Assembly: GCF_003627215.1 (NCBI RefSeq)
Contig: NZ_CP032678.1
Location: forward strand, 248,001 to 312,000
DNA: 64,000 nucleotides
Direction: 5' to 3'
From: Pseudomonas sp. Leaf58
GTDB lineage: Bacteria > Pseudomonadota > Gammaproteobacteria > Pseudomonadales > Pseudomonadaceae
Shown here: in pieces, positions 1 through 64,000 of the stretch
Position numbering within the stretch: position 1 is the first letter of the stretch
How the letters are laid out: each line of letters begins with the position of its first letter
The notes under the pieces: model-generated
What the model was told of the DNA's origin: nothing
Databases searched by the model: none
What the model saw: only the letters and a program-made list of their open reading frames with translations
Translations under genes and position numbers: made by a program

Positions 1-2
1 TC

Positions 3-311
3 TGCGCACATGCTGATCGGGCGGGAGCTATTTCAGTCCACTCCTGTGCCTCCGGTCGCCCGAGCAAGAATGCCGAGTCCGAGCAAGGGGCTCGTGAGCG
101 TGCTATTCGTGAAAACCAGCTGCCCACCGCATACATCAGGGTGCGCAACGAATTGGCCGCGAAAGGCTACGATGCACCCATGCGCAGTCGGCAAGAGATT
201 CGTGCGATGCTTCAGGTGATGCAAACCCAGGCTGAGGAGTTGGCGCGTCGTCAGCGTGAATTGCTAAGCGAACTGGACGAGGCTGACCAGCAAGAATCTT
301 CGGCCAACTGA
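3..311 (+). CDS. C-terminal part of a coiled-coil protein (cut by window edge)
   Basis: The reading frame is open from the first bases and ends with TGA at 309-311; no start codon precedes the first methionine at about 177, so the gene enters from the left. About 102 residues are visible. The last 45 are rich in Glu, Gln, Arg and Leu, with heptad-like spacing (MLQVMQTQAEELARRQ, then RELLSELDEADQQ), as in a coiled coil. The segment before it (AYIRVRNELAAKGYDAP) reads as ordinary coding sequence. No family is recognised. It lies 50 bp upstream of the next plus-strand gene and may share its transcript. Confidence 0.6.
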   Translation, partial: CAHADRAGAISVHSCASGRPSKNAESEQGARERAIRENQLPTAYIRVRNELAAKGYDAPMRSRQEIRAMLQVMQTQAEELARRQRELLSELDEADQQESSAN

Positions 312-361
312 GCCCAGCTCAATGGCCAGACAATCCCAATCTGTGCACCTAGGAGGCATTC

Positions 362-661
362 GTGAAAGATTACAGTCAACTGAAAAAGTCGGCAGCGGCA
401 GCCAAGGCCGCCCATCCAGGCGACCCGTGGCATTACCAGGAGAACAGTGATATTTACACGCATATTGTTCGTGTCAACAACCCAAAGCTGAATAATTCGA
501 TGATCGTTGCCCAGCTGGGTCAGCGCACCGATGGTGTTTCTGAGACGGTGGCTCGCTACATCGCCGGGACAAACCCGGATGTGATCCTGGAGCTTATTTC
601 CGAGCTGGAGAGCCTCAGGGCTCAAGTTGCGCTGGGGCAGTCTGGCGAAAGCGTGGTGTAG
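362..661 (+). CDS. Small protein with an Ead/Ea22-like C-terminus
   Basis: The product has 99 residues and starts with GTG, preceded by a strong Shine-Dalgarno sequence (AGGAGG, about 351-356). The C-terminal part has the pattern RYIAGTNPDVILELISELESLR, which resembles the A-A-x-P-x-V-[IL]-x-L-[IL]-x-E-[IL]-E-x-L-R segment of phage Ead/Ea22-like proteins of unknown function. The N-terminal part has a Lys/Ala-rich stretch and no catalytic motif. It is probably in one transcription unit with the coiled-coil gene to its left and converges on the minus-strand DLGL-tail cluster, whose last stop lies 12 bp away. The gene is secure; the family link is weak. Confidence 0.65.
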   Translation: MKDYSQLKKSAAAAKAAHPGDPWHYQENSDIYTHIVRVNNPKLNNSMIVAQLGQRTDGVSETVARYIAGTNPDVILELISELESLRAQVALGQSGESVV

Positions 662-673
662 ACACGTCCGACT

Positions 674-1378
674 CTAGAGCCCCAAGTCAAGCGTCAAGCT
701 GTCTTCAAGTATGCGTTCCTCTCGGATCTGATTCAGAAGCGCCTGGTCTCCGAACACCCGGTAGAGTTTATGCAGGGTGGCATTATCCAGTTCATACCCA
801 AGGAAAGACTTGGGATCGCCCTCCATGAGCAGCCCCTGGGTGAACAGTCGTAGAACCAGGTGTTTCTGGCAGGGTACCGGCATGAGGTTGATCAGGGCCT
901 GCAGGGACTGAGCATGCGACAGGGGTGTTCTCGGTTCGTATCGGGCCGCATAGGGCGTTAGCATGGATTCGTGCACCGCTGCATCGATGCTTACACCTAC
1001 CACATTCGCGAGTGACATGATGGCAGGGAAGGCGGTCTTCACGATGGCATCTGCCTCGTGCTCGGAAAATGCGCGTCGCCTGGTGGACAGCGCCCCTGAC
1101 TCAGACCTCAGGTAATTAACCAAGGCTTGATGGTAGAGTGCCGGCTGAAGGATGGGGCAATTGTCCAATAGCCCCTTGAAGTTATCCATGTATTGCTTGA
1201 ATGCGGCGGTCTGAGGGGCTTCGGGGATGCGCGCGTACGTAAACGCCACGTAGTGGATCAACAATTCAAAGCGCGCTCGGCACTCATGGGGTTGGGCAAC
1301 GAAGCCCAGGAGGCGGGTGCGCCGGGGATCATCGAAACGGATGTCGAGATGATAGACTTCATCGGTCGGCTGAGTCAT
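674..1378 (-). CDS. DLGL-tail family protein, C-terminal-half-only member
   Basis: The product has 234 residues, ends LTLDLGL, and carries the family's C-terminal block (LYRVFGDQALLNQIREE). It starts with HLDIRFDDPRRTRLLGF followed by ECRARFELL. This is the central D-D-P-R-R...E-C-x-x-R motif that lies near the middle of full-length members, so this protein corresponds to the second half only. The ATG is 3 bp after the stop of the frameshifted member upstream, making it the last gene of the operon that begins at 5526. It may be a natural stand-alone C-domain or a remnant; two other C-domain-only members begin at the same boundary. No function is known. Confidence 0.85.
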   Translation of the reverse strand: MTQPTDEVYHLDIRFDDPRRTRLLGFVAQPHECRARFELLIHYVAFTYARIPEAPQTAAFKQYMDNFKGLLDNCPILQPALYHQALVNYLRSESGALSTRRRAFSEHEADAIVKTAFPAIMSLANVVGVSIDAAVHESMLTPYAARYEPRTPLSHAQSLQALINLMPVPCQKHLVLRLFTQGLLMEGDPKSFLGYELDNATLHKLYRVFGDQALLNQIREERILEDSLTLDLGL

Positions 1379-1381
1379 TGA

Positions 1382-2661
1382 TCAAAGGCCCATGTCCGAT
1401 TCCAGCAGGTTGCTGCGCGCCACCTCGCTGATCAGGTGATTCAGAAACCGGTTATCTCCGGTCACTCGATAAAGCAGACCGCGCTGGCTGTCTCTAGTGA
1501 CGAGGGGGGCGAGCCATTCGGGCCCAAAGTGCTCTCCGATCGCCTTGATCATGGCGAACGATTTCGCATCGCCAACCAGGGCTGGGAACAGGGTGCCGTC
1601 CTCTGCCATGTAGTGAACCTTTCGGCCAAGGCTAGTAAACACGTGCTTTATCCCTGAGGCGAAGTCAACGCTAGCCTTGAGGTTTTCGATGCTGCCAAGG
1701 TTGTAGCCCTCGACCTGGGCTGCCCAGAGGCCTGCAAAGGGACTTGGGCCCTGTTTGAGTAAAAAGGTGAGGGCTAGGCTCGCTTGTTCGATCGACGCCG
1801 TGCAGGCAGGCGCAGGGGCGTTGCGAGCCTCAGCTCGCTGAATAGGCTTGCTGTCACCCATCGCCTGGGCAATGGTGTACCAGAGCAAGTCGGCATGTCG
1901 CTCCACAAAATCAGCGGGAACGCTGCTTGGTGGCTGGAACTGCTGGTAGGTGCCTGCATGGTTGAGGCTGTTGATGGCGCAAGGATGCGGGCGAACACCT
2001 CTTCAGCCTGCGGTTCCGACTGCCCCAGATAGAGTTTCCGGGTGTTGGGGGCCAGGGTGTCGTCACGAGTGTAGAACAGCCTCACAAGGGCGCTGCGGTG
2101 GGGCTTGCGCTTGCCACAGTTGTTCATCAGGAGGATGACGCGCTTGGTGTCATCGTGATCGATACACAAACCTAGATCACGCTCAATGTTCCCCAGGGTG
2201 GATTCATACTTCTTGACCCACTCGCGCTGGGTCGGGACATCCATGATGCTGAGCCGCCGAAAGCCCAGGCAGGCGTCTTCCAGTGACCCCCAGCCAGCCG
2301 TCAGCTGATCGATCCGAGGCATGAAACCGTCCATGCGGCTTCTCAATTCCTGCCGCACATTATCCGCTGTGCTCAGCCCCCTGTACGCCGCCTCGATGAT
2401 GTCCAGGGTGTGGTCGCCTGGATAGTGGGCGGCTGCCACCAGGATATTGAGCATTTCACAGCGCCTGGCATTGTCGGTCATGCCCAGCAGCGACGGGAAT
2501 CGCTCTTCCAGCTGCTGGCTCATCTGCAGCAGCGTCAAGCCGTTGTGCACAAGCGCGGTGATGATCAGCTCGACACATTGGTCGGGCGAATCCAGGCAGA
2601 GCGCCTCGATCGACGCATCGTAGACCGTGGCTATAGGCAAAGGCCTTATGATACCCATCAT
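1382..2661 (-). pseudogene. DLGL-tail family gene with a frameshift
   Basis: Two minus-strand frames together make one family-length protein of about 425 residues. The first part starts at ATG 2661 (MMGIIRPLPIATVYDAS) and stays natural to EEVFARI, then turns into low-quality sequence. A second frame takes over with HPCAINSLNHAGTYQQF, runs through WYTIAQAMGDSKP and ends LLESDMGL at 1382. The switch lies at about 1985-1995 and needs a single-base shift; no slippery heptamer is evident. The second frame on its own could start only at a GTG (1906) in the middle of the protein. The gene is either inactivated, mis-sequenced, or read by an unrecognised frameshift. It sits between two intact family genes with gaps of 2-3 bp. 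Confidence 0.75.
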
Positions 2662-2663
2662 GT

Positions 2664-4034
2664 TCAGAGCCCCAGATCCTGGGCAAGAATGTCCTGCCGC
2701 ATTTCTTCGTTTTCAATGATGTCCAGGAAGCGTGTCTCGCCTGAAGCCTCATAGAGCAATCGCGCCAGCTTCTCGTCCTTGTCGAGTGCCTGAATGAGCG
2801 TGCCTCGGTCATGACTCAGCACCCCGCCCAGCAGATGCATGGCGGTGAGCGTGGCGAAGTTCTTGGTAATCGTGTCATCCAGTTCTGTGTAGTGGTGCAG
2901 AAGGCGCTTGATAACAGCCTGCGGGCCTTTGCGCAGAAGATCGTAGGCATGACCTGGCATAAGGCCGCACACCCCACGCAGCAGCACCAGATCCAGGCCT
3001 ACCCCGAAATCGCGCAGCAGCTTGTAGCCCTGGGCGAACTCCAGCACCTTCGACTGGCCACCAACAACCGCTGGGTTTGGATCTACTTCGTCTTCACCCA
3101 GGTGCCCCCGGATAATTTCGATCAGGTCGGCAGCCAGGCAGTTGTTCAGGTAGAAGTCATTGCTGGCGCTCACATGTAGTACATGCTTGATTGCATCGAA
3201 TGCAGCCCCTGGTCGCGTGGCCTCTCCAGCCTTGCGCAACTGTGCCTCGACCCGGTTACTCAGTTCAGTAAGTCCTGGCTTTTCCTTACCCATGACCATG
3301 ATTCGAAGTGGGTCATTGTCAGCCAATGGATACTTGGGGAGTTGTTCCTTGGCGATCCAGTGGGTGATGTGCGCCTGAAAAGGAAATGCTTGTACGAAAT
3401 AGCGCAGCTGAGCAACGCATTGCTGCGAGTCGATCTTTTCTTTTTCGAACTGGCTAAACAGGGCATTCACGGCGAGCAGGATCTCTTGGGGAAGGAGCAG
3501 CCCCCGCAGAGCGGTCTCTGCGTGATCGCCTTCACAGGTGAAGGCCATCGGTATGTAGGCTTTGCAGGGCATGGCAGCCCTGGGTTTGGTCTTTGACTCG
3601 CGGATGCGCCAATAGTGCAGGTCGGTTTCAAGGTTACCTTGATTCAACTGCCACGCAACTTTGCGATGCTCACTTTCAAATTGACCCAGCACATCATGCT
3701 TGTGCAGAAACTCGCCCTCCGCCGCGAAAGCGCTGATCATCGGTTCGCGCAGGTGTTCATCAAGAAATGCCATGCACAGCGTGAAACCCAGTGCCTTGTC
3801 ATTAGGGGCGATACCCAAAACGTTACACAGGTGCTCCAGGGTATGACCATTGGCCTTAGCTGCCAGGAACCACTGCGCACACTCATCGCTCAGCGCGATT
3901 TGCTCCAACCGAATCGTGATGGATTCGATTTCAGATGGATGAATGTCATAGCGCTCACGGTGGGTGAGGGTGCGGTTGACCATTGAGTGGAACTGGTCGA
4001 CGGCTTGCTGGGAAAGGGAGCTGGGTGCGCGCAT
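2664..4034 (-). CDS. DLGL-tail family protein
   Basis: The product has 456 residues and ends ILAQDLGL after the block LYEASGETRFLDII. I chose ATG 4034 (MRAPSSLSQQAVDQFHSM) because the next gene upstream starts in the same way (MTAPRPLTQQAIRQFNSM) and the residues before it overlap that gene's 3' end. A CGGGA sequence lies 10 bp upstream as a weak ribosome site. The N-terminal 120 residues match the 4162-5526 product well (for example CMAFLDEHLRE), so the two are recent tandem duplicates. The 127-bp gap between them holds no further gene. Function is unknown; the sequence looks helical and lacks an export signal. Confidence 0.85.
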   Translation of the reverse strand: MRAPSSLSQQAVDQFHSMVNRTLTHRERYDIHPSEIESITIRLEQIALSDECAQWFLAAKANGHTLEHLCNVLGIAPNDKALGFTLCMAFLDEHLREPMISAFAAEGEFLHKHDVLGQFESEHRKVAWQLNQGNLETDLHYWRIRESKTKPRAAMPCKAYIPMAFTCEGDHAETALRGLLLPQEILLAVNALFSQFEKEKIDSQQCVAQLRYFVQAFPFQAHITHWIAKEQLPKYPLADNDPLRIMVMGKEKPGLTELSNRVEAQLRKAGEATRPGAAFDAIKHVLHVSASNDFYLNNCLAADLIEIIRGHLGEDEVDPNPAVVGGQSKVLEFAQGYKLLRDFGVGLDLVLLRGVCGLMPGHAYDLLRKGPQAVIKRLLHHYTELDDTITKNFATLTAMHLLGGVLSHDRGTLIQALDKDEKLARLLYEASGETRFLDIIENEEMRQDILAQDLGL

Positions 4035-4161
4035 GGTGGATTCCCGAGTGGTTATGCTATCCATGATACGGGGGGAGACCGTCTCAAACCAAGGCCGCAA
4101 GACCTCGGGCAGTTGGTGACGGTGAATATCGTTAGGTGGACGCTTGATGCCCACCAGGCAG

Positions 4162-5526
4162 TTACAACCCCATGTCCACGGCGAGGATTTCTTCTCGCAA
4201 CTTCTCAGAGCGAACAGCGTTGAGCAGGCGCCTGTCACCAGACACGTCATATAGCATCTTGGCCTGATGTTCTTTCGTGCCAACGGCCTGAAGAATGACC
4301 TCGGGCTCGTGACTGAGGACACCTGCTAGCATATACTGTGCGGACACAGAGCCAAGGTGGCGCATCGGGTCGCCCGGCCCCAATTTTTCACACTCATGGA
4401 GTAAATACTTGATTGCGCCCTCCGAGCCTATAACATCCTGAGCGTTGCCTGCACTCAGGGTGCACGCACAACGCAACAAGATCCAATCAAGCGGTAATCC
4501 ATGCTCTCTCATCAGCCTGAAGCCATACGTGAACCCGGCAAGTGTTTCTTTGCCATTTTTGATTTCATCCTGCAAGTCCCTGTACTCATCGTCGACACTG
4601 ACTCGTAACGCGTCTTCTAAATCACATGCAAAGCAATGCTGGAAATACTCCTGATTCGACAGCGCGCCAAATACAAGGTTGTCGAACGTCTTTTTCATGT
4701 CGCTTAAGGAATTTAGGGTGTCCATGCCGTGCATCATGTCGAGCGTTTTGGTGCTGAGCTCGGTAAGCGAAGGTGACTTGTCGCCCATGACGTGGAGGCG
4801 CAGTATTTCATTGCCTTGCAACGGAAGCCGCTCCAGGAATTCCCTTGCGGTTTTTTGAATCAGCTCGATGTGAATGCGGCAGGCTGCCTCCAGGTTTTTC
4901 AGTTCGTTGATGCAAATGCTGACATCAATTCGACCATGTTCCCGACTGCTTAAAACGATAAAAACTTGTCTGGCAAGTTGACTGGGTTGAAGGGTGGCCC
5001 GCAAAGCCGTTTGGTCAGCACTCCCCTCAAGCGAGAAATCCAAGGGTACAAATGCTGTGCATGGGATGGGCTCAATAAAGGTGCTTTTGTTTTTCAGGCT
5101 CCATCTAGGGAAATCATTTTCAAGATTTCTGGCTGACAAATGGAAGACAGAGGAATTGGAGAGGTTTTCATAAGCTTTAACCAGGCCGAATTCATGAATG
5201 AACTCAACTTCGTCAGCCAGTGTGACGATCAGCTGTTCGCGCAGATGCTCATCCAGGAAGGCCATGCACAGGGTTTTGCTCAAGGCGATGTCATCGGGCG
5301 ATATACCGATTTGCTCGCACGCCTGGGCCAGCGTGTTGCCGCTCGCCTTGAGCGATGTGAACCACTCGGCGCATTCTTTGCTCAATCCCCGTTGCTCAAG
5401 CAAGATGGTGATGGCGGGGATTTCGTTCTGGGCCACCCGGTAGCGATCCTGATGCATGAGGATTCGATTGACCATCGAGTTGAATTGACGAATCGCTTGT
5501 TGCGTCAGGGGCCGAGGGGCTGTCAT
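4162..5526 (-). CDS. DLGL-tail family protein, first gene of its operon
   Basis: The product has 454 residues and ends ILAVDMGL after the block LYDVSGDRRLLNAVRSE. It is the closest paralogue of the 2664-4034 product (MVNRILMHQDRY and CMAFLDEHLRE segments shared). The ATG at 5526 is the first gene behind the promoter at 5556-5585. No signal peptide, membrane segment or catalytic signature is visible. Base composition is slightly more AT-rich than that of its neighbours in the first half. It heads a run of four family genes down to 674. Confidence 0.87.
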   Translation of the reverse strand: MTAPRPLTQQAIRQFNSMVNRILMHQDRYRVAQNEIPAITILLEQRGLSKECAEWFTSLKASGNTLAQACEQIGISPDDIALSKTLCMAFLDEHLREQLIVTLADEVEFIHEFGLVKAYENLSNSSVFHLSARNLENDFPRWSLKNKSTFIEPIPCTAFVPLDFSLEGSADQTALRATLQPSQLARQVFIVLSSREHGRIDVSICINELKNLEAACRIHIELIQKTAREFLERLPLQGNEILRLHVMGDKSPSLTELSTKTLDMMHGMDTLNSLSDMKKTFDNLVFGALSNQEYFQHCFACDLEDALRVSVDDEYRDLQDEIKNGKETLAGFTYGFRLMREHGLPLDWILLRCACTLSAGNAQDVIGSEGAIKYLLHECEKLGPGDPMRHLGSVSAQYMLAGVLSHEPEVILQAVGTKEHQAKMLYDVSGDRRLLNAVRSEKLREEILAVDMGL

Positions 5527-5555
5527 GGGTACTTTCCTTGAGCTGATATACCTCC

Positions 5556-5585
5556 ACTATAGGGTGCTGGAAGCTAGCTGTTCAA
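5556..5585 (-). promoter_or_regulatory. Promoter of the 5526-674 DLGL operon
   Basis: On the minus strand a -35 box TTGAAC (5580-5585) is followed, after 18 bp, by a -10 box TATAGT (5556-5561) and then GGAGG. The 14-bp stretch CCTCCACTATAGGG (plus strand, 5551-5564) is identical to one at 22515-22528 in front of the other large DLGL operon, with the same 18-bp spacing. The boxes fit a sigma-70 promoter; the shared flanking bases may also be an operator. Confidence 0.65.
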
Positions 5586-5613
5586 GGTTGACTCGCGGTC
5601 AGGGTGCACATGT

Positions 5614-6273
5614 TTACCGGAGCGGTTGAAGTGGGTAATGCTCAATGCGGGATTCGCCTCTTCGCCGCAAGGCGGCTGCCATTGTGTTGTTATCGGGATA
5701 GACAGTCAAATTAACAATTTTCCAATTAAAGTAGAGCAGAACACATAAGTCATTATGGGATTCTCGGCTAAGTGTGGCACCAGCCAGGGCAAGCCTGAAT
5801 TGAAGGATTTTTTCTTGAGCGGTATAGAGGCGCAAAGGTTTTCGTCGTTTCAGCGAGCGCCAACCATGACCAGCCACAACTTGGGAATCAATGCCCGTCA
5901 ATAGAATTACCCGCTGACCATCCCATATGAAGTCAGTCAGCCGATGTCCGCGCCCGAGTTTTTTCGCCATACAGTGGATTTCATTATCCGATGCGAGCGG
6001 AAACCGCTTGTCTGCCAATACCTTTCGAATCTCAAGATTACGCGCCGCACGCCTCATAAAGAATTTGGTAACGGGGATCATAATGACCAAAAAACTCGCA
6101 CAACCTACCAGCACCAGAAGAACCCCAATGATTTCACTATCCCGAAGTGCCAATGCGAATGTGCCGACGATGCCGATCAATGTGATCAACCACATCCCTG
6201 CAGGATGAAAGCAGGCGATCATTGCAATGGCTGAAAGCGCTAAATAAATGTGCCAGTCCACCTCAAGTCCCAC
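5614..6273 (-). CDS. Membrane protein of unknown function, paralogue of the next gene
   Basis: The product has 219 residues and starts at GTG 6273 behind GAGGTG. The first 75 residues hold about three hydrophobic segments (from WHIYLALSAIAMIACF through IIGVLLVLVGCASFLVIMI). A soluble C-terminal domain of about 140 residues follows. That domain shares a clear pattern with the 6384-7091 product: RFP..A...EIH, L.RG..L.DF.WDG.RVIL, a G..W.S segment, AQ.K.L.FRL, and LC.LLYFNW. Residues around the WDGQRVIL strand could form a compact fold, but no known family is recognised. The pair lies between DLGL operons on the same strand, suggesting joint inheritance rather than proven joint function. Confidence 0.75.
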   Translation of the reverse strand: MGLEVDWHIYLALSAIAMIACFHPAGMWLITLIGIVGTFALALRDSEIIGVLLVLVGCASFLVIMIPVTKFFMRRAARNLEIRKVLADKRFPLASDNEIHCMAKKLGRGHRLTDFIWDGQRVILLTGIDSQVVAGHGWRSLKRRKPLRLYTAQEKILQFRLALAGATLSRESHNDLCVLLYFNWKIVNLTVYPDNNTMAAALRRRGESRIEHYPLQPLR

Positions 6274-6383
6274 GAAGTCACCTCAAGATCAAAGATAAGT
6301 GAGCACCGAGCTGGCTGTGTGCACCTAGTTACACAGTCACTTTCGCATTTTTGTATTCAGCGTCGTTGAAGCTGGTTTATCCC

Positions 6384-7091
6384 TTAGGCAGTGCTTTCAG
6401 CCATGCGAAGCGAGTAGCGCTCGTAACGGGTATCCGCCCGGCGCCCCAGCATAGCCAGCAGCGCGTGGCGTTCACCGTCTACCGTCATCTCCAGAACCTC
6501 CCAGTTGAAGTAGAGCAAGGCACAGAGAGCATGGTGATCGGCTATAGACAGCTTTACCCCTAGGCTCTGCAGCCTGAAGTCGAGTTCTTTTTGCTGGGCC
6601 AGGTAGACATAGTCCGGGGTGGGGGCATTGATGGAAACCCATCCGCGAGACCCCGCGATTCTGGCGTTCTCGCCCTCACCCAGGATGACTCGCTCACCAT
6701 CCCACTTGAAGTCATCCAGTGTCTTGCCACGATCCAGTGCAACGCAGATTCGATGAATTTCCAACCTCGTGGCAGATGGAAAGCGCTCAACAACCCCGGC
6801 CTGGCGGAACTTGAAGGTGCGATCGGATCGCCGACTGCGCACCACGGACACCAAAAAACCGATGGCCAGCATGGATATGATCAGGCCTGCAAAGTAGCCG
6901 ACCACCTTCAAGACCGCCATGGCGCCGAACAGGTAAATGGAATAGCCGATACCGGCAAGAATGGCCATCACCACCGTCAGTGCGAACCTGCCAGCGGTCT
7001 CTGAGGCAGGGGATATAACCGCAGAAATGAATCCCACGCACAGGCAGCCGATCAAAACGGTATGCAGAAATGAAGAGATTTCAGGTTCCAT
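6384..7091 (-). CDS. Membrane protein of unknown function, paralogue of 5614-6273
   Basis: The product has 235 residues and starts at ATG 7091 behind AAGGAG. Hydrophobic segments occupy about residues 8-85 (TVLIGCLCVGFISAVI, then ALTVVMAILAGIGYSIYLFGAM, then YFAGLIISMLAIGFLVSVV), giving three likely membrane helices. The cytoplasmic or periplasmic C-terminal domain carries the same conserved pattern as its neighbour (DDFKWDGERVIL, FRLQSLGVKLS, LCALLYFNWEV). The two genes are separated by 110 bp. Both probably act at the inner membrane. The role is unknown. Confidence 0.75.
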   Translation of the reverse strand: MEPEISSFLHTVLIGCLCVGFISAVISPASETAGRFALTVVMAILAGIGYSIYLFGAMAVLKVVGYFAGLIISMLAIGFLVSVVRSRRSDRTFKFRQAGVVERFPSATRLEIHRICVALDRGKTLDDFKWDGERVILGEGENARIAGSRGWVSINAPTPDYVYLAQQKELDFRLQSLGVKLSIADHHALCALLYFNWEVLEMTVDGERHALLAMLGRRADTRYERYSLRMAESTA

Positions 7092-7108
7092 CGCAAACTC
7101 CTTTGTCG

Positions 7109-8086
7109 TTAGAGGCCCAGATCAACTGCCAGTGCTTCTTCACGCTGATTGGCTGGCATGGCTTCGATCAGTTCGAGATGCCCAGTGAGCTCATAGGCGA
7201 ACTGCCATTGCCAGGGCTCATGCAAGGCCTGATTGAGCGTGGAAGCGGGGGTTGAAAGGATCAGACTGGTGAGCAGCCGGGCTTTTGATGTCCTGATAAC
7301 TTGCTGGGAGGAATATTTGCCCGTACGGTCATCCAAGGCAAAATTGGCGAGGCTATTGAACCAGGCTTCAATGTTCGATTCCTCCCAGTCGGGCTTGCAG
7401 AAGGCTTCCCCAGCAGAGCAACGACCGTCACACAGCAGGGCCATCGAAATGATTTCGGCTGCCTGAGGGATTTTTTTGAGCACAAACCCCATGAGCCGAG
7501 CCAGCCTGTTGACCGCTTTGAGTGAACTATCAAGGTCTTCTCGCACTACCCCGCTAAAACCAATGTTAACGGACAGCGTTCGGGTCAGATTTTGCAGGTC
7601 TATTTGCGCCATGCTGCGCAAGTAATCTGTGTTCCTGCTAACCGCCTCCAACTGCGCATCAACCGCCTGCTCTGGCGTAGTCAACAGCAACTCATGTATT
7701 GGGCGCAACCGCGAAGGCATTGGGCTTGCCAAGCGAAAGGCGTCATTGAAACGCTCAGAGACCTCCCACAGCGTCATGAAATCACCGAGCCCAAGGGCCT
7801 GGCGCAGCAAAGCCGCTTCATCGCCCCACGAGCAGACCAACAATTTGCCCAAGGTCTGTTTTACTGCCTTATCCAGATTGGAAAGGCCCGTGTCGCAAAG
7901 CATTTGCAGGCATTGCAGTGCATCGGGACGGGCGTAGAGCTCCTGAATCGACAGGTAATCCGTGAAGGCTGGATTCATCATCTCGACTGCCAGCATCTTG
8001 AGGCCATGCCGGGACACCGGCTGGGGTTGTTCACTGGCTGGACGGTGCCTATCCAGAGGGGCGGGGGTTGTGATGTGGTGGGGCAT
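7109..8086 (-). CDS. DLGL-tail family protein, shorter member
   Basis: The product has 325 residues and ends ALAVDLGL after AYELTGHLELIEAMPANQ. I chose ATG 8086 (MPHHITTPAPL) because the open frame upstream of it runs through a terminator-like hairpin at 8108-8136 and would need a TTG start. No clear ribosome site precedes this ATG, so the start is uncertain; a later ATG before LAVEMMNPAFTDYL is possible. Compared with 400-450-residue relatives it lacks part of the N-terminal half. It stands 17 bp upstream of the paralogous membrane-protein genes and could be cotranscribed with them. Confidence 0.8.
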   Translation of the reverse strand: MPHHITTPAPLDRHRPASEQPQPVSRHGLKMLAVEMMNPAFTDYLSIQELYARPDALQCLQMLCDTGLSNLDKAVKQTLGKLLVCSWGDEAALLRQALGLGDFMTLWEVSERFNDAFRLASPMPSRLRPIHELLLTTPEQAVDAQLEAVSRNTDYLRSMAQIDLQNLTRTLSVNIGFSGVVREDLDSSLKAVNRLARLMGFVLKKIPQAAEIISMALLCDGRCSAGEAFCKPDWEESNIEAWFNSLANFALDDRTGKYSSQQVIRTSKARLLTSLILSTPASTLNQALHEPWQWQFAYELTGHLELIEAMPANQREEALAVDLGL

Positions 8087-8107
8087 GGTATCGTTCAACT
8101 GCAAGCG

Positions 8108-8136
8108 AAAACAGCGCCTTGGAATGGCGCTGTTTT
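8108..8136. terminator. Hairpin terminator behind the ProQ/FinO gene
   Basis: An 11-bp perfect inverted repeat (AAAACAGCGCC, 8108-8118, and GGCGCTGTTTT, 8126-8136) with a 7-base loop ends in a U-rich arm in either direction. It begins 22 bp after the stop of the ProQ/FinO-like gene and precedes the next gene's start, so it probably ends that transcript. Confidence 0.7.
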
Positions 8137-8158
8137 CTGGGTGAATGTCAGCCAACAA

Positions 8159-8647
8159 TCAAGAGGCTTCGTGGATGAGCCGCAGTTCTTCATCCATGGC
8201 GGCGTCATGGTCAGCCTTCTCTGCCGCCTGCTGCTCGTCATTGATCGACTGTGCATTCTGCAGGCTCGTTGGCGCTTCGTGGTTTTTGGTTTCGCTGCGC
8301 TTCATGAGGCGCTTGAAGCGCTCTTTCGCGTACTTCTGGTGCTCGGGGGTAAGGGACTCAGCCACCTCGCCATTGAGATCGATGCGGTGCGTCGCCTTTT
8401 TGAAGGCATTGAGGTAGAACTTGCGCGAACACCAGTATGCCAGGGCAATGCGTACCTGGTTCCAGGTCAGGCCAAGCTGCTGCTCCTTGACCTTCGCCAT
8501 GATCTGGCGATTGATGCTGATCGCCAGCGGCCTCACCGGCAGTTCGCCTTTCTTGGGGAACGCCTTGGGGAAATGCTCGTTGAACGCAGCAAGGGTCTTG
8601 ACCAGTTGCTCCATTTGTTCCGGCGACAGCTTTTTCTTGGCGGGCAT
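8159..8647 (-). CDS. ProQ/FinO-family RNA-binding protein
   Basis: The product has 162 residues and starts at ATG 8647 behind AAGGAG. Residues about 17-115 match the FinO/ProQ domain: a leading LAAFNEHFPKAF segment, then RPLAISINRQIM, QVRIALAYWCSRKFYL, and the hallmark K-x-A-x-R-[IV]-D-L-x-G stretch (KKATHRIDLNGEV), followed by a charged helix (EHQKYAKERFKRLMKR). Such proteins bind structured RNAs as chaperones; plasmid FinO controls conjugation through an antisense RNA. The C-terminal 45 residues are acidic and probably disordered. It has its own promoter and terminator, so it is a single-gene unit inside the DLGL cluster. The family assignment is firm; the RNA target is unknown. Confidence 0.88.
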   Translation of the reverse strand: MPAKKKLSPEQMEQLVKTLAAFNEHFPKAFPKKGELPVRPLAISINRQIMAKVKEQQLGLTWNQVRIALAYWCSRKFYLNAFKKATHRIDLNGEVAESLTPEHQKYAKERFKRLMKRSETKNHEAPTSLQNAQSINDEQQAAEKADHDAAMDEELRLIHEAS

Positions 8648-8675
8648 GCTCGTTCTCCTTGTTCGGTGTGCGATC

Positions 8676-8703
8676 AATATATGCTATAAGCGATACATTG
8701 CAA
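8676..8703 (-). promoter_or_regulatory. Promoter of the ProQ/FinO gene
   Basis: On the minus strand TTGCAA (8698-8703) and TATATT (8676-8681) are separated by 16 bp. The -10 box lies about 30 bp before the start codon and no gene overlaps it. Confidence 0.6.
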
Positions 8704-8752
8704 AGGCCGAATTCAGAAAATTTTCTTTCAGCTCAGATGGATAGCGCCGGTG

Positions 8753-10048
8753 CTAGAGGCCGAGGTCATGCTCCAGGGCGGCATCGAGGCGTTCAGTCGA
8801 TTCGACCCTGACCAGGAACTGCGCATCACCCAGGTGCCGGTAAAGCTTCAAAAGTTGGTCATCATTCAATTTAAGGCTATACCATGTTTCAATCGGTATC
8901 CGCCGCAGCAGGACGTTAAGCCACACCGAACATTGCGTTTGTCGAGTGGGTGACACCGGATCTTCAGGAAGCACCTGCAGCAAGTCTGCAGCGCGATCTG
9001 CCAGGGTGGGTTCGCGACGTGACTGACATCGCTGATAGAGGTCTTTAGCCAATCCTGGTAGCAGCTTCGATTCGGATGGCGAGCGTACCAAGCTGGTGAC
9101 GATTTCATGGAAATTGACGCCACGGCTTTCAGCGTAATCCATCAGGGCATGCAGCGCCGGAATACCCGCCAGAGGAAAGGCAAACTCGTCCTCTGTATTG
9201 AGGCTGATTTGATCGAACACCTTGCGAAACTCATAGTCTTCGCCGCTGCGCCCGCGAGGCGCTGAAATAGAAACAAACGCGGCTACCGCTGTGTCCGCCA
9301 ACCCATTCTTCGGGCTCAGGATGTCTTTCCAGACCTGGTCGAACCGATCACGGATTTCAAAGACATGCATGGCCGGAAATTGATCTTCCCACACCGCCTT
9401 GCGGCGAACATCATCCTGAAAGAGATGGCGCGAATCGGCGACCTTCTGGTAGCGCCGGGTCAGTGCCCCACCTGGACGGCTCCCTTGTGCCAGCAGATTC
9501 GCCATGGCCCGCGAAAATCCGGCAGGGTTTTCGCAGAAAAGGTCATCCATGGTCTGGTACAGCAAAGCCGGGTAGAGATGCTGGAATGTTTCGGCGTGAT
9601 AGCGAAGCTGCTGCTCATCATCGAACAGCTTTGGCCGCTGCTCGACAGGCAGTTTCATTACCAGGGCCGGCCATTCCTGATCACCCAGATCAATCAGCGC
9701 GGGATGCTTGTCCTCGTAGGCCCTGAAGGCTTTCATGATCCGGGCCAGACCTGGGTGCTCATACGACAGCGCCAGCTTGACCCGGCCCACGAACTTGGCC
9801 ATGAGCGAGTTGTAGTCATGTTCCTCCATCCTCCGCATCACCTGTAGACAGCCCTCGAAGGAATGGTGTTTCTCCAGCGCCTGCAAAATGAAGCGCACGC
9901 CCTCCTGCCGGCAGTGCATGCTGACTGGGAGGGTAACTGGGGCCAATTGGGGTAGGGCGCAAAGCTCGGGCGCCTCCGAACCCGCCAGGCCGTGCCCGTG
10001 TGGATAGCACAGGTGCTTGGCCAGGTTTTTTCGATCGTTTGCAGCCAT
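8753..10048 (-). CDS. DLGL-tail family protein
   Basis: The product has 431 residues and ends ALEHDLGL after LYRHLGDAQFLVRVES. The N-terminal third carries the family motif as ALSYEHPGLARIMKAF, closely matching the upstream paralogue (SLSFEHPGLDKILDAF). A further shared element is the LYPALLYQTMDDLF segment at about residues 145-160. ATG 10048 is preferred to the TTG six bases upstream; it lies 2 bp beyond the upstream gene's stop, so translation is probably coupled. The sequence looks helical and soluble. Function is unknown. Confidence 0.85.
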   Translation of the reverse strand: MAANDRKNLAKHLCYPHGHGLAGSEAPELCALPQLAPVTLPVSMHCRQEGVRFILQALEKHHSFEGCLQVMRRMEEHDYNSLMAKFVGRVKLALSYEHPGLARIMKAFRAYEDKHPALIDLGDQEWPALVMKLPVEQRPKLFDDEQQLRYHAETFQHLYPALLYQTMDDLFCENPAGFSRAMANLLAQGSRPGGALTRRYQKVADSRHLFQDDVRRKAVWEDQFPAMHVFEIRDRFDQVWKDILSPKNGLADTAVAAFVSISAPRGRSGEDYEFRKVFDQISLNTEDEFAFPLAGIPALHALMDYAESRGVNFHEIVTSLVRSPSESKLLPGLAKDLYQRCQSRREPTLADRAADLLQVLPEDPVSPTRQTQCSVWLNVLLRRIPIETWYSLKLNDDQLLKLYRHLGDAQFLVRVESTERLDAALEHDLGL

Positions 10049-10050
10049 TG

Positions 10051-11430
10051 TCAAAGCCCCAACTCATGGACGAGTACGGATTCCAACACGCAGTCATCAA
10101 CGATGATGTCGCGCAGCCGCTTGTCATCGAACGCCAAGTAGAGCTTGAAGCGATCTGCGTCAGGCAGTGGCAATTCCAGCAGCCGATCCACTCCAGCTAT
10201 CCGGAGGATGCCATACGTCCAGAGCATGGCCGCATCAACCTGGCCATTGAGGCTGGGCATCGTTGTGATGAGCATGACCAATGCATCCGTCTCGCTCTTG
10301 ATGCCAGGATCTCCAGGTGAAGTCAGTGCATTGGCAAGCAGGATCGCAGGGGATAAACCCAAGTTTTCGAGCAGACGGTGCAAAGGCTGATACTTGAAAT
10401 AAAGAAAATCGATCACATTAGGCCCAGCATTGGGAAGGGGATCCAGGGCTTTGTGAATTTCCTGTTGTGTGACTCCACGCAAAGTTGTCGCAAGCTGCTG
10501 AGCAACAGCAGTTTGAAATTCGGTCAAATGCTCTTCGGCTTCCACCGAGAACCTCACAATCTGTTTTCTGATGACTGTCATAAGGTGCTGGCCCAACAGG
10601 TTGGGCGACACATCACCGCAGGCGTGGACAATCTCGGCATAGACGGAGACTGCCGCCGATGCGGCTTCGACTGACGCTTCGGAGGCCAAGTCCAGGTACT
10701 TTCTGCTGGTGAAAAAGGCCAGCACGTTATCGAGACGTTTTAAGCACTCCCCCGCAGTCGGTACGGCTCCAAGGATGGAGCAGCGGCGACGATCTGTCAG
10801 CGGACAATCCACTGCATGCACTGCTACCATGGTTTTCTCGACGCCCAGTCTGCAGAAAGCCCGCACCATGTTGCGGTGTGCGGTGGTGAGAAGTTCAAGG
10901 CTGTTCGGGCGCACCGCTTTGGTCATCCAGCGCTGGAATTGCAAAAAACGCTGATCGCCCGTGGCGGCCTCCTGGAAATAGCGGTCAATTTCCTGGTTGA
11001 CCCACGTGGGAAAGATCCAGCTCAAAATCTCCAGGCGATGGGGAATCTTGAGATCTTGCCCCACCAAAATCGGTAGATCCTCGGGGTCTGTGGATGCCAG
11101 GTATTTATCATCACTGCAGGTGGTGGCCAGGGTTGAGTGTTCAGCACCCAGGTCTTCCATGAAGGCGTCTAGGATTTTGTCCAGGCCAGGGTGTTCGAAG
11201 CTCAGTGACAGGAAGAGGCGGGTTCGGGCAATACCATCAAATTGCCTCACGTAGGCGCCATTGTGCTCATGAATACCCTGGTGATAGATCGCCAATGAAC
11301 CGAACTGGTCGAGCACCCGCAGCATGAAGTCAGCGCAATCAACCTTGCTCTGCTTCGAAAACGGTTCGATGACGTTGGTGAACCGATGCAACTCATCGAT
11401 GAGGTCGGCTTGTGCTTGGGTCAGGTGCAT
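10051..11430 (-). CDS. DLGL-tail family protein
   Basis: The product has 459 residues and ends VLVHELGL after LYLAFDDKRLRDIIVDD. It shows both internal family motifs: SLSFEHPGLDKILDAF near residue 85, and DRRRCSILGAVPTAGECLKRLDNV near residue 230. The latter aligns with the D-D-P-R-R...E-[CYF]-x-x-R motif. A GTG three codons upstream (11439) is an alternative start; neither start has a good ribosome site. It heads a two-gene operon with the 8753-10048 gene. The 137-bp region upstream has no clear promoter. Confidence 0.83.
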   Translation of the reverse strand: MHLTQAQADLIDELHRFTNVIEPFSKQSKVDCADFMLRVLDQFGSLAIYHQGIHEHNGAYVRQFDGIARTRLFLSLSFEHPGLDKILDAFMEDLGAEHSTLATTCSDDKYLASTDPEDLPILVGQDLKIPHRLEILSWIFPTWVNQEIDRYFQEAATGDQRFLQFQRWMTKAVRPNSLELLTTAHRNMVRAFCRLGVEKTMVAVHAVDCPLTDRRRCSILGAVPTAGECLKRLDNVLAFFTSRKYLDLASEASVEAASAAVSVYAEIVHACGDVSPNLLGQHLMTVIRKQIVRFSVEAEEHLTEFQTAVAQQLATTLRGVTQQEIHKALDPLPNAGPNVIDFLYFKYQPLHRLLENLGLSPAILLANALTSPGDPGIKSETDALVMLITTMPSLNGQVDAAMLWTYGILRIAGVDRLLELPLPDADRFKLYLAFDDKRLRDIIVDDCVLESVLVHELGL

Positions 11431-11567
11431 GGCTGTCACACTGGGTCAGATAAAAGTGGCGACAGTCTCTCAGCTGACACGGATTAATGCAATATTGATT
11501 TGTACAACACTGCCCCGATGTTTTGGCAGGCGTTGAGGCTGCCGTTTGTGGGCAAAAACGGCCTCGC

Positions 11568-11840
11568 TCAGGATTGCTGCAGCATCTCGTAAAAACGGAT
11601 GGCCTCGCGATCCAGGCGCTCGCGAGCTACACCCCGGACGCCGACCGTAACCCTGGCGTAGCGACCATCGAGGTCTTTGAGGTCATGCCAGTGGGCCTTG
11701 CTGCTGGCGCTTTTGAACTTGCCCACCAGGGTGCCGACTTTGATGCCATTGACCAGCACATCATAGGAAGCCGGGGCATAACGTGCGTCGACCAGGGTAT
11801 CGGCGCTTTCGATTTTCTTGAGCAGGACTTCATGGGCCAT
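11568..11840 (-). CDS. Small hypothetical protein
   Basis: The product has 90 residues and starts at ATG 11840. It is rich in charged residues with alternating hydrophobics (SYDVLVNGIKVGTLVGKF, then RYARVTVGVRGVARERLDREAIRFYEML), suggesting a small beta-rich domain plus a C-terminal helix. It does not carry the DLGL tail and is not recognised. The gene stands alone between two DLGL operons, with over 120 bp on each side. The ribosome site is weak. Confidence 0.55.
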   Translation of the reverse strand: MAHEVLLKKIESADTLVDARYAPASYDVLVNGIKVGTLVGKFKSASSKAHWHDLKDLDGRYARVTVGVRGVARERLDREAIRFYEMLQQS

Positions 11841-11962
11841 GGTAGTGGGCCTGTGTTGTTTTTGTTATTTAAATTATGCTGGTGCAGCAGCCGGCTGATC
11901 AAGACGGACACTTACGGGCGCTCCGCCAAGGTTATCTAGGGCATTTGGGGGCTGATCATGGG

Positions 11963-12431
11963 CTAATCACATGCCAGGTCGTGCGCCAGCAACGTATCCA
12001 CTCGGTCAGGACTCAGCAAGACCTCTCGGAAGCGCTCATCCCGCTTGAGGACATACAGCGCCAGCACGGCATCGGTGCTGCACCCACTGGCAAGCAGCGC
12101 TTCCGTGTCTTGCAGGTACAGGTAGGACGCCCTCAGGATGTCGAACGCAGTCTCGTCAGCGTAACAGTCATGTGAGTCGTTCATGCTCTATGGCGATGGC
12201 ATGCATGCCAAGGGCGAACATGTCCTTCTGGTTGTGGCACGGCGAACCTTCGCCCAGATGTGTTTCGATCCCACCCATATTTTTATGGGTGTCGAGCATG
12301 TCCCCGAACAACACCACCGCCGCCAGCGCCGTTTCATGGATATGGTTGGACTGCTGATTGGCAATCCTAAGTGCGGTGAACTCATCTACGCGACTCAAGA
12401 AATTCAGCTTGAGGATCTCTGCATTACTCAT
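11963..12431 (-). pseudogene. Internally deleted DLGL-tail family gene
   Basis: Two short overlapping minus-strand frames match the two ends of one family protein. The 87-residue frame (12168-12431) matches the N-terminus of its neighbours: FLSRVDEFTALRIANQQSNHIHE, then AIAIEHERL, the family E-H-x-x-L motif. The 73-residue frame (11963-12184) matches only the C-terminus: ASYLYLQDTEALL, then LYVLKRDERFREVLLSPDRVDTLLAHDL, where the tail ends in ACD instead of GL. About 250 residues in the middle are missing and the two parts are in different frames. It is best read as a deletion remnant of a gene like 12449-13645 and ends the long operon that begins at 22490. Expression of two small peptides cannot be excluded. 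Confidence 0.7.
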
Positions 12432-12448
12432 CGTTCGTCCTCTCGGGC

Positions 12449-13645
12449 TTACATGCCCAGCTCATGGGCCAGGAGGGTATCAGCCCGCCCAGGGGTGAGC
12501 AGCGCCTGTTTGAACCTGTTATCGCGCTTGAACAGGTAAAGCGCCAGCAAGGTGTCGGCATCTAGGTCGGCAGTGAGTAATTGCTCGCTTTCCTGGAGGT
12601 ACAAAAAGGCCGCACTTATAACGCTCCCAGCATCGACGCCCGCGTATTGGTCGAATGGCTTGTTCACCAGGCATTTTGCGCAAGTGGTAATGACAGCGCT
12701 GTAGGCAGAGGGGCTGGTCAGAAGAAAGTATGCATCCAGGTTGAAGCCATAGTTTTCCGCAGCCTGCAAGAATGCGGCATGTGCTGGGACGGCATTGTTG
12801 GAATTGAGGGTCACGTCCAACGTGCAATCCAGGGCGACCAGGCTTTCATGTATCTCAAGTATCATGCACTCCTGGTCTTCTTTGCACAGGGTGCCTGCTA
12901 TGGCGAAGAAATTCTTGATGGTGGCACGGAGCTTGTCTTCACTGCTATTCGTATCCAGCGCTTTCATGACCTTCAGCAAGCGCCTTTGACACTCGATAAG
13001 CGCGCTGCAGAAAGGCAAAACCCCCTGCCTGCGAGTGTCGTCCATGGTCACATCAAGGTCGATCAGCTTGAACAAGATAGTATCAGCGATTCTTTCGCTT
13101 GGCCTTTGCTCAAGGGTGGACAGCGAGGCAATAACCTTGCTGATGGCCTCGCCATTTTCAGCCACGAATTGATTGAGCTGTAATTGGGCGGCCAATGGAT
13201 TGAGGGAGATGAACGCCGTGGGGTTATGCAGCTGATTTCCCTGGTCATCCCAGAGCTGGGGAATGCGACGGACATCTGCTTCGGGCATGGCGTATCCCGG
13301 CTCATGAATGTGATTGGTAGTCAATTGGCCGGCAAAGTGCTGATGGATCTCTGCGAGGAACTCATCATAGCGCTCATGGTTGACCATCAACGAAAACTTG
13401 AGCAGCGCCAGGAATCCTTGCTCGGCCTCTTTGTCTTCATGGTCGTGGCGAAGCCATGCCGGCATGAATAGCGCCCTGATGACATCCAGGTTCTCATAGG
13501 CATCCAGCAGGTCGTTGAGCAGGCATACGGCCTCCATGGCCATCTGAACATGGGTTTCGCCGCTGCCATGGACAGCCTCGACATAGGCAAAGTCCTTGAT
13601 CCTGGCCAGGAAGGCCGCCTGCCGGCGTTCTAAGTTTGTGGGCAT
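12449..13645 (-). CDS. DLGL-tail family protein
   Basis: The product has 398 residues and ends LLAHELGM after LYLFKRDNRFKQALLTPGR. ATG 13645 (MPTNLERRQAAFLARIKDF) lies 1 bp after the stop of the upstream gene, so translation is coupled. Internal motifs are present in weaker form (SLMVNHERYDEFLAEI; DVTMDDTRRQGVLPF). It belongs to a subgroup with the next two genes, which share the layout of a LLDAYENL/LLDDYGHI segment and a W-D-x-Q-G-N stretch (QLWDDQGNQLHNP). Function is unknown. Confidence 0.85.
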   Translation of the reverse strand: MPTNLERRQAAFLARIKDFAYVEAVHGSGETHVQMAMEAVCLLNDLLDAYENLDVIRALFMPAWLRHDHEDKEAEQGFLALLKFSLMVNHERYDEFLAEIHQHFAGQLTTNHIHEPGYAMPEADVRRIPQLWDDQGNQLHNPTAFISLNPLAAQLQLNQFVAENGEAISKVIASLSTLEQRPSERIADTILFKLIDLDVTMDDTRRQGVLPFCSALIECQRRLLKVMKALDTNSSEDKLRATIKNFFAIAGTLCKEDQECMILEIHESLVALDCTLDVTLNSNNAVPAHAAFLQAAENYGFNLDAYFLLTSPSAYSAVITTCAKCLVNKPFDQYAGVDAGSVISAAFLYLQESEQLLTADLDADTLLALYLFKRDNRFKQALLTPGRADTLLAHELGM

Positions 13646-13646
13646 C

Positions 13647-14888
13647 CTAGAGCCCCATGTCATAGGCGAGCAACACGTCGGCCTTGTCGGGCGTGCGCAA
13701 CGCGTCCTTGTAGCGCTCATCACCCTTGAGCATGTACAGACAAAGCAAGGCATCACCACTCAAGTCGCTGGCCAAGAGGGCATCGTCATCCTGATTCAGC
13801 AGGAAAGCCGCGCACAGCACCCGACGCACAGGTTCTCCAACAAAGACACTGCTATTTCCGATAGGCAACTCAGCGGCAACACGCCTGAACACGTCCTGTT
13901 TGCGCGGGGCTTTCATCTGAAAATGCGTTGCTAAAAAATCGAGGTCATCGAACCCATGCGACCGCGCTTTACCGAGGAAGTCGGCGTAAGCATGGATGGC
14001 GCCAGCGTAGTCAACAAAGTTTCCATCATCGACCATTTCCTCAAACAGGTTTTGCGATATGCGGGCCAATGCCGATTGCTTAACAGGCGCATCCAGCGCC
14101 TGAAGGCAATCGAATAAACGCGCAACAGCAGAAGGAAGGTCAGTCCAGCCATCTTCTTGGCTCAATCGCCTCATGATCATGTGCAGGCGATTGGTAAATT
14201 CCTCACTGGCATCCAGGTGCCCAAGGAGGGCCATGCGGCGCGGGTCATCAATCGCCACATGCCCCATAGACATGAGGTCACACAGGTGCTTAACCACATT
14301 CTCGCGAAATGACGGTTCCAGCTCGGGGAGAGAGCTGATGACACGGAGCAGCGCAGGGCCATTTTGCTCATAAAAAGCTTGCAACTGACTGTCCACACTG
14401 GCTTTTCGCGTGGTAATGAAATGCACGGGATTGTGCTTCAGGTTGCCCTGGTTGTCCCAGAGCTTTGGTTTTTGCCGCTCATCGATCATCGGCGGCGTTG
14501 GGTAGTAGGTCATCATGGCGGTACGAGCAGCGTTGATGGCAAAGATCTGTGTGGGGTAATGCTTGCTGTGCTCTAGGTGTGCCTGCTCCAGGATTTGATC
14601 CAGGCGCTCGTGCTCGATAGCCAAAGCGTTCATGAACGCTCCAAATATTCCCAATTGAAAGTCTTCGTCCTGCAATTGATCCTGGAAGGTATCGGCAATG
14701 TTGCCAATGTGCCCATAATCATCCAGCAGGTCGCAGGCGAGCAGGATCGCGCTCCAAATCGTGCTGGAGTACTCCTGTGCTTTTCGGTTGGCGATATGCA
14801 GCTGCCGAAAGTCCTGCACGCGCTTGACGTAGGACTGTTTGAGGGCTGCGCTGGCTTGCTGGGTGCTCATTGTGTTTTCAGTGTTCAT
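13647..14888 (-). CDS. DLGL-tail family protein
   Basis: The product has 413 residues and ends LLAYDMGL after LYMLKGDERYKDALRTPDK. It is very similar over its full length to the next gene upstream: ILLACDLLDDY, NALAIEHERLDQILEQ, ARTAMMTYYPT, KLWDNQGNLKHNPVHFITTRKA, and HVAIDDPRRMALLGHLD. This makes them a recent tandem duplication. I chose ATG 14888 (MNTENTMSTQQ) because the paralogue also reads NPENPM-RTQ at this point. It follows the upstream stop by 4 bp. Confidence 0.87.
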   Translation of the reverse strand: MNTENTMSTQQASAALKQSYVKRVQDFRQLHIANRKAQEYSSTIWSAILLACDLLDDYGHIGNIADTFQDQLQDEDFQLGIFGAFMNALAIEHERLDQILEQAHLEHSKHYPTQIFAINAARTAMMTYYPTPPMIDERQKPKLWDNQGNLKHNPVHFITTRKASVDSQLQAFYEQNGPALLRVISSLPELEPSFRENVVKHLCDLMSMGHVAIDDPRRMALLGHLDASEEFTNRLHMIMRRLSQEDGWTDLPSAVARLFDCLQALDAPVKQSALARISQNLFEEMVDDGNFVDYAGAIHAYADFLGKARSHGFDDLDFLATHFQMKAPRKQDVFRRVAAELPIGNSSVFVGEPVRRVLCAAFLLNQDDDALLASDLSGDALLCLYMLKGDERYKDALRTPDKADVLLAYDMGL

Positions 14889-14892
14889 CCGT

Positions 14893-16110
14893 TTACAGCC
14901 CCAGCTCGTTGGCAAGCAGCAAATCGGCCTTCTCTGGCGTGCGCAATGCGTCCTTGTAGCGCTCATCCCCCTTGAGGATGTACAGACTCAGCAAGGCATC
15001 TCCGTTCAGGTCGCTGGCCAAGAGGACATCGTCATCTTTGTTCAGCAGAAATGCGGCACAGAGCACCGCGCAAACCGGTTCACCGACATAGGCATCGGCA
15101 CGTTTAGCGGGCAACGCCGCCGCCACCTTGGCAAATACATCATGATTGCGGTGGGTTTTGGCTTCAAAATGCTTGGCAAAGAATTTGTCCGCATCGAAAC
15201 CATTTTGACAGGCTGTTGACAGCAAAACCGAGTAAGCATGCACAGCGGAATTGTAGTCGACGCAGTCGTCTTTCATCTCAAGACTGACACTAAGGTCGGC
15301 TTCAAAGGTCTCCAGGGCATGTTGCTTTTCCTGAGCATTCAGGAATTGAAAAATATCAAACAGTCGGTCAATCGCGGAGCCATGCACTCGTCGCTCGTGT
15401 TTCAGTCCCATCATGATCATTTTCAGGCGATCGTTGAACTCATCGCTGACATCCAGATAGCTGGCCATGGCGAGTCGCCGAGGATCATTAACCGCCACAT
15501 GATCGATGGAAAATGAGGATTTCAGGCTACTAACAATTATATCTGCAATGGAAGCATCCAGGGTTGGCAGCATGTTGATGACGTTCAAGATCGCCGGGCC
15601 ATTTTCTTGATAAAACTTGTACAATTGGCTGTCAACACTGGCTTTTCGTGTCGTGATGAAGTGCACTGAATTGTGCAGCAGGTTGCCCTGACTGTCCCAC
15701 AGCTGCGGCTTGAGCTGATCGCCAATCATTGCGCGGGTTGGGTAATAGGTCATCATGGCCGTGCGGGCCGGGTTGGTAGCCAGCAATTGAGCAGGGTAGT
15801 GCCCGTTATAATCCAGGTGCACCTGCTCTAGGAGCTGATCCAGACGATCATGCTCAATGGCCAGGGCATTCGTGAATGCACCAAAAACCCCGTTCTGAAA
15901 GTCGTCGTTTCGCAGCTCGGGCTGGAAGGTTGCTGCGATGTTGCCAATATGCACGTAGTCATCAAGCAGGTCGCAGGCGAGAAGAATCGCATGGGCCGCC
16001 GTGCTCGAATGATCCTGGCTTTGCTGATTGGCGACATACAACTGCCAAAAGTCCAGCACCCGCCTGATGTAGGACTGTCTCAGCACTTCTTCGTTGGCCT
16101 GGGTACGCAT
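14893..16110 (-). CDS. DLGL-tail family protein
   Basis: The product has 405 residues and ends LLANELGL after LYILKGDERYKDALRTPEK. It is the close tandem paralogue of 13647-14888 (NALAIEHDRLDQLLEQ; HVAVNDPRRLAMASYLD; EFNDRLKMI). The frame is open further upstream to a TTG at 16167, but the first ATG is 16110 (MRTQANEEVL). The shared NPENP sequence before it suggests translation could begin slightly upstream in both genes. An 82-bp gap to the upstream gene is the largest within this operon. Confidence 0.85.
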   Translation of the reverse strand: MRTQANEEVLRQSYIRRVLDFWQLYVANQQSQDHSSTAAHAILLACDLLDDYVHIGNIAATFQPELRNDDFQNGVFGAFTNALAIEHDRLDQLLEQVHLDYNGHYPAQLLATNPARTAMMTYYPTRAMIGDQLKPQLWDSQGNLLHNSVHFITTRKASVDSQLYKFYQENGPAILNVINMLPTLDASIADIIVSSLKSSFSIDHVAVNDPRRLAMASYLDVSDEFNDRLKMIMMGLKHERRVHGSAIDRLFDIFQFLNAQEKQHALETFEADLSVSLEMKDDCVDYNSAVHAYSVLLSTACQNGFDADKFFAKHFEAKTHRNHDVFAKVAAALPAKRADAYVGEPVCAVLCAAFLLNKDDDVLLASDLNGDALLSLYILKGDERYKDALRTPEKADLLLANELGL

Positions 16111-16192
16111 TGGATTTTCCGGATTCAGTTTTTCACCATTATTGAGTGTGCCGTACGACCCGGTCAAACCCAGCGACGCCTAGCGATTGACC

Positions 16193-17380
16193 TTACAAAC
16201 CCATGTCCTGTGCCAGCAGGTCAGCCAGGTAATCCGGGTCGGTGGTCTTGTCCCGAAGCCGGGTATCGCCCTTGATGCGGTACAAGCGCGAGGTGGTTTT
16301 CGAGTCCAGCTCCATCGCCAGCAGCTGGTCGACAGGGTAAGCATCGATAAACGCACCCAGCCAGACATCCTGCTTTTTCAGGTATTGCGTATTGGGGATC
16401 TGGGGCAAACGCTCAGCCACTGCTTCCACCAGGGCCGTGGGAGTAGTCTCAGCCGGCATCCCCAACAAGCCTGTGAAAACCGGATTGAAATCAATCCCCG
16501 TTGTGCGCAGCTTTTGAATGAAGTGGGAGGCCGGCTGGAAATGGAATTCCAGAGAAAACCCCAGGTCGATATTGGCCTCGAAGTCCAGATGATGCACAAA
16601 CGCGGCTACGACCGAATCCTGACCAACCTCTGTGGCCTGAATGTGCTGGATCAATTTGTCGGTAATGTTCAGTGCATACTCAATGACGATGGGGTCAGAG
16701 AGGTCTTTAACGACCTCGGCCATCCGCTCTGAAATCAAGGCCGAGTCCTGCTCGCCCTCAAAAAGGAGTGCGAAGCGTGGATCGTTCACGGCAAGGTGGT
16801 CTTCAATGGCTACTCGCAGGATGCTGGATTTGAGGCTTGCGAACAGTGTTTCACCCAAGCTGTCTTTTAGCTCGGCGAATTGCCATTCAAAATGATCGCT
16901 CTTCTTGTGGTAGGCAAAGGCGAGATCGTCCGTCACCCTTCCTTCAAAAAATGCACAGTATTCTTTGGCTGGGTATCGCAGCGTTGAGTCATCTGAGAAC
17001 AGATAATGCTTTTGCAGGCTTGTAGTCCCGAACGATGTTGTCCCCAACCTCTCTTTGATTTGCGAAAGGCGCACAGGGCTCAATAGTCGATGTTCCTCAG
17101 CTACCGCATCCTGATATGCCCAGGCTAGGATCTCCCTGAAATACAGACCTTCGTGCTGCAAGGCCCATCGGATAGCCGCAAATAGCCCTGCCGATAATTT
17201 CTCAGCCCTCTCCTCGGGCTCCAGCGCAATGGCGTCTAGCACCGGGTCGATCCCACCGAACACGACAAAAATTCGTCCCATCAACGCCTGGGAGTTTTCT
17301 GCCAGCTCGCCACGACTAGCCCTTTTGGTTTGGAAGTTCAAATCGGTAAGCGAGATAAAAAGATCCTGAATGGTGTTCAT
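16193..17380 (-). CDS. DLGL-tail family protein
   Basis: The product has 395 residues and ends LLAQDMGL after LYRIKGDTRLRDKTTDPDY. The central motif appears as HLAVNDPRFALLFEGE and the N-terminal motif as ALQHEGLYFREIL. ATG 17380 lies 2 bp after the upstream stop. A FFEGRVTDDLAF segment matches the Y-P-x-x-F-x-x-R-V-x-D pattern of some members. No signal peptide is present. Function is unknown. Confidence 0.85.
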   Translation of the reverse strand: MNTIQDLFISLTDLNFQTKRASRGELAENSQALMGRIFVVFGGIDPVLDAIALEPEERAEKLSAGLFAAIRWALQHEGLYFREILAWAYQDAVAEEHRLLSPVRLSQIKERLGTTSFGTTSLQKHYLFSDDSTLRYPAKEYCAFFEGRVTDDLAFAYHKKSDHFEWQFAELKDSLGETLFASLKSSILRVAIEDHLAVNDPRFALLFEGEQDSALISERMAEVVKDLSDPIVIEYALNITDKLIQHIQATEVGQDSVVAAFVHHLDFEANIDLGFSLEFHFQPASHFIQKLRTTGIDFNPVFTGLLGMPAETTPTALVEAVAERLPQIPNTQYLKKQDVWLGAFIDAYPVDQLLAMELDSKTTSRLYRIKGDTRLRDKTTDPDYLADLLAQDMGL

Positions 17381-17382
17381 GG

Positions 17383-18663
17383 TCAAAGGCACAGATCTGC
17401 TTCCATGGAGTCGGTAAGGTCGGTTGAGCTCATCTCTTCCAGGAGCGGCTGAAACCCTGTCAGCTTGTACAGCTCGCGCCGTTCACGGCTGGTGTAGCCA
17501 TTGAAATGGAAGTCATCTTCCCCAACCTGCATGACCATGGCCTTTTTGATGTCAAAGTCCGAAGACACGCCGTAGGCATTGCCGGTCAGGGCCCTGAGAA
17601 AGGCGCGGTTGGCGATGTCAGAAAACGCCGTGCGATTGAAGCTAGTGGAGAGGGCCTGGCCTGCCGGCACACCCATCAGCGATATGGCCAGGTGGCGATA
17701 GAAGTCAGGACTCATCTGCATCAAAGTGCGGAAGGTGTTCTCCAGCAATTTCTGGTTATCCAGGCGGAACACTCCTTTGTTCTTGTCAGTCTCGCCCATG
17801 ACTGCATAGAAATCGAAAATCCACTGGTTTTGCTGGTAGCTGCTCGACCACAGTAGATTCAGTTGCTCATCGATAAAGGCGACGCTGTGCTCTGCGGGCA
17901 GGCGTGTGTGGGTCGACGGCGCTGCGGCCACACGCAACATTTCGCGAAAACGATGGGAGGCCTCCTCATTCCCCAGCTCGTAGGAACCTGTGACCGTGAA
18001 GCGCAGGTCGGGCAGATGCGCACGGCTGCAGGTAAGTAGGGCTTGCATCACCTCCCGGTGGTCAAGCAGGTTGGCATTGTGCAGGGCGGCGATCAAGTCC
18101 ATCTCGTTCTTTTGGGCGAGGTAATCCAATGATCCTTCCCACTGTGGCCCATGGTAGCGGCAGTACAGCGAGACATCGCGCAGACTCCCATCTTCATTAC
18201 GAATGGAAGGGCGCTGATTGAAGGGCGAGCCTGTGGTGCCGAGCTCTTCACACAACCCTTCGACGAAGTAAAAGAGCGGCTTACCCAGGTAGGCGGGAAT
18301 CAAGGCATTGGACTGATAGGGCAAAAAGCCAAGCCCTCCTTCAGGCAGATCCACGAACAGCTCGGCTTCACACCGCTGGACGAATTCCATCACACGGGGA
18401 AAGTCGGGGTGCTCGAACGCCAGGCTGATGGCCAGCATTTCCACCAGGCGTATTTGTGCCATGTCGATCTGCTTGGGCGTGGGGGCAGTGACGCCTTGGC
18501 GGGCGAGGTGACTTTCCACCCACTGATCACACGCGACCTGCTGATCAATCGCCTCCATGACTTCGGCAAGGGAGTATCGAGCAAATGCCATCAGGCTGTC
18601 TTTGCTCTGGTAACAATCCTGGCGGGTACCGCCTGCGAACCGGTGTTCAAGTGGGTATGACAT
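17383..18663 (-). CDS. DLGL-tail family protein with a DLCL tail
   Basis: The product has 426 residues and ends SMEADLCL, the only intact member in which the conserved Gly of the tail is Cys. The preceding block is LYKLTGFQPLLEEMSS. The N-terminal motif reads SLAFEHPDFPRVMEFV, close to the 8753 and 10051 products. The ATG directly abuts the TAA of the upstream gene. A second ATG (LMAFARYSLAEVM) 24 codons in is a possible alternative start. Function is unknown. Confidence 0.85.
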   Translation of the reverse strand: MSYPLEHRFAGGTRQDCYQSKDSLMAFARYSLAEVMEAIDQQVACDQWVESHLARQGVTAPTPKQIDMAQIRLVEMLAISLAFEHPDFPRVMEFVQRCEAELFVDLPEGGLGFLPYQSNALIPAYLGKPLFYFVEGLCEELGTTGSPFNQRPSIRNEDGSLRDVSLYCRYHGPQWEGSLDYLAQKNEMDLIAALHNANLLDHREVMQALLTCSRAHLPDLRFTVTGSYELGNEEASHRFREMLRVAAAPSTHTRLPAEHSVAFIDEQLNLLWSSSYQQNQWIFDFYAVMGETDKNKGVFRLDNQKLLENTFRTLMQMSPDFYRHLAISLMGVPAGQALSTSFNRTAFSDIANRAFLRALTGNAYGVSSDFDIKKAMVMQVGEDDFHFNGYTSRERRELYKLTGFQPLLEEMSSTDLTDSMEADLCL

Positions 18664-19959
18664 TTAGATCCCCAGGTCGGATGACAGAATTTCTTCGTGG
18701 TACTGCTCAGACTTTATGCGATGGACAAACGAGGAGTGCCCAGTGGCCTTGAAGCACGCCATCAGCTGGTGCTCATCCTGGCAGAGGTTGATGCAATCCC
18801 GCTCACTTAAGGTATTGATCCAGCCATAACGCCGGGCCTGCGCTCGACTGGGGGCGTCCTTGTCGACTGCGCGCTTCATCCACTCGGCTGCAGCGCGGAT
18901 GACTTCGCGATCTAGCCAACGCTCGTCATGCGCATACTTGCTCCTCATCTCAAGGCATTGCCCGAAGTTGTCACAACTCAAAATCCAGGGCGCCATCTTG
19001 ACGCGGTAGTCCATTCCTTGATTGATCAAAAATTGCTTCAACACCTTGGTCTGTTCGGCCTGGGTGGTGATGGAACCGGGTTTGAAAGATTGTTCGCATG
19101 GGTCTGTCAGGTCGTAATCGGTGCTTTGATCCTGAAGGTGCCGGTACAGATCATTGATAAAGCAGTGCTCCATGAACTCCGGCGAGCTTCCCACCGCCGC
19201 CAGGTGTTCAGCGAGCTCTTGTGGAATGACCCTCGATCTGCCGCCAAACAGCGCCATAGCCACGGTCTTCAACCTAGTTTCACATTCCAGCGGGGTGATC
19301 AGCTCTCCATCAAACAATACTCGACGCAGGGCCATGCCAGAGCCGTCAGCAACGCCCAGATCAAGCGGATGCTGCTCCAGGGCATTTCTGCAGTTGTCCC
19401 GCATCGCCTTGAGCCCATAGGGGTCGCATACCTTGGCGATCGCCACGTACTCCTGCACCACCGGAAGATTTTGCCGCAATAATGTCAGATCAAATTCAAG
19501 GGATTGAATTGTCCCAGCTGGTTGGGCCAGCAGGCTACCCAGGATGACATCCGGTGACTCACCCTCAATCAGCTCCAGCCGCTGGCTGGATGTTCCTGAT
19601 AGCCGGTAATTGCCTGCCGCGCTCTGCGCATATTCCAGCACATTCCTCAAAAAGTCAGGCTCTTCTCGCCCCAGCAGGGCTATTTGAGCGTGGTAGCGCC
19701 TGGCGAAGTGGAACGTGTCGTAGTGGCTGCAACCGATAACGCCCGCCAGGGCATTGCGAAGGTGCCCCCTTAGGGCTTCAGGGGCGTTTTGCAGGTCGTC
19801 CAAGGCCTGCTTGAGGTCAGGGTACACCTCATGGATGCTACGCAGCATATCGGCGCACAGAGCGGCTTGATTGGACAAGCGTAATTTCCCAGCGCTGCTG
19901 ACGCATTCATCATGGATCTGCATCAGGCTCTTGTGGAGTTCGTGTTCTAGCTTGCTCAT
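18664..19959 (-). CDS. DLGL-tail family protein
   Basis: The product has 431 residues and ends ILSSDLGI after CFKATGHSSFVHRIKSE. It is a full-length paralogue of the next gene upstream, with shared GSLLAQPAGT, HWLDREIIRAAA-like (RWLDREVIRAAA), and W-I-x-x-[FL]-S-E-x-[HD]-C segments. The central motif is degenerate (LRRVLFDGELITPLECETRLKTV). ATG 19959 lies 1 bp after the upstream stop. Cysteines are more frequent than in most members. Function is unknown. Confidence 0.85.
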   Translation of the reverse strand: MSKLEHELHKSLMQIHDECVSSAGKLRLSNQAALCADMLRSIHEVYPDLKQALDDLQNAPEALRGHLRNALAGVIGCSHYDTFHFARRYHAQIALLGREEPDFLRNVLEYAQSAAGNYRLSGTSSQRLELIEGESPDVILGSLLAQPAGTIQSLEFDLTLLRQNLPVVQEYVAIAKVCDPYGLKAMRDNCRNALEQHPLDLGVADGSGMALRRVLFDGELITPLECETRLKTVAMALFGGRSRVIPQELAEHLAAVGSSPEFMEHCFINDLYRHLQDQSTDYDLTDPCEQSFKPGSITTQAEQTKVLKQFLINQGMDYRVKMAPWILSCDNFGQCLEMRSKYAHDERWLDREVIRAAAEWMKRAVDKDAPSRAQARRYGWINTLSERDCINLCQDEHQLMACFKATGHSSFVHRIKSEQYHEEILSSDLGI

Positions 19960-19960
19960 G

Positions 19961-21247
19961 TTACATCCCAAGCTCGGTGGAAAGAATTTCTTCAAGGTGG
20001 TACTCGCCTCGCAAGGCCTGAGCCAGGTTGCGATGCCCGGTGGCGCGGAAACAGGTCATCAGCTGATCGTCATTCTCACAGAGGGTCAGGCAATGTTGTT
20101 CACTGAAGTTCTTGATCCAGTACATACGGCGGGCCTGTCGTCGATTGTGCTGTATTGAATTGGCATCTTGCTGCAGGGCGGCGGCCCGGATGATCTCACG
20201 GTCGAGCCAGTGCGCATCGGTGATTGGCTTGCTCTTGGCGCGCCAAGCGTTGAGGTTGCCTTCAAGCAACCAGGGCGCCAGGTAAGTGCGGTGATCCACC
20301 CCCTGGCGGGTAAAGACGCCCTGCAATGTCAGGCAAAAGTGCTCATCGACAGTCGGAATCTCACTGTTCTTGGTCGGCGCCTCACCCCAGTCGAGGTCAT
20401 TCTCAAGGTAGGCAATTTCGGCATAGATGCTGTCAAACAGCTCATCCACGGACAGCTTGCTGTGGCCCAACGCCTCAAAATCGTTCGTCATACGTACACG
20501 GGGATAACCATCACCCGTGCCATGCATGGTATGGGCAATGGCTTGGATCCGGTGTGCACACTCATGGGTCGAGGTGATCTCGCCACCAAACAGCTGACGT
20601 CTGAATGCCAGTGACTCCCCGTCACGCTTGGAAAACTCAAACGGGTAGTCGCTCAGTTTTTCAGCGAAGCAGTGCACGACCTTCTCCAGGCCAGCTTTAT
20701 CGACCTGCTCGGCGATCGCCATGTACTGGGCGACAAAGGGAATGTTTTTAGCCAGTCCGAACACTGAAAGGAGTCTTGCCGTCCCGAGCGGTTGCGCCAG
20801 CAGGCTTCCGAGGGTGAGGGCGTTCTCGTCGCCTGGATGGAGGTCTTCGCACACCGCCCGATTTTTCGGCCTGCCAGAAAGACGCTTGTTGTCCTTTTGT
20901 CTGCCGGCGAACTGCAGGATGTCATTGAGAAATTCCGGCGCTTGCTGGCCAAAGGCTGCAATGTCGCCGTGGTACCTGACCATCAAGGCGAGTTCATCGT
21001 ATTCGGTGCAGCCATAGACAAATGCCAGACTCTGGCGCATCGCCTGACGTCGATCCTCGGGCGCTTGTTCAATGCTGTGCAGAGCCTGCAGGCCATCTCG
21101 ATACAGATGCTTGATCTGGCGGAACAAGTGCGTGCATGGGGCAGCTGCGGAAATCTCGGTCGTGGTGGTTGACCAGCTGTGCACCGTAACACGGATTTCA
21201 TACAGGCGCTGAAGGAGTTCTGTGTGGTTGGTAAATGTTTCGGTCAT
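19961..21247 (-). CDS. DLGL-tail family protein
   Basis: The product has 428 residues and ends ILSTELGM after CFRATGHRNLAQALRGE. It is paired by similarity with 18664-19959 (GSLLAQPLGTARLL, HWLDREIIRAAA, MYWIKNFSEQHCLTLCENDDQLM). The central motif reads LAFRRQLFGGEITSTHECAHRI. A GTG at 21253 overlaps the upstream stop; ATG 21247, 2 bp beyond that stop, is preferred. Function is unknown. Confidence 0.85.
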   Translation of the reverse strand: MTETFTNHTELLQRLYEIRVTVHSWSTTTTEISAAAPCTHLFRQIKHLYRDGLQALHSIEQAPEDRRQAMRQSLAFVYGCTEYDELALMVRYHGDIAAFGQQAPEFLNDILQFAGRQKDNKRLSGRPKNRAVCEDLHPGDENALTLGSLLAQPLGTARLLSVFGLAKNIPFVAQYMAIAEQVDKAGLEKVVHCFAEKLSDYPFEFSKRDGESLAFRRQLFGGEITSTHECAHRIQAIAHTMHGTGDGYPRVRMTNDFEALGHSKLSVDELFDSIYAEIAYLENDLDWGEAPTKNSEIPTVDEHFCLTLQGVFTRQGVDHRTYLAPWLLEGNLNAWRAKSKPITDAHWLDREIIRAAALQQDANSIQHNRRQARRMYWIKNFSEQHCLTLCENDDQLMTCFRATGHRNLAQALRGEYHLEEILSTELGM

Positions 21248-21249
21248 GG

Positions 21250-21912
21250 TCACAGTCCCAGATCCCCAGAAAGCACACCCTCAAGATGATGCTCACCCTG
21301 GATTTTATGGAGGAAGGTAGGACTAGGCCTGAGCTTGTAAAGGAACGCCCACTCTCTGTCACCGAGGTTTGCATTGAGCAGATTTTCTTCGGGCGTTCGC
21401 ATGAGGAATTCACGGTACAGCAAGGTGCTGACCTTGATATCCAAATCATTGTTGCACGCATCCACGGCTTGAGTGACAAACCTGCCGTACTGCTCAGCAT
21501 CCAGTCGCCCGACACCCCAACTACCGCCTACGACTGAAGCCGCCAGCCGGCAGATATCGGCTCCGATATCGCCCAGCGCGCTTAGAAAGACCGCTACATT
21601 TTCCTTGTAACTTGTAGTGATGTACCTGCCATCGCGCAGCACTGCGTAAAGATCAATGTTAAAATCCTCCATGCAGAAGCCAGGCATGTGATCCAACAAC
21701 CCTTTGAATGCGCGCACGCTTTTGCGAATGAATTCTTCAGCGGAGATACCCCCAGAGGCTTCCACGGCCTGGAGAGGGCGTGCAAAGTGATCGGCTAGAA
21801 GTTTGAGGCGCCTTGCATACTCGTTGGCACTAACATCCTCACCTAGAACCGCAAGCCTGATGGGGTCATTATGAGCCAGTTCTTTGAGGTGAACGGACTC
21901 ACTAAGACTCAC
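21250..21912 (-). CDS. DLGL-tail protein, C-terminal half of a split gene
   Basis: The product has 220 residues, starts at GTG 21912 and ends VLSGDLGL after LYKLRPSPTFLHKIQGE. It begins with HLKELAHNDPIRLAVLGE followed by EYARRLKLL, which is the central family motif, so it is the C-domain. The upstream N-half gene overlaps it by 4 bp (GTGA). Reading this frame upstream of the GTG gives natural-looking sequence (SEALRRYQVSLSES), so the pair may come from one frameshifted gene. Alternatively, the family may function as separable halves, since two other members are C-domain only. Confidence 0.75.
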   Translation of the reverse strand: MSLSESVHLKELAHNDPIRLAVLGEDVSANEYARRLKLLADHFARPLQAVEASGGISAEEFIRKSVRAFKGLLDHMPGFCMEDFNIDLYAVLRDGRYITTSYKENVAVFLSALGDIGADICRLAASVVGGSWGVGRLDAEQYGRFVTQAVDACNNDLDIKVSTLLYREFLMRTPEENLLNANLGDREWAFLYKLRPSPTFLHKIQGEHHLEGVLSGDLGL

Positions 21913-22490
21913 TTGATATCGCCGCAGCGCCTCAGAGTTCTGAGCTCTGGCATAGAGAACAAGATCCGCAAGGTGGGATCTAACTCATCCAGCATGTCAC
22001 TAACCCGATTCACAAAAACATCCGGATAAATGAGGTTGAACTGATCGACTATCCGACCATTCTTCATCAGGTCGAGCTTGTCCAGGTTGCCATCCAGCCA
22101 GGCCCTGGCAGGCGAGTTCGGATTGAGGACTTCCAGCACCTGCTGAGCCAGGCCAATTTCCCCTTGGGTTCTAGGCAGTGGGTCTTGGATGGACGCCTCG
22201 ACCATTTGATAGGTCAACGGGATCAGTCTATCCAGGTGAGGCCCATCCTCCATCAGCGACCTGGCTAGCATGGCAATCCAACGCTCTGTCAGCGAGACAT
22301 GCTGACCAAAGAGCGGTGAACCCGGCTGCACCGTGGCAAGGCGCAGGGACTGAATGAGTGTCACGAAGTCCGGGAAGATTTCAACGGCGCGTTCCATCGC
22401 GGAAAGGGATTCGAAGGGCTCGCAAAATCCCAGTTCGTCTGGCAACACAGGAAGTTGCTCGAAATAGTCGAGTTGGGCGGGCGTGATCAA
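21909..22490 (-). CDS. DLGL-tail protein, N-terminal half of a split gene
   Basis: The product has 193 residues and starts at TTG 22490, supported by AGGAG seven bases upstream. It matches the N-domain of the family (ARSLMEDGPHLDRLIPL for the E-H-x-x-L-D motif; IYPDVFVNRVSDML for the Y-P-x-x-F-x-x-R-V-x-D element). It ends at the TGA that overlaps the start of the C-half gene. The last 15 residues (ELRTLRRCGDIK) look out of frame compared with relatives, suggesting a frameshift around 21930-21950. It is the first gene behind the promoter at 22520-22549. Confidence 0.7.
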   Translation of the reverse strand: MITPAQLDYFEQLPVLPDELGFCEPFESLSAMERAVEIFPDFVTLIQSLRLATVQPGSPLFGQHVSLTERWIAMLARSLMEDGPHLDRLIPLTYQMVEASIQDPLPRTQGEIGLAQQVLEVLNPNSPARAWLDGNLDKLDLMKNGRIVDQFNLIYPDVFVNRVSDMLDELDPTLRILFSMPELRTLRRCGDIK

Positions 22491-22519
22491 CGCAATTCTC
22501 CTGGATTCTTTCTCCCTCC

Positions 22520-22549
22520 ACTATAGGGATATTGCCTGGGCCACTGCAA
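22520..22549 (-). promoter_or_regulatory. Promoter of the long DLGL operon
   Basis: On the minus strand TTGCAG (22544-22549) and TATAGT (22520-22525) are 18 bp apart, followed by GGAGG. The 14-bp core on the plus strand (22515-22528) is identical to that of the 5526 operon at 5551-5564. The start codon lies 30 bp downstream. It probably drives the genes from 22490 down to 11963. Confidence 0.65.
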
Positions 22550-22661
22550 TGAAAGCCTGCCTCGGCGTGAATGATGCCGTCCATGGCTGGGGACTTACAC
22601 AGGCAGCATAGCCATAGCCAACAAAGATTGGGCTGTCTGGTGCGGGGAGGGCGACCGAAGG

Positions 22662-22790
22662 TTAGGCGGTTTTGCGCTTAAGCTGGGTCGTCAGCACGTC
22701 GATGCGCATCAACTCATCCGAGAAAGCCCGCACCCAGTCTTTGGCGCCCGCAGAGAGGCCACAGGATATCTGGCCAGCAAGCAGGTGCAC
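22662..22790 (-). CDS. Possible small protein or gene remnant
   Basis: A 42-codon frame from GTG 22790 to TAA 22662 has natural-looking composition (SAGAKDWVRAFSDELMRIDVLTTQL). It sits 22 bp downstream of the C-domain DLGL gene and has no convincing ribosome site; a TTG at 22799 is an alternative. It could be the 3' remnant of a lost gene. No family is recognised. Confidence 0.3.
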   Translation of the reverse strand: MHLLAGQISCGLSAGAKDWVRAFSDELMRIDVLTTQLKRKTA

Positions 22791-22812
22791 GACACTCAAA
22801 CGGAATGCTGCA

Positions 22813-23400
22813 CTAAAGGCCTAGGTCACACTCAAGCATGCTGGCCATCCCCCTTTCCGAAAGCAGGTTGGTCAGCTCGGGCCAGCCATAGATGGCATGA
22901 AGGCGATCAAAATAGGCAGTGTCAGCGATCGAAGCAATCACGCTCTCACGGTTTACGAATGCATTGATGGCCTCCACGAAGCCTGGGCACCGCTCAGGCA
23001 TCACCGTGCGCAGGAGAAAATCCATGAACGGCTGGGTACCGAAGCCCTGGATCACGCTCAAAAAGTGCAGGCCGCCCGCCTGATCGATCTGTAATGCCTG
23101 AACCCATGGTGCCCGCAGATCAAAGACCACGCGCTTGGCTAGCATCCTGTCATCCAGTGCTTCCTTGAGTACTGCAAAGCCACGTTTACGCCGTGTGACA
23201 TCCCCAGGATTGACCGATGTACTGAAAATGCCAGAAAGCTTGCACAGATGCTGGGTATACGAAGGACGCTGCTCGATCTTTAGCGCTTTGAGCAATGGCC
23301 AGATTAGCTCGGTGTACAGCGCACCTTCCAGATGGGCCTGGGCGTAGTACTTGCCTGGCGCCTGGTTAACACGCTCAAGCCTGAGGGGATCATCGAACAT
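22813..23400 (-). CDS. DLGL-tail family protein, C-terminal-half-only member
   Basis: The product has 195 residues and ends MLECDLGL after AIYGWPELTNLLSERG. It starts at ATG 23400 with MFDDPLRLERV, the central family motif, and so corresponds to the C-domain alone, like 674-1378. An AGGAA sequence lies about 12 bp upstream of the start. The frame stays open to 23457, but that extension looks non-coding. It lies between the long DLGL operon and the efflux lipoprotein gene, 74 bp from the latter's stop codon. Confidence 0.8.
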   Translation of the reverse strand: MFDDPLRLERVNQAPGKYYAQAHLEGALYTELIWPLLKALKIEQRPSYTQHLCKLSGIFSTSVNPGDVTRRKRGFAVLKEALDDRMLAKRVVFDLRAPWVQALQIDQAGGLHFLSVIQGFGTQPFMDFLLRTVMPERCPGFVEAINAFVNRESVIASIADTAYFDRLHAIYGWPELTNLLSERGMASMLECDLGL

Positions 23401-23474
23401 CGGTGTGAGATTCCTGGGTTTTGACCAATATACCGACAAATACAGCAGGCAAGCCATCCCTGGCCAAGCTTTCG

Positions 23475-24839
23475 TCAGAACCCCAGGGCGTAATACAGGT
23501 TCGCCTGGCTGATAAGCTTGCCATAACGAATCTCCACGCTCGATTTTTCAGCATCCAACAGGCTTTTTTGCGTATCCAGCACGGTCGAGTAGTCAACGGT
23601 GCCCACGGCATACTTGCGCAGGGCGAAATCCATGGCCTTCTGCGCTGCACTCAGCTCATCTTGCATCCACGGGGTCTGCTTGTTCCAGCCCTCGGTTTCG
23701 ATCAAGGCCTGGTTGACGTCTGCAAAGGCTGTGAGGATCGTTTTTTGATAGAGCGCTGCCACTTCACGCTGGGCCGCTTTGGCCTGATCGATCTGGGACA
23801 GCCTGAGCCCGCCGTCAAACAACGGCAGGTCAAGGGTGTAACCCAGTGTCCAGAACGATGAGCCGGCACCGGTCAGGCTGGACAGGGAGGCGCTCCTGCC
23901 GCCGCCCTGGGCGGAGAGCCCGATCGAGGGGAACAGGGCAGCACGGGCCACGGCCACGTCGAAGCCAGCCGCTTGCAGCTGATTCTCCGCCTGCTTGATA
24001 TCTGGGCGCTGTTGCAGCAGGAGCGAGGGTAGCCCCATGGTGGGCGCCATCAAGGGCTCCGCAATGCCGGTGCCCGCTGACAGCGTCAGGTCGGGTATGC
24101 CAACCAGAATGGCCAGGCTTTGCTGGTAACCTTCCCGGCTGGTCTTGGTGCTGATGCGACTGCGCTCCAGGCTGGCCAGGTCAGCTTTAGCCTGCTGAAC
24201 ATCCAGCTCGGAGGTGACCCCGAAAGCGAGCTTCTGCTCGGAAATGGTCAGTTGCTGGCGGCGAGCCTCGATCTGCTTGGCAATCACCTCACCCAGTGCG
24301 TCCAGCTGACGTATCGACCAGTATTGCTGGATCACGGCATTTCGAATGAGGTTTTGCGTATGCCGACTGTACTCACGCGCCGCTTCCGCAGTTTGTGCAT
24401 TCGCCTTGGTGGCGTTACTCAAGCGCCCCCACATATCCAATTCAAAGCTGGCCAGGCCAGACGCGCTATGGGTACTGGAGCGGTCACGCTTGTTCGCGGT
24501 GTTGGTCGATTCGCGGGTAGATCCAGCGTTTACAGTGAGCGAAGGCAGCTCATTGGAGCGAGTGGCTCCCAGCACGGCAAGGGCCTTGTCGTACTGGGAA
24601 AGCGAGACGGCGATGTCCTGGTTGTGGGCGTTGGCCAGCCCGATCAACCTCAATAACTCCGGGTCTTGGTACCGGCTCCACCAGTTAACCACGGACGCCG
24701 AGGCCGCATCAGCCTCACTGGCTTGGGCGAGGTACTGGGCAGGCAGCTTGACGGGCTCAGGGCTGGCGGGAGGATTGAGCGCACAGCCAGTCATAACCAG
24801 CGCCAAGGCGAGAGGTGTCAGTTGAAGTAGGCGGGGCAC
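23475..24839 (-). CDS. Outer-membrane efflux lipoprotein, NodT/OprM (TolC-like) family
   Basis: The product has 454 residues, the usual length for the family, and starts at GTG 24839 behind AGGA. A signal peptide with a lipobox (LVMTGC, Cys at residue 18) is followed by the family's opening pattern (WWSRYQDPELLRLIGLANAHNQDI). The two internal OEP repeats are visible: FELDMWGRLSNATKANAQTA, then FGVTSELDVQQAKADL, and in the second half RPDIKQAENQLQAA, LFPSIGLSAQ, LPLFDGGLR and KYAVGTVDYSTVLDTQ. Such proteins form the outer-membrane channel of RND or MFS efflux pumps and type I exporters. No pump or adaptor gene lies beside it, so its partners are elsewhere or it is an orphan. Confidence 0.93.
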   Translation of the reverse strand: MPRLLQLTPLALALVMTGCALNPPASPEPVKLPAQYLAQASEADAASASVVNWWSRYQDPELLRLIGLANAHNQDIAVSLSQYDKALAVLGATRSNELPSLTVNAGSTRESTNTANKRDRSSTHSASGLASFELDMWGRLSNATKANAQTAEAAREYSRHTQNLIRNAVIQQYWSIRQLDALGEVIAKQIEARRQQLTISEQKLAFGVTSELDVQQAKADLASLERSRISTKTSREGYQQSLAILVGIPDLTLSAGTGIAEPLMAPTMGLPSLLLQQRPDIKQAENQLQAAGFDVAVARAALFPSIGLSAQGGGRSASLSSLTGAGSSFWTLGYTLDLPLFDGGLRLSQIDQAKAAQREVAALYQKTILTAFADVNQALIETEGWNKQTPWMQDELSAAQKAMDFALRKYAVGTVDYSTVLDTQKSLLDAEKSSVEIRYGKLISQANLYYALGF

Positions 24840-24952
24840 CGGGACGATCCTTTTTATTATTAGTCAAAGGATTTTCCCACATTGTTCCAAGCGAAACAAT
24901 GTTTAGCCTTATATTGGAATTTAGATGCGGGATTGCCCAGCGCGGATCCCAG

Positions 24953-25621
24953 TCACCTGCGACCCCGAAAGACCGCACGCACGGCCACAGCGTGAACGTA
25001 AGCCCTTTGTAGTGCTTCCTCATGGGCCAAGCTTGTTCGCCAGGATCGACAATCTTTGCAGGTACACGCCGTGCCTGCCGGTGGATCGCAGTAGATCGGA
25101 GGCGGCTCATTGGCTTCACGTTTTTTAGCTGAGTCCCCGGCAGCGGGGTAGGGATAGACCGAGCATTCTGGCGATGCGGGGTGCTGGGCTACGAACCAGG
25201 GCTCATCGCCTTTTTCCTGCAGGTAAGAAACGGGGATATCTACCCCATAGACTCGCATCAGGGCAATGCTGGGTTGATCGCGATAAGGCGAACTGAAGTT
25301 AAACTCGGAAGCGGGGAATGATTTCCCATGGAACTCCGGATTGAGTATTCGGCGAAGCCGCTGCGGCGCATGGGATGTCTGGTTGTTGGTCAGTGCCCAA
25401 ACGGCTTTGGATAAAGCTTCGACTTGCTGGCGCAGTGCATCGATGTCATGCGCCTGACAGTTACACCGGGTAGTGCTGAGTTCACCACCATGATAGATGC
25501 GCCCAACGCTGCGCCGTGATACGCCGAATTTCTTTGCAGCAGCTGCCAGGGACAGGGTGCCCTGGCAGGCCTTGATCGCCTGGCGGGTCGCTTCCGAAAT
25601 CAGGGTGTTTCTGGGCTTCAT
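24953..25621 (-). CDS. Protein with an N-terminal HTH and C-terminal cysteine motif
   Basis: The product has 222 residues. Residues 8-45 read as a homeodomain-like/resolvase-type helix-turn-helix (ATRQAIKACQGTLSLAAAAKKFGVSRRSVGRIYHG has this layout, split here for description only by its A-A-K-K-F-G-V-S-R-R-S-V core). A short coiled segment (DIDALRQQVEALSKAVWAL) follows, and the rest is unassigned with a C-x-C-x-x-C cluster (CTCKDC) near the C-terminus. It is probably DNA-binding; the target is unknown. It stands alone, with a 64-bp gap to the zinc-ribbon gene downstream on the map. Confidence 0.65.
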   Translation of the reverse strand: MKPRNTLISEATRQAIKACQGTLSLAAAAKKFGVSRRSVGRIYHGGELSTTRCNCQAHDIDALRQQVEALSKAVWALTNNQTSHAPQRLRRILNPEFHGKSFPASEFNFSSPYRDQPSIALMRVYGVDIPVSYLQEKGDEPWFVAQHPASPECSVYPYPAAGDSAKKREANEPPPIYCDPPAGTACTCKDCRSWRTSLAHEEALQRAYVHAVAVRAVFRGRR

Positions 25622-25685
25622 GGCGTCAGCACTCCAGAGGGTTTCCTAGGTACTTACCCTGCCTGGGCTGGCAGGGGGCAACCGC

Positions 25686-26399
25686 TCAGTATCCAAGGAG
25701 GGGCGAGGGTTGGTTGCGCTTGTTGATCAGCCGATTGATCGCATCCTTAATTGTAGACTCGCCAGCTTCACGGCTATTGTCACTGAGCAGCGTGAGCGTC
25801 TTGCACATCAATGGTGTCAGTGGGTAGACGGGCACGGCGAAGCCTTTGCCCTCGCAGCCATTCTTGACGATCTCCCAGCTGGCGCTGAAAGCACCGTTGC
25901 CGTAGTGGTAAGCCAAACCATAGCCGACCTCGGCATCGTGCGGAAGATCGGAAAGCGGGCATTCCACATGATCAGCTTGACAACAGTTGCTGGCGCTGCT
26001 GAACGACCCATGCACCTTGCGGCATTTGCCGCAGGTGTACTGGTTTTCACCCAGGATCTTGCCAATGACATCGGCAGCATCATAGAGGCCGAGGCGGTTT
26101 GCAACGACCCGCAGGTCACGCAGCTGATCATTGGCCCCGTCCTGGCGCTGGGGCTGCTGCTGGATATTCCGCAAGGTGGTGGCTAGCGTAGTCGTCAGGG
26201 TGTGATTGACCACCGGATGCTGTTCGTAGACGATCATGTTGCCAGCACGATCGAATACTGCGCCAGGTTCGGCGTCGAAGTCGTGTTTTTCTTCAGCTCT
26301 GCAGCGGGCGCAGGTGGCGTTGTGATCCCCATTGGGGTCGTCGTCGATGACCGACATTTCTGTCCTGCAGCTAATGCAGTGTCCGTAGTCATGGCTCAT
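25686..26399 (-). CDS. Zinc-ribbon protein of unknown function
   Basis: The product has 237 residues from ATG 26399 (MSHDYGHCISC). Three cysteine pairs are visible: CISC and CARC near the N-terminus, and CGKC with a following CC near residue 140. These fit two or three zinc ribbons. The middle contains a Gln-rich stretch and a predicted helix (LRDLRVVANRLGLYDAADVIGKIL). It is divergent from 26485-26796; the 85 bp between them hold the GTATACC dyad. The open frame continues upstream of 26399 but runs over the divergent promoter. Confidence 0.65.
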   Translation of the reverse strand: MSHDYGHCISCRTEMSVIDDDPNGDHNATCARCRAEEKHDFDAEPGAVFDRAGNMIVYEQHPVVNHTLTTTLATTLRNIQQQPQRQDGANDQLRDLRVVANRLGLYDAADVIGKILGENQYTCGKCRKVHGSFSSASNCCQADHVECPLSDLPHDAEVGYGLAYHYGNGAFSASWEIVKNGCEGKGFAVPVYPLTPLMCKTLTLLSDNSREAGESTIKDAINRLINKRNQPSPLLGY

Positions 26400-26421
26400 G
26401 ATTGTGCCCTGTGGTGGGTGG

Positions 26422-26450
26422 TTGACAGTAATGTATACCGGGTATATCTT
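26422..26450 (+). promoter_or_regulatory. Promoter with GTATACC dyad operator
   Basis: TTGACA (26422-26427) is followed by the dyad GTATACC-G-GGTATAT (26433-26447), which covers the spacer and the likely -10 region (TATCTT at 26445 or TATATC at 26443). The same arrangement, with the dyad starting 5 bp after the -35 box, occurs at 27730-27758. It probably controls the plus-strand gene at 26485 and perhaps the divergent zinc-ribbon gene. Confidence 0.6.
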
Positions 26451-26484
26451 GTGGTCAAGACAAACAGGACAAGGAATCACGACC

Positions 26485-26796
26485 ATGACCAGTCAGAATC
26501 TGTTCGCCATCACCTACAACTCGGACACCACCGAGGGCCGTGGCTACACCATTACTCTCGGCTATACGCACACCCGCGAACTGGCCGACGCCATCGTCAG
26601 CGATCCTCGATTCAGCAAGTACTGCTGCATGGGCTTTCACAATGCTGAAGAATGCAGGAAGTACAGCGTGCGACCAGCTGAACTGTTGATCTTCGAGTCA
26701 GTAGACGAGCTGTACGACCGCGAGCAGGAAGCCGAGCGTCAGAAAGCGTTGGCAAAACTCAATCCTCGTGAGCGCAAGATCCTTGGCCTGGAGTAG
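26485..26796 (+). CDS. Small hypothetical protein
   Basis: The product has 103 residues from ATG 26485, preceded by AAGGAATCACGACC. The N-terminal half is beta-rich (LFAITYNSDTTEGRGYTITLGYT); the C-terminal 35 residues are charged and helical (DREQEAERQKALAKLNPRERKILGLE). No family is recognised. It is controlled by the dyad promoter at 26422-26450. Downstream, 26830-26860 contains a GC-rich inverted repeat (CCCCCT...AGGGGG) without a T-run. Confidence 0.65.
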   Translation: MTSQNLFAITYNSDTTEGRGYTITLGYTHTRELADAIVSDPRFSKYCCMGFHNAEECRKYSVRPAELLIFESVDELYDREQEAERQKALAKLNPRERKILGLE

Positions 26797-26874
26797 GGCG
26801 GGCTGAATGCAGCAGGCTCTTCAGCCCCCTGCGAAGGGGGAGATTAGCCTCGCATCAGCCGCTCGCCCTTCTGT

Positions 26875-27492
26875 TTAGCGGAAAAACTGGAGCTGCACCC
26901 AAGCCCCAAGGCGCCTGAGCGCAGCAGCATAAAACTCGATGCGTTCAATTTGCTTGGCGTTCACACATACAGCCTTGCACCCAGCCTCATAGTCATCGAC
27001 TACCCGGTGGAACCTGTTTATGAAGGTGGCGCACGCCTCCTTGCTGTTGAGGATCCGGACGGCACAAGGGCCGCCAATAGCATGATTATCGCTGTAGACA
27101 GCCCCCTGATATACCTCATAGATAGCCTCTACCACCCCTGGCGACGTGTCGTAAAGCTCATCAAGCTTGGCAATTTCTCCCATTTTCTGGAAGGCGTCAT
27201 TAATCCGGCTTTCGGCCTGATGCTTGTTCTGCACATGGCTGTAATGATCAAGTTCGCTTGGTGCAGGGTGCCCTGCTTTGATGAACGCCTTGTAGGCGAC
27301 TTTTTCATTCCAGACGTACCTTGGGGTGCCGTCTGACAACGGCCTTAACACAGCATATTCAGGCTTTACCGGCTCACCTGTCGCCGACATGATCTTGCCG
27401 ACCTTCAAAGCCTTATTGGCCTGCATCATGGTGATGGCAAAGTCTCTGGACAGTTGTTTGATGCCGGAGAACTTGGTGTTTTGGTTGGACAT
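26875..27492 (-). CDS. Hypothetical protein
   Basis: The product has 205 residues from ATG 27492, with CAGGA 8 bp upstream. It begins with a region that may bind DNA or a partner (SGIKQLSRDFAITMMQANKALKVGKIM). Later segments are helical and charged. Two cysteines in GCKAVCV are not arranged as a zinc site. It is convergent with 26485-26796 and divergent from 27789-28553. The 5' region is AT-rich. No family is recognised. Confidence 0.65.
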   Translation of the reverse strand: MSNQNTKFSGIKQLSRDFAITMMQANKALKVGKIMSATGEPVKPEYAVLRPLSDGTPRYVWNEKVAYKAFIKAGHPAPSELDHYSHVQNKHQAESRINDAFQKMGEIAKLDELYDTSPGVVEAIYEVYQGAVYSDNHAIGGPCAVRILNSKEACATFINRFHRVVDDYEAGCKAVCVNAKQIERIEFYAAALRRLGAWVQLQFFR

Positions 27493-27729
27493 ATTTAAAT
27501 CCTGTTGTTATTGAAACTCCAGATGGAGTAATAACAGCATCAATATATTATAAAGCAGAATCAATAAGCAATAAAAAGCTGTAACTTCGTCACACCATTT
27601 TCATATAGTGCTCGTACATGCAAACAACAAGTCGTGATCATCGGTGAACATGCGAAGAAAGACAATGATGCGAATGGCGCGAAAAAATCACCTGATTCAA
27701 CCCTGTGAAGCCATGCGTCCATGAAAGGA

Positions 27730-27758
27730 TTGCGAATAGCGTATACCTGGTATACTCT
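27730..27758 (+). promoter_or_regulatory. Promoter with perfect GTATACC dyad operator
   Basis: TTGCGA (27730-27735) is followed 5 bp later by the perfect dyad GTATACC-T-GGTATAC (27741-27755), which includes a candidate -10 box TATACT (27751-27756). The geometry copies that of 26422-26450. The gene at 27789 follows 30 bp downstream. Confidence 0.6.
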
Positions 27759-27788
27759 ATGGGAGTCACCAATCGAAAGGAGAAGGGC

Positions 27789-28553
27789 ATGTCACTGGTA
27801 TTCATCGGCGAGCAGTTTCGCAACGAGGTCACCAGACCGTTCTCCCTGCGTCGGCTTGAGCGTGGCCGGCAACCAATCGATTTCGGTAAGGCCAGCCTGG
27901 CAGTTGAGCCAGGCGTCTCGACCAACAACCTGCTGATCAAGCTGCGCAATAGTAATGAGTTGAAGATTCCCGCCTTCCTTGGCGAACCAGTACGGGCCTT
28001 CATCGAAGCCTGCGTTGCCCACGCCAGGGCGGCTGATCTGCCGGTGCGCAACCGCTTCATCTACGTGACCCTCGATTCTCGCCCTTTTAAAAAGGGTGGC
28101 ACGCAGCGCACGCCAGGATGGCATGCGGAAGGCCTGCAGGGCGCCGAGGTTCCGGTCAAGCAGGGCGGCTGTTACCACTTTTTGTGGACAAACAAACTGC
28201 CGTTCAAAATCAGCACGCAGGGGTTCGATCTGTCTGGCATCAACCTTAGCCAACACCATGTGTTTGATTCGCTGGCGCGGCAGGTCTATGACGATATGGT
28301 GAAACCAACCCTGGCCGGGCACCTGTACCTGCTTAACTGCTACCAGATGTACACGGCGGTGCCAGCTGATCAGGACACGGATGATCGGTTGTTCGTGCGT
28401 GTTTCGTTCTCGGAGCTCGCCTACACCTCGACCCGCATGTCACTGAACCCTGATATCGATTATCCCTTCACGCCGCACACCACGACCGGTGCCGCACCCG
28501 CCCATCTGCAGGTCTGGGATGCTGGTGACGAGCAGGTCGGCAAGGCGTCTTGA
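27789..28553 (+). CDS. Hypothetical protein, faintly 2OG/Fe(II)-oxygenase-like
   Basis: The product has 254 residues from ATG 27789, with AAGGAG upstream. Conserved-looking elements are a QRTPGWHAEGLQG segment (W-H-x-E, like the H-x-[DE] of 2-oxoglutarate oxygenases) at about residue 115 and RLFVRVSFSE near residue 205, where an Arg-x-Ser pair would sit. The second metal-binding His expected between them is not evident, so activity is doubtful and the assignment is tentative. It lies 55 bp upstream of the HD hydrolase gene on the same strand and may be cotranscribed with it. Confidence 0.6.
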   Translation: MSLVFIGEQFRNEVTRPFSLRRLERGRQPIDFGKASLAVEPGVSTNNLLIKLRNSNELKIPAFLGEPVRAFIEACVAHARAADLPVRNRFIYVTLDSRPFKKGGTQRTPGWHAEGLQGAEVPVKQGGCYHFLWTNKLPFKISTQGFDLSGINLSQHHVFDSLARQVYDDMVKPTLAGHLYLLNCYQMYTAVPADQDTDDRLFVRVSFSELAYTSTRMSLNPDIDYPFTPHTTTGAAPAHLQVWDAGDEQVGKAS

Positions 28554-28608
28554 CCCCTGTGGGCGTGCCCCCTAGTGTAGGGTCACCTGGACGCTGGAAA
28601 ATGGCCTG

Positions 28609-29232
28609 ATGACGCAGACAATGCTTCAAACCCGATGGATTGACCTTTGCCAGCGGCTGGGCATCGACACGCCAGAGCACAAATGGGGGATCCTGGAGGC
28701 TCATTACCAGGCCGAAGGGCGCACTTACCATACCTTGCGCCATGTTGCTCAGTGCCTGGTGCTGTTTGATCAGTACCGCACCCTGGTGGCCGACCTGGAT
28801 CTTGTCGAGTATGCGTTCTGGATGCACGATGTCGTCTACGACCCCAAGCGTGCGGACAACGAAGCGTTGAGCGCTGAAATGGCCGGGGCATGGATGGCGC
28901 AGGACGTTCGCTCGGCCTCTATCGTGTCGGCACATATCCTGGCCACACAGCACCCCTCGGCGCCGATCGATCCGGATCAGCAATTCGTGGTGGACGTTGA
29001 CCTGGCGATCCTGGGGGCCCCACGCTCGGCCTATGCCGACTACTCTCAGGCCGTCAGGCGTGAGTATGCCTGGGTACCCGATCAGGCGTTTCAGGTGGGC
29101 CGGGGGAAGGTTTTGGCTGACTTCCTGGCCCGATCGCGTATCTACAGCCGTCCGGAGTTCGTTGACCTGTGGGAGCAACAGGCTAGGCTTAATATGCAGT
29201 GGGAGCTGAAGCTCATGAGAGAAGTCGACTAA
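28609..29232 (+). CDS. HD-domain metal-dependent phosphohydrolase
   Basis: The product has 207 residues. It shows the layout of the predicted HD-superfamily hydrolases of the COG4339 type: YHTLRHV at about residue 40, FWMHDVVYD with the His-Asp pair at about 70, and DVDLAILG with the following Asp at about 130, giving a full H...HD...D metal site. A N-E-x-x-S element (DNEALSAEMAG) lies between. Substrates of this subfamily are unknown; nucleotides are plausible. The gene follows the 27789 gene and precedes a small gene 29 bp downstream. Confidence 0.85.
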   Translation: MTQTMLQTRWIDLCQRLGIDTPEHKWGILEAHYQAEGRTYHTLRHVAQCLVLFDQYRTLVADLDLVEYAFWMHDVVYDPKRADNEALSAEMAGAWMAQDVRSASIVSAHILATQHPSAPIDPDQQFVVDVDLAILGAPRSAYADYSQAVRREYAWVPDQAFQVGRGKVLADFLARSRIYSRPEFVDLWEQQARLNMQWELKLMREVD

Positions 29233-29261
29233 TTCCACCGACCAGAGGGAGGCGGGCTGCC

Positions 29262-29519
29262 ATGAACAACGATCGTGATCAGGCACCGGCAGAGCAGGAC
29301 ATCCACCTGAGTCTGACTGCCAGCGAATACGCCGAACTTCTCAGCAAGATTGCCAAAGAATTGGAAATCTTCGGCGTGTCTGAGCTTGACGGGATGGCCA
29401 GCACCACGCTCAAGAGCGCATTCGTCAAGCTGGACATGGCGTGCCCCTTTGACCGACAAACACTGGGTGAGCTGCAGCCGGTTGAGAAAATCCGCCACCA
29501 ACTTGGCCATCTCTATTAG
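29262..29519 (+). CDS. Small hypothetical protein
   Basis: The product has 85 residues from ATG 29262, preceded by GAGGGAGG. It is mostly helical and acidic in the first half (SLTASEYAELLSKIAKELEIFG). The spacing (29 bp) suggests an operon with the HD hydrolase. No family is recognised. It is followed by about 820 bp without an intact gene. Confidence 0.6.
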   Translation: MNNDRDQAPAEQDIHLSLTASEYAELLSKIAKELEIFGVSELDGMASTTLKSAFVKLDMACPFDRQTLGELQPVEKIRHQLGHLY

Positions 29520-29833
29520 TAAAAGGTTGTCGGCTAATATTTTCTCAGCACATCCGCTACGTCATCTCCCACAGATAGGGTTTATGCCACCTTCTGGGCG
29601 GCTTGGACTCCCTCCTGGGAGAGCTTCAGAAAGAACCGCAAAAGCTAGACCAAACCTGCCTGGATCATCTGGCCTCGTCCGTCAAGATCACCACGCGGGG
29701 GCTGGTTGGCATTGCGCAAACGTGGTCAATATTCCCCAGCCTGCACGCCAGACCCCGCGAGCGTGACCACAGATGAGCGTACAAGCCCAGGCGGGAGAGT
29801 CTCGGGTGACAGAGGAGTCTGGCCAGCCTGCTA

Positions 29834-30187
29834 TTGTCGCGCTCAAATGCATGCCCGAACTTCAAGCGGTGGCGATACAGGGGCCTTCGCCCTGATTCAA
29901 GGATGGTCACCACCCACAAAGGGCAAGCCTTTGAACCGGCGCTCAAGTATCGAGATCTGCACGCTGGGCCAGAGGTGTACAGCGCCTGTGGCAGGTTGGA
30001 AGAGACAATCACCAGGCTCTACCGGCAGGCCGGAATCAAGCAGAGCTCATCGCACAGTGGTGGCCGGACATTGGCAGTGAAGGTGCTTGCCGCGACCGTC
30101 GACGTGGATACAGTGCAAACCATCCTGGGCCGCCAATCTCTAGACCACAGCAAGCCATATCTGACCGTCGATCAGGAAACCATATGA
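29834..30187 (+). pseudogene. C-terminal remnant of a tyrosine recombinase
   Basis: The last about 65 codons (RLEETITRLYRQAGIKQ, then SSHSGGRTLAVKVLA, TVQTILGRQS and SKPYLTV) match the C-terminal catalytic region of phage-type integrases, where H-S-G-R-R, [IL]-L-G-H and the Tyr nucleophile are expected. Here the box II Arg is Gly (HSGGR), the second His is Arg (ILGRQS), and the N-terminal and first catalytic Arg regions are missing. The upstream 300 bp (29520-29833) contain broken frames only. It is a decayed integrase and a likely scar of a former insertion next to vapBC. Confidence 0.65.
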
Positions 30188-30267
30188 CGAGAATTTCTAC
30201 ATGGCCATTTGACGTCCTCACCTACCTGAAGGAAGGCGGCTCCAAGGCTACGATTGTATGAATTTAT

Positions 30268-30330
30268 GTGTATATCCCATTGACATATACACATGCTTCA
30301 TTATCATGGGATATACATTTGATATATCCC
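30268..30330 (+). promoter_or_regulatory. vapBC promoter with two dyad operators
   Basis: TTGACA (30280-30285) and TATCAT (30302-30307) are 16 bp apart. Two inverted repeats flank them: GTGTATAT...ATATACAC (30268-30292, 9-bp spacer) covers the -35 box, and GGGATATA...TATATCCC (30308-30330, 7-bp spacer) covers the transcription start. Binding of the VapBC complex at such sites is the usual autoregulation of these loci. Confidence 0.7.
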
Positions 30331-30342
30331 GCGAGGTGTGCC

Positions 30343-30573
30343 GTGGAACAAGGCGCCGTTTTTCAGAGCAATCGCAGCCAGGCGGTGAGGCTACCCAAGG
30401 CTGTTGCCCTTCCTGATGACGTGAAGCGTGTCGATGTGGTGGCTCTTGGTCGAGCCCGGATCATTACCCCTGCTGGCGAGTCTTGGGATAGCTGGTTCGA
30501 CAGCGAAGGCGTAACTGTTGACTTCATGGCGGAGCGCGAACAGCCTGCCGATCAGGAGCGCGAGACTTTCTGA
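30343..30573 (+). CDS. vapB: VapB-type antitoxin
   Basis: The product has 76 residues from GTG 30343, with GAGGTG 7 bp upstream; the open frame further upstream runs over the promoter. The sequence has the swapped-hairpin AbrB/MazE-like pattern of VapB/VagC antitoxins: VFQSNRSQAVRLPK, then an L-P-x-x-V segment, RARIITPAG and WDSWFD. The C-terminal acidic tail (VDFMAEREQPADQE) would block the toxin's active site. The stop overlaps the toxin start by one base (TGATG), so both are made from one transcript. Confidence 0.9.
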   Translation: MEQGAVFQSNRSQAVRLPKAVALPDDVKRVDVVALGRARIITPAGESWDSWFDSEGVTVDFMAEREQPADQERETF

Positions 30574-30983
30574 TGCTCAAATTCATGCTCGACACCAACA
30601 TTTGCATCTTCACCATCAAGAACCGTCCCCAAGAGGTGCGTGAGGTTTTCAAGCGGCATCACGGCCAGATGTGCATCAGCACCGTGACGCTAATGGAGCT
30701 TATCTACGGTGCGGAGAAGTCCTCGAACCCCGAGCGCAATCTTGCGGACGTAGAAGGCTTTGCGGCTCGACTGGAGGTGCTCAAGTATGATCAAGAAGCT
30801 GCCGCCCACACTGGTCAGCTTCGTGCTGAACTGGCCCGTCTTGGTAAACAAATTGGCCCCTATGACCAGATGATCGCTGGGCATGCCCGTTCTCAGGGGC
30901 TGATTGTTGTCACTAACAACCGCTGCGAGTTCGACCGCGTGCCCGGTTTAAGAATTGAGGATTGGGTCGCCCCGATCGCGTAA
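30573..30983 (+). CDS. vapC: VapC-type PIN-domain ribonuclease toxin
   Basis: The product has 136 residues, the usual size. The PIN-domain acidic residues are all visible: Asp in FMLDTNICI (residue 7), Glu in TLMELIYG (about 42), Asp in PYDQMIAGHA (about 99) and the Asn/Asp pair in VTNNRCEFDRV (about 117). Such toxins cleave initiator tRNA or other RNAs and are neutralised by the cognate VapB. The locus probably stabilises the element that carries it. It appears intact. Confidence 0.92.
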   Translation: MLKFMLDTNICIFTIKNRPQEVREVFKRHHGQMCISTVTLMELIYGAEKSSNPERNLADVEGFAARLEVLKYDQEAAAHTGQLRAELARLGKQIGPYDQMIAGHARSQGLIVVTNNRCEFDRVPGLRIEDWVAPIA

Positions 30984-31000
30984 CTGAGGAAAACTCGGCC

Positions 31001-31252
31001 ATGGCACAACTGATCGAGGCGCTACGCTTGACTGCCGCGAAATGGCGAAAAGACAACCAGGAACATCGTGAGGGCGTTGTTCTGGTGTGGAAAGGCAAGG
31101 TATACGGCTGGAAGAATGAGCTGCGTGATCCGGCCAGCGAACGCCCAGGCGCCTATGCCGTGGACAAGGCCGGGCAGGTCTTCAAGGCCGAAGGCGGCGA
31201 CGACTACAACGGTGCAATTGAATGGGTCGCGGTTGTCCCTGACGCGCCATAG
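31001..31252 (+). CDS. Small protein resembling ArdR-type antirestriction proteins
   Basis: The product has 83 residues from ATG 31001, preceded by GAGGAAAA. It contains HREGVVLVWKGKVYGWKN, RDPASERPGAYAVD and FKAEGGDDYNGAIEWVAV. I recall this pattern from short Pseudomonas plasmid proteins annotated ArdR; I cannot verify it here. The annotation of that group as antirestriction or regulatory is itself tentative. The gene follows vapC by 17 bp and starts a run of five small plus-strand genes. Confidence 0.65.
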   Translation: MAQLIEALRLTAAKWRKDNQEHREGVVLVWKGKVYGWKNELRDPASERPGAYAVDKAGQVFKAEGGDDYNGAIEWVAVVPDAP

Positions 31253-31340
31253 GATAACACCATATGGACGCAAGACTTTGGACTGTTGCTCGATCTGCCA
31301 ACCCAGGCTTCGCCTTACAAAGCTAACTAGAGGAAAATTC

Positions 31341-31580
31341 ATGGAACTCCCGATTTCTCTCCCTGAAGGATGGTCTGCTGAAGCGGATGAAATGCTCGGC
31401 GTAGTCATCACCGCCGTGTCCTCGGAAGGGCATAAAGGATTTGTCACCGTCAGCGAGGCGAAGCGCTCGTTCGAGCTGGGCATGAGCGTGGTCAGGCAGC
31501 GCAAGCACTACGCTGGTCGATACTGGAGAAAGGAGTTGTACGAGGAAGCAGTTGCCACTCTTCGGGCAGCAATGAGTTAG
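31341..31580 (+). CDS. Small hypothetical protein
   Basis: The product has 79 residues from ATG 31341, preceded by AGAGGAAAA. A putative helix-turn-helix-like stretch (VTVSEAKRSFELGMSVVRQRKHY) is present but not typical. The C-terminus is helical. It lies between the ArdR-like gene and the zinc-finger gene, 11 bp before the latter. No family is recognised. Confidence 0.55.
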   Translation: MELPISLPEGWSAEADEMLGVVITAVSSEGHKGFVTVSEAKRSFELGMSVVRQRKHYAGRYWRKELYEEAVATLRAAMS

Positions 31581-31591
31581 GGGAAACTACG

Positions 31592-31888
31592 ATGAGTAAA
31601 GCGAAAGCATGCAACCATCAAAACCAACACACAGAGGGAGCGGGGGTTCGCTGGTGCTCTGATTGCGGCAAGAAGGAGCCAGCACCTTTGAGCTTGGATC
31701 AAGCGACTTCCGCAGAGCGGCAAAGGCAAGCCAACCGGATTGAGGGACAGTTTGACACTCTACAAGATCGGGTAGCTGCTGTTGGACACGGCAAAAAGTA
31801 CAGCGACGAAGAAGTGGCGGCAATGCGGGCAGAGATGGCGGTGCTTTCGAACCAGTATTTCGACCTGACCGGCCTCACCTTGGAATAG
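31592..31888 (+). CDS. Small protein with a putative zinc-binding N-terminus
   Basis: The product has 98 residues from ATG 31592, preceded by AGGGGAAA. The first 30 residues hold C-N-H-x4-H and W-C-S-D-C-G, a plausible zinc site. The remainder is a charged helical region (RQRQANRIEGQFDTLQDRV, then DEEVAAMRAEMAVLSNQYF). The gene belongs to the small-gene run after vapBC. Function is unknown. Confidence 0.6.
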   Translation: MSKAKACNHQNQHTEGAGVRWCSDCGKKEPAPLSLDQATSAERQRQANRIEGQFDTLQDRVAAVGHGKKYSDEEVAAMRAEMAVLSNQYFDLTGLTLE

Positions 31889-31901
31889 CAGGGTAACATA
31901 C

Positions 31902-32155
31902 GTGAAGATCAAACCGACCCGCGAGCGGATTAATGATGCACTGGCTGGTGGAGCGCTCAGTTTTCACGAGTTGCCATGCGGGTTTATCCGCCTGAAAGCC
32001 ACCCAAGGTCTTGGCGCTATAGCGCGAACGGAGGCCCACCAGGTTGCTTCATCGCTTTGAGCCGAATGGTGCGTGAAATGGGCCTGATTCAATGGGAAAC
32101 GGGGGTAGGCGCTGGTCAGCGGTTTGTTCAACTGCCCGAAAACTCCAAGACATAG
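31902..32155 (+). pseudogene. Small gene broken by a frameshift
   Basis: From GTG 31902 the frame reads KIKPTRERINDALAGGALSFHEL and then degrades before stopping at 32058-32060. Another frame takes over at about 31976 (MRVYPPESHPRSWRYSANGG, then PPGCFIALSRMVREMGLIQW) and stops at 32155. Joined, they give an 84-residue protein with a convincing conserved W-R-Y-S-x-N-G-G-P-P-G-C core. The shift is one base at about 31970-31985. The second part might still be translated from ATG 31976 as 59 residues. The original family is not recognised. Confidence 0.6.
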
Positions 32156-32166
32156 GAATTCGACTC

Positions 32167-32430
32167 GTGATCCTTCGATGGCTTCGCCGCATGATTGGCA
32201 AAAAGGCCCAAGCCCCAACGCTGTTCCTTGGGTCTACGACCTCCGGCTCAATGACCGATGCCCAGTTGAGGGAATGGGCTTGGTGGTTGCATGCCACCTC
32301 GATAGCCCCGGCAAAACTATCAGGGTTCGGAATCGACCCTGCGTTGTTGCTTAAGGCACAACTGGACGATCAGGCGTTGATGGATGTTCGTCGCTGGTCA
32401 GGCGTTGCGCACCCAGACCAGAACATATAG
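32167..32430 (+). CDS. Small hypothetical protein
   Basis: The product has 87 residues from GTG 32167 (an AGGA lies 12 bp upstream); an ATG at 32191 is the alternative. The sequence includes DAQLREWAWWLHATSIAPAKL and a C-terminal ALMDVRRWSGVAHPDQN. It follows the frameshifted gene by 11 bp. No family is recognised. Confidence 0.5.
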   Translation: MILRWLRRMIGKKAQAPTLFLGSTTSGSMTDAQLREWAWWLHATSIAPAKLSGFGIDPALLLKAQLDDQALMDVRRWSGVAHPDQNI

Positions 32431-32462
32431 AAAACCGACATCATTCTGCCTGGAGTCCCCCA

Positions 32463-33128
32463 ATGACCTTAATGAAAATCGTGTTTACAGAAGAAGACAA
32501 AGGCTTTGGTCAGGTGGGTGGCAGTGTTCGTATGGACGACCCAGGATTGTGGCCTCTGTCACCTGACACCCAGGAGCCGATGACACCTCTTTGCACGGTC
32601 ATGGAAAGCTTCCTCCCAGCTAAAATCTTTCCGCCCGACATGGCTGCCACGGTATTCATAACCGCTAGAAAACAGCGCGACGGGGGCTTCAAGGCATCTG
32701 TCGTCAGCCGCTACTCACTTCATGAGCAAGCGGAGCTGCCTGGCATCCACAATGGTTACGCACGGTTCATTCTCCATCGGTTGTGTGAGGAAGAGTTAAC
32801 AGCCCCACCTGGAACGCTCTTGCTGGAGCGCCGTTTTATCGACTTCGAGCCGATGACCGAAGATGAATTTGCCGAAGAGCACGCGGACGAGGACTCCGGT
32901 CTGGGAATCAGCAAGCAACTCGGTCGAGCAGCCTGGATGCAAGATCCAATTTATGTTCCAGACCGGTACTTGCTCCTTTTGCAACTGACTGACTATGAAG
33001 TTAGCCGCTGGGCCCCCGAGCAGGAAGGGATCTTCCTGGATGGCATAGGTTACATCTATCTGGACAAGCGAGCGCGGCGAAAAAACCAAGGTGACGAAGC
33101 AGGGTTCTTTTTTGTTCAATACACCTGA
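32463..33128 (+). CDS. DUF1963/YwqG-like protein
   Basis: The product has 221 residues. The layout (N-terminal EDKGFGQVGGS, central RAAWMQDPIYVPDRYLLLLQL, then IFLDGIGYIYLDKRAR and a final AGFFFVQYT) resembles the DUF1963/YwqG family, in which a G-G-x...Q-x-D-P...L-L-Q-x-D...G-x-x-x-x-F-[IV] pattern is typical. Function in that family is unknown. A 224-bp gap (33129-33352) without a gene follows. Confidence 0.6.
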   Translation: MTLMKIVFTEEDKGFGQVGGSVRMDDPGLWPLSPDTQEPMTPLCTVMESFLPAKIFPPDMAATVFITARKQRDGGFKASVVSRYSLHEQAELPGIHNGYARFILHRLCEEELTAPPGTLLLERRFIDFEPMTEDEFAEEHADEDSGLGISKQLGRAAWMQDPIYVPDRYLLLLQLTDYEVSRWAPEQEGIFLDGIGYIYLDKRARRKNQGDEAGFFFVQYT

Positions 33129-33352
33129 TCAAAACAAGGATCAGCGTGTTACCATTCACGGTGCTGGTTTACACCAAAGTCCGGGCGCTAGCCCACTTGA
33201 ATGCAGGAAAACCGGCCATGACTATAAACTAGCTTATTTGTTGAACGGGACAGTGACACCCGTAAGACTGAGGAGCTGTAGAATTCTTCGATTGCATTGT
33301 TGATCAGGTGAGCACATCCTCACTGGACTGCCAAATTGAGTGAAAACGCCCG

Positions 33353-33637
33353 ATGACTACTGATTACACCCCGCTTTGCTACAAAGACCTAGCCACACTC
33401 CCTGGCGTAAAGGCCGTGGATGTTGTGGGAGGTATCTTGGTGGTGCTCCTCAATAACGATTCATCGATCGCTGTCACCAGAGCGGCCTTGGCAGAAGAGC
33501 TTGGGCTTGAGAAATGGAGTGCCCTTGTCGGCGAGGAACAGGCTCTTTCTCTAACCTCTGCTGAGATGCTTGATCTCATCAAGCGGACTGCATCAGCAGC
33601 CTCCTCAAACTTATCAAGAAAGCCAGCGGAATCATGA
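33353..33637 (+). CDS. Small hypothetical protein
   Basis: The product has 94 residues from ATG 33353. It has a beta-rich first half (VKAVDVVGGILVVLLNNDSSIAV) and a helical second half (TSAEMLDLIKRTASAASS). It overlaps the next gene by 4 bp (ATGA), so the pair is translationally coupled. No family is recognised. Confidence 0.55.
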   Translation: MTTDYTPLCYKDLATLPGVKAVDVVGGILVVLLNNDSSIAVTRAALAEELGLEKWSALVGEEQALSLTSAEMLDLIKRTASAASSNLSRKPAES

Positions 33638-33870
33638 AGCCCATGAAACATCGTTATGACGTTGAACCAACGGTAGAAGCCATTCGCAGCATGGCCGAGC
33701 AGTTGCGCAAAAAAGCTGCAAAGCTTGACGATCTGGCTAGCGAGATGGTTGCAACAGGGAATCTTTCGTTAGCCGGACATGCTGCAAACGTAGTCAATAA
33801 CCCTGTAGCCCATATGGACTATCTGGTGGATCGGCCTTTGGCTGCGATGGCCAATCCGTCAGATTGTTAA
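33634..33870 (+). CDS. Small hypothetical protein
   Basis: The product has 78 residues and starts within the end of 33353-33637. An amphipathic helix (VEAIRSMAEQLRKKAAKLDDLASEMV) makes up the first half, suggesting a coiled coil or partner binding. No family is recognised. The gene ends 36 bp before the TnpB remnant on the other strand. Confidence 0.5.
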   Translation: MKPMKHRYDVEPTVEAIRSMAEQLRKKAAKLDDLASEMVATGNLSLAGHAANVVNNPVAHMDYLVDRPLAAMANPSDC

Positions 33871-33906
33871 GGGAAAACGTCCACGTAAAACAATAACATC
33901 ACTGAT

Positions 33907-34365
33907 TCAATTGCGTCTGTGATGCATGCGGCCTATGCCCATGTTGAAACAGTAGTTGTCCAAGCTAATGGCAAATGGGGGCTTGGCATTCCCCCCCACC
34001 GAATCCTTACTTTGGAAGGGGATTCTCACAGTTGGACGCTCATGCCCGAGCGCAGGAATTTTTTTGGCGCCGTTGGCGTCGCGATCGTGGGTGACACCGC
34101 ACCCATTGCAAATCCATTCTCTTATTCCAAGCCCAGCGATACCTATTGTCCTTGAATCTGGCAATTGCTGGTAGTTCGAGCAGGATTGAGCGGTGTTTCT
34201 TTCGCTTAAAATCTTGAAGACGATGCGTGAATCCTTGTTGAATAGGGGGCTAGGCCATAAGCTGCGGACGCAGCTGATGACTGCGATCGTGGAATGGTTG
34301 AGGGCAGGACGGGTTCCATCCAATGATTTTGAACCATCCGCGACGTTTTTTTGCGAACCCTCCAA
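33907..34365 (-). pseudogene. 3' remnant of a TnpB (IS200/IS605-type OrfB) gene
   Basis: Within a 152-residue minus-strand frame, residues about 60-115 match the C-terminal zinc ribbon and last RuvC element of TnpB: SCSNY for the first C-x-x-C, then GLGIREWICNGCGVTHDRDANGAKKI and ALGHERPTV. The second Cys of the first pair is Tyr, and the Asp of HDRDANGA is retained. The RuvC core and HTH upstream are missing. Flanking residues look out of frame. It is a decayed transposon-associated gene with no partner tnpA in view and no visible element ends. Confidence 0.65.
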
Positions 34366-34460
34366 GGTTTGAGGCTGATCTTTAGAGCATGTCCAGATGG
34401 GGGCTGGAGCGGTTTTCGCGTTGGCTGTAAATTGATTTAGCGATTCGAGTATTCAGCTAA

Positions 34461-34489
34461 TTGACATCATCCTTGTATTGTCGTTAATT
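34461..34489 (+). promoter_or_regulatory. Promoter of the OmpA-like lipoprotein gene
   Basis: TTGACA (34461-34466) and TTAATT (34484-34489) are separated by 17 bp in an AT-rich stretch about 70 bp before the start codon at 34558. Confidence 0.5.
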
Positions 34490-34557
34490 TAGCTGCCATC
34501 AATCCATGGACTGGGTTCCAGGCCAGGTTGAGCCTTTATTAACAGGAGTTTCTACCC

Positions 34558-35211
34558 ATGAAAACCGCTTTTCGCTTGATCGCTGCTTCGACGATCGCCG
34601 CAATGCTCTCCGGTTGCGCCCTTGATGGCATGAACAAGATGACCACCTATGGCGGCGTGGGCGCCCTAGCCGGCGCTGCCGCTGGCGCACTCATCGGTGG
34701 CGACGGCAATCGCGGCAAGGGCGCACTGATTGGTGCCGTGCTGGCGGGCGGCGCGGGTGCCGGGTACGGCTACTATGCTGACAAGCAGGAGGCCGAGCTG
34801 CGCAAGCAACTGGCAGGTACCGGGGTAGATATTCAGCGCGAAGGTGATTCGATCAAGCTGATCATGCCGGGGAATGTCACCTTCAAGACCAACTCCAGCG
34901 ACATCGCCAGCAATTTCTACAGCCCGCTCAACCAGGTTTCGGCTTCGCTCAAGCAATACGACCAGACCACCGTCTCGGTGGTGGGGTATACCGACAACAC
35001 CGGCCCACGGCAGTACAACATGAACCTGTCACAACAGCGAGCGCAGAACGTTGCTCAGCACATCATTTCCCAGGGGGTGGGTGGGCATCGCCTGATGATT
35101 CATGGCGCTGGGCCCGATCAGCCTGTGGCGAGCAACAGCACTGAAGGCGGTCGACTGCAAAATCGTCGTGTGGAGATCAGCCTTCGCCCAGTGGTGGCAG
35201 CCGGGGCGTAA
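34558..35211 (+). CDS. OmpA-family lipoprotein (YiaD-like)
   Basis: The product has 217 residues. A signal peptide with lipobox LSGC (Cys at residue 21) is followed by a Gly/Ala-rich glycine-zipper segment (GVGALAGAAAGALIGGD, then LAGGAGAGYGYYAD). A C-terminal OmpA peptidoglycan-binding domain covers about residues 95-210 (VTFKTNSSDIASNF, VVGYTDNTG, LSQQRAQNVAQHII, GRLQNRRVEI). The Asp and Arg residues that hold diaminopimelate are present (YTDNTG, NRRVEI). It probably anchors the outer membrane to peptidoglycan. It has its own promoter and is convergent with the DLGL gene at 35329-36408. Confidence 0.93.
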   Translation: MKTAFRLIAASTIAAMLSGCALDGMNKMTTYGGVGALAGAAAGALIGGDGNRGKGALIGAVLAGGAGAGYGYYADKQEAELRKQLAGTGVDIQREGDSIKLIMPGNVTFKTNSSDIASNFYSPLNQVSASLKQYDQTTVSVVGYTDNTGPRQYNMNLSQQRAQNVAQHIISQGVGGHRLMIHGAGPDQPVASNSTEGGRLQNRRVEISLRPVVAAGA

Positions 35212-35328
35212 ACCCACCTGAGGCAGCGCTCGGTGCGCCAACAACTTGCCGTTGGTGCGCCTGCTGGCTGGCCAGGCAGGACTCATAGCAGGCCGAACCA
35301 GCCATCAGGAACAACCCATCTGCCTTGG

Positions 35329-36408
35329 CTATAGACCCAGCTCCAGGGCCAGGAAATCATCCATTCGATTGTCAAACTCAGCCTGCTGTTCCGCAGTAAC
35401 AATGTCTTCGAGCATAAATTCCTTTGTCAAGTTGGTGCCCCTCGCCATAGACGGGTGGATAGCCTTGACTATGAAGTTGTTGGGCTGCAGCTCCCCACTG
35501 ATAGCGACCTTCCCAAGGAAGAAGATTGTGATGTTCCTTTTGTAGCCGTTGCTAACCTCAGTCCGAAATGCAGCCAGCAGGGCATCGCTCAATGCCTCAA
35601 AGCGTTTGCCTCGATTTTCGACCTCGAAATCCTTCAGCCTGGGGTGTCGAGACCTGAACTCATGACCCTTTACATCAGCGCTTCCCGGTGAATTCGCGGA
35701 ATCATCTCCATGCCCATGATTGAAGAAGAAAAAATCATCATGATAGAAATCACCATAATCCCGATCTTCAGGCGTTTGCGAAATTTGACTTCCAGCGGTC
35801 ATCGAGAACAAAGAGCATGCGCAATCGCCCCGGATCAATGAGTCCAGGTGCGACGACGATGTGTAATGGTGTTCATTGCTCAGCACGTTGGCTGCAGCCA
35901 GTGCGTCCTTGTCAACTTTGATGGAAAATTCAGATACCAGTTCAGCGTAGGGTTTTCCCATCAGCAGGTCGAAGAAAGCATCGATCTCACGCTGATCGGT
36001 TTCATCGAACGCCTTGTACAGCACGTCCAGATCACGCCAGAAATGCACATGCGATTCAAGCCATGGAATGCTGTCCTGGCTTGCTATGTGTCTGCGCAAA
36101 TCCATCAGCGCACTGTCATGCGGCCTTCTGAGCAGTTGGGAACCACCGAATCGTGCCCACAATCTGTCCTGCTTGCTTTTGTGCTGGTCAACCAGATGGC
36201 CGTAGTCAACCTTTTCAAAAGTCAGAAAGCTGACCAAGCACTGCAGCAGGCCCGCATCCATGTCCACGGTGTTTTTCAGCGGAATGTCGCGTGCGGGTTG
36301 TCCATCCGAGCGCCTGACGACGTTATAGACATCACGACAGCCACGCTTGAGGACATCCGTGATCAAGGTGTGACAGGCCAGGGGGATGATGTCGTGGTAG
36401 GTTTTCAC
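35329..36408 (-). CDS. DLGL-tail family protein, divergent member
   Basis: The product has 359 residues and ends FLALELGL. The start is GTG 36408 with AGGA nine bases upstream. Other family motifs are weak, so membership rests mainly on the tail and overall helical character. A distinctive Asp/His/Phe-rich loop (DYGDFYHDDFFFFNHGHGDD) lies at about residue 220 and could bind metal. A ribosome-independent link to the other DLGL operons is not evident. It is the only member next to the OmpA-like lipoprotein and lies more than 10 kb from the main cluster. Confidence 0.65.
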   Translation of the reverse strand: MKTYHDIIPLACHTLITDVLKRGCRDVYNVVRRSDGQPARDIPLKNTVDMDAGLLQCLVSFLTFEKVDYGHLVDQHKSKQDRLWARFGGSQLLRRPHDSALMDLRRHIASQDSIPWLESHVHFWRDLDVLYKAFDETDQREIDAFFDLLMGKPYAELVSEFSIKVDKDALAAANVLSNEHHYTSSSHLDSLIRGDCACSLFSMTAGSQISQTPEDRDYGDFYHDDFFFFNHGHGDDSANSPGSADVKGHEFRSRHPRLKDFEVENRGKRFEALSDALLAAFRTEVSNGYKRNITIFFLGKVAISGELQPNNFIVKAIHPSMARGTNLTKEFMLEDIVTAEQQAEFDNRMDDFLALELGL

Positions 36409-36534
36409 AATTTCAGTTCCTAACTGGTTTTTGCCAGCATTTTCCCACGGGAGAGTCTACCCTGGGTAGAGTGACTGTCGCCACCTGCAGGCTGCAGCGC
36501 CCGAACACCGGGGCTCGGCGCTGAAGTTCTGCCG

Positions 36535-36551
36535 ATTGCCATAATGGCAAT
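36535..36551. promoter_or_regulatory. 17-bp palindromic operator (ATTGCCA-N3-TGGCAAT)
   Basis: A perfect dyad, ATTGCCA-TAA-TGGCAAT, lies in the 216-bp region between two divergent genes. A candidate plus-strand promoter (TTGCCT at 36559-36564 and TAAATT 17 bp on) follows. The same dyad pattern recurs at 45464, 52245, 54230, 60922 and 62436. Confidence 0.6.
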
Positions 36552-36632
36552 TTTAACCTTGCCTATCGTTCGGTTTATCGGTAAATTGCCATCCACTGCT
36601 TTCAAAGCCCATGATGGATGAGGAATGCCAGC

Positions 36633-36785
36633 GTGGAAGGTTTTCACGAGAAATTGGTGAAGTGTCGGATTTTCCTGCAGTGCCTGCTGGTCTTTTCCGT
36701 GGTCAGCAGCGTCTGTCGCGATGCCCTGTCACACTACATCTACCAGTTGCCCACGGTTTCGATGCGCACCTCCACGGTGGGGTAA
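36633..36785 (+). CDS. Small protein with signal-peptide-like N-terminus
   Basis: A 50-codon frame from GTG 36633, preceded by GAGGA, reads CRIFLQCLLVFSVVSSVCRD after a short charged start, a plausible signal peptide or membrane anchor. The stop is 2 bp before ATG 36788 of the next gene. It could also be the displaced 5' end of that gene. No family is recognised. Confidence 0.4.
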   Translation: MEGFHEKLVKCRIFLQCLLVFSVVSSVCRDALSHYIYQLPTVSMRTSTVG

Positions 36786-36787
36786 AG

Positions 36788-37267
36788 ATGCTGTATCCGC
36801 TGGTGTATGGCGCCCTGCTGATGCAACGGGCAGCCGCAGAAGCGGTGTGTATGAAGGCGCCACGGCAAGCGACCGAGGTGTTCTATAGTTGGCACCTGAA
36901 TGCCCTCAACGACGGTCGATCGGCGCTGGCCACCAACCAGGATTAGCTGGGCGGATTGGTGTCACGTGGCTTGCTGGCCGAGCTGAGTGTAGGTGCTGGC
37001 GCAGACCAGGTTGGTACCGGGGTGGACTATTTCATCCAGGCGCCTGGCATGGATGCGGGCTGGAGCAGTGCGCTGGAGGTGAAAACCCAGTTCGAAAGCA
37101 GCAGCCAAGCCGTGGTTGCAGTGACGCTGGAGCAGGCTTCCGGCGTGAAGCAGGGTCTGCTAGTGCAACTCAAGCCATTGCAAGGTTGCTGGAAAATTGC
37201 GCATATTGGGCCGCGCACCACGGGGCTTTACCAAAAGAACTGTGAGACAGCGCTGGGGCAAACATGA
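36788..37267 (+). pseudogene. Gene interrupted by an in-frame TAG
   Basis: From ATG 36788 (GGTGGGG lies just upstream) the frame reads MLYPLVYGALLMQRAAAE to ALATNQD, stops at TAG 36944-36946, and continues in the same frame as LGGLVSRGLLAELSVGAGA through EVKTQFESSSQAVVAVTL to ALGQT. Without the stop the product has 158 residues, and the part after it is clearly protein-like. This points to a nonsense mutation. Readthrough, or use of a later start for a 103-residue product, is possible. The family is not recognised. Confidence 0.6.
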
Positions 37268-37477
37268 AAACCAGATTAACTGCAAACGCTAAACACTGTC
37301 GTGCACCATACCGTTTGAAATTAGGAAGTTAGCATCGGATACATGCGAGAGAACTCGCCAATATATTGCCAAATCTGGAAAAATGAGGTTTACTCCGCAG
37401 CTGAAATGCGAAAGCGCTAGCTCGATGCCTCAGTCCGTTTGGCCTTTTGTTCCCAGTCACTTGTCAAGAGATCATTC

Positions 37478-39376
37478 ATGACGCTGCCCAATACATACAA
37501 CGCTGATGCCATCGAGGTGCTCTCCGGGCTGGATCCGGTTCGCAAACGCCCAGGCATGTACACCGACACCACACGCCCGAACCACTTGGCCCAGGAAGTG
37601 ATCGACAACAGCGTCGACGAAGCAATGGCTGGGCATGCCACAAGCATTGAAGTGATCTTGCATGAAGACAACTCGCTGGAAGTGACAGACAACGGGCGCG
37701 GCATGCCCATTGACATCCACCCCACCGAAAAGATGTCCGGTGTTGAGCTCATCCTGACCAAGCTGCACGCAGGCGGCAAGTTCTCGAACAAGAACTACGA
37801 GTTCTCGGGCGGCTTGCACGGTGTTGGCATCTCGGTGGTGAACGCCCTGTCGGCCAATGTGGTCGTCAATATCAAGCGCGATGGTGGTCTGCACAGCATC
37901 AGCTTTGCTGACGGCTACAAGCTCACCGAGTTGGAGCGCATTGAGTCGGTGGGTAAGAAGAACACTGGCACCTCGGTTCACTTCTGGCCAGACCCGAAGT
38001 ATTTCGACTCACCCAAATTTTCCGCCAGCCGTCTCAAGCACGTTCTTAAAGCCAAAGCCGTGCTTTGCCCAGGCCTGAACATCACCTTTGAAGACAAAAT
38101 CGCAGGCGAGAAGCTCGAATGGCACTACGAAGATGGCCTGCGCTCGTACCTGTCTGAGGCCTGCGCTGACAGTGAAACCGTGCCGGAAGACCCCTTCACC
38201 GGCAAGCTGCGTGGCGACAAGGTTGAGCTGGAGTGGGCCCTGACCTGGCTGGTAGAGGGCGGCGAAGCGCTGCAGGAGAGCTACGTCAACCTGATCCCGA
38301 CCGCCCAGGGCGGTACCCACGTCAACGGCCTGCGCCAAGGCCTGCTCGATGCCATGCGCGAGTTCTGCGAGTTCCGCAACCTGCTGCCACGCAACGTCAA
38401 GCTGGCTCCTGAGGATATCTGGGGCGGCATCACCTACGTGCTGTCGCTGAAGATGCAGGATGCCCAGTTCTCCGGCCAGACCAAAGAGCGCCTCTCTTCC
38501 CGCGAAGCCTCGCCTTATGTCAGCGCCGTGGTAAAAGATGCCTTCAGCCTGTGGCTCAACGAACACCCTGACAAGGGCCAGGCGCTGGCGGAAATGGCGA
38601 TCAGCGCCGCCCACCGCCGCCTCAAGAGCAGCAAGAAGGTCGAGCGCAAGAAGATCACCCAGGGCCCGGCACTGCCCGGCAAGCTCGCGGATTGCTCGGG
38701 TACCGACCCGATGCGTGGCGAACTGTTCCTCGTCGAAGGCGACTCTGCAGGCGGCAGTGCCAAGCAAGCCCGCGACAAGGAGTATCAGGCCATCCTGCCT
38801 TTGCGTGGCAAGATCCTCAACACCTGGGAAGTCGAAAGCGGCGAAGTCCTGGCCAGCCAGGAAGTGAACAACATCGCCGTGGCCATTGGCATTGACCCAG
38901 GCTCGTCGGATCTGAGCGAGCTGCGCTATGGCAAGATCTGTATCCTGGCCGACGCCGACTCGGACGGCTTGCACATCGCCACCTTGCTCTGCGCACTGTT
39001 CGTCCAGCATTTCCGTCCGCTCGTGGCTGCCGGCCACATCTTCGTCGCGATGCCGCCGCTGTACCGCATTGACCTGGGCAAAGAGAAATTCTACGCCCTG
39101 GACGAAGCCGAGCGCGACGCCATCATCGATCGCCTGGCCGCTGCGAAAAAGCGTGGCACTCCGCAGGTCACACGCTTCAAGGGCCTTGGTGAGATGAACC
39201 CGCCCCAGCTGCGTGAAACCACCATGGATCCGAACACCCGCCGCCTGGTGAAGCTCTCGATCGATGACCACGCCGTGACCAACGAGATCATGGATATGCT
39301 GCTGGCGAAAAAGCGTGCCTCTGATCGCAAGAGCTGGCTGGAAGACAAGGGCAACCTCGCAGATGTCGAAGTCTGA
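37478..39376 (+). CDS. parE: DNA topoisomerase IV subunit B
   Basis: The product has 632 residues from ATG 37478, the usual length for Pseudomonas ParE. The GHKL ATPase motifs are intact: EVIDNSVDEAMAGHA (N-box), VTDNGRGMPIDIH and GGLHGVGISVVNAL. The TOPRIM domain shows LFLVEGDSAGGSAKQARD and ILADADSDGLH, with the metal-binding Glu and Asp pair, and a final RFKGLGEMNP motif. With ParC it decatenates replicated DNA and relaxes supercoils. It stands 37 bp upstream of parC and the two end at one terminator. A second, element-borne copy of topoisomerase IV is unusual for a plasmid. Confidence 0.96.
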   Translation: MTLPNTYNADAIEVLSGLDPVRKRPGMYTDTTRPNHLAQEVIDNSVDEAMAGHATSIEVILHEDNSLEVTDNGRGMPIDIHPTEKMSGVELILTKLHAGGKFSNKNYEFSGGLHGVGISVVNALSANVVVNIKRDGGLHSISFADGYKLTELERIESVGKKNTGTSVHFWPDPKYFDSPKFSASRLKHVLKAKAVLCPGLNITFEDKIAGEKLEWHYEDGLRSYLSEACADSETVPEDPFTGKLRGDKVELEWALTWLVEGGEALQESYVNLIPTAQGGTHVNGLRQGLLDAMREFCEFRNLLPRNVKLAPEDIWGGITYVLSLKMQDAQFSGQTKERLSSREASPYVSAVVKDAFSLWLNEHPDKGQALAEMAISAAHRRLKSSKKVERKKITQGPALPGKLADCSGTDPMRGELFLVEGDSAGGSAKQARDKEYQAILPLRGKILNTWEVESGEVLASQEVNNIAVAIGIDPGSSDLSELRYGKICILADADSDGLHIATLLCALFVQHFRPLVAAGHIFVAMPPLYRIDLGKEKFYALDEAERDAIIDRLAAAKKRGTPQVTRFKGLGEMNPPQLRETTMDPNTRRLVKLSIDDHAVTNEIMDMLLAKKRASDRKSWLEDKGNLADVEV

Positions 39377-39413
39377 GTAGGCTGTTAACCGAATTTTGAA
39401 TGAGTATTCCATC

Positions 39414-41669
39414 ATGAACGATGCGATCAACCTGAGCCTGGAGGGCGTTGAAGAACGCTCGATGGCTGATTTCACCGAGACGGCCTACCTCAACTACTCC
39501 ATGTACGTCATCATGGATCGGGCGTTGCCGCACATTGGCGACGGCCTGAAGCCTGTGCAGCGCCGGATCACCTATGCGATGAGTGAGCTGGGCCTTGATG
39601 CCGACAGCAAGCACAAGAAGTCAGCGCGTACCGTGGGTGACGTACTGGGTAAATTCCACCCCCATGGCGACTCGGCGTGCTACGAGGCGATGGTGCTCAT
39701 GGCCCAGCCGTTTTCCTACCGCTACACCCTGGTCGATGGCCAGGGGAACTGGGGCGCCCCTGATGACCCGAAATCCTTTGCAGCCATGCGATACACCGAG
39801 GCGCGGCTTTCCCGCTACTCCGAAACGCTGCTGACCGAGCTGGGCCAGGGCACCGTTGACTGGGTGCCTAACTTCGACGGCACCCTCAAGGAACCTGCCA
39901 CGCTGCCAGCGCGCTTGCCCAACCTGCTGCTCAACGGCACCACGGGCATTGCTGTGGGCATGGCCACCGACTTCCCGCCGCACAACCTGCGCGAAGTGGC
40001 CGCTGCTTGCATTCGACTGCTGGATGATCCAGCGACGACCACCGCGCAATTGATGGAACACATCAAGGGCCCGGATTACCCGACCGAAGCTGAAATCATC
40101 AGCTCGCCTGGTGACATCCTCAAGATGTATGAAACAGGTCGTGGTTCGGTGAAAATGCGTGCGGTGTATAGCGTTGAAGACGGCGATATTGTCATCACCG
40201 CGCTGCCGCACCAAGTGTCGGGCGCCAAGGTGCTGGAAACTATCGCGGTACAAATGCAGGCGAAAAAGCTCCCGATGGTTGCGGATCTGCGTGATGAATC
40301 CGACCATGAAAACGCTTGCCGCATGGTCATCGTTCCGCGCTCCAACCGGGTCGACACTGAAGCGTTGATGGATCACCTGTTTGCTACCACTGAACTTGAA
40401 TCCAGCTACCGCGCCAACTTCAACGTGATTGGCCTGGATGGACGCCCTGCGGTCAAGGGGCTCTCCACGTTGCTCAGCGAGTGGCTGCAGTTCCGCATCA
40501 CCACGGTGCGCCGCCGCCTGCAATTCCGCTTGGACAAGGTCGAGGCCCGCCTGCACCTGTTGGAAGGTTTGCTCATCGCATTCCTCAACATGGATGAGGT
40601 GATTCACATCATTCGCACCGAGGACGAGCCGCGTACGGCCCTGATGGCACGCTTCGAGCTCACCGAAGCCCAAGCCACCTACATTCTGGAAACCCGCCTG
40701 CGCCAATTGGCACGCCTGGAAGAGATGAAGATCCGTGGCGAGCAAGATCAGTTGCTGCAGGAGCGCGAGAGCCTCAAGCTTTACCTGGAAAATGAAGTGG
40801 AGCTCAAGGGGCTGGTGCGCTCGGAGATCATTGCTGATGCCGACACCTATGGCGATGAGCGCCGTTCGCCGATCGTGGAGCGCGCTGAAGCCAAGGCACT
40901 GTCCGAAACTGAGTTGATGCCTTCTGAGCCGGTGACGGTGGTGCTGTCGGATAAAGGCTGGGTGCGCAGCGCCAAAGGCCATGATGTCGATGGCGCCGGG
41001 ATGTCGTACAAAGCCGGCGATACGTTCAAGATGGCCGCCAATGGCCGGAGCAACCAGTCTGCAGTGTTCATTGACTCGACGGGTCGCAGCTTCTCCCTCC
41101 CGGTCAACCAGATGCCTTCAGCCCGAACCCAGGGCGAGCCGCTTTCGGGCAAGCTCAGCATCCAGCAGGGGGCGACGTTTGAATGCGTGACGCTGCCAGA
41201 CGATCAAGCCTACTACCTGCTCGCCTCCGATGCTGGCTATGGCTTTGTGGTCAAAGGCGAAGACCTTCAGTCCAAGAACAAGAACGGCAAGACCTTGTTG
41301 ACCTTACCGGACAACAGCAAAGTCATCGCGCCGATCCTGCTCAAGGATCGTGACCAGGACTGGGTCGCTGCAGTCACCAGCGAAGGGCGTCTGCTCATAT
41401 TCCAGGCCAGCGAACTGCCACAGCTGCCCAAAGGCAAAGGCAACAAGATCATCAGCGTGCCTGGCGACCGTGTAGCCTCGCGGGAAGAAATGATGACCCA
41501 ACTGGTGACCCTGAGTGAGGGTGACAGCCTGCTGATTACCGCTGGCAAGCGCACCATGACCCTCAAGCCTTCTGATCTGGAAGGTTACAAGTCCAGTCGG
41601 GGCAAGCGCGGCAGCCTGTTGCCCAAGGGCTACCAGAAGGTGGATCAGGTCGAGGTCAGCGCCAGCTGA
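39414..41669 (+). CDS. parC: DNA topoisomerase IV subunit A
   Basis: The product has 751 residues from ATG 39414, full length. It carries the winged-helix core with the DNA-cleaving Tyr ([11 protein letters not shown]), the [12 protein letters not shown] segment, and C-terminal beta-pinwheel repeats. The quinolone-resistance positions are the sensitive Ser and Glu (GDSACYE). The N-terminus ([27 protein letters not shown] is split here as [19 protein letters not shown] and ALPHIGDG) is nearly that of chromosomal Pseudomonas ParC. The partner ParE is immediately upstream. The gene appears intact and is followed by a terminator. Confidence 0.96.
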
Positions 41670-41688
41670 GCTTGAAGGATCTGAAGAG

Positions 41689-41710
41689 GGCGCCTGCGGG
41701 CGCCTTTTTT
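41689..41710 (+). terminator. Rho-independent terminator of parE-parC
   Basis: A GGCGCC stem (41689-41694 with 41699-41704) and 4-base loop are followed by six T (41705-41710), 20 bp after the parC stop. Confidence 0.9.
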
Positions 41711-41769
41711 ATGGGGTAACCACTCAGCATGGGAAACAGTAGCTGAGTTGGACGGCACTGGCCGCAAGA

Positions 41770-42078
41770 TCAGTGTTTGCCAGCGACATCTAGGGCAGAT
41801 TTCTTGAAGGGCACCAGCGTCCCGCCTGGTTTCTCTGCCCCCATGTTCAGGATGTGATCCGGCAGGGTGATGAGGAAGGCCTGGACATGCAGCACAGGTC
41901 GAGGACTGTTGATGATGTGCATCATGTAGACCCTGTCTTTGGGCGACACCTTCTTTGCACAGCGCCTTGCCTGGTACGAACTGCTTTGTCGGTTTTGTGA
42001 ATTTCCATGGCCAAGCATACACAGACCAGGGCGTCTAGAAATCTCATGGTGCTTCCAGCAGTCGACGGTGTAGAGCAA
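41770..42078 (-). pseudogene. Possible decayed gene
   Basis: The last 58 codons of this minus-strand frame look like real protein (SPKDRVYMMHIINSPRPVLH, then LITLPDHILNMGAEKPGG), ending at 41770. Upstream, natural-looking sequence moves to other frames (for example KPTKQFVPGKALCKEGV and RFLDALVCVCLAMEIHKTDKA), so the 5' part appears frameshifted. No family is recognised. The rest of 41711-42331 holds no intact gene. Confidence 0.35.
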
Positions 42079-42331
42079 TAAAAGCGGCGCAGATTATGCC
42101 ACCGTTGACGTGGAGAATCGAGTGCGAATGGTTGTTCGCCGGCTGGCGAAAGCCCCATGGCGCGTGACGATCGGGTCTGCACAGAGGGCCCTGGGGGTGA
42201 TGTTGACCGACTAATCGAGACGGGCATTAAATCTGCCCGAAATTACATGAAGCTCTGCAACTTTATGTATATATATCGCGAATGCGCATACTGCATAATG
42301 AGATAAATTGCATGGTCACCCTGAGGCTGAA

Positions 42332-42874
42332 ATGACTATCTCTGTTGGCGTGATTTACTCGACATCGTCTGTGAGTGCCTTTTTTGAGGAGGGGCTGAAA
42401 GATGACGACGTGCTGAACGATCTTGTGCTGTATGAGTTCGAGACGGAGGTCGAAGGCGGGGTATTTCTGCGGGGATTGGACGACAGCTGTGGCTACGAAG
42501 AATGTGTGGTGCGTGAAGTGGAAGCCGACTCCGTCACTGCCAGGATAAGCTTTGGCAAAGGCCCTAGCCGCAGCGGCAAGTCTACAAAAGTGACCCTGGA
42601 CTCAGTTGCTGAGCGAATCGCCTATGAAAAGGGTGTCTCAGAAGGCGAGGGCTGGGCCGCTTACCACGTGTTGGAGCCCGAAGACCTGCAGAACTATCTT
42701 GATGCCACTGAAGCGTTCAAGAAAGCGGTAGAGTCAGGCCAGGCGCGCAGCTTGATCGACTTTATCAAAACCCCGGAGGAAATCGAAGCCTTGCAAGAAG
42801 CAGCATTGGATCGAGGCTTGGAACCTTCAAAAGATCAAGGTGTTCGTGACACAGGTTCAGTTATGGAGCCCTAG
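42332..42874 (+). CDS. Acidic hypothetical protein
   Basis: The product has 180 residues from ATG 42332, preceded by CTGAGG; an upstream ATG at 42312 is out of a good ribosome-site context. The first half is beta-rich and acidic (DDVLNDLVLYEFETEVEGGVF), and the second half helical (EPEDLQNYLDATEAFKKAVESG). The upstream 100 bp are very AT-rich (TATATATATC). It is convergent with the DLGL gene 42915-44195. No family is recognised. Confidence 0.6.
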   Translation: MTISVGVIYSTSSVSAFFEEGLKDDDVLNDLVLYEFETEVEGGVFLRGLDDSCGYEECVVREVEADSVTARISFGKGPSRSGKSTKVTLDSVAERIAYEKGVSEGEGWAAYHVLEPEDLQNYLDATEAFKKAVESGQARSLIDFIKTPEEIEALQEAALDRGLEPSKDQGVRDTGSVMEP

Positions 42875-42914
42875 AGCCATAAAGCCCACCAGGCAAGGAG
42901 ATGGCTACAAAACA

Positions 42915-44195
42915 CTAGAGGCCTAGGTCTGTGCCCAGCTGATCACCTGCGGCCCCCTCTGACATCCGCTCAAGGTACCGCTTTTCGCCTGTAAAGGCGT
43001 AAGCCGCTCGAAGCTGGGTGTCGGTTTTGGCACACTGGTCTACGTACTGCGGATCAACAAATACAAGCAATGAGTCTATTGCCATACCGTGGGCCTTGAC
43101 TGCTCTAACTTGGTTGCCTGACAAAGATAGCAAATCTCCGACATATTCCTGAGTCAACGTGGTTGCGCTGGAGATCTTGTCCAAGTACTCGCCTGGAGAG
43201 CGACGCTCGATGTGCTTGTAAAGGATCTGATGCCCTGGGATGCCAGCTTTATGCAGATCTTCGATAAGCACCTGCACCATGAAAGGATTGTCACTCATGG
43301 CCGCCGCCAGACAATCTTCAATCACTTCTGGATAGCGGGTTAGTAGCTCATAATAGCCAGGAATATACCTTAGACCATGGTCTTTTGAGCGAATTGCAAG
43401 TGAGTCCATGTTGTAAAGGCCTTCGTAGAACCCACATTGAGTCCCTATTTCAGGAGCGCTTTTGTAAAGTTGATGCCCTGAAATATCCAACCCAACGGAA
43501 GCCAGGGGGAATGAGGTGGTCTCTAACGCTTTAGCCTGACGAGAGATTCGGCATTCGACCTCCATCATTGATGGCGTGGTCATTTCAGCCCAGCTGCGAA
43601 CACTGGATAGGGGGTCAAACACAGTCTTTGCCAAGGCCGCACAAAGACTTTTTCTAAAATCACGAGAGAAAACCGACTTGGATATTTTTTCCACCATGGG
43701 AGCATCATCAAAAATTACGGCAAGCTGGAGAAGCGTGTCCTGAACTGAGAATGCCTCATTGAGATCCAACCAGTTTTCAACTGATGTATTTTTGAATGCA
43801 AGGTAGGGGTTGATTGGATTGCGATCCAAGATCCAACGGATTGTGTCGTAACAATCTCGTATCAGCAACGCGTCTAACTCTGCGAATTTTTCAAGAATGT
43901 ACTCCAGCAAATCATCATAATCACCACATGGCGCGCTCAGTGCAAAAGCGACGTTTGCAATGAAGATGTCAACGGCTTCGCGATCGTCCCGCTCCGACTT
44001 GGGTGTCGACGCAACCGCGTCCAGAAGATCATCGATACCTGTGTTGTTGAGCATGTGCTGCCTGAAGGCCGACTGGCAACTGCGCTGCACCTCGCCCGAA
44101 ATGAGTTCAGGGCATTCGTCATACGGTCGTGCCCCGTCGCTATTCATGCGATTGTTCAGCTGCAAGCCAGCAAAGCCAGTCAAAAGCGAGGTCAT
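42915..44195 (-). CDS. DLGL-tail family protein, outlying member
   Basis: The product has 426 residues and ends LGTDLGL after AYAFTGEKRYLERMSEG, the family C-terminal block. ATG 44195 is preceded by AGGAA. The composition is more AT-rich than the main cluster. Segments such as EYILEKFAELDALLIRDCYD fit the E-x-x-L-D motif weakly. A candidate promoter has TATACT at about 44223-44228 inside a CAGTAT-ACATACTG near-palindrome. It lies alone, 20 kb from the main cluster, showing that the family is not confined to one locus. Confidence 0.82.
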   Translation of the reverse strand: MTSLLTGFAGLQLNNRMNSDGARPYDECPELISGEVQRSCQSAFRQHMLNNTGIDDLLDAVASTPKSERDDREAVDIFIANVAFALSAPCGDYDDLLEYILEKFAELDALLIRDCYDTIRWILDRNPINPYLAFKNTSVENWLDLNEAFSVQDTLLQLAVIFDDAPMVEKISKSVFSRDFRKSLCAALAKTVFDPLSSVRSWAEMTTPSMMEVECRISRQAKALETTSFPLASVGLDISGHQLYKSAPEIGTQCGFYEGLYNMDSLAIRSKDHGLRYIPGYYELLTRYPEVIEDCLAAAMSDNPFMVQVLIEDLHKAGIPGHQILYKHIERRSPGEYLDKISSATTLTQEYVGDLLSLSGNQVRAVKAHGMAIDSLLVFVDPQYVDQCAKTDTQLRAAYAFTGEKRYLERMSEGAAGDQLGTDLGL

Positions 44196-44299
44196 GTCGG
44201 AATTTCCTGAAGTCTTGACCTTCAGTATACATACTGAGTTGCCGGGAGTTGAACAACCCAAGAAGGTGGCGCCAAGCCACTGGCTTGTCTATTGACGCA

Positions 44300-44833
44300 T
44301 CATCCGCTGGCGCTGAGCATGGCCACGATCAACGCGATGATCGTGTCCTTCTGCTCCGGGCTGGACTGGGCGACCATCAGCGTGAGCGAGGTCAAGGCCA
44401 TGGGGCTGATCAAGGCTTCACCACCGGTCTCAGGAGTGAGGCGCCCATTGAAGTCCAGGAATGCCACGAACAAAAATGCCGCCGAGCGCTTGTTGCCATC
44501 CGAAAACGGGTGGTTTTTGACGACAAAATACAGCAGGTGGGCGGCTTTGCTTTCGACTGTGGGATAGGCGGGCGAGCCAAATACCGACTGTTCAAGGTTG
44601 CCCAGGAGGGCGGCCAACTCCTGCCCCCGGTCACGGGCAAACAGTTCCGAGGCCTCGCCCTTTTCCATCAGAAATCGCTTGAGCTCATCCAGTTGCAATT
44701 GAGCCTGGTCAAGCGGTGGAAGCTCACCTGCAGATTGCCCTTCGACGTCTGGGAAGCGGTCGTCGTCATAGCGCTGCAGCCAGGTAAAGGTGTCTTCATA
44801 CTGGCGAATCAAAAGACCGCTGGGCAGGGACAT
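44300..44833 (-). CDS. Fic/DOC-family protein (putative AMP transferase)
   Basis: The product has 177 residues from ATG 44833, with AGGAG eight bases upstream. The Fic core is at about residues 95-130 with a full active-site motif H-P-F-S-D-G-N-K-R-S (HPFSDGNKRSAAFLF), preceded by the typical AYPTVESKAAHLLYFVVKN helix. The conserved His, Asp, Gly, Asn and Arg are all present, so transfer of AMP or another nucleotide moiety to a protein target is plausible. No inhibitory [ST]-x3-E-[GN] helix is seen in the protein itself. The gene is 11 bp downstream of the zinc-ribbon gene, which may be its partner. Confidence 0.87.
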   Translation of the reverse strand: MSLPSGLLIRQYEDTFTWLQRYDDDRFPDVEGQSAGELPPLDQAQLQLDELKRFLMEKGEASELFARDRGQELAALLGNLEQSVFGSPAYPTVESKAAHLLYFVVKNHPFSDGNKRSAAFLFVAFLDFNGRLTPETGGEALISPMALTSLTLMVAQSSPEQKDTIIALIVAMLSASG

Positions 44834-44844
44834 TGCGGTTACTC

Positions 44845-45438
44845 CTAACCATTTTCTGGAGTGAAGGTGGGGCTGAACTCAATAATGCCATAACCCATAC
44901 ACTCACCGTCGACCAATTTCAGAAAAGTGCCTGATTGACCCGGAGCAAAGAAAACGGTCGAGGTTGGCTCGATCAGCTGCCCCCAGCGGTAGTCGCCTGG
45001 GTCAATGCTGGATCCCGGCAATGGCCCGATCAACACGTTGGCCCAGCCAGGTGCGCCTTTCCAGCGTTCGATCTTGGCAATTTCACGGATTTCCAGCGCT
45101 TTTTTGAGGAGGTTGTCGGCCATGCGATCGAGCCCCTCGCTGGCGGCATAAATGGCGGCCCGCGCCGGAGACTCTTCTTTTACCGTGGGCGGCGCAGGAG
45201 TTTTACTTTTGCGACGGCGTTTGTCGGCTGCGCACTTCCAGCCCACCGGCAGGGAATCCCCATTGGCAATCAGCCAGTCGCGTTTGCTCGGCACATCGGC
45301 GACCGATGCGGTTTTCGCGCATTCTGGGCATACGGCGACATCATGCGGCTCGTACCAGAAGTTGGTGGGCTTGGTGCACAGGGCACAGGGTTCGCCTGGC
45401 ATGTACGATGGAAAATCATCCTTCACCACTTTGATCAT
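44845..45438 (-). CDS. Zinc-ribbon protein, first gene of the Fic operon
   Basis: The product has 197 residues from ATG 45438, with AGGAG upstream. CALC and CPEC at about residues 17-40 form a zinc ribbon. A basic stretch (ADKRRRKSKTP) and a helical region (SEGLDRMADNLLKKALEIREI) follow. The extreme C-terminus reads TFTPENG, which by chance or not fits the [ST]-x3-E-[GN] inhibitory pattern of Fic antitoxins, though its Pro argues against a helix. The upstream dyad at 45464 overlaps its promoter. Function is unknown. Confidence 0.65.
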   Translation of the reverse strand: MIKVVKDDFPSYMPGEPCALCTKPTNFWYEPHDVAVCPECAKTASVADVPSKRDWLIANGDSLPVGWKCAADKRRRKSKTPAPPTVKEESPARAAIYAASEGLDRMADNLLKKALEIREIAKIERWKGAPGWANVLIGPLPGSSIDPGDYRWGQLIEPTSTVFFAPGQSGTFLKLVDGECMGYGIIEFSPTFTPENG

Positions 45439-45463
45439 GATGGTCGCTCCTGGCCAGTTATTG

Positions 45464-45505
45464 ATTGCCATTATGGCAACGAAATGGTGAAGGTCAAGCC
45501 TTTAT
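45464..45505 (-). promoter_or_regulatory. Promoter and dyad operator of the zinc-ribbon/Fic operon
   Basis: The dyad ATTGCCA-TTA-TGGCAAC (45464-45480) is the mirror match of the one at 36535. On the minus strand a -35 box TTGACC lies upstream at about 45494-45499, and the dyad covers the matching -10 region (ATAATG). Confidence 0.55.
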
Positions 45506-45602
45506 CAATAAATTGGCCAAGGGGCAGTTGGTTGAGCGATGCCGCGAAAGGTTATAGGTTGATGGCGGGAGAGGGGGACGTAAAGGTCAGCCCCTTCAAA
45601 AT

Positions 45603-45626
45603 AAAAAAGGCCCTAGGGTAGGGCCT
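45603..45626 (-). terminator. Rho-independent terminator behind the giant Ig-like gene
   Basis: On the minus strand an 8-bp stem (AGGCCCTA with TAGGGCCT, 45608-45626, 3-base loop) is followed by a run of T (45603-45608 read in reverse), 19 bp after the stop at 45645. Confidence 0.85.
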
Positions 45627-45644
45627 GTTGGCATCAGCAGACAA

Positions 45645-48600
45645 TCATTCGGGGCTGGCTAGCACTTGGCTGATGGGCGCCCCCATGCGAATCCTGTTGT
45701 TGCCACGCGGCATAGGAATCAGCTTGAGGTCAATATTCTGATCAACATACAGGCCGTTCTGGTCAATGGCTCGAATGAGCACTGATGTATCGCTAGCACC
45801 TGTTGTCTGGAACCTCATCCGCGCCCCCTCCAGGGTGACCACCCCGTGACCGGGCTGGCGGATTACCTCGAACACATGCGAGTCCCAGCGGTTAGGATCA
45901 GTGACGGTCAAGGTTGCTGCACCACCGATGCCGACATACGCCTTGACCTCATCCGGCGAGATGCTGAGGGGCGGGAGATTGTACTGATCGACCTTGACCA
46001 CCCCGTTGCCTTCAATGGCCAAGCCAGCCTCGTCAGTGGCGGTGAATTTGAAGCTGTCGTCGCCATAGAAGCCTGGGGCTGGCGCGTAAGCCAACCGGTC
46101 ACCCAGCACCACGATTATGCCGTTCTGCGGTGCTTGAGTGACAGCATAGCTGTGACTGTCCCAGAGATTGCGATCCTGCACGGTTGGGACAACTGGGTCG
46201 CTCAGCTTCCCCTCACGCCCCTGAATCACCACGGAGGTAAAGGTGGGGGCGTAGTTGTATTTCTCGACCAACACGTGCGCAGCACCCTCTACAGCCATGC
46301 CCGAGGCATCGAGCACCTTGTAGGTGAACCCGTCGCTGCCGACATAGCCTTCAGCAGGGGTGTAGGTGAAACCCGATGCGGTCGGCACGACACTGCCATG
46401 CTCAGGGTCTGAGAGCACGGAATAGGTTTTGCTCTGCCAGGCATCTGGATGGCTGTCCGCTGGCGTGACAGTCGCCTGGGAGCCCTCATTGATCTTGAAC
46501 TCCAGCGACGTTGTCACATCTGGATTAATCACCTGAATGGTCGATTGGCCTTGTTCAAGGGTTAGCTTGGTGCCCGAGGCATCGAACACACTGGCCGTCC
46601 AGCGAATTGACTGTTCGCCAGCGCGAGGCAGTTTTCCGGTCAGTTCCAAGGGATCAAGGGATTTGGTTTTGAGGCCCTCTGGTACGGCGGTTAATTGGAT
46701 CAAGCATGTGAGTGACGTGCCCGCCACACCTGCCTCCCTGGCAATGGCCTCATCCCCCGTAATTCTGCACCTCGGGCCTGTCAGCTGAGACATTGTCACC
46801 GAAACCAGGTCGATCGCCCGCGTGACGGGCTTGCCTTGCAGTGACTGGGAGAAGGTGGCCGAGGCGACGGTCGACTGGACATCCAGGAACTGCTCGCTAC
46901 TGGTCAGCAGCACCTTCTCCGTGCCTTTGTTGTAGAGGGAGAGGGAATAGCCGATTTTTTGCCGACCGACATCCAGGGCTCGACCGGTCAAATGCGTCAT
47001 GGGATGAAGCGTGCCTGCCACATCCGTCTGCTTGAGCCCACGTGGGATGCTTGTCCATTCCAGCAGGCAGACTGGCGCCAGGATCGGGTCAGCGGACTTG
47101 GCCACTTCGGGGGAGGTCGTCACTTGGCAAGTATTGCCGGCTGCTTGTTCAAGCGTGGCACTGACAGTGGTCATTGCCTGCACGGGTTTGTCATCGTTGA
47201 CGGCCAGTGACACTGTGGGAAGCCAGGTCGTGATGTTTGCGTACACCACGGGGGAGTTGGGGGCCGAGGTGGAGATGATCAGGCTATTGCTCCCGACCGC
47301 GCCCGGTGTGACAGGCACTACAGGGATGGATATCTTACCACCGGTGCTGGTGAAATTCAGCTGACCCAGCATCACCGTTGACCCAGGGTTCACGGTGAAA
47401 CCCGAAATGCGCAGGGGGGTGACCGCATCCGAGCGCACGGTGGCGAGCAGATCATAGACTCCAGATACGGGCGTGCCATCAGCAAGCTTCAGCTGCTGAC
47501 TGTTGATCAGCACAGAGCCATCTTTTCGTTTGAATTCCGTGGGTACCGCAGGAATGTTGATCAGGCCTTTGTCATGATCGATGATACCTGCCATCGGCGG
47601 GCCATACAAGAACGTCGTTGCTCCGGTACCTGTGTTTTTCTGGGCGTCCTGCGCGGTGACTGTCAGCGTGTAGGTTTCCCCAGCTGCCAATGATGGGAAG
47701 AGGATAGGGTATTCAAGGCCGTAGGTGGTCGCGTTGATTTTTCGGTACGACAGGGCGATCGACTCATTGGCGGGCCCACCTGTCAAATTCACCGACACAA
47801 TCTTCGGCGCGGGATCCTTGTCATCGGTAACCGTGAAGCTGATTTTGTCCAGGGTGTCGATGGTTTCGCTGGCACCTTTGCTGACAGCAATGACTGGGCT
47901 TTTGCGGTCGCTCTCAACGGTGAACAATGGAATTCTGGAGACTGCGCCCAGGTTTTCACTGGCAGCGCCTACGATCTCCTGGGTGCCCTCCGGGAGGGTT
48001 TTCAGGTCAAACTCATACTCGAAATTCCCGCCATTGGATGAGGTCAGTTTTTTGGTAACGGGGAGTTGGGCACCAGATTTGTTCTCGATCCACGCTGTTT
48101 TATGTGCAAGGTAGTTGTTGTAGTCCCCTTGATGCGGCTGTTGCACCTTGAGTGTCAGGATCATTTCGGCGGCATTGTAGGTGTAACTCAGAACGGGGTA
48201 ATACAGATCGTTCCACCAGACGTTTGCCCACTGCCCAGAAGCACTCAAAGCCCCGTCAGCACTTTTCAGTACCGCCTGGTTATGCATGTAGCCCGTAGTG
48301 CCTTTGGCCAGTGTAGTGTCAATGGCGATTTCGCACTGGGTCTGCCCCGCAGGGATGGTGCAGGTGCCCAGATGGGTCGCCACCTGGGCGAACGGACGAG
48401 CTTCGACAGTGTATCTGACCTTGGTAACTTTGATCGGAAGCTCCTCGGGCCTCACGATTCTTCCAGAATAATTCATCCAGCCTTTGTCACTGAAATAGTA
48501 TTCCACCAATTTTATCACAGGCGTTTTCGGGGCATTGGGGTGAAGCACCAGGTCATACCGAATGGTGCCTTGAGAGCCCCATTCGCCATAATTAAAAAAG

Positions 48601-49694
48601 CGTATGTAGTTGGTGTCTTCGGCCCGAAACGGTAACGATCCTACCAAGTAAACGAAAGTGTCATCTGTGCCAACAACCGTGTTTTCGCCGAAGCTGTTTT
48701 GAAACCTCAACCCACCCAGACGGTAGTCGTTCCAGTTGGTTTTCGGAATCTTCCAGGCCAGCCGAATCGGGTTGGTTTTCACCGCATAGCCTGGCACATA
48801 AGGCACGAAGCCTTTCAGCCCTGGTGCAAGGGTAGCGGTGTTATCAGGATCATAGACGGCGAATGGCTCGGTCGGCGCGTTGCCAATGTTGTCAAACATG
48901 ACCTTCTGCCGGTTGGTCGCAGTGACGTTGCCGGCCTTGTCTGTGATGACAAAATCAACGCCAAACACCTCATCAAGGTCGGAGTTGGGAAAGAAATTTG
49001 TACGGTACTGAATCGACGCTGTTTTAGTGTCTTCGGAAAACAGCACGTTTTGCGCCTTGTAGAGCTCGCCTGTCGCCCGATATACCCTCGCCGTGACATT
49101 GCTGATCCCAGAAGTGTCAGAAAAGCCACTCAAAACAAAGGTTGAGTAGGTTGCAGCATCGGCAGCCGCCAGCCCAAGCTTCCACACATCTCCAGTCAGA
49201 ACAGGGGTGCCCCAGGTATACGGTCGTGGCGCGAAGGTGCCGGCCACCGGGCCTTTTGTATCGATCACCAGGCTGTTGTTGTCGCTCTGGACAATAGCGC
49301 CCGTGCTCGACAAGATATCTGTGCGAACCGAGTACTTCCCATCCGCCAGCTTTGGGCTCAGAAATTCTTCGCCGTAGTAGCTCTTGCCGTTGTAGGTGAT
49401 GACGTCGTTGGCCCCCAAGACCCTAGTGCTTTCCTTGATAAAAGTGGGTGCCGAAGAACCATTGGGGGTGACGGTTACGCGAAGTTTACGGTCAATCCCG
49501 CCGCTGACCATGAAAGACACCGTGGACGCTGGATTGATAAATCCGACTCCAGGCTCGGTTGCGACCTGCTCGCCCGTGCCGGTGGTGTAGCTGTACCTGA
49601 CCAGGTCGGCATAGGCATTGTCGACTGACAGCAGTGGTAGCCCCAAAATAATGCCCAATACTCCCCAGGCACATTTTCTGCACGTCCTCTTCAT
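45645..49694 (-). CDS. Very large exported Ig-like repeat protein
   Basis: The product has 1349 residues from ATG 49694 (AGGTGA upstream; ATG 49712 is an alternative). A signal peptide is clear (KRTCRK, hydrophobic core VLGIILGLPLL, then NAYA-D as cleavage site). The body is beta-rich with Ig-like modules (TDKAGNVTATNRQKVMFDN, SFTVTDDKDPAP). The C-terminal 280 residues hold three cadherin-like repeats with the pattern D-x-x-x-W-[DQ]-S-[HK]-x-[YF]-x-V...P-x-H-G-x-V...Y-x-P-x-x-G-[FY]-x-G-x-D-x-F...D-x-x-G-[LM]. The size and layout recall the large Ig-like (RSP/DUF4165-type) proteins of IncHI plasmids, which aid conjugation; this is an inference. It is monocistronic with its own terminator. Confidence 0.85.
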   Translation of the reverse strand: MKRTCRKCAWGVLGIILGLPLLSVDNAYADLVRYSYTTGTGEQVATEPGVGFINPASTVSFMVSGGIDRKLRVTVTPNGSSAPTFIKESTRVLGANDVITYNGKSYYGEEFLSPKLADGKYSVRTDILSSTGAIVQSDNNSLVIDTKGPVAGTFAPRPYTWGTPVLTGDVWKLGLAAADAATYSTFVLSGFSDTSGISNVTARVYRATGELYKAQNVLFSEDTKTASIQYRTNFFPNSDLDEVFGVDFVITDKAGNVTATNRQKVMFDNIGNAPTEPFAVYDPDNTATLAPGLKGFVPYVPGYAVKTNPIRLAWKIPKTNWNDYRLGGLRFQNSFGENTVVGTDDTFVYLVGSLPFRAEDTNYIRFFNYGEWGSQGTIRYDLVLHPNAPKTPVIKLVEYYFSDKGWMNYSGRIVRPEELPIKVTKVRYTVEARPFAQVATHLGTCTIPAGQTQCEIAIDTTLAKGTTGYMHNQAVLKSADGALSASGQWANVWWNDLYYPVLSYTYNAAEMILTLKVQQPHQGDYNNYLAHKTAWIENKSGAQLPVTKKLTSSNGGNFEYEFDLKTLPEGTQEIVGAASENLGAVSRIPLFTVESDRKSPVIAVSKGASETIDTLDKISFTVTDDKDPAPKIVSVNLTGGPANESIALSYRKINATTYGLEYPILFPSLAAGETYTLTVTAQDAQKNTGTGATTFLYGPPMAGIIDHDKGLINIPAVPTEFKRKDGSVLINSQQLKLADGTPVSGVYDLLATVRSDAVTPLRISGFTVNPGSTVMLGQLNFTSTGGKISIPVVPVTPGAVGSNSLIISTSAPNSPVVYANITTWLPTVSLAVNDDKPVQAMTTVSATLEQAAGNTCQVTTSPEVAKSADPILAPVCLLEWTSIPRGLKQTDVAGTLHPMTHLTGRALDVGRQKIGYSLSLYNKGTEKVLLTSSEQFLDVQSTVASATFSQSLQGKPVTRAIDLVSVTMSQLTGPRCRITGDEAIAREAGVAGTSLTCLIQLTAVPEGLKTKSLDPLELTGKLPRAGEQSIRWTASVFDASGTKLTLEQGQSTIQVINPDVTTSLEFKINEGSQATVTPADSHPDAWQSKTYSVLSDPEHGSVVPTASGFTYTPAEGYVGSDGFTYKVLDASGMAVEGAAHVLVEKYNYAPTFTSVVIQGREGKLSDPVVPTVQDRNLWDSHSYAVTQAPQNGIIVVLGDRLAYAPAPGFYGDDSFKFTATDEAGLAIEGNGVVKVDQYNLPPLSISPDEVKAYVGIGGAATLTVTDPNRWDSHVFEVIRQPGHGVVTLEGARMRFQTTGASDTSVLIRAIDQNGLYVDQNIDLKLIPMPRGNNRIRMGAPISQVLASPE

Positions 49695-50015
49695 CCTATC
49701 ACCTACACTCATCAGAACCCCCTTCGCGCTCTACCCTCTTTGGGTAAGGCCAACCTGAATTTCCCGACAGCGGATCGCATCGGATCGTCGCGTCAAATTA
49801 CATGCATCTTTTAGCCTTTAGCTACATATTGAGTTTTTCATGGATCCATTCCAAAGTCCATTGGGGTTTAGCTCTACACCCGAATTGAGCTTGCCCATCT
49901 TTCAATCGTGGGGCCTGAAGAACAGCCAACGAGATTTCTGTGGTACCAATCCACACTGGAAATCCAGATGTGATTGACCTATATTGACTGCAATTTTGAC
50001 TAGAGAGTATTGCAG

Positions 50016-50525
50016 ATGACGCCGGGGGAGTTCGAGACATTTGTGCGTGACAGGGCCTCCTTGGGCTGGAGTCGTCAGCGGGTGTGCCAAACCCTGGGAA
50101 TCACACCCGTTAAGCTCGCGCACCTCACCGAAGGCATGGATGACATCCCGTGGCCCAAGCCTTCGTGTGGAGCTGGGCATCGCCTGCACTACCAGTCTAT
50201 CAAGGGGCAATTCCCGCTCTATCTGCAGCGCAATATCGAGAAAGCCCTGGCCGCCAACGCCAAAAAATATCCTCAGTACACCCTATGTGGAGTGCAGGGA
50301 TCCGTGCGCGAACTGTTCGTGGCCTGGAGTGACTACATTGACGTTTCTCTGTGTACAGTGCGGCGAAGGCTGGCTGCCGGAAAAAGTCTTTATGATGCCC
50401 TGTTTCTCCCGGCCACCCCGGCTAACAGTCGAAATCAGGGGAGAAGGAAAATCCCGACCTATCGCAAGCTGCGCAGAACCCGTCCCAAGCAGGCGGCCAT
50501 AGCGCAAATCAACAACCCCATATGA
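50016..50525 (+). CDS. Hypothetical protein
   Basis: The product has 169 residues from ATG 50016. An N-terminal stretch (FVRDRASLGWSRQRVCQTLGI) could be a helix-turn-helix-like element, and the C-terminus is strongly basic (RRKIPTYRKLRRTRPKQ), so nucleic-acid binding is possible. Upstream, three TTGAC sequences lie 10-12 bp apart (49974, 49984, 49996). The remaining 280 bp to the divergent Ig-like gene hold no other gene. It is followed after 7 bp by the next small gene. Confidence 0.55.
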   Translation: MTPGEFETFVRDRASLGWSRQRVCQTLGITPVKLAHLTEGMDDIPWPKPSCGAGHRLHYQSIKGQFPLYLQRNIEKALAANAKKYPQYTLCGVQGSVRELFVAWSDYIDVSLCTVRRRLAAGKSLYDALFLPATPANSRNQGRRKIPTYRKLRRTRPKQAAIAQINNPI

Positions 50526-50532
50526 GGCAGTC

Positions 50533-50862
50533 ATGAGACCTATCACCATCACCAAGTACGCGCAGGGCCTTAGGGCTCCGCAAGGGGTCTGGACAGACGC
50601 CGATGACCCGAACTTCCAGCGCTGCGTTTTCGGCGGACAGGAGATGCTACTGGTCAGTGTTGGCGATGCCGACCTGACCTATGATCTGGTGTTCATGTCG
50701 TTCAAAATGGCTGGTTTCCACAGTCTGGAGGTGGCCAAAGAGAGCGCTCAGGCGTTTGCCTTGAAAGTGCTCAAACTGGTTACGGAAAGCGCTGCCACCC
50801 TGGAGCCAATCCAGTTCTCTGTTGAACGCGCCCTGGATCCTTCAGCTCCATTTCCCGGATAA
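50533..50862 (+). CDS. Small hypothetical protein
   Basis: The product has 109 residues from ATG 50533, 7 bp after the previous stop, so the two form an operon. The centre reads MLLVSVGDADLTYDLVFMSFKMAGFHSLEV in beta-alpha style (segments MLLVSVGDADLTYD and FKMAGFHSLEV). No family is recognised. A bidirectional terminator follows at 50936-50958. Confidence 0.6.
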   Translation: MRPITITKYAQGLRAPQGVWTDADDPNFQRCVFGGQEMLLVSVGDADLTYDLVFMSFKMAGFHSLEVAKESAQAFALKVLKLVTESAATLEPIQFSVERALDPSAPFPG

Positions 50863-50935
50863 CCCTTACCTGCGGATGAGCCATCGCGGGAATTCATGCC
50901 AGCTTGCAGCTCCCCACATTTCTGGTGACCCAAGA

Positions 50936-50958
50936 AAAGGCCCGCAACGCGGGCCTTT
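50936..50958. terminator. Bidirectional rho-independent terminator
   Basis: A perfect 10-bp stem (AAAGGCCCGC, 50936-50945, with GCGGGCCTTT, 50949-50958) and 3-base loop lie between convergent genes, 73 bp after the plus-strand stop and 26 bp after the minus-strand stop. Confidence 0.8.
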
Positions 50959-50984
50959 GTCCCCCAGCTACAATTACCTGCCTG

Positions 50985-51536
50985 TTACTGAACTGCCCAC
51001 TGCTGGGCAAAGGTCTGGGCCAAACTTGCATTCTGCTCTGCAGTGTTCTTGCTCGACCACACAAGACCGGTGGCCACAGTGACGGCCTCCAGATCCGGGT
51101 AGCGTGGTTCGCCGTCCACCACGGTCTCTTGGCGCCAGATGTCCGGAAGGTGCGAATATTGTCGTCTTTGGCCCGATGCTTCGGCATTCGCCAGCTGGTC
51201 AGCCTCGGTTTCAATACAGGGTCTGCGAGTGATCGTCGTGACCAGGTGGATTTCCAGCGTGCTCTCAGGGGTAACGCCATACTCCTGGGCGAGCAGCTCG
51301 GCTCGGTGGGCCTCGTTACGCGTAAAGGAGGTCAGGTAGCCGTAATAGTCATTGGTTACGGGGCCCTGGCGAACGACTTTCCCGCCGTGCATGAAGAGAA
51401 GGGCAGTTTCGCTTTCCTGCACCCAGATTACTTCACGCTCAAACGACGCTCTTTGACCGGCGCCGCCCACTTCCACGAACTGCACGAATTTTTCGGTGGT
51501 CTTGCTTGTTGGACATTCAGTGCGAAATTGCGACAT
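50985..51536 (-). CDS. Hypothetical protein
   Basis: The product has 183 residues from ATG 51536, with GGGAG nine bases upstream. It has a beta-rich first half (FVQFVEVGGAGQRASFEREVI, read as two strands) and a mixed second half ending in QNASLAQTFAQQWAVQ. No signal peptide or known motif is seen. It converges on 50533-50862 at the shared terminator. Confidence 0.6.
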   Translation of the reverse strand: MSQFRTECPTSKTTEKFVQFVEVGGAGQRASFEREVIWVQESETALLFMHGGKVVRQGPVTNDYYGYLTSFTRNEAHRAELLAQEYGVTPESTLEIHLVTTITRRPCIETEADQLANAEASGQRRQYSHLPDIWRQETVVDGEPRYPDLEAVTVATGLVWSSKNTAEQNASLAQTFAQQWAVQ

Positions 51537-51613
51537 AGTCGAACTCCCAGATTCTGCGCGCAATGGCAGGGGTAGATTAATCCTGAATGGCTTCACATCA
51601 CCGGCATGAGGCC

Positions 51614-51904
51614 CTATTTTTCCAACACTTCAGCTCGGGTGAAGTCGCCTTCCTTGAGCTCACTACTGAGCAAACTAGCCAGGTGATTGGCTGCGACCCT
51701 GATTGCCTCAACGTTTGGCGTCCAGAATTCGATCATCAGCCAATTACCTGAATCCCCCTGCTTGAAGGGCTTGCAAGGCTCAACCTGAGGATCCTTCATG
51801 GCCATCACCAGCAGGGTGCGCTGCTCTGGCTTGAGGTGAATGGCCTGAAATGACCAGGACTTATCGCCGTGGGGCGGCACCAGCCTGGTGACCAACTTCA
51901 GCAT
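51614..51904 (-). CDS. Small hypothetical protein
   Basis: The product has 96 residues from ATG 51904, with AAGGAG seven bases upstream. It has mixed alpha/beta composition (RTLLVMAMKDPQVEPCKPF, then VEAIRVAANHLASLLSSEL). It lies 77 bp before 50985-51536 on the same strand and 58 bp after the small membrane-protein gene. No family is recognised. Confidence 0.6.
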   Translation of the reverse strand: MLKLVTRLVPPHGDKSWSFQAIHLKPEQRTLLVMAMKDPQVEPCKPFKQGDSGNWLMIEFWTPNVEAIRVAANHLASLLSSELKEGDFTRAEVLEK

Positions 51905-51962
51905 GGTTCAATCTCCTTGAGCAGGTCAGATTGTTCATCGCTGATCACCGCTCTGCCGACAG

Positions 51963-52226
51963 TTAAACAGAGAACAGCCCGGCGAGCGCTAGCAGCATCC
52001 AGAAGGCGCAGACCACCGCGCTCAGCAGGCTTACGCGAAAGAAGGGCAGCATGAAGTCGACGATCGGCGATTGCACGCCGACCTCCATGGCCGTGGCAAC
52101 GATGCTGTTCCACTGGTGTAGGCAGCTATAACAGAGAAAGAGAAACGCACCGGCCACCAGCAGGTTGAGCACAATCAGCAACGTGATACGCGACACCGGC
52201 TCTTTCGATTTGATTGCAAAGGCCAT
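51963..52226 (-). CDS. Small inner-membrane protein with two helices
   Basis: The product has 87 residues from ATG 52226, with AAGGAG upstream. Two hydrophobic segments are clear: ITLLIVLNLLVAGAFLFLCY (about 15-34) and VSLLSAVVCAFWMLLALAGL (about 65-85), joined by a short loop. It is the first gene behind the promoter at 52245-52287 and may lead an operon with 51614 and 50985. Function is unknown. Confidence 0.7.
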   Translation of the reverse strand: MAFAIKSKEPVSRITLLIVLNLLVAGAFLFLCYSCLHQWNSIVATAMEVGVQSPIVDFMLPFFRVSLLSAVVCAFWMLLALAGLFSV

Positions 52227-52244
52227 GACAGGCTCCTTGGGCGT

Positions 52245-52287
52245 GTTGTCATTTTGGCAATATATGCGCCAAGCGCATTTCTGTCAA
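52245..52287 (-). promoter_or_regulatory. Consensus promoter with dyad operator at the start site
   Basis: On the minus strand TTGACA (52282-52287) and TATATT (52259-52264) are 17 bp apart. The operator-like dyad ATTGCCA-AAA-TGACAAC (52245-52261) begins within the -10 box and covers the transcription start. It drives the gene at 52226. Confidence 0.75.
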
Positions 52288-52480
52288 TAAATGCGAAACC
52301 CGAGTTGAAAATATTTCCGAATATGCTATTTTTCAATCACGGCCTGTCTCCGCCTGCAGCTTGCCCCATACCGGGATGGCAAAGGATGACGTTCACACCC
52401 TCCAATCGAATTTGGTCTTCTGCCAGCGATTGGGTAATGCAAGCGCCCTGTCTGAAGTTGCTGGCACCTGGAGCATCCGA

Positions 52481-53530
52481 ATGCAAAACGAATACGTTTC
52501 TGCGGTAAAAACGCACGCCTCGGTTTTGGTCGAGCACCTGAATCGCTACGGTATCAAGCTGAAGAAAACTCAGGCCATCGAGGTCATTGCCAACTTGCAA
52601 GGGCAAACTGACTGGAATCGGGTCAGGGCCAAGCTCACCGGAGTCGAGAAAAAACTCATGCCAGAGTTGCCGGCAGGTGCCAAACCCCTGCGGGCTATGA
52701 TATTGCTGGGTCGACCAGGGATTGGCAAGACCGAGGCGCTGAAGACAATTGTTGAACTTGAGCAAGCGGACAGCCAGACTAACTCCTTGTTTATCTGCCT
52801 GTCAGGCTCCGCTCATGTGTACCTTGATGAGCAGGACAGCATTTCGTATCACAGCAATAATTTTGATGTTCACTACTCGTCAACTGGGATAATCAAGACC
52901 ACGGGTCGGCTGCGCCTGCCAAATAAGCCCATTCTGATCAACATGATTTCCGATGAGCGTGGATCACGTCATGGCCTGAAGCAGTCATTGATCAGCTTTC
53001 TGATACAAAACAAAGAGTTATTCCAAAGTGTTCGGATTGGCTCGGTGTTGATCGATGAACTCCACTGCCTCCAGGCGGAAGAGGAGCGGGAGATCATAGA
53101 GACAGTGGCCTGGTTCTCCGCGACGCTGCCCAGGCCGATCCGTCAGTTGGTGATGGTGAGCCAAGTGATACCAAGTTTTAAGACGGCGCCTGCCGGTGTT
53201 GACTTGAAGCTTTTGGTGGATAGCCAATTTCCATTGGCAATGGATTGGAAGCCTAATGAAAATCTTAGTTTTCCACATGAGAGTGTTGGTCAGGTTTATA
53301 CGCGCCCATTAGACGGAATGGGTTATTGGGAACATCCTCATCTGCCGTGGCGCTCTCAATCCATTGACGATGAATTTTTGGTGAAAGATATCTTCAATGC
53401 GGTGATTCTGGCATTGATTGAAGAAAAAAGCGAAAGGCGAATCAGGGTGAATGGAACAACGCGGTTACGATATGTCCTTGGCGAGTCGATCTGGTTCCGG
53501 GATCTTCGCGCAGATCTACTGCGCCTCTAA
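52481..53530 (+). CDS. P-loop NTPase with a small N-terminal adaptor domain
   Basis: The product has 349 residues from ATG 52481 (GGAGC upstream; an ATG at 52376 is in frame but less convincing). Residues 5-55 (HASVLVEHLNRYGIKLKKTQ, then AIEVIANLQGQTDWNRVRA) form a small domain also seen at the start of the 61385-62217 gene (SQALELVAKEENYPHW). A Walker A (LLGRPGIGKTEAL, about 85) and a Walker B (SVLIDELHCLQ, about 205) follow, with VMVSQVI as a possible sensor strand. It is an AAA-like or secretion-type ATPase; the partner is unknown. It is divergent from the small membrane protein and ends at a terminator. Confidence 0.75.
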   Translation: MQNEYVSAVKTHASVLVEHLNRYGIKLKKTQAIEVIANLQGQTDWNRVRAKLTGVEKKLMPELPAGAKPLRAMILLGRPGIGKTEALKTIVELEQADSQTNSLFICLSGSAHVYLDEQDSISYHSNNFDVHYSSTGIIKTTGRLRLPNKPILINMISDERGSRHGLKQSLISFLIQNKELFQSVRIGSVLIDELHCLQAEEEREIIETVAWFSATLPRPIRQLVMVSQVIPSFKTAPAGVDLKLLVDSQFPLAMDWKPNENLSFPHESVGQVYTRPLDGMGYWEHPHLPWRSQSIDDEFLVKDIFNAVILALIEEKSERRIRVNGTTRLRYVLGESIWFRDLRADLLRL

Positions 53531-53537
53531 GACCCCC

Positions 53538-53560
53538 AAAAGCTCCTTCGGGAGCTTTTT
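53538..53560 (+). terminator. Rho-independent terminator of the P-loop NTPase gene
   Basis: A 9-bp stem (AAAAGCTCC with GGAGCTTTT) and TTCG loop end in a T-run, 8 bp after the stop at 53530. Confidence 0.88.
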
Positions 53561-53644
53561 CCTTGCGATGCCTGTGTTCGGAATCTATGCACATTGCCTT
53601 GACGACGCTGATAGGCTGGGCAAATCACCTGCCGGCCCCAAGTG

Positions 53645-54112
53645 TTAGGCGCTGGCGTTTAACTCGGCATGACTGGAACACTCACTGGCGGGCCGGTAGT
53701 CAATGCCCTGAATGGCAAGGGCAGCCTTGCGAATGCGACCCTCTGCATAGAACTTGTTGCAGGCCGAAATTTGAAAATTGTCTGTGTGACCATGCCAGCG
53801 CAGATGAAAATACGCACCTGACGGATTATGCAAACAGATCAGAGAGTACTCATGCGCCGGAAGATCGTCATCGTCGGTCATTTCCGTCACCTGGAGCACC
53901 TTGAGATCCACACCTGCCAGCTCTTTACCGTCAGGGAGCTGGAACACTTTACTCGCCAGGCCTTGTTGATGGCGAGCAAGCTGAAAATCATGTGCTTGCT
54001 GACGTTGTTGAAAGGCTTTCGCCTGGCGCGCCTTGCCTTGTTTGGCAACAAACACTGCCACGCCTGCGCAGAGTCGAGCATAGAGGCCTGGTTTGGTTCT
54101 TGGCTGGGTCAT
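53645..54112 (-). CDS. Hypothetical membrane-anchored protein
   Basis: The product has 155 residues from ATG 54112, with GGAG upstream. A short hydrophobic stretch (LYARLCAGVAVFVA) near the N-terminus is followed by a basic, Gln-rich region (KARQAKAFQQRQQAHDFQLA), suggesting an inner-membrane anchor with a cytoplasmic or periplasmic domain. The C-terminal half is a compact domain (HEYSLICLHNPSGAYFHLRW). No family is recognised. Its promoter carries the 17-bp dyad. Confidence 0.6.
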   Translation of the reverse strand: MTQPRTKPGLYARLCAGVAVFVAKQGKARQAKAFQQRQQAHDFQLARHQQGLASKVFQLPDGKELAGVDLKVLQVTEMTDDDDLPAHEYSLICLHNPSGAYFHLRWHGHTDNFQISACNKFYAEGRIRKAALAIQGIDYRPASECSSHAELNASA

Positions 54113-54216
54113 GACGTTCTCCGAAGGCCGGGAATTTTTCAGGGCAGGGTGCTATCAATCATGGGATGAGTGTCAGTTGACGTTTCGCAAGACAACACAT
54201 CCCTTGCCGTTTGTTC

Positions 54217-54246
54217 AAGTTATCCATAAATTGCCAAATTGTCAAT
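54217..54246 (-). promoter_or_regulatory. Promoter with the 17-bp dyad at its -35 box
   Basis: On the minus strand TTGACA (54240-54245) and TAACTT (54217-54222) are 17 bp apart. The -35 box is part of the dyad ATTGACA-ATT-TGGCAAT (54230-54246), identical over 17 bp to those at 60922 and 62436. Confidence 0.7.
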
Positions 54247-54334
54247 ACCGCCTTTGCCAGCGTCGGTGAGTAGGGGCTGATACTGCCTGCTCGCCCGACG
54301 ATCGCCCGACTATCAGGGGGAAAGGCGTGGCAAT

Positions 54335-54359
54335 AAAAAAAGCCCCTCAGGGGGCTTTT
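54335..54359 (-). terminator. Rho-independent terminator
   Basis: On the minus strand a stem (AAAAGCCCC with GGGGCTTTT, loop of 4) ends in a run of seven T (54335-54341 reversed), 53 bp after the stop of 54412-54753. Confidence 0.85.
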
Positions 54360-54411
54360 CGGTGTCCACAGCCAGTGCGCAGCATCTGCTGGGAATAGCG
54401 GGGATGGGTGT

Positions 54412-54753
54412 CTACCACCAGTTGTAGCTATTGCGTTTGTTCAGCCGGCTGAGCGCTACCTCCAGGTCGCCGTTTCTCAATGCCTGGTGGATCGCCTGGC
54501 GATGCTCACGGCTTTGCTTCTTTACATCCAGCCTTCGGCAGAAACCTGGTACGCTGCGTCCGCCTTTGTCGCGGTGGTGCTTGCGCACAGACTGTCGCAC
54601 ATGGTCATCGTAGCTACCGGGGTTTCTCCAGTCATCGACCCAGCGCGGGATGCCGCTGTAGTGGGAGACATCAGCCTCGCTGTAAATCACGCCGATGCGC
54701 TGGTAGTGCTGCCGGTTACGGGTGGGTTTTCCCTGACGCAGTGTTCGTGACAT
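54412..54753 (-). CDS. Small basic hypothetical protein
   Basis: The product has 113 residues, is strongly basic (RKHHRDKGGRSVPGFCRRLD, then KKQSREHRQAIHQALRNG) and starts at ATG 54753 behind GAGGGAAC. Nucleic-acid binding is possible. A perfect 9-bp palindrome (54765-54784) lies directly upstream and overlaps the edge of the ribosome site, so autoregulation is plausible. No family is recognised. Confidence 0.6.
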   Translation of the reverse strand: MSRTLRQGKPTRNRQHYQRIGVIYSEADVSHYSGIPRWVDDWRNPGSYDDHVRQSVRKHHRDKGGRSVPGFCRRLDVKKQSREHRQAIHQALRNGDLEVALSRLNKRNSYNWW

Positions 54754-54764
54754 TTTTGTTCCCT

Positions 54765-54784
54765 CGTTTGTGTGAACACAAACG
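54765..54784. promoter_or_regulatory. Perfect palindrome in the leader of 54412-54753
   Basis: CGTTTGTGT-GA-ACACAAACG (54765-54784) is a perfect 9-bp inverted repeat 11 bp before the start codon. It may be a repressor site or an RNA hairpin that masks the ribosome site. Confidence 0.5.
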
Positions 54785-55075
54785 GGAAACCTTGTTGTGG
54801 CGGTAGGGGATCATTTCTTTCATGGGAAATCCTCATGCAGTTATGGGAGATAACCAATATAGGTAAAAACCTTCAACAGGATTTCAGAGTAACATCCTTC
54901 CAAACGCTTCACCAGCTCTTCGTACATTGCCCGGCCAAATGCCGAGACACTCCGAGGTTACCCTTATTTTCCCATCAGATATCAAAGAAACACCTGGCGC
55001 CACTGGATTGCGAGCGGAACTAATCGGTATCTGCTAAAGCGGAGTGATGGCTGGATTGGCCAGCCACCGGAAGTC

Positions 55076-56644
55076 TTACAGGTTGAAGGCGTAAACTGTG
55101 AACCTACCCAGTCCACAATCATAGGGTAGAGAGGTAATGCTGTAGGCAGTGTTGCTGGGCACCCCGAAAGTAATGGTGGCAGTCTTGTACCATTCGTTGT
55201 TGTTATCAATAGCTCCTGCGACTTGCATGCCGTTTACCGTAGCGGTCAGGTAATAGCGGTTTGTGCCGTCACTGCCACCGCATGAAGGAGCATTCCCGCC
55301 ACGAACCATAACGATTTGAGCCTTTGACCCCGAGCTCAGCGTGGCACTCCCCGTGTATGTGCCCATTTGTGTATAGTCACCCTGGATCCCATTTGCAGCC
55401 CATTGGCCTGCCTGGCATGACAACAGTTTTCCGTCGCTGGCCCTGCCCACCAAGCCGGATGGGGCGCATCCTGCACCTTCTGTGGCCAGGCCCCCAAGCG
55501 CAAGGTATTCATTGGTGGAAATCCTGCCGGCAGAGGTAATGGTGCCAGAGTTGGTAATGTTGGCACTGCGCAGGTTTGCGAGGTTCGAGGTGTTGTTCGG
55601 GTCGAGGTAATAGGCGGTGTTGTTGGAATCATAAAAAATCTGCGCGAGAACAGCGTTACCTGCGGTCACATTGCTGCTAGCGGTGACGTTGCCGCCAGCG
55701 GTGACGTTCTGACCTGCAGTCACATTGTTGCCAGCAGAAACATTGTTGTTGGCGGTGACGTTGCCAGTGGCTGTTACGTTTCCGGTAACGGTCGCACCAT
55801 TGTCGACTACCAGGCTGTTGCGTACGCGCAGACTACCGATGATTTCCGCGTTGGTGTCTACGACCACTCCGGCTCCAGAAACGGGGGTGACACCCGAAGC
55901 TGCACCCAAATAAAGCACCTGACCTGCCAGGTTTTGTACGCGGGAGGCCCCAGTGATTTGCCGATTAAGAGCGTTAGCGTCATCAAACTTCAGGTTAGCA
56001 TGCATGGCGTTTCCGCCATCGGTGCGTAGCCAGATATCGCCCGTGGATACGTTGCGGGCCACCATGGTGATCTTGGCATCCAGGGCATTTGACTGATAGC
56101 TGGCATCGGTAGCCGCCGCATAAGGGGTGGCTCCAGTTGAGCCAGTGCTATACCCGGCGCCCAGCGCTGCCGCAGCGGTGAGGGCAGCCATGCCAGAAAG
56201 ATCCGAACGAATGGTGGCGATATTGCCTTTATAGAGCGTGAAGGCACTGGTCGTGGTGGTTGCAGTCAGTTTTCGGTTGGGCGCGGTACCCGTAGCGGTA
56301 ATGACCGTGGTAAAGCTCAGAGAGCCGAACTTGATGGGATTTGCAGCGCTGGCTTCAGGGAAACTGCAGGGGAGAAACTCGCTACCTACCGCGAGTGTAC
56401 CACCGCACGTTGTGTTCTTTAGCCAGGCAGTCCCCGCTCGCGTGCCGACAGCCACCGCACTGTTCTGAGCGAGGCTGGCGCGAACGGCATTGTTGTATTG
56501 GTAGAGTTGCTCGCCAACAACGCGCGCTTGGGCTTGCTCAAAGGTTGCCTGGCGCTCGTTGAACGACATGATGATGCCAACACTGAGCAGTGCGACAACT
56601 AATAGTATTTCTAGAAGGGTCAGCCCGCGCTGAGACTGTTTCAT
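55076..56644 (-). CDS. PilV-like type IV prepilin adhesin
   Basis: The product has 522 residues from ATG 56644. The N-terminus is a class-III prepilin signal (QRG-LTLLEILLVVALLSVGI, with cleavage after Gly and Glu at +5). A PilV-type constant region follows (DIWLRTDGGNAMHANLKF). After it comes a low-complexity run of N-V-[ST]-A-[GN] hexads (about residues 285-330), an FYDSNNTAYYLDPNNTSNL segment, and ISTNEYLALGGLATEGAGC with GLVGRASDGKLLSCQAGQW, the hallmark of shufflon-type PilV tips. It would sit at the tip of a thin type IV pilus and choose the recipient or surface. No invertible segments or shufflon recombinase are visible. Confidence 0.85.
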   Translation of the reverse strand: MKQSQRGLTLLEILLVVALLSVGIIMSFNERQATFEQAQARVVGEQLYQYNNAVRASLAQNSAVAVGTRAGTAWLKNTTCGGTLAVGSEFLPCSFPEASAANPIKFGSLSFTTVITATGTAPNRKLTATTTTSAFTLYKGNIATIRSDLSGMAALTAAAALGAGYSTGSTGATPYAAATDASYQSNALDAKITMVARNVSTGDIWLRTDGGNAMHANLKFDDANALNRQITGASRVQNLAGQVLYLGAASGVTPVSGAGVVVDTNAEIIGSLRVRNSLVVDNGATVTGNVTATGNVTANNNVSAGNNVTAGQNVTAGGNVTASSNVTAGNAVLAQIFYDSNNTAYYLDPNNTSNLANLRSANITNSGTITSAGRISTNEYLALGGLATEGAGCAPSGLVGRASDGKLLSCQAGQWAANGIQGDYTQMGTYTGSATLSSGSKAQIVMVRGGNAPSCGGSDGTNRYYLTATVNGMQVAGAIDNNNEWYKTATITFGVPSNTAYSITSLPYDCGLGRFTVYAFNL

Positions 56645-56678
56645 GCTCTTGCGTCCTATTGTTATTATTGTCGCAGGA

Positions 56679-58253
56679 TCAAAGGTTGAAAGCTTTTACG
56701 GAAAATACACCGGGGTTGCAGTTGTAGGGTTCACTCCTTATATAGAATTGAGTATTGGCAGGCGCCATGAAGGCGATGTAGCCCCTTTTACCCCACAGAT
56801 TACTGGCATTGTTAATGTTCGCAACGATCATGCCGTTTAATGTTGCCGTCAATTGATATCGGTTTATACCATCCCACACATCACACGAGGTGCCATTACC
56901 ACCATAGACTTGAATCAGTGCAGCCTTGGCGCCCGTGGCGAGAATGGCTGAACCGCTGTGGCTACCCATATTCACATATTGACCGCTGATACCACCACTC
57001 GACCAAATCCCTGCAGTACACGAGAGCACAGCCCCTGTCGACGATCTCGCTACTAAGCCAGTTTGAGCGCAGGGGGAGCCTTCGTTCACTGTGGCTCCGA
57101 GCTGGAAAAACTCATCTGTTTTCAGCCTGCCCGCTGTCGCGACCGCAAGTGAGTTGTTGATCGTCTGCGTGTAAATGGAGTTGAGGTTGGAGGTAGCGGC
57201 TGGATCCAAGTAATAGCCAGTGTTGTTGGCATCGTAGAAGATCTGGGAAACCAGAGCACCCCCTGCGGTAACGTTTCCGCCAGCCTGGACATTGTTGCCG
57301 GCAGTTACGGACTGATTTGCTGATACACTGCCAAGGGCAGCGACATTGTTGCTTGCCACGATCTGGTTGGAGGCTGTGACGCCCCCTGTAATTGCTGCGC
57401 CATTATCTACCGCCAGGGTGTTGCGCACCCGAGCCGAGCCGATAATTTCTCCATTGGCATCCACTACCGTGCCCGCCCCGGAAACGCTGGCGACACCAGA
57501 AGGGCTCCCTAACATCAGCACGCCAGCTGCAATATTCTGGATTCTCGAAACTCCCTGGATCTCTCTTGCACTGGCCGATGCAGCATCGAAGTCCAAAGTA
57601 GCCCGCATAGCATTGGCGCCATCGGTGCGAATCCAAACATCGTTGTTAGGCGCTGCGCTTGCTACCATCACGATGGTAGAACTCAAGGGATCGGCCTTGT
57701 AACTGACGTGTGTAACCGCATTAACTAACGAGGTGCCTTCCTCGGATACGCTGCCATTACGGTTGGCATTGTTGGCTGAGGCTGCAGTGATTGCGCTAAT
57801 GCCCGCCAGGTCAGATCGGCGCGTGAGCACACCCTTGTCGTACAGCGAAAAGGCGCTGGTGGTTGTAGTGGCCGTGGTTTTCACGTTGGGTGTGGTGCCA
57901 GTTGATTGCACCAGGGTGCTAAGGGAGAGCCTGCCGAAGCGAATCGGGTCTGAAGCAGTGGCTGCAGGAAATTCGCAGGGAAGATACTCTTTGCCAACCG
58001 CCAGCGTGCCGCCGCAAGTGTTGTTCTTAAGCCAGGCGGTGCCATCTTTCACACCCAGGGCCGGCGCTGTTTGTTGACTGAGGTAGGTGCGCACGGCGTT
58101 CTCGTACCGAAACAGCAGGGCTCCGGTCTGTGCCGCCTGTGCCTGCTCCAGATCTGCCTCTTTGGCGCTCAATGACAGGGCAAGAAGCAGGGAGGAAAGG
58201 CCAGTCACCAGCAGCAGTTCTACCAGCGTAAATCCGCCTTGACGCTTTCTCAT
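56679..58253 (-). CDS. PilV-like type IV prepilin adhesin, tandem paralogue
   Basis: The product has 524 residues from ATG 58253 (MRKRQ-GG); the frame is open to 58292. It repeats the layout of 55076-56644: prepilin signal (GG-FTLVELLLVTGLSSLLLAL), TAWLKNNTCGGTLAVG, DVWIRTDGANAMRATLDF, the N-V-x-A hexad run (SNNVAALGSVSANQSVTAG), FYDANNTGYYLDPAATSNL, LKTDEFFQLGATVNEG and GLVARSSTGAVLSCTAGIW. The tips diverge most in the last 90 residues, which suggests different binding targets. The two genes are 34 bp apart in one operon. The major pilin and assembly genes are not in the window. Confidence 0.85.
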   Translation of the reverse strand: MRKRQGGFTLVELLLVTGLSSLLLALSLSAKEADLEQAQAAQTGALLFRYENAVRTYLSQQTAPALGVKDGTAWLKNNTCGGTLAVGKEYLPCEFPAATASDPIRFGRLSLSTLVQSTGTTPNVKTTATTTTSAFSLYDKGVLTRRSDLAGISAITAASANNANRNGSVSEEGTSLVNAVTHVSYKADPLSSTIVMVASAAPNNDVWIRTDGANAMRATLDFDAASASAREIQGVSRIQNIAAGVLMLGSPSGVASVSGAGTVVDANGEIIGSARVRNTLAVDNGAAITGGVTASNQIVASNNVAALGSVSANQSVTAGNNVQAGGNVTAGGALVSQIFYDANNTGYYLDPAATSNLNSIYTQTINNSLAVATAGRLKTDEFFQLGATVNEGSPCAQTGLVARSSTGAVLSCTAGIWSSGGISGQYVNMGSHSGSAILATGAKAALIQVYGGNGTSCDVWDGINRYQLTATLNGMIVANINNASNLWGKRGYIAFMAPANTQFYIRSEPYNCNPGVFSVKAFNL

Positions 58254-58539
58254 CAGATGACCCCCAATTCTGAATGCGCATGCTGACCACAATATTCAGA
58301 AATGAATTTTGTCGTCGATGGCCCATGGGCCATAAAATGCGTCAGACCAATTTATTGGCCAACCACCTGAGACTATTAGCGAATGGCCATCTTTATTGTA
58401 TGATGCCAAGGATGTCATATTTAAGCATAAATTGCTATAGATGACCTTCATGCAATCCCCGCCTGGCCGGCTCTTCGCAGGGCACGCTGGATAGGGGGAC
58501 GGAGAGGGCTGCTGCGCAAAGCAACCAATGATCTGGGCT

Positions 58540-58971
58540 CTAGTTTCCTTGCGCAATGTCAGAGAAGTGCAGCTCGATACCCAGGATTTTCGCTTGCGCC
58601 TGCTCGATTTGATTTTGCGCTTCTTCTTGCGGGCACAGCCTGATGGCGCAGTGCGAGTCATAGTTATTGCGAGTAACTATGAAGAAGCTTCTGCCCTGTC
58701 CGTCCCAGCACAAAACCGCATGATCGTGATGGTGTTTCGGTGTTGACGGGGTGGTGATGACGTTTTGAACAAGAAGGTCTTCACCTTTCAACAGCCGTTT
58801 CTGACCGTCATGTGAAATTTGGAAGTGATGCTTACGAATAGCTCTTTGGTGGTAGGCAAGCACCTGCTGGTGATTACATCGGCGCAAAGTGACACCGAAC
58901 CTATGCAGATTTGCCTTTAGCGCCGCGAAAGCGCGACCGATAGCACCTGCCTTCGATTGGGTTTTCTTCAT
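58540..58971 (-). CDS. Hypothetical protein
   Basis: The product has 143 residues from ATG 58971, with AAAGG upstream. The first third is basic (KKTQSKAGAIGRAFAALKAN) and the centre is His-rich (STPKHHHDHAVLCWDGQG). The C-terminal part (FFIVTRNNYDSHCAIRLC) resembles the solvent-exposed domain of 53645-54112 in length and position (SLICLHNPSGAYFHLRW), but similarity is weak. No family is recognised. Confidence 0.55.
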   Translation of the reverse strand: MKKTQSKAGAIGRAFAALKANLHRFGVTLRRCNHQQVLAYHQRAIRKHHFQISHDGQKRLLKGEDLLVQNVITTPSTPKHHHDHAVLCWDGQGRSFFIVTRNNYDSHCAIRLCPQEEAQNQIEQAQAKILGIELHFSDIAQGN

Positions 58972-59096
58972 GGGATAACCTTTCGTCAGATCTAGTGAAA
59001 TTGGCTGATAAAATTGCCCCTGACATTCTGCCAAGGGCATCCTGCGTTCCTGGTAACACAGTCCGGCACAGACTCAGGCCTGATCCATCGTGTGGA

Positions 59097-60029
59097 TCAA
59101 TCCTGCGTCAATCCGAGCAGTTCTTGCACGGTTTGGCCGATCTTGAGTTGCTCCAGGCGCTCGTTCATTTCGGTGATGAACTGGCGGTGGGCTCGCTGAC
59201 CTTCGGCTGCCCCTTTGGCGTTACCCAGGGCCAGCACCTCATCGACGACTTTTGCGTAGGCTTCGGAAATGCGCCGGGACTGCTCGATAAATGCCGCGTA
59301 TTCACCTTTCTTGCTGGCGCCTTTGGCTACCATAGCTCGAAGGGCACTGATCTCCGCTTGAACGCCTTGCAGGAGGTCTTCGAGCACCGCCTTGAAGTCG
59401 ACGGCGCCGTGGCGATCGAAGGTCATTGCGGGCGGCGTATCATTCCAGTGTCCCGTGTTGATCTGCACGCCACAAGGCGTGTAGAACCCCGCGTCACCGC
59501 GAACCATGAGGATGAACTGCTCGGCGGAAAGGTTCAACTCCAGCTTTCTGCCGACCCCCGAATGTAGCGTCGGACGGTCTTCGTGCCCCTGATCTACATC
59601 CACCCTCGCCAGATTGAAGACAATTGACTTCGAGTACTGACTGATAGTGCTCGCCCCCACCAAGAAATCGTTGGCGCCGCTCGGGTTGCTGACGGACACG
59701 GCGCCGTAGCTGCTGTGCGCCAAGCCAAGCCCATCGGCGTCCAGGCTGGTTTCCACGATCAGCTGACCGTTCTCGCTGCGCGTCGGGTCGTGATTGAGAA
59801 TGTGGTGAAGGGTGCTGCCCTCAATGGCATCCGCCGCTGTGAAACGCGGCGCTCGCAGGCTCTCCAGGTGCGTGGAGAATGGGTTCTGTCGGTTGGACTT
59901 GTTGCTGCGGTCGTACGCGGTTTTCTGCGACCACGCTTCAAAGCTGTGATCGGCTTCAGGCAGTAAAAATGCTAGCTCTTCCGGAGTGAGACCGAGGTCG
60001 CGGGCGGTAACGACATCAACGTAACGCAT
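59097..60029 (-). CDS. Unknown protein, partner of 60029-60817
   Basis: The product has 310 residues and starts at ATG 60029, overlapping the upstream stop (TAATG), so the two are translationally coupled. A middle region looks beta-rich (GAVSVSNPSGANDFLVGAST, then SIVFNLARVDVD). The C-terminal 110 residues form a long helical coiled coil (VLEDLLQGVQAEISALRAMV, then FITEMNERLEQLKIGQTVQE). The upstream product has a comparable order of a beta-rich middle and a helical tail. No family is recognised. A structural or phage-like role is only a guess. Confidence 0.65.
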   Translation of the reverse strand: MRYVDVVTARDLGLTPEELAFLLPEADHSFEAWSQKTAYDRSNKSNRQNPFSTHLESLRAPRFTAADAIEGSTLHHILNHDPTRSENGQLIVETSLDADGLGLAHSSYGAVSVSNPSGANDFLVGASTISQYSKSIVFNLARVDVDQGHEDRPTLHSGVGRKLELNLSAEQFILMVRGDAGFYTPCGVQINTGHWNDTPPAMTFDRHGAVDFKAVLEDLLQGVQAEISALRAMVAKGASKKGEYAAFIEQSRRISEAYAKVVDEVLALGNAKGAAEGQRAHRQFITEMNERLEQLKIGQTVQELLGLTQD

Positions 60030-60817
60030 TATTTGCCCCCTTGCGTTTTGCGCAGGCTAATCAGGGATTCAACCTCAGCCCGCTGCGAGGTCGTGACCTC
60101 CTGCGAGAATTCGGCGACCTTGGAGATCTGGAAGCTGAGGTTGCGCGTCAGCGAGGAAACCTCAGGAATGGTGTTGCGCTGAAGCGCATCGATGGTCTTT
60201 TGACTGAGCTTTCCACCTTTGGCCCCCAATTCTTCGAAGTCGGTGGTCAACTGCTCCAGGCGCCCGGTCATGCCCTCGACAATCCCCTGGATTTTTGTGG
60301 CCAGGTGCCGTGCTTGCGAGGTGAAGGCCGAAGGAATCGTCGGCTCGATTCGGTAGCCTACCAGTTTTTCAATAGTCACCGGAGAGTCGACGCCGCCAGA
60401 ACTGGTTACCATGGTGTTGTAGCTGAGCTCACTCAACTGGAATTGTCCAACGATTTCGTAGGGCGCGTACGTGATCAACCCTTCAGGGGTAATGGTCGCC
60501 TCGGCGCGAGACACCGTGAGGGTGTAGGCCGTTAGCGACTTGCTTGGGGTGCCAAACAGCACCGTCGGCGCCGGTAGCACATGGTGATCGACGGAGACCA
60601 CACCAATGGCGGGATGGCGCAATCGAACAGCACCATCGGGCAGCACTGACTCAGCATATTGGGCGCGATCGGCGCTGCGGTACTTCTCGATCTTGGCCAA
60701 AATGGAGTCACGCACGCCGGCATCGCCTTGAGCAGCGTGGGCGAGGTCGGCCAGGACGTTGAGCGACTCCTCGCGATCCCTTAAAAACTTCATGTTGCTT
60801 GGCTTGATGTACTTCAT
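60029..60817 (-). CDS. Unknown protein, first gene of a two-gene operon
   Basis: The product has 262 residues from ATG 60817, with GGGAG upstream. The middle is beta-rich (TVSRAEATITPEGLITYAPY), and the last 80 residues are helical (IQGIVEGMTGRLEQLTTDFE, then FQISKVAEFSQEVTTSQRAE), like the end of the partner gene. The operon is driven by the dyad promoter at 60909-60938. Function is unknown. Confidence 0.65.
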   Translation of the reverse strand: MKYIKPSNMKFLRDREESLNVLADLAHAAQGDAGVRDSILAKIEKYRSADRAQYAESVLPDGAVRLRHPAIGVVSVDHHVLPAPTVLFGTPSKSLTAYTLTVSRAEATITPEGLITYAPYEIVGQFQLSELSYNTMVTSSGGVDSPVTIEKLVGYRIEPTIPSAFTSQARHLATKIQGIVEGMTGRLEQLTTDFEELGAKGGKLSQKTIDALQRNTIPEVSSLTRNLSFQISKVAEFSQEVTTSQRAEVESLISLRKTQGGK

Positions 60818-60908
60818 GCGTGACTCCCGCCAGTGTCGATTTCGCCCACACATACTGATTGGGCTACTGAGTCCAAACGCTCCCCAGGGACGCCTGGGGG
60901 ATGGGTTC

Positions 60909-60938
60909 AATTTATTAATATATTGCCAAATTGTCAAT
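60909..60938 (-). promoter_or_regulatory. Promoter with the 17-bp dyad at its -35 box
   Basis: On the minus strand TTGACA (60932-60937) and TAAATT (60909-60914) are 17 bp apart. The dyad at 60922-60938 is identical to that at 54230-54246. The 305-bp region to 61122 holds no gene otherwise. Confidence 0.7.
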
Positions 60939-61122
60939 GAAATTTCAGCAAATCAGCGGCCAATGCTGGGCATGAATTGTCAGAAGAGGCGGGGCCTGGA
61001 AACACTAAGGGCGACAGCAACTAAACAGCATGGACTCAGCATATTGCCTGCACAATTGCCCGCAGAAGCCTGCGCCAGCCAGATGCCGGCCAGGCCGAGT
61101 TTCTGCAGTAGTCTGAAGCACC

Positions 61123-61269
61123 TTAATCGACAACCTCTACTTCAACACCGAACCCGACGACCTGCGGGTCGGCTTCGTCCAGGGCGGCAACCACATGGGC
61201 ATGCAGATCATCCTGGCTCATGTCCATTTCTTCGAGTTCTGCTTTACTGACGATGACTTTGAGTTCCAT
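61123..61269 (-). CDS. Small acidic protein
   Basis: The product has 48 residues from ATG 61269, with GGAG eight bases upstream. It is strongly acidic (SKAELEEMDMSQDDLHAHVV, then DEADPQVVGFGVEVEVVD), with a short helix followed by strands. No family is recognised. It lies 115 bp downstream of the decayed ATPase gene on the same strand. Confidence 0.6.
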   Translation of the reverse strand: MELKVIVSKAELEEMDMSQDDLHAHVVAALDEADPQVVGFGVEVEVVD

Positions 61270-61384
61270 GGGGTTACTCCGTAAAAGGCGGTGTGGTGAT
61301 TGATGTTCGTTGGGCAATGGATATACGCCAAAGTAGGCCAGGTATGCTAGTTGACTCCGGCACACCCAGCACTGGTGATTGATC

Positions 61385-62217
61385 CTAAAGCCCTGCCCCC
61401 AGTGGACTTTGGCCGCCGAGGTTGCGCAGATCATCAGCCAAGCCAATCGCCTCCAGTTTTCTAAGGCGCGACCGCCAAATTTCCTGCATGCCCGCCGCAG
61501 GCCACACAGGCTGCTGCTCAAACATGAGCAGGAACGGAAGTTGGTCAATTTGGCCTGCAAATTCACCCAGGCCAGCCTGCCCCATCAAGGTCTTGATCCT
61601 CACGATCGGATCGGCGGCGTGCAGACCAACAACTATCTTGAAGCCGATTTGTGCCAGCTGCAAGGCTTCATAAGCCACGCGACCACAGCGCAAGTCGTCG
61701 ACAAACACAATGCCAGAGCGGGAGAGGGCGCTACCCATAATGCTTTGGCCCCCACTTGCGTTGACCCATTTGATGGCCGCGGGGTATTCCCGCTCCTGCT
61801 TACCGAACTGGTAGAAATCGACAGAGTCGTGACCCTGGATCAGGGCTTCATCCGCCATTTGCGAAAGCGTGGTGGTCATGCCGCAGCCAGTGCTACCAGC
61901 CAAGATGACCAGACCACCTTTCGGCGTGCGCAGGAAATCCTGAATCTCCTTGCCCAGCTGCGGGTTATTGCGAACACCTCGTCGTATTGCCCCACCCAGT
62001 CTGGACGTATCTGAGTGCGCAGCTCCCGCACCAGAGGGTTGCAGCGCTCCTGCGGCAGGGCTTTAAGGTGGGCAGCACATGCGGCGTCCCAATGAGGATA
62101 GTTTTCCTCTTTGGCCACCAGCTCCAGTGCTTGAGAATGTGAAACAGGAATGCCAAGCATTTTCTCAATGGCATGGCGCAGGCGCTTGGCCCGTGATTTC
62201 AGAATTTTTGCGGACAT
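61385..62217 (-). pseudogene. Decayed GspE/PilB-like ATPase gene with frameshift
   Basis: From ATG 62217 (GGAAG upstream) the frame reads a small domain (HSQALELVAKEENYPHWDAA) and stays natural to QYDEVF. Then a second frame takes over (RNNPQLGKEIQDFLRTPKGG, LVILAGSTGCGMTTTL) to 61385; the shift is one base at about 61965-61980. The second part matches the GspE/PilB/PilT layout: a Walker A of the G-P-T-G-S-G-K-T type, here GSTGCGMT with Met instead of the Lys, a VFVDDLRCGRVAYEALQLA box for V-[GD]-E-I-R-D-x-E-T-A, and VGLHAADPI for the His-box. Both the frameshift and the lost Lys indicate an inactive secretion or pilus ATPase. Confidence 0.7.
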
Positions 62218-62435
62218 AACTGGCTTCCAGATGTGGCCAGGCTGGCGCACTGCGCGATCGGAGTCCTCGTTCTCGAAGCCTGGTAAATGGTCACCCGAGG
62301 CTTTGGTTGCACCCCGCATTCACCGTACCCATGCGGGCGAGGACGACTGGCTGCGGATAGCCACGAATGATAATATCCACCCCGGCATTTTGTGTCAATA
62401 AACACATAAATAGACAATGTGCGCGTATGCCAAAT

Positions 62436-62464
62436 ATTGACAATTTGGCAATGCGACTTATAAT
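62436..62464 (+). promoter_or_regulatory. Full-consensus promoter with the 17-bp dyad at its -35 box
   Basis: TTGACA (62437-62442) and TATAAT (62459-62464) are 16 bp apart, a perfect sigma-70 match. The dyad ATTGACA-ATT-TGGCAAT (62436-62452) is the reverse of the 54230 and 60922 copies. A strong promoter of this kind makes sense if a repressor binds the dyad. It drives 62555-62956. Confidence 0.8.
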
Positions 62465-62554
62465 TCGAATACAGGGGTGCGAACCTGTACAGCCGTGGTC
62501 TTTGCTTGCAAAACACAGCGTTCCGCCCGGCCCACTTCGAATGAGGGTTACCCC

Positions 62555-62956
62555 ATGCTGGACTACCACATCAAGCAAGTCGAAGAATTGATGACAGAAC
62601 ATGGTAATACCGTGGGCGAAGATTTTTCAGGCCACGAAGTGCTTGAGGCAGCGCGCAAATACGCCGCCTCGCTCAACAGCGACCAGAAGCCAGTTCCCAT
62701 CAATGAGCATTTGCGCCGCTGGGAAGACATGGGGCAAGGCCGCCTGGAACTGTTCCGTGAGGAGGATGGTGACATGATTGTCACGGTCATCGACCCGGAG
62801 GGCCACTCCAGCAGCGTGCAATTCTGTACCTACGGCAGTGGTGGCGGCCAGTCGCCCAAAGTGCTGAAGGCCCTGTACACCCTGGCCAGCGCCATCTTGG
62901 AAGAAAACCAGTCCCACCCTCAGCGGGGACGCGGGCCCGCCCTGGCAGGCAGCTGA
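62555..62956 (+). CDS. Hypothetical protein
   Basis: The product has 133 residues from ATG 62555, preceded by TGAGGG. It is acidic and mixed alpha/beta (HIKQVEELMTEHGNTVGEDF, then ELFREEDGDMIVTVIDPEGH, and PKVLKALYTLASAILEEN). No signal peptide is present. It follows the strongest dyad promoter in the window. No family is recognised. Confidence 0.65.
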   Translation: MLDYHIKQVEELMTEHGNTVGEDFSGHEVLEAARKYAASLNSDQKPVPINEHLRRWEDMGQGRLELFREEDGDMIVTVIDPEGHSSSVQFCTYGSGGGQSPKVLKALYTLASAILEENQSHPQRGRGPALAGS

Positions 62957-63029
62957 TTATCGTGAGGGGCACAGATGTACTCCTGACCGACCCCATGGAT
63001 TTCAGACTTACATTTCGGAGCGACCACGT

Positions 63030-64000
63030 ATGACCACCCACAGGGTAAAGCTGCCTAAAATGGCATTTTTTGATCTACTGTCAGGCGCCAAGAACGCCGA
63101 ACTACGCGATTGTTCCGACACTGCGCCGCATCGATACCGCGTGGGTGATACGATGCATTTCAACCTGGTGGACGAAACCGGCAACCCGACTCCTCACGAA
63201 ATGACCCGGACGATCACCCACGTCGAATACGATGGCCAGCTCGATGACCTCTGCTTGGTTTGTTACGCGCCAGTTCCCAAGAAATATGACCTGGACGCGG
63301 TGAAAAACCCTGCAGAGCAGGCAGCCTTCAGTCAATGGGCGTCTCAGGAACAGCATCCGCTGGACGACGCGCAGCGTGAATCGGCGCGGGTGGGTTGGCT
63401 GGCGGCCCTGGAATGGATGAGCCAATCGCCAGATATCATGGAAACCCAGGCCCTGCATCGGGCTGCAACTATTGTCCGGCGTGGCAAGCAACACAACCGG
63501 GGAGCACGGGGGATTGACTCGCACCTGGAGAAGGCGGCTCAACGCATTGAAAAACGCGCTGACTTCGAATGGTATTTCTACGACTACGTGCACCCCACAC
63601 CCACCAAGCCGCAAATGGTTTGCCTGATCAATACCGAGGACGCCAAATTCCTGCAAAGCAATCTGCATCGGAAGGGCACTTTCAAAATGGATCTGTTCCT
63701 TGATGGGGACAGCGCCGGGGCGGACACCAGCTTGCTGTACATTATCCCTGCACCTGTTCATCACGCGCCACTGCCCGTCGATTGCGAGGCAGACCGCCCT
63801 GTCTTCTCGCAAAAATTCCCCGACGCTGCGCGTTACAAGCTGCGCGAAGATGGGCTGTACTGGGATGAAGGTGGGCTGCGTGATGAGCCGTTTCCTGCCG
63901 GGCCGAACAGCGAATGGAAAGGCTGGAAGGCTTGCTACGAGCACCATGTGCTGCCCATGAGCACCGAAATCGCCCGGCTGAAAATCCATCACCGTAACGA
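63030..64000 (+). CDS. DUF3850-like (ASCH-fold) protein, 3' end outside the window
   Basis: The frame starts at ATG 63030, with GGAG upstream, and is open to the window end (323 codons). Residues about 4-75 resemble DUF3850/ASCH domains: VKLPKMAFFDLLSGAKNAELRD, then RYRVGDTMHFNLVDETGN and MTRTITHVEYDG, where a lysine/arginine-lined pocket for RNA or nucleotides is expected. The rest (about 240 residues) is unassigned and contains many aromatic and His residues (DFEWYFYDYVHP). It follows 62555-62956 by 73 bp. Confidence 0.7.
   Translation, partial: MTTHRVKLPKMAFFDLLSGAKNAELRDCSDTAPHRYRVGDTMHFNLVDETGNPTPHEMTRTITHVEYDGQLDDLCLVCYAPVPKKYDLDAVKNPAEQAAFSQWASQEQHPLDDAQRESARVGWLAALEWMSQSPDIMETQALHRAATIVRRGKQHNRGARGIDSHLEKAAQRIEKRADFEWYFYDYVHPTPTKPQMVCLINTEDAKFLQSNLHRKGTFKMDLFLDGDSAGADTSLLYIIPAPVHHAPLPVDCEADRPVFSQKFPDAARYKLREDGLYWDEGGLRDEPFPAGPNSEWKGWKACYEHHVLPMSTEIARLKIHHRN

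What the first reader, a model, noticed from the sequence alone, without database searches (positions are those of the whole stretch)
674..44195. An expanded protein family defined by a C-terminal [DE]-[LM]-G-[LMI] tail
Nineteen loci in the window encode proteins that end, directly at the stop codon, with DLGL, DMGL, ELGL, ELGM, DLGI or a near variant (DLCL, and ACD in a remnant). The tail is preceded by a shared block Y-x3-G-D-x-R-[FLY]. Many members also share an E-H-x-x-L-D motif near residue 85-110 and a D-x-x-R-R...E-[CYF]-x-x-R motif near residue 225. Otherwise the proteins differ strongly. A tail fixed at the very end while the body diverges is typical of a recognition tag: for secretion, for assembly onto a common partner, or for turnover. 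Delivery by a type IV secretion system is one possibility, since the element carries pilus-type genes. I know of no described family with this feature.
Basis: partly seen in the sequence, partly recalled or inferred. Interest (0 to 1): 0.85.

Follow-up and report, generated by a model that had tools for sequence, protein, structure and literature searches.

The report
Megaplasmid-wide C-terminal protein address tag
About one in eight proteins of a giant Pseudomonas-type plasmid, mostly unrelated to one another, ends in the same short tail, and related plasmids use their own versions of it, which points to a private address label read by an unknown partner, perhaps the plasmid's own secretion machine.

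Summary
The window lies in a 904-kb megaplasmid related to pMPPla107. All 19 loci are there (18 intact, 1 remnant), but the tail is not a family trait. On the whole plasmid 131 of 1117 ORFs end [DE][LMI]G[LMI] (0.28 expected); on pMPPla107 162 of 1152 (0.32 expected); in 220 kb of the own chromosome 0 of 226. The tailed bodies form 124 sequence clusters; of 225 scanned, 3 match Pfam, one convincingly. A search blind to the motif finds a 14-residue C-terminal module in four Pseudomonas-type megaplasmids (two only sampled), each with its own version, and none in samples of Vibrio, Bosea and Methylorubrum megaplasmids. Of 72 orthologue pairs with a tail on either side, 59 have it on both, at a median body identity of 26%. 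The variable tail positions follow the plasmid, not the gene: they name the plasmid in 282 of 297 cases, which implies one reader per plasmid. Tailed proteins look soluble and are almost absent from the replication and transfer backbone. Best guess: a C-terminal signal for the plasmid's own Dot/Icm-type secretion and conjugation machine; rivals are scaffold docking and turnover. Reader and translocation are inferred, not shown.

The parts
674..1378 (-). tailed protein, large helical family (N-terminally short); ends LTLDLGL
1382..1906 (-). tailed protein, large helical family (short); ends LESDMGL
2664..4322 (-). tailed protein, large helical family; ends LAQDLGL; true start probably downstream
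4162..5526 (-). tailed protein, large helical family; ends LAVDMGL
7109..8158 (-). tailed protein, joins the large family only in the iterative HMM (it was not a seed); ends LAVDLGL
   Evidence: not in the non-overlapping ORF set
8753..10054 (-). tailed protein, large helical family; ends LEHDLGL
10051..11439 (-). tailed protein, large helical family; ends LVHELGL
12449..13759 (-). tailed protein, large helical family; ends LAHELGM
13647..14966 (-). tailed protein, large helical family; ends LAYDMGL
14893..16167 (-). tailed protein, large helical family; modelled as 14893-16110; ends LANELGL
16193..17392 (-). tailed protein, large helical family; ends LAQDMGL
17383..18663 (-). tailed protein with variant tail MEADLCL; its place in the large family rests on a profile it helped to build
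   Evidence: partner in pMPPla107 ends in DLGL
18664..19995 (-). tailed protein, large helical family; ends LSSDLGI
19961..21253 (-). tailed protein, large helical family; ends LSTELGM
21250..21912 (-). tailed protein, large helical family (short); ends LSGDLGL
22813..23457 (-). tailed protein NOT in the large family; ends LECDLGL
   Evidence: no Pfam match
35329..36408 (-). tailed protein NOT in the large family; ends LALELGL; orthologue in pMPPla107 ends DLGL
   Evidence: no Pfam match
42915..44261 (-). tailed protein, large helical family by profile and by its cluster; ends LGTDLGL; orthologue in pMPPla107 (34% identical) also tailed
55076..56644 (-). context: pilin-like protein with N-methylation motif and shufflon constant region
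56679..58292 (-). context: second such protein (shufflon score just under the curated cut-off)

Best explanation
The tail is a 14-residue C-terminal address tag. In the two megaplasmids scanned whole it is carried by roughly 130-165 soluble, fast-evolving, mostly unrelated proteins each, and it is read by one plasmid-encoded partner that has co-evolved with it, so that each plasmid has its own version. Shown by computation: the tag, its spread over bodies without detectable homology, its plasmid-specific versions, its near absence from the backbone and its absence from the chromosome sample. Inferred from that: one reader per plasmid. [quoted passage not shown]
For: Tag: 131/1117 and 162/1152 ORFs against 0.28 and 0.32 expected; 0/226 in the chromosome sample. 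Pattern scan of the own genome: 112 hits; the only two listed on the 5.43-Mb chromosome end in TGG, not a stop; reversed control 5 (list cut within C2). Unrelated bodies: 124 clusters by phmmer with the last 30 residues removed; of 1140 profile pairs compared by hhalign 12 exceed probability 50. Conservation: of 72 orthologue pairs with a tail on either side 59 have it on both, and five of the other 13 have near-variants; median body identity of the 59 is 25.6%, of 415 untailed pairs 49.1%. Shared reader: at positions -14, -11, -10, -7 and -6 (picked from the logo) orthologues agree at 0.21, unrelated proteins within a plasmid at 0.36 and 0.31; with whole homology clusters left out, residues -14 to -5, which the tail pattern does not use, name the plasmid in 282/297 cases, ten upstream residues in 152/297. 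Versions found blind in four megaplasmids. T4BSS: DotM domain E=2.4e-33 and a T4CP, Dot/Icm-type clusters in kin, DotM in all four tagged plasmids. Soluble: 1/290 with a TM-like stretch against 193/1244 untailed. Backbone 1/145 and 0/146 tailed, rest 127/603 and 162/640. Precedents: DotM binds C-terminal Glu-rich signals and its authors suggest co-evolved interfaces in other species (PMC5802825, passages); F-type pED208 translocates plasmid proteins (PMC11288057, abstract and passages; PMC8406263, start of abstract in a listing).
Against: No translocation and no binding was shown. The Vibrio vulnificus megaplasmid has a homologous system (DotO 40%, DotM 26% identical), but no C-terminal motif was found in its sample of about 300 kb. 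The versions differ in charge (acidic in this plasmid, basic K-11/R-10 in FeN3W), whereas DotM's ligands in the paper are acidic. Of the Legionella DotM residues needed for binding, R314 aligns with a conserved R in all four plasmid DotMs in a well-aligned stretch; R217 (with R/K) and R196/R197 (with N, D or E) fall where the alignment is not significant (positions counted by hand). FeN3W's DotM is closer to ours (61%) than P. silesiensis' (53%), yet FeN3W's tag is the more different one. Tagged proteins show no effector-type enzyme domains.
Confidence: 0.45

Rival explanations
1. Docking tag: the tail anchors many different proteins to a plasmid-encoded scaffold, hub or compartment, like dockerins or encapsulation peptides (both recalled), without secretion.
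For: Everything that shows a tag and a shared plasmid-encoded reader fits equally. Hydrophobic residues recur four apart (-11, -7, -3) and in the one model the end is predicted as a short helix followed by the last residues. That model is all-helical and resembles helical repeat proteins only weakly.
Against: No scaffold candidate was found, but none was searched for systematically. The tag is almost absent from the replication, partition and transfer backbone.
Confidence: 0.25
2. Turnover tag: the tail is a degron or protective end read by a protease or its adaptor.
For: C-terminal hydrophobic ends are common degrons (recalled).
Against: The versions differ among plasmids whose named hosts are all Pseudomonas, so a conserved host protease is an unlikely reader (inference); a quarter of the ORFs of 150 aa or more outside the pMPPla107 backbone (162/640) would be under such control.
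Confidence: 0.1
3. The tail is the conserved end of one very old, very divergent protein superfamily, not a separate tag.
For: Several clusters do merge by profile comparison: one group of six clusters and smaller ones of 3, 2, 2 and 2. Only one fold could be predicted. The tail is predicted with fair confidence as part of that model (pLDDT about 82-85).
Against: 1128 of 1140 profile pairs do not exceed probability 50; 72 planned pairs were not run and clusters with one member were not compared. One tailed protein has a partial TerD domain while three other TerD proteins of the same plasmid are not on the tailed list. The variable tail positions follow the plasmid, not the gene.
Confidence: 0.12
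4. The tail binds a conserved host protein, such as the beta clamp, whose C-terminal ligands can look similar (QLxLxL; recalled).
For: L-x-L at the very end.
Against: No conserved Q at -6 (E, G, A or S instead); plasmid-specific versions in hosts of one genus.
Confidence: 0.04

Closest known systems
C-terminal translocation signals of Dot/Icm (type IVB) substrates (E-block/DotM; FxxxLxxxK/LvgA; hydrophobic end of RalF)
   Same: At or near the C-terminus, short, on many different proteins, hydrophobic residues near the end, helical spacing; the plasmids encode DotM and a Dot/Icm-type system
   Different: Those signals are of several types and differ between effectors (passages); here one sharp 14-residue motif is shared by over 100 proteins and changes in concert per plasmid. 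Translocation not shown.
Proteins moved by conjugation systems (F-type pED208, IncI1 primase)
   Same: A conjugative plasmid sends its own proteins into the recipient (PMC11288057, abstract and passages; PMC8406263, start of abstract; IncI1 work seen only as titles in a reference list)
   Different: At least 16 plasmid and 32 chromosomal proteins for pED208; no shared sequence tag is reported in the passages I saw, where signals are C-terminal or internal
XVIPCD effectors of the Xanthomonas killing T4SS (recalled)
   Same: Conserved C-terminal recognition part on diverse bodies
   Different: A domain of about 120 residues of a type IVA system, against 14 residues here
C-terminal sorting signals such as PEP-CTERM, LPXTG, type IX CTD (recalled)
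   Same: Found as a recurrent C-terminal motif in one proteome
   Different: Those proteins carry signal peptides; tailed proteins here have no hydrophobic stretch in the first 45 residues (0/290)
T4 phage internal proteins with a capsid-targeting sequence (recalled)
   Same: Short fixed end, divergent bodies, cargo delivered with DNA
   Different: N-terminal, cleaved, loaded into a capsid

Membership tests
Dot/Icm (type IVB) secreted substrates | recognition signal at or near the C-terminus | tested here: met
   motif concentrated in the last 14 residues
Dot/Icm (type IVB) secreted substrates | encoded in a cell with a type IVB system including coupling proteins | tested here: met
   DotM and a T4CP on the own plasmid, IcmB/DotO-type ATPase; gene clusters in kin
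Dot/Icm (type IVB) secreted substrates | no classical signal peptide | tested here: met
   0 of 290 with a hydrophobic stretch in the first 45 residues; simple hydropathy only
Dot/Icm (type IVB) secreted substrates | Glu-rich E-block for DotM-dependent substrates | tested here: inconclusive
   Glu at -14, -10, -6 in this plasmid; basic residues at -11/-10 in FeN3W
Dot/Icm (type IVB) secreted substrates | translocation that depends on the system | not testable with these tools
   needs an experiment
Single homologous protein family | bodies related by descent | tested here: not met
   12 of 1140 profile pairs exceed probability 50; the window set alone is mostly one family. Relations too old for profiles are not excluded
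Membrane or wall sorting signals (PEP-CTERM, LPXTG) | transmembrane segment next to the motif | tested here: not met
   1 of 290 tailed proteins has a TM-like stretch anywhere
Beta-clamp binding ends | Q at -6 of a QLxLxL end (recalled) | tested here: not met
   -6 is mostly E/G/A/S on C2 (Q 7%), G/A/S in pMPPla107 (Q 3%)
Known protein domain families (Pfam, NCBIfam, PHROGs) | match of the bodies to a curated family | tested here: not met
   Pfam at E<=0.01: three families, one protein each, among 125 tailed C2 proteins, one convincing (TerD), and none among 100 of pMPPla107; NCBIfam 1 weak, PHROGs 1 family without a name
Known helical solenoid folds | structural match over the domain | tested here: inconclusive

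The most novel reading that the evidence does not exclude
Each megaplasmid of this group runs a private protein-addressing code: over a hundred unrelated proteins carry one short C-terminal word that an unknown plasmid-encoded reader recognises, and word and reader drift together so that each plasmid addresses only its own proteins. Reader and destination could be of a kind not yet described.
Probability: 0.35. Interest if true: 0.95.

Novelty: new variant of a known kind. Interest (0 to 1): 0.87.

Why it matters
It gives a shared handle on some 130-165 proteins per fully scanned plasmid that have almost no known domains, and turns 'hypothetical proteins of a megaplasmid' into a testable set with one common fate. 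The plasmid-specific versions let reader and tag be matched by comparison of plasmids. If the tag is a secretion signal, these conjugative megaplasmids deliver a set of proteins within reach of that of Legionella (over 300, as stated in PMC5802825), and the origin of such sets in conjugation becomes testable. pMPPla107 is described as self-transmissible among Pseudomonas species and was studied in P. stutzeri (PMC4105467, passages), so the tests are feasible.

Tried and rejected
Chance ends or a composition bias: rejected. One protein family defined by the tail: rejected as stated. Phage origin: one PHROGs family without a name in 125 proteins, no phage match for the one tailed protein tried, no viral-contig relatives for two tailed proteins, no BFVD match at E<=0.001. 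Defence proteins: PADLOC gave one weak match in 125. Wider distribution: none of 297 other genomes of the genus with the family profile (six candidates scored per genome in the rows shown), none of 397 with one tailed protein; in the plasmid collection two window proteins had no match and two other tailed C2 proteins matched only pMPPla107 or pMPPla107, FeN3W and P. silesiensis; two scans of genome contigs found no kin plasmid. SecA of the plasmid as reader: it is present in Vibrio kin as well, the untagged V. vulnificus one included, so it is no better a candidate than DotM. A search for backbone proteins that, like the tag, diverged more in FeN3W than in P. silesiensis: 24 proteins could be compared, the top two are a TerF-like vWA protein and a 141-aa protein without a Pfam match; no reader could be named. 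PDB sequence search gave mostly designed helical proteins and weak hits; Foldseek against PDB did not run; the VIA second look had no match above its own level for helical proteins. The second structure job was not used. Literature: searches for the motif or a megaplasmid-wide tag found nothing relevant (one search found T4SS and conjugation papers only); the 2019 paper on this plasmid family is not held.
Full report
WHAT WAS CHECKED. The window is G000:C2:248001-312000 of a 904,163-bp contig in a genome with a 5,431,558-bp chromosome. Its nearest named relative is pMPPla107 (NZ_CP031226.1, 971,889 bp). A paper passage gives Pseudomonas sp. Leaf58 pBASL58 as 16.6% of its chromosome (PMC13342612, one passage); C2 is 16.6% of the chromosome by the lengths above, so C2 is probably pBASL58. 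That is an inference.

THE TAIL IS PLASMID-WIDE. Among non-overlapping ORFs of 60 aa or more, 131 of 1117 on C2 and 162 of 1152 on pMPPla107 end in [DE][LMI]G[LMI], against 0.28 and 0.32 expected from the motif's internal rate; 0 of 226 in 220 kb of the own chromosome (0.07 expected), and only 3 of 3426 and 1 of 2972 overlapping ORFs. ORFs are mechanical, with starts not verified. A pattern scan of the whole own genome (tail core plus a codon of L/F type at -7) gave 112 matches; the only two listed on the chromosome end in TGG, which is not a stop; the reversed pattern gave 5 (places are listed in contig order and the list is cut at 809 kb of C2).

THE BODIES DIFFER. The 297 tailed ORFs of both plasmids (overlapping ones included, a few of them probably chance) fall into 124 clusters when the last 30 residues are removed. 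Profile comparison of the 24 largest clusters with the 63 multi-member clusters, last 25 residues removed, was done for 1140 of 1212 planned pairs: 12 exceed probability 50. They join six clusters into one large family and make small groups of 3, 2, 2 and 2. The window's set is mostly that large family; the iterative HMM included 31 own and 60 pMPPla107 ORFs, three of them without the tail, the remnant among these (pMPPla107 not complete in that call). Pfam at E<=0.01 gave three families with one protein each in 125 tailed C2 proteins, one convincing (TerD), and none in 100 of pMPPla107. As a control, 40 untailed proteins of the same part of C2 gave 32 families at the stricter E<=0.001; they were drawn from 179 that have an orthologue, which favours known domains, and how many of the 40 match is not told. 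Of 134 tailed C2 ORFs three crossed stretch borders and six were left out for size, as close copies or as probable chance tails; the 100 were at most two per cluster.

A MODULE OF 14 RESIDUES WITH LOCAL VERSIONS. A two-component model of the last 14 residues, not told the motif, was fitted to ORFs of 120 aa or more. Log-likelihood gain, and the gain on one column-permuted copy (fitted with fewer starts): C2 1030 and 176 (148 of 856 ORFs are members); pMPPla107 1275 and 176 (163 of 901); P. silesiensis pPL1, 400 kb, 353 and 143 (26 of 379); Pseudomonas sp. FeN3W plasmid, 400 kb, 337 and 131 (51 of 348). No gain over the permuted copy: chromosome sample 114 and 111 (n=174), V. vulnificus plasmid 134 and 138 (n=268), Bosea 80 and 74 (n=76), M. 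extorquens 65 and 62 (n=54); the last two samples are small. Two of the 20 pPL1 stretches and one of the 20 FeN3W stretches were placed to cover weak family hits, and eight or more of the pPL1 tails come from one such stretch, so the sampled fractions are not unbiased. Versions: C2 E-14, L/R-11, E-10, L-7, E-6, DLGL; pMPPla107 R-11, D-10, F/L/M-7, G/A-6, DLGL; pPL1 L-14, L-11, G-10, F-7, S/G-6, DLGL; FeN3W K/R-11, R/K-10, I/L-7, S-6, S-5, D-L/F-x-L/I. Of 13 homologues of tailed C2 or pMPPla107 proteins found in each sample, 10 in FeN3W and 9 in pPL1 are members of the local version (listing); several of the rest match ORFs whose tail is probably chance.

ORTHOLOGUES AND THE SHARED READER. Of 487 reciprocal best pairs between C2 and pMPPla107, 59 are tailed on both sides, 415 on neither, 13 on one side. 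Among the 13 are five near-variants (DLAL, DLCL, NLGI, DMSL, DLGF), and some pairs where the tail is probably chance. Median identity is 25.6% for the 59 and 49.1% for the 415. Many tailed pairs lie in collinear runs, others do not. At five version positions, picked from the logo, orthologues agree at 0.21, unrelated proteins within C2 at 0.36, within pMPPla107 at 0.31, and random pairs between plasmids at 0.18. Leaving out the whole homology cluster each time, residues -14 to -5 name the plasmid in 282 of 297 cases; residues -34 to -25 in 152 of 297. A short sequence that evolves in concert over more than a hundred unrelated genes needs a common selecting partner, and since the named hosts of the other three are all Pseudomonas, that partner is most simply encoded by the plasmid.

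PROPERTIES. Tailed proteins of 150 aa or more: 1 of 290 has a TM-like stretch and none in the first 45 residues; untailed: 193 of 1244 and 79 of 1244 (simple hydropathy). Tailed and untailed genes differ little in GC (0.552 and 0.560; 0.523 and 0.535). The backbone is nearly free of tails: C2 0-150 kb and 870-904 kb 1 of 145, rest 127 of 603; pMPPla107 0-160 and 940-972 kb 0 of 146, rest 162 of 640 (Fisher p 3.5e-12 and 8.7e-17; the borders were chosen after seeing the distribution, so these p-values flatter). The one backbone tail is probably chance, as its orthologue ends otherwise. The pMPPla107 backbone holds DnaE, DnaB, DnaG, partition genes and the secretion system.

MECHANISM. C2 encodes DotM (E 2.4e-33) and a coupling-protein ATPase, an IcmB/DotO-type ATPase and a further T4SS-family ATPase, and the kin show Dot/Icm-type gene clusters with PilO2 and radical SAM/SPASM genes next to them. 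In Legionella DotM recruits proteins with acidic Glu-rich C-termini, and its authors suggest that other DotMs may have co-evolved with other C-terminal tails (PMC5802825, passages); LvgA reads FxxxLxxxK on a C-terminal helix (PMC7251119, passages). Pseudomonas putida IsoF kills with a type IVB system (PMC9519443, start of abstract in a listing), and pMPPla107 transfer needs a type IV system (PMC4105467, passages). This makes secretion the best guess, at about 0.45 for the whole chain. The tag with a shared plasmid-encoded reader I hold at about 0.85. Against secretion stand the untagged Vibrio sample, the changing charge, the inconclusive DotM residues, and DotM identities that do not follow tag similarity.

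NOVELTY. C-terminal secretion signals are known; one sharp tag on 12% and 14% of the ORFs of two replicons, with a version for each plasmid, was not found in what I could search. I file it as a new variant of a known kind, with a categorically new reading kept open.

Noticed in passing
G000:C2:885153-887699: The megaplasmid encodes a SecA-type ATPase (848 aa), conserved in pMPPla107, the FeN3W and P. silesiensis plasmids and Vibrio megaplasmids; SecA genes also occur in other records of the plasmid collection.
   Followed up: partly
NZ_CP031226.1:96552-111562 (L247, L249) and L178, L180: Several radical SAM/SPASM genes sit beside the Dot/Icm-type cluster in Pseudomonas and Vibrio megaplasmids; substrate unknown.
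   Followed up: no
G000:C2:449860-451491: This ORF is the partner of a tailed pMPPla107 protein but lacks the tail; a tail-like end matches at 449903-449926, by its distance in another frame, so the end of the gene may be disrupted.
   Followed up: no
window 8159-8677: A ProQ/FinO-family protein lies between the tailed genes.
   Followed up: no
window 44300-44833: A Fic/DOC-family protein directly upstream of the tailed gene 42915-44261, itself without tail.
   Followed up: no
window 37439-41669: Plasmid-borne parE and parC (matches to pMPPla107); pMPPla107 also carries DnaE, DnaB, DnaG, thymidylate synthase and other replication and nucleotide genes.
   Followed up: partly
G000:C2:740462-741616, 796028-797188, 844800-845378, 784481-785344: TerD- and TerF-like proteins on the megaplasmid; of these only the first, with a partial TerD domain, is on the tailed list.
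   Followed up: partly
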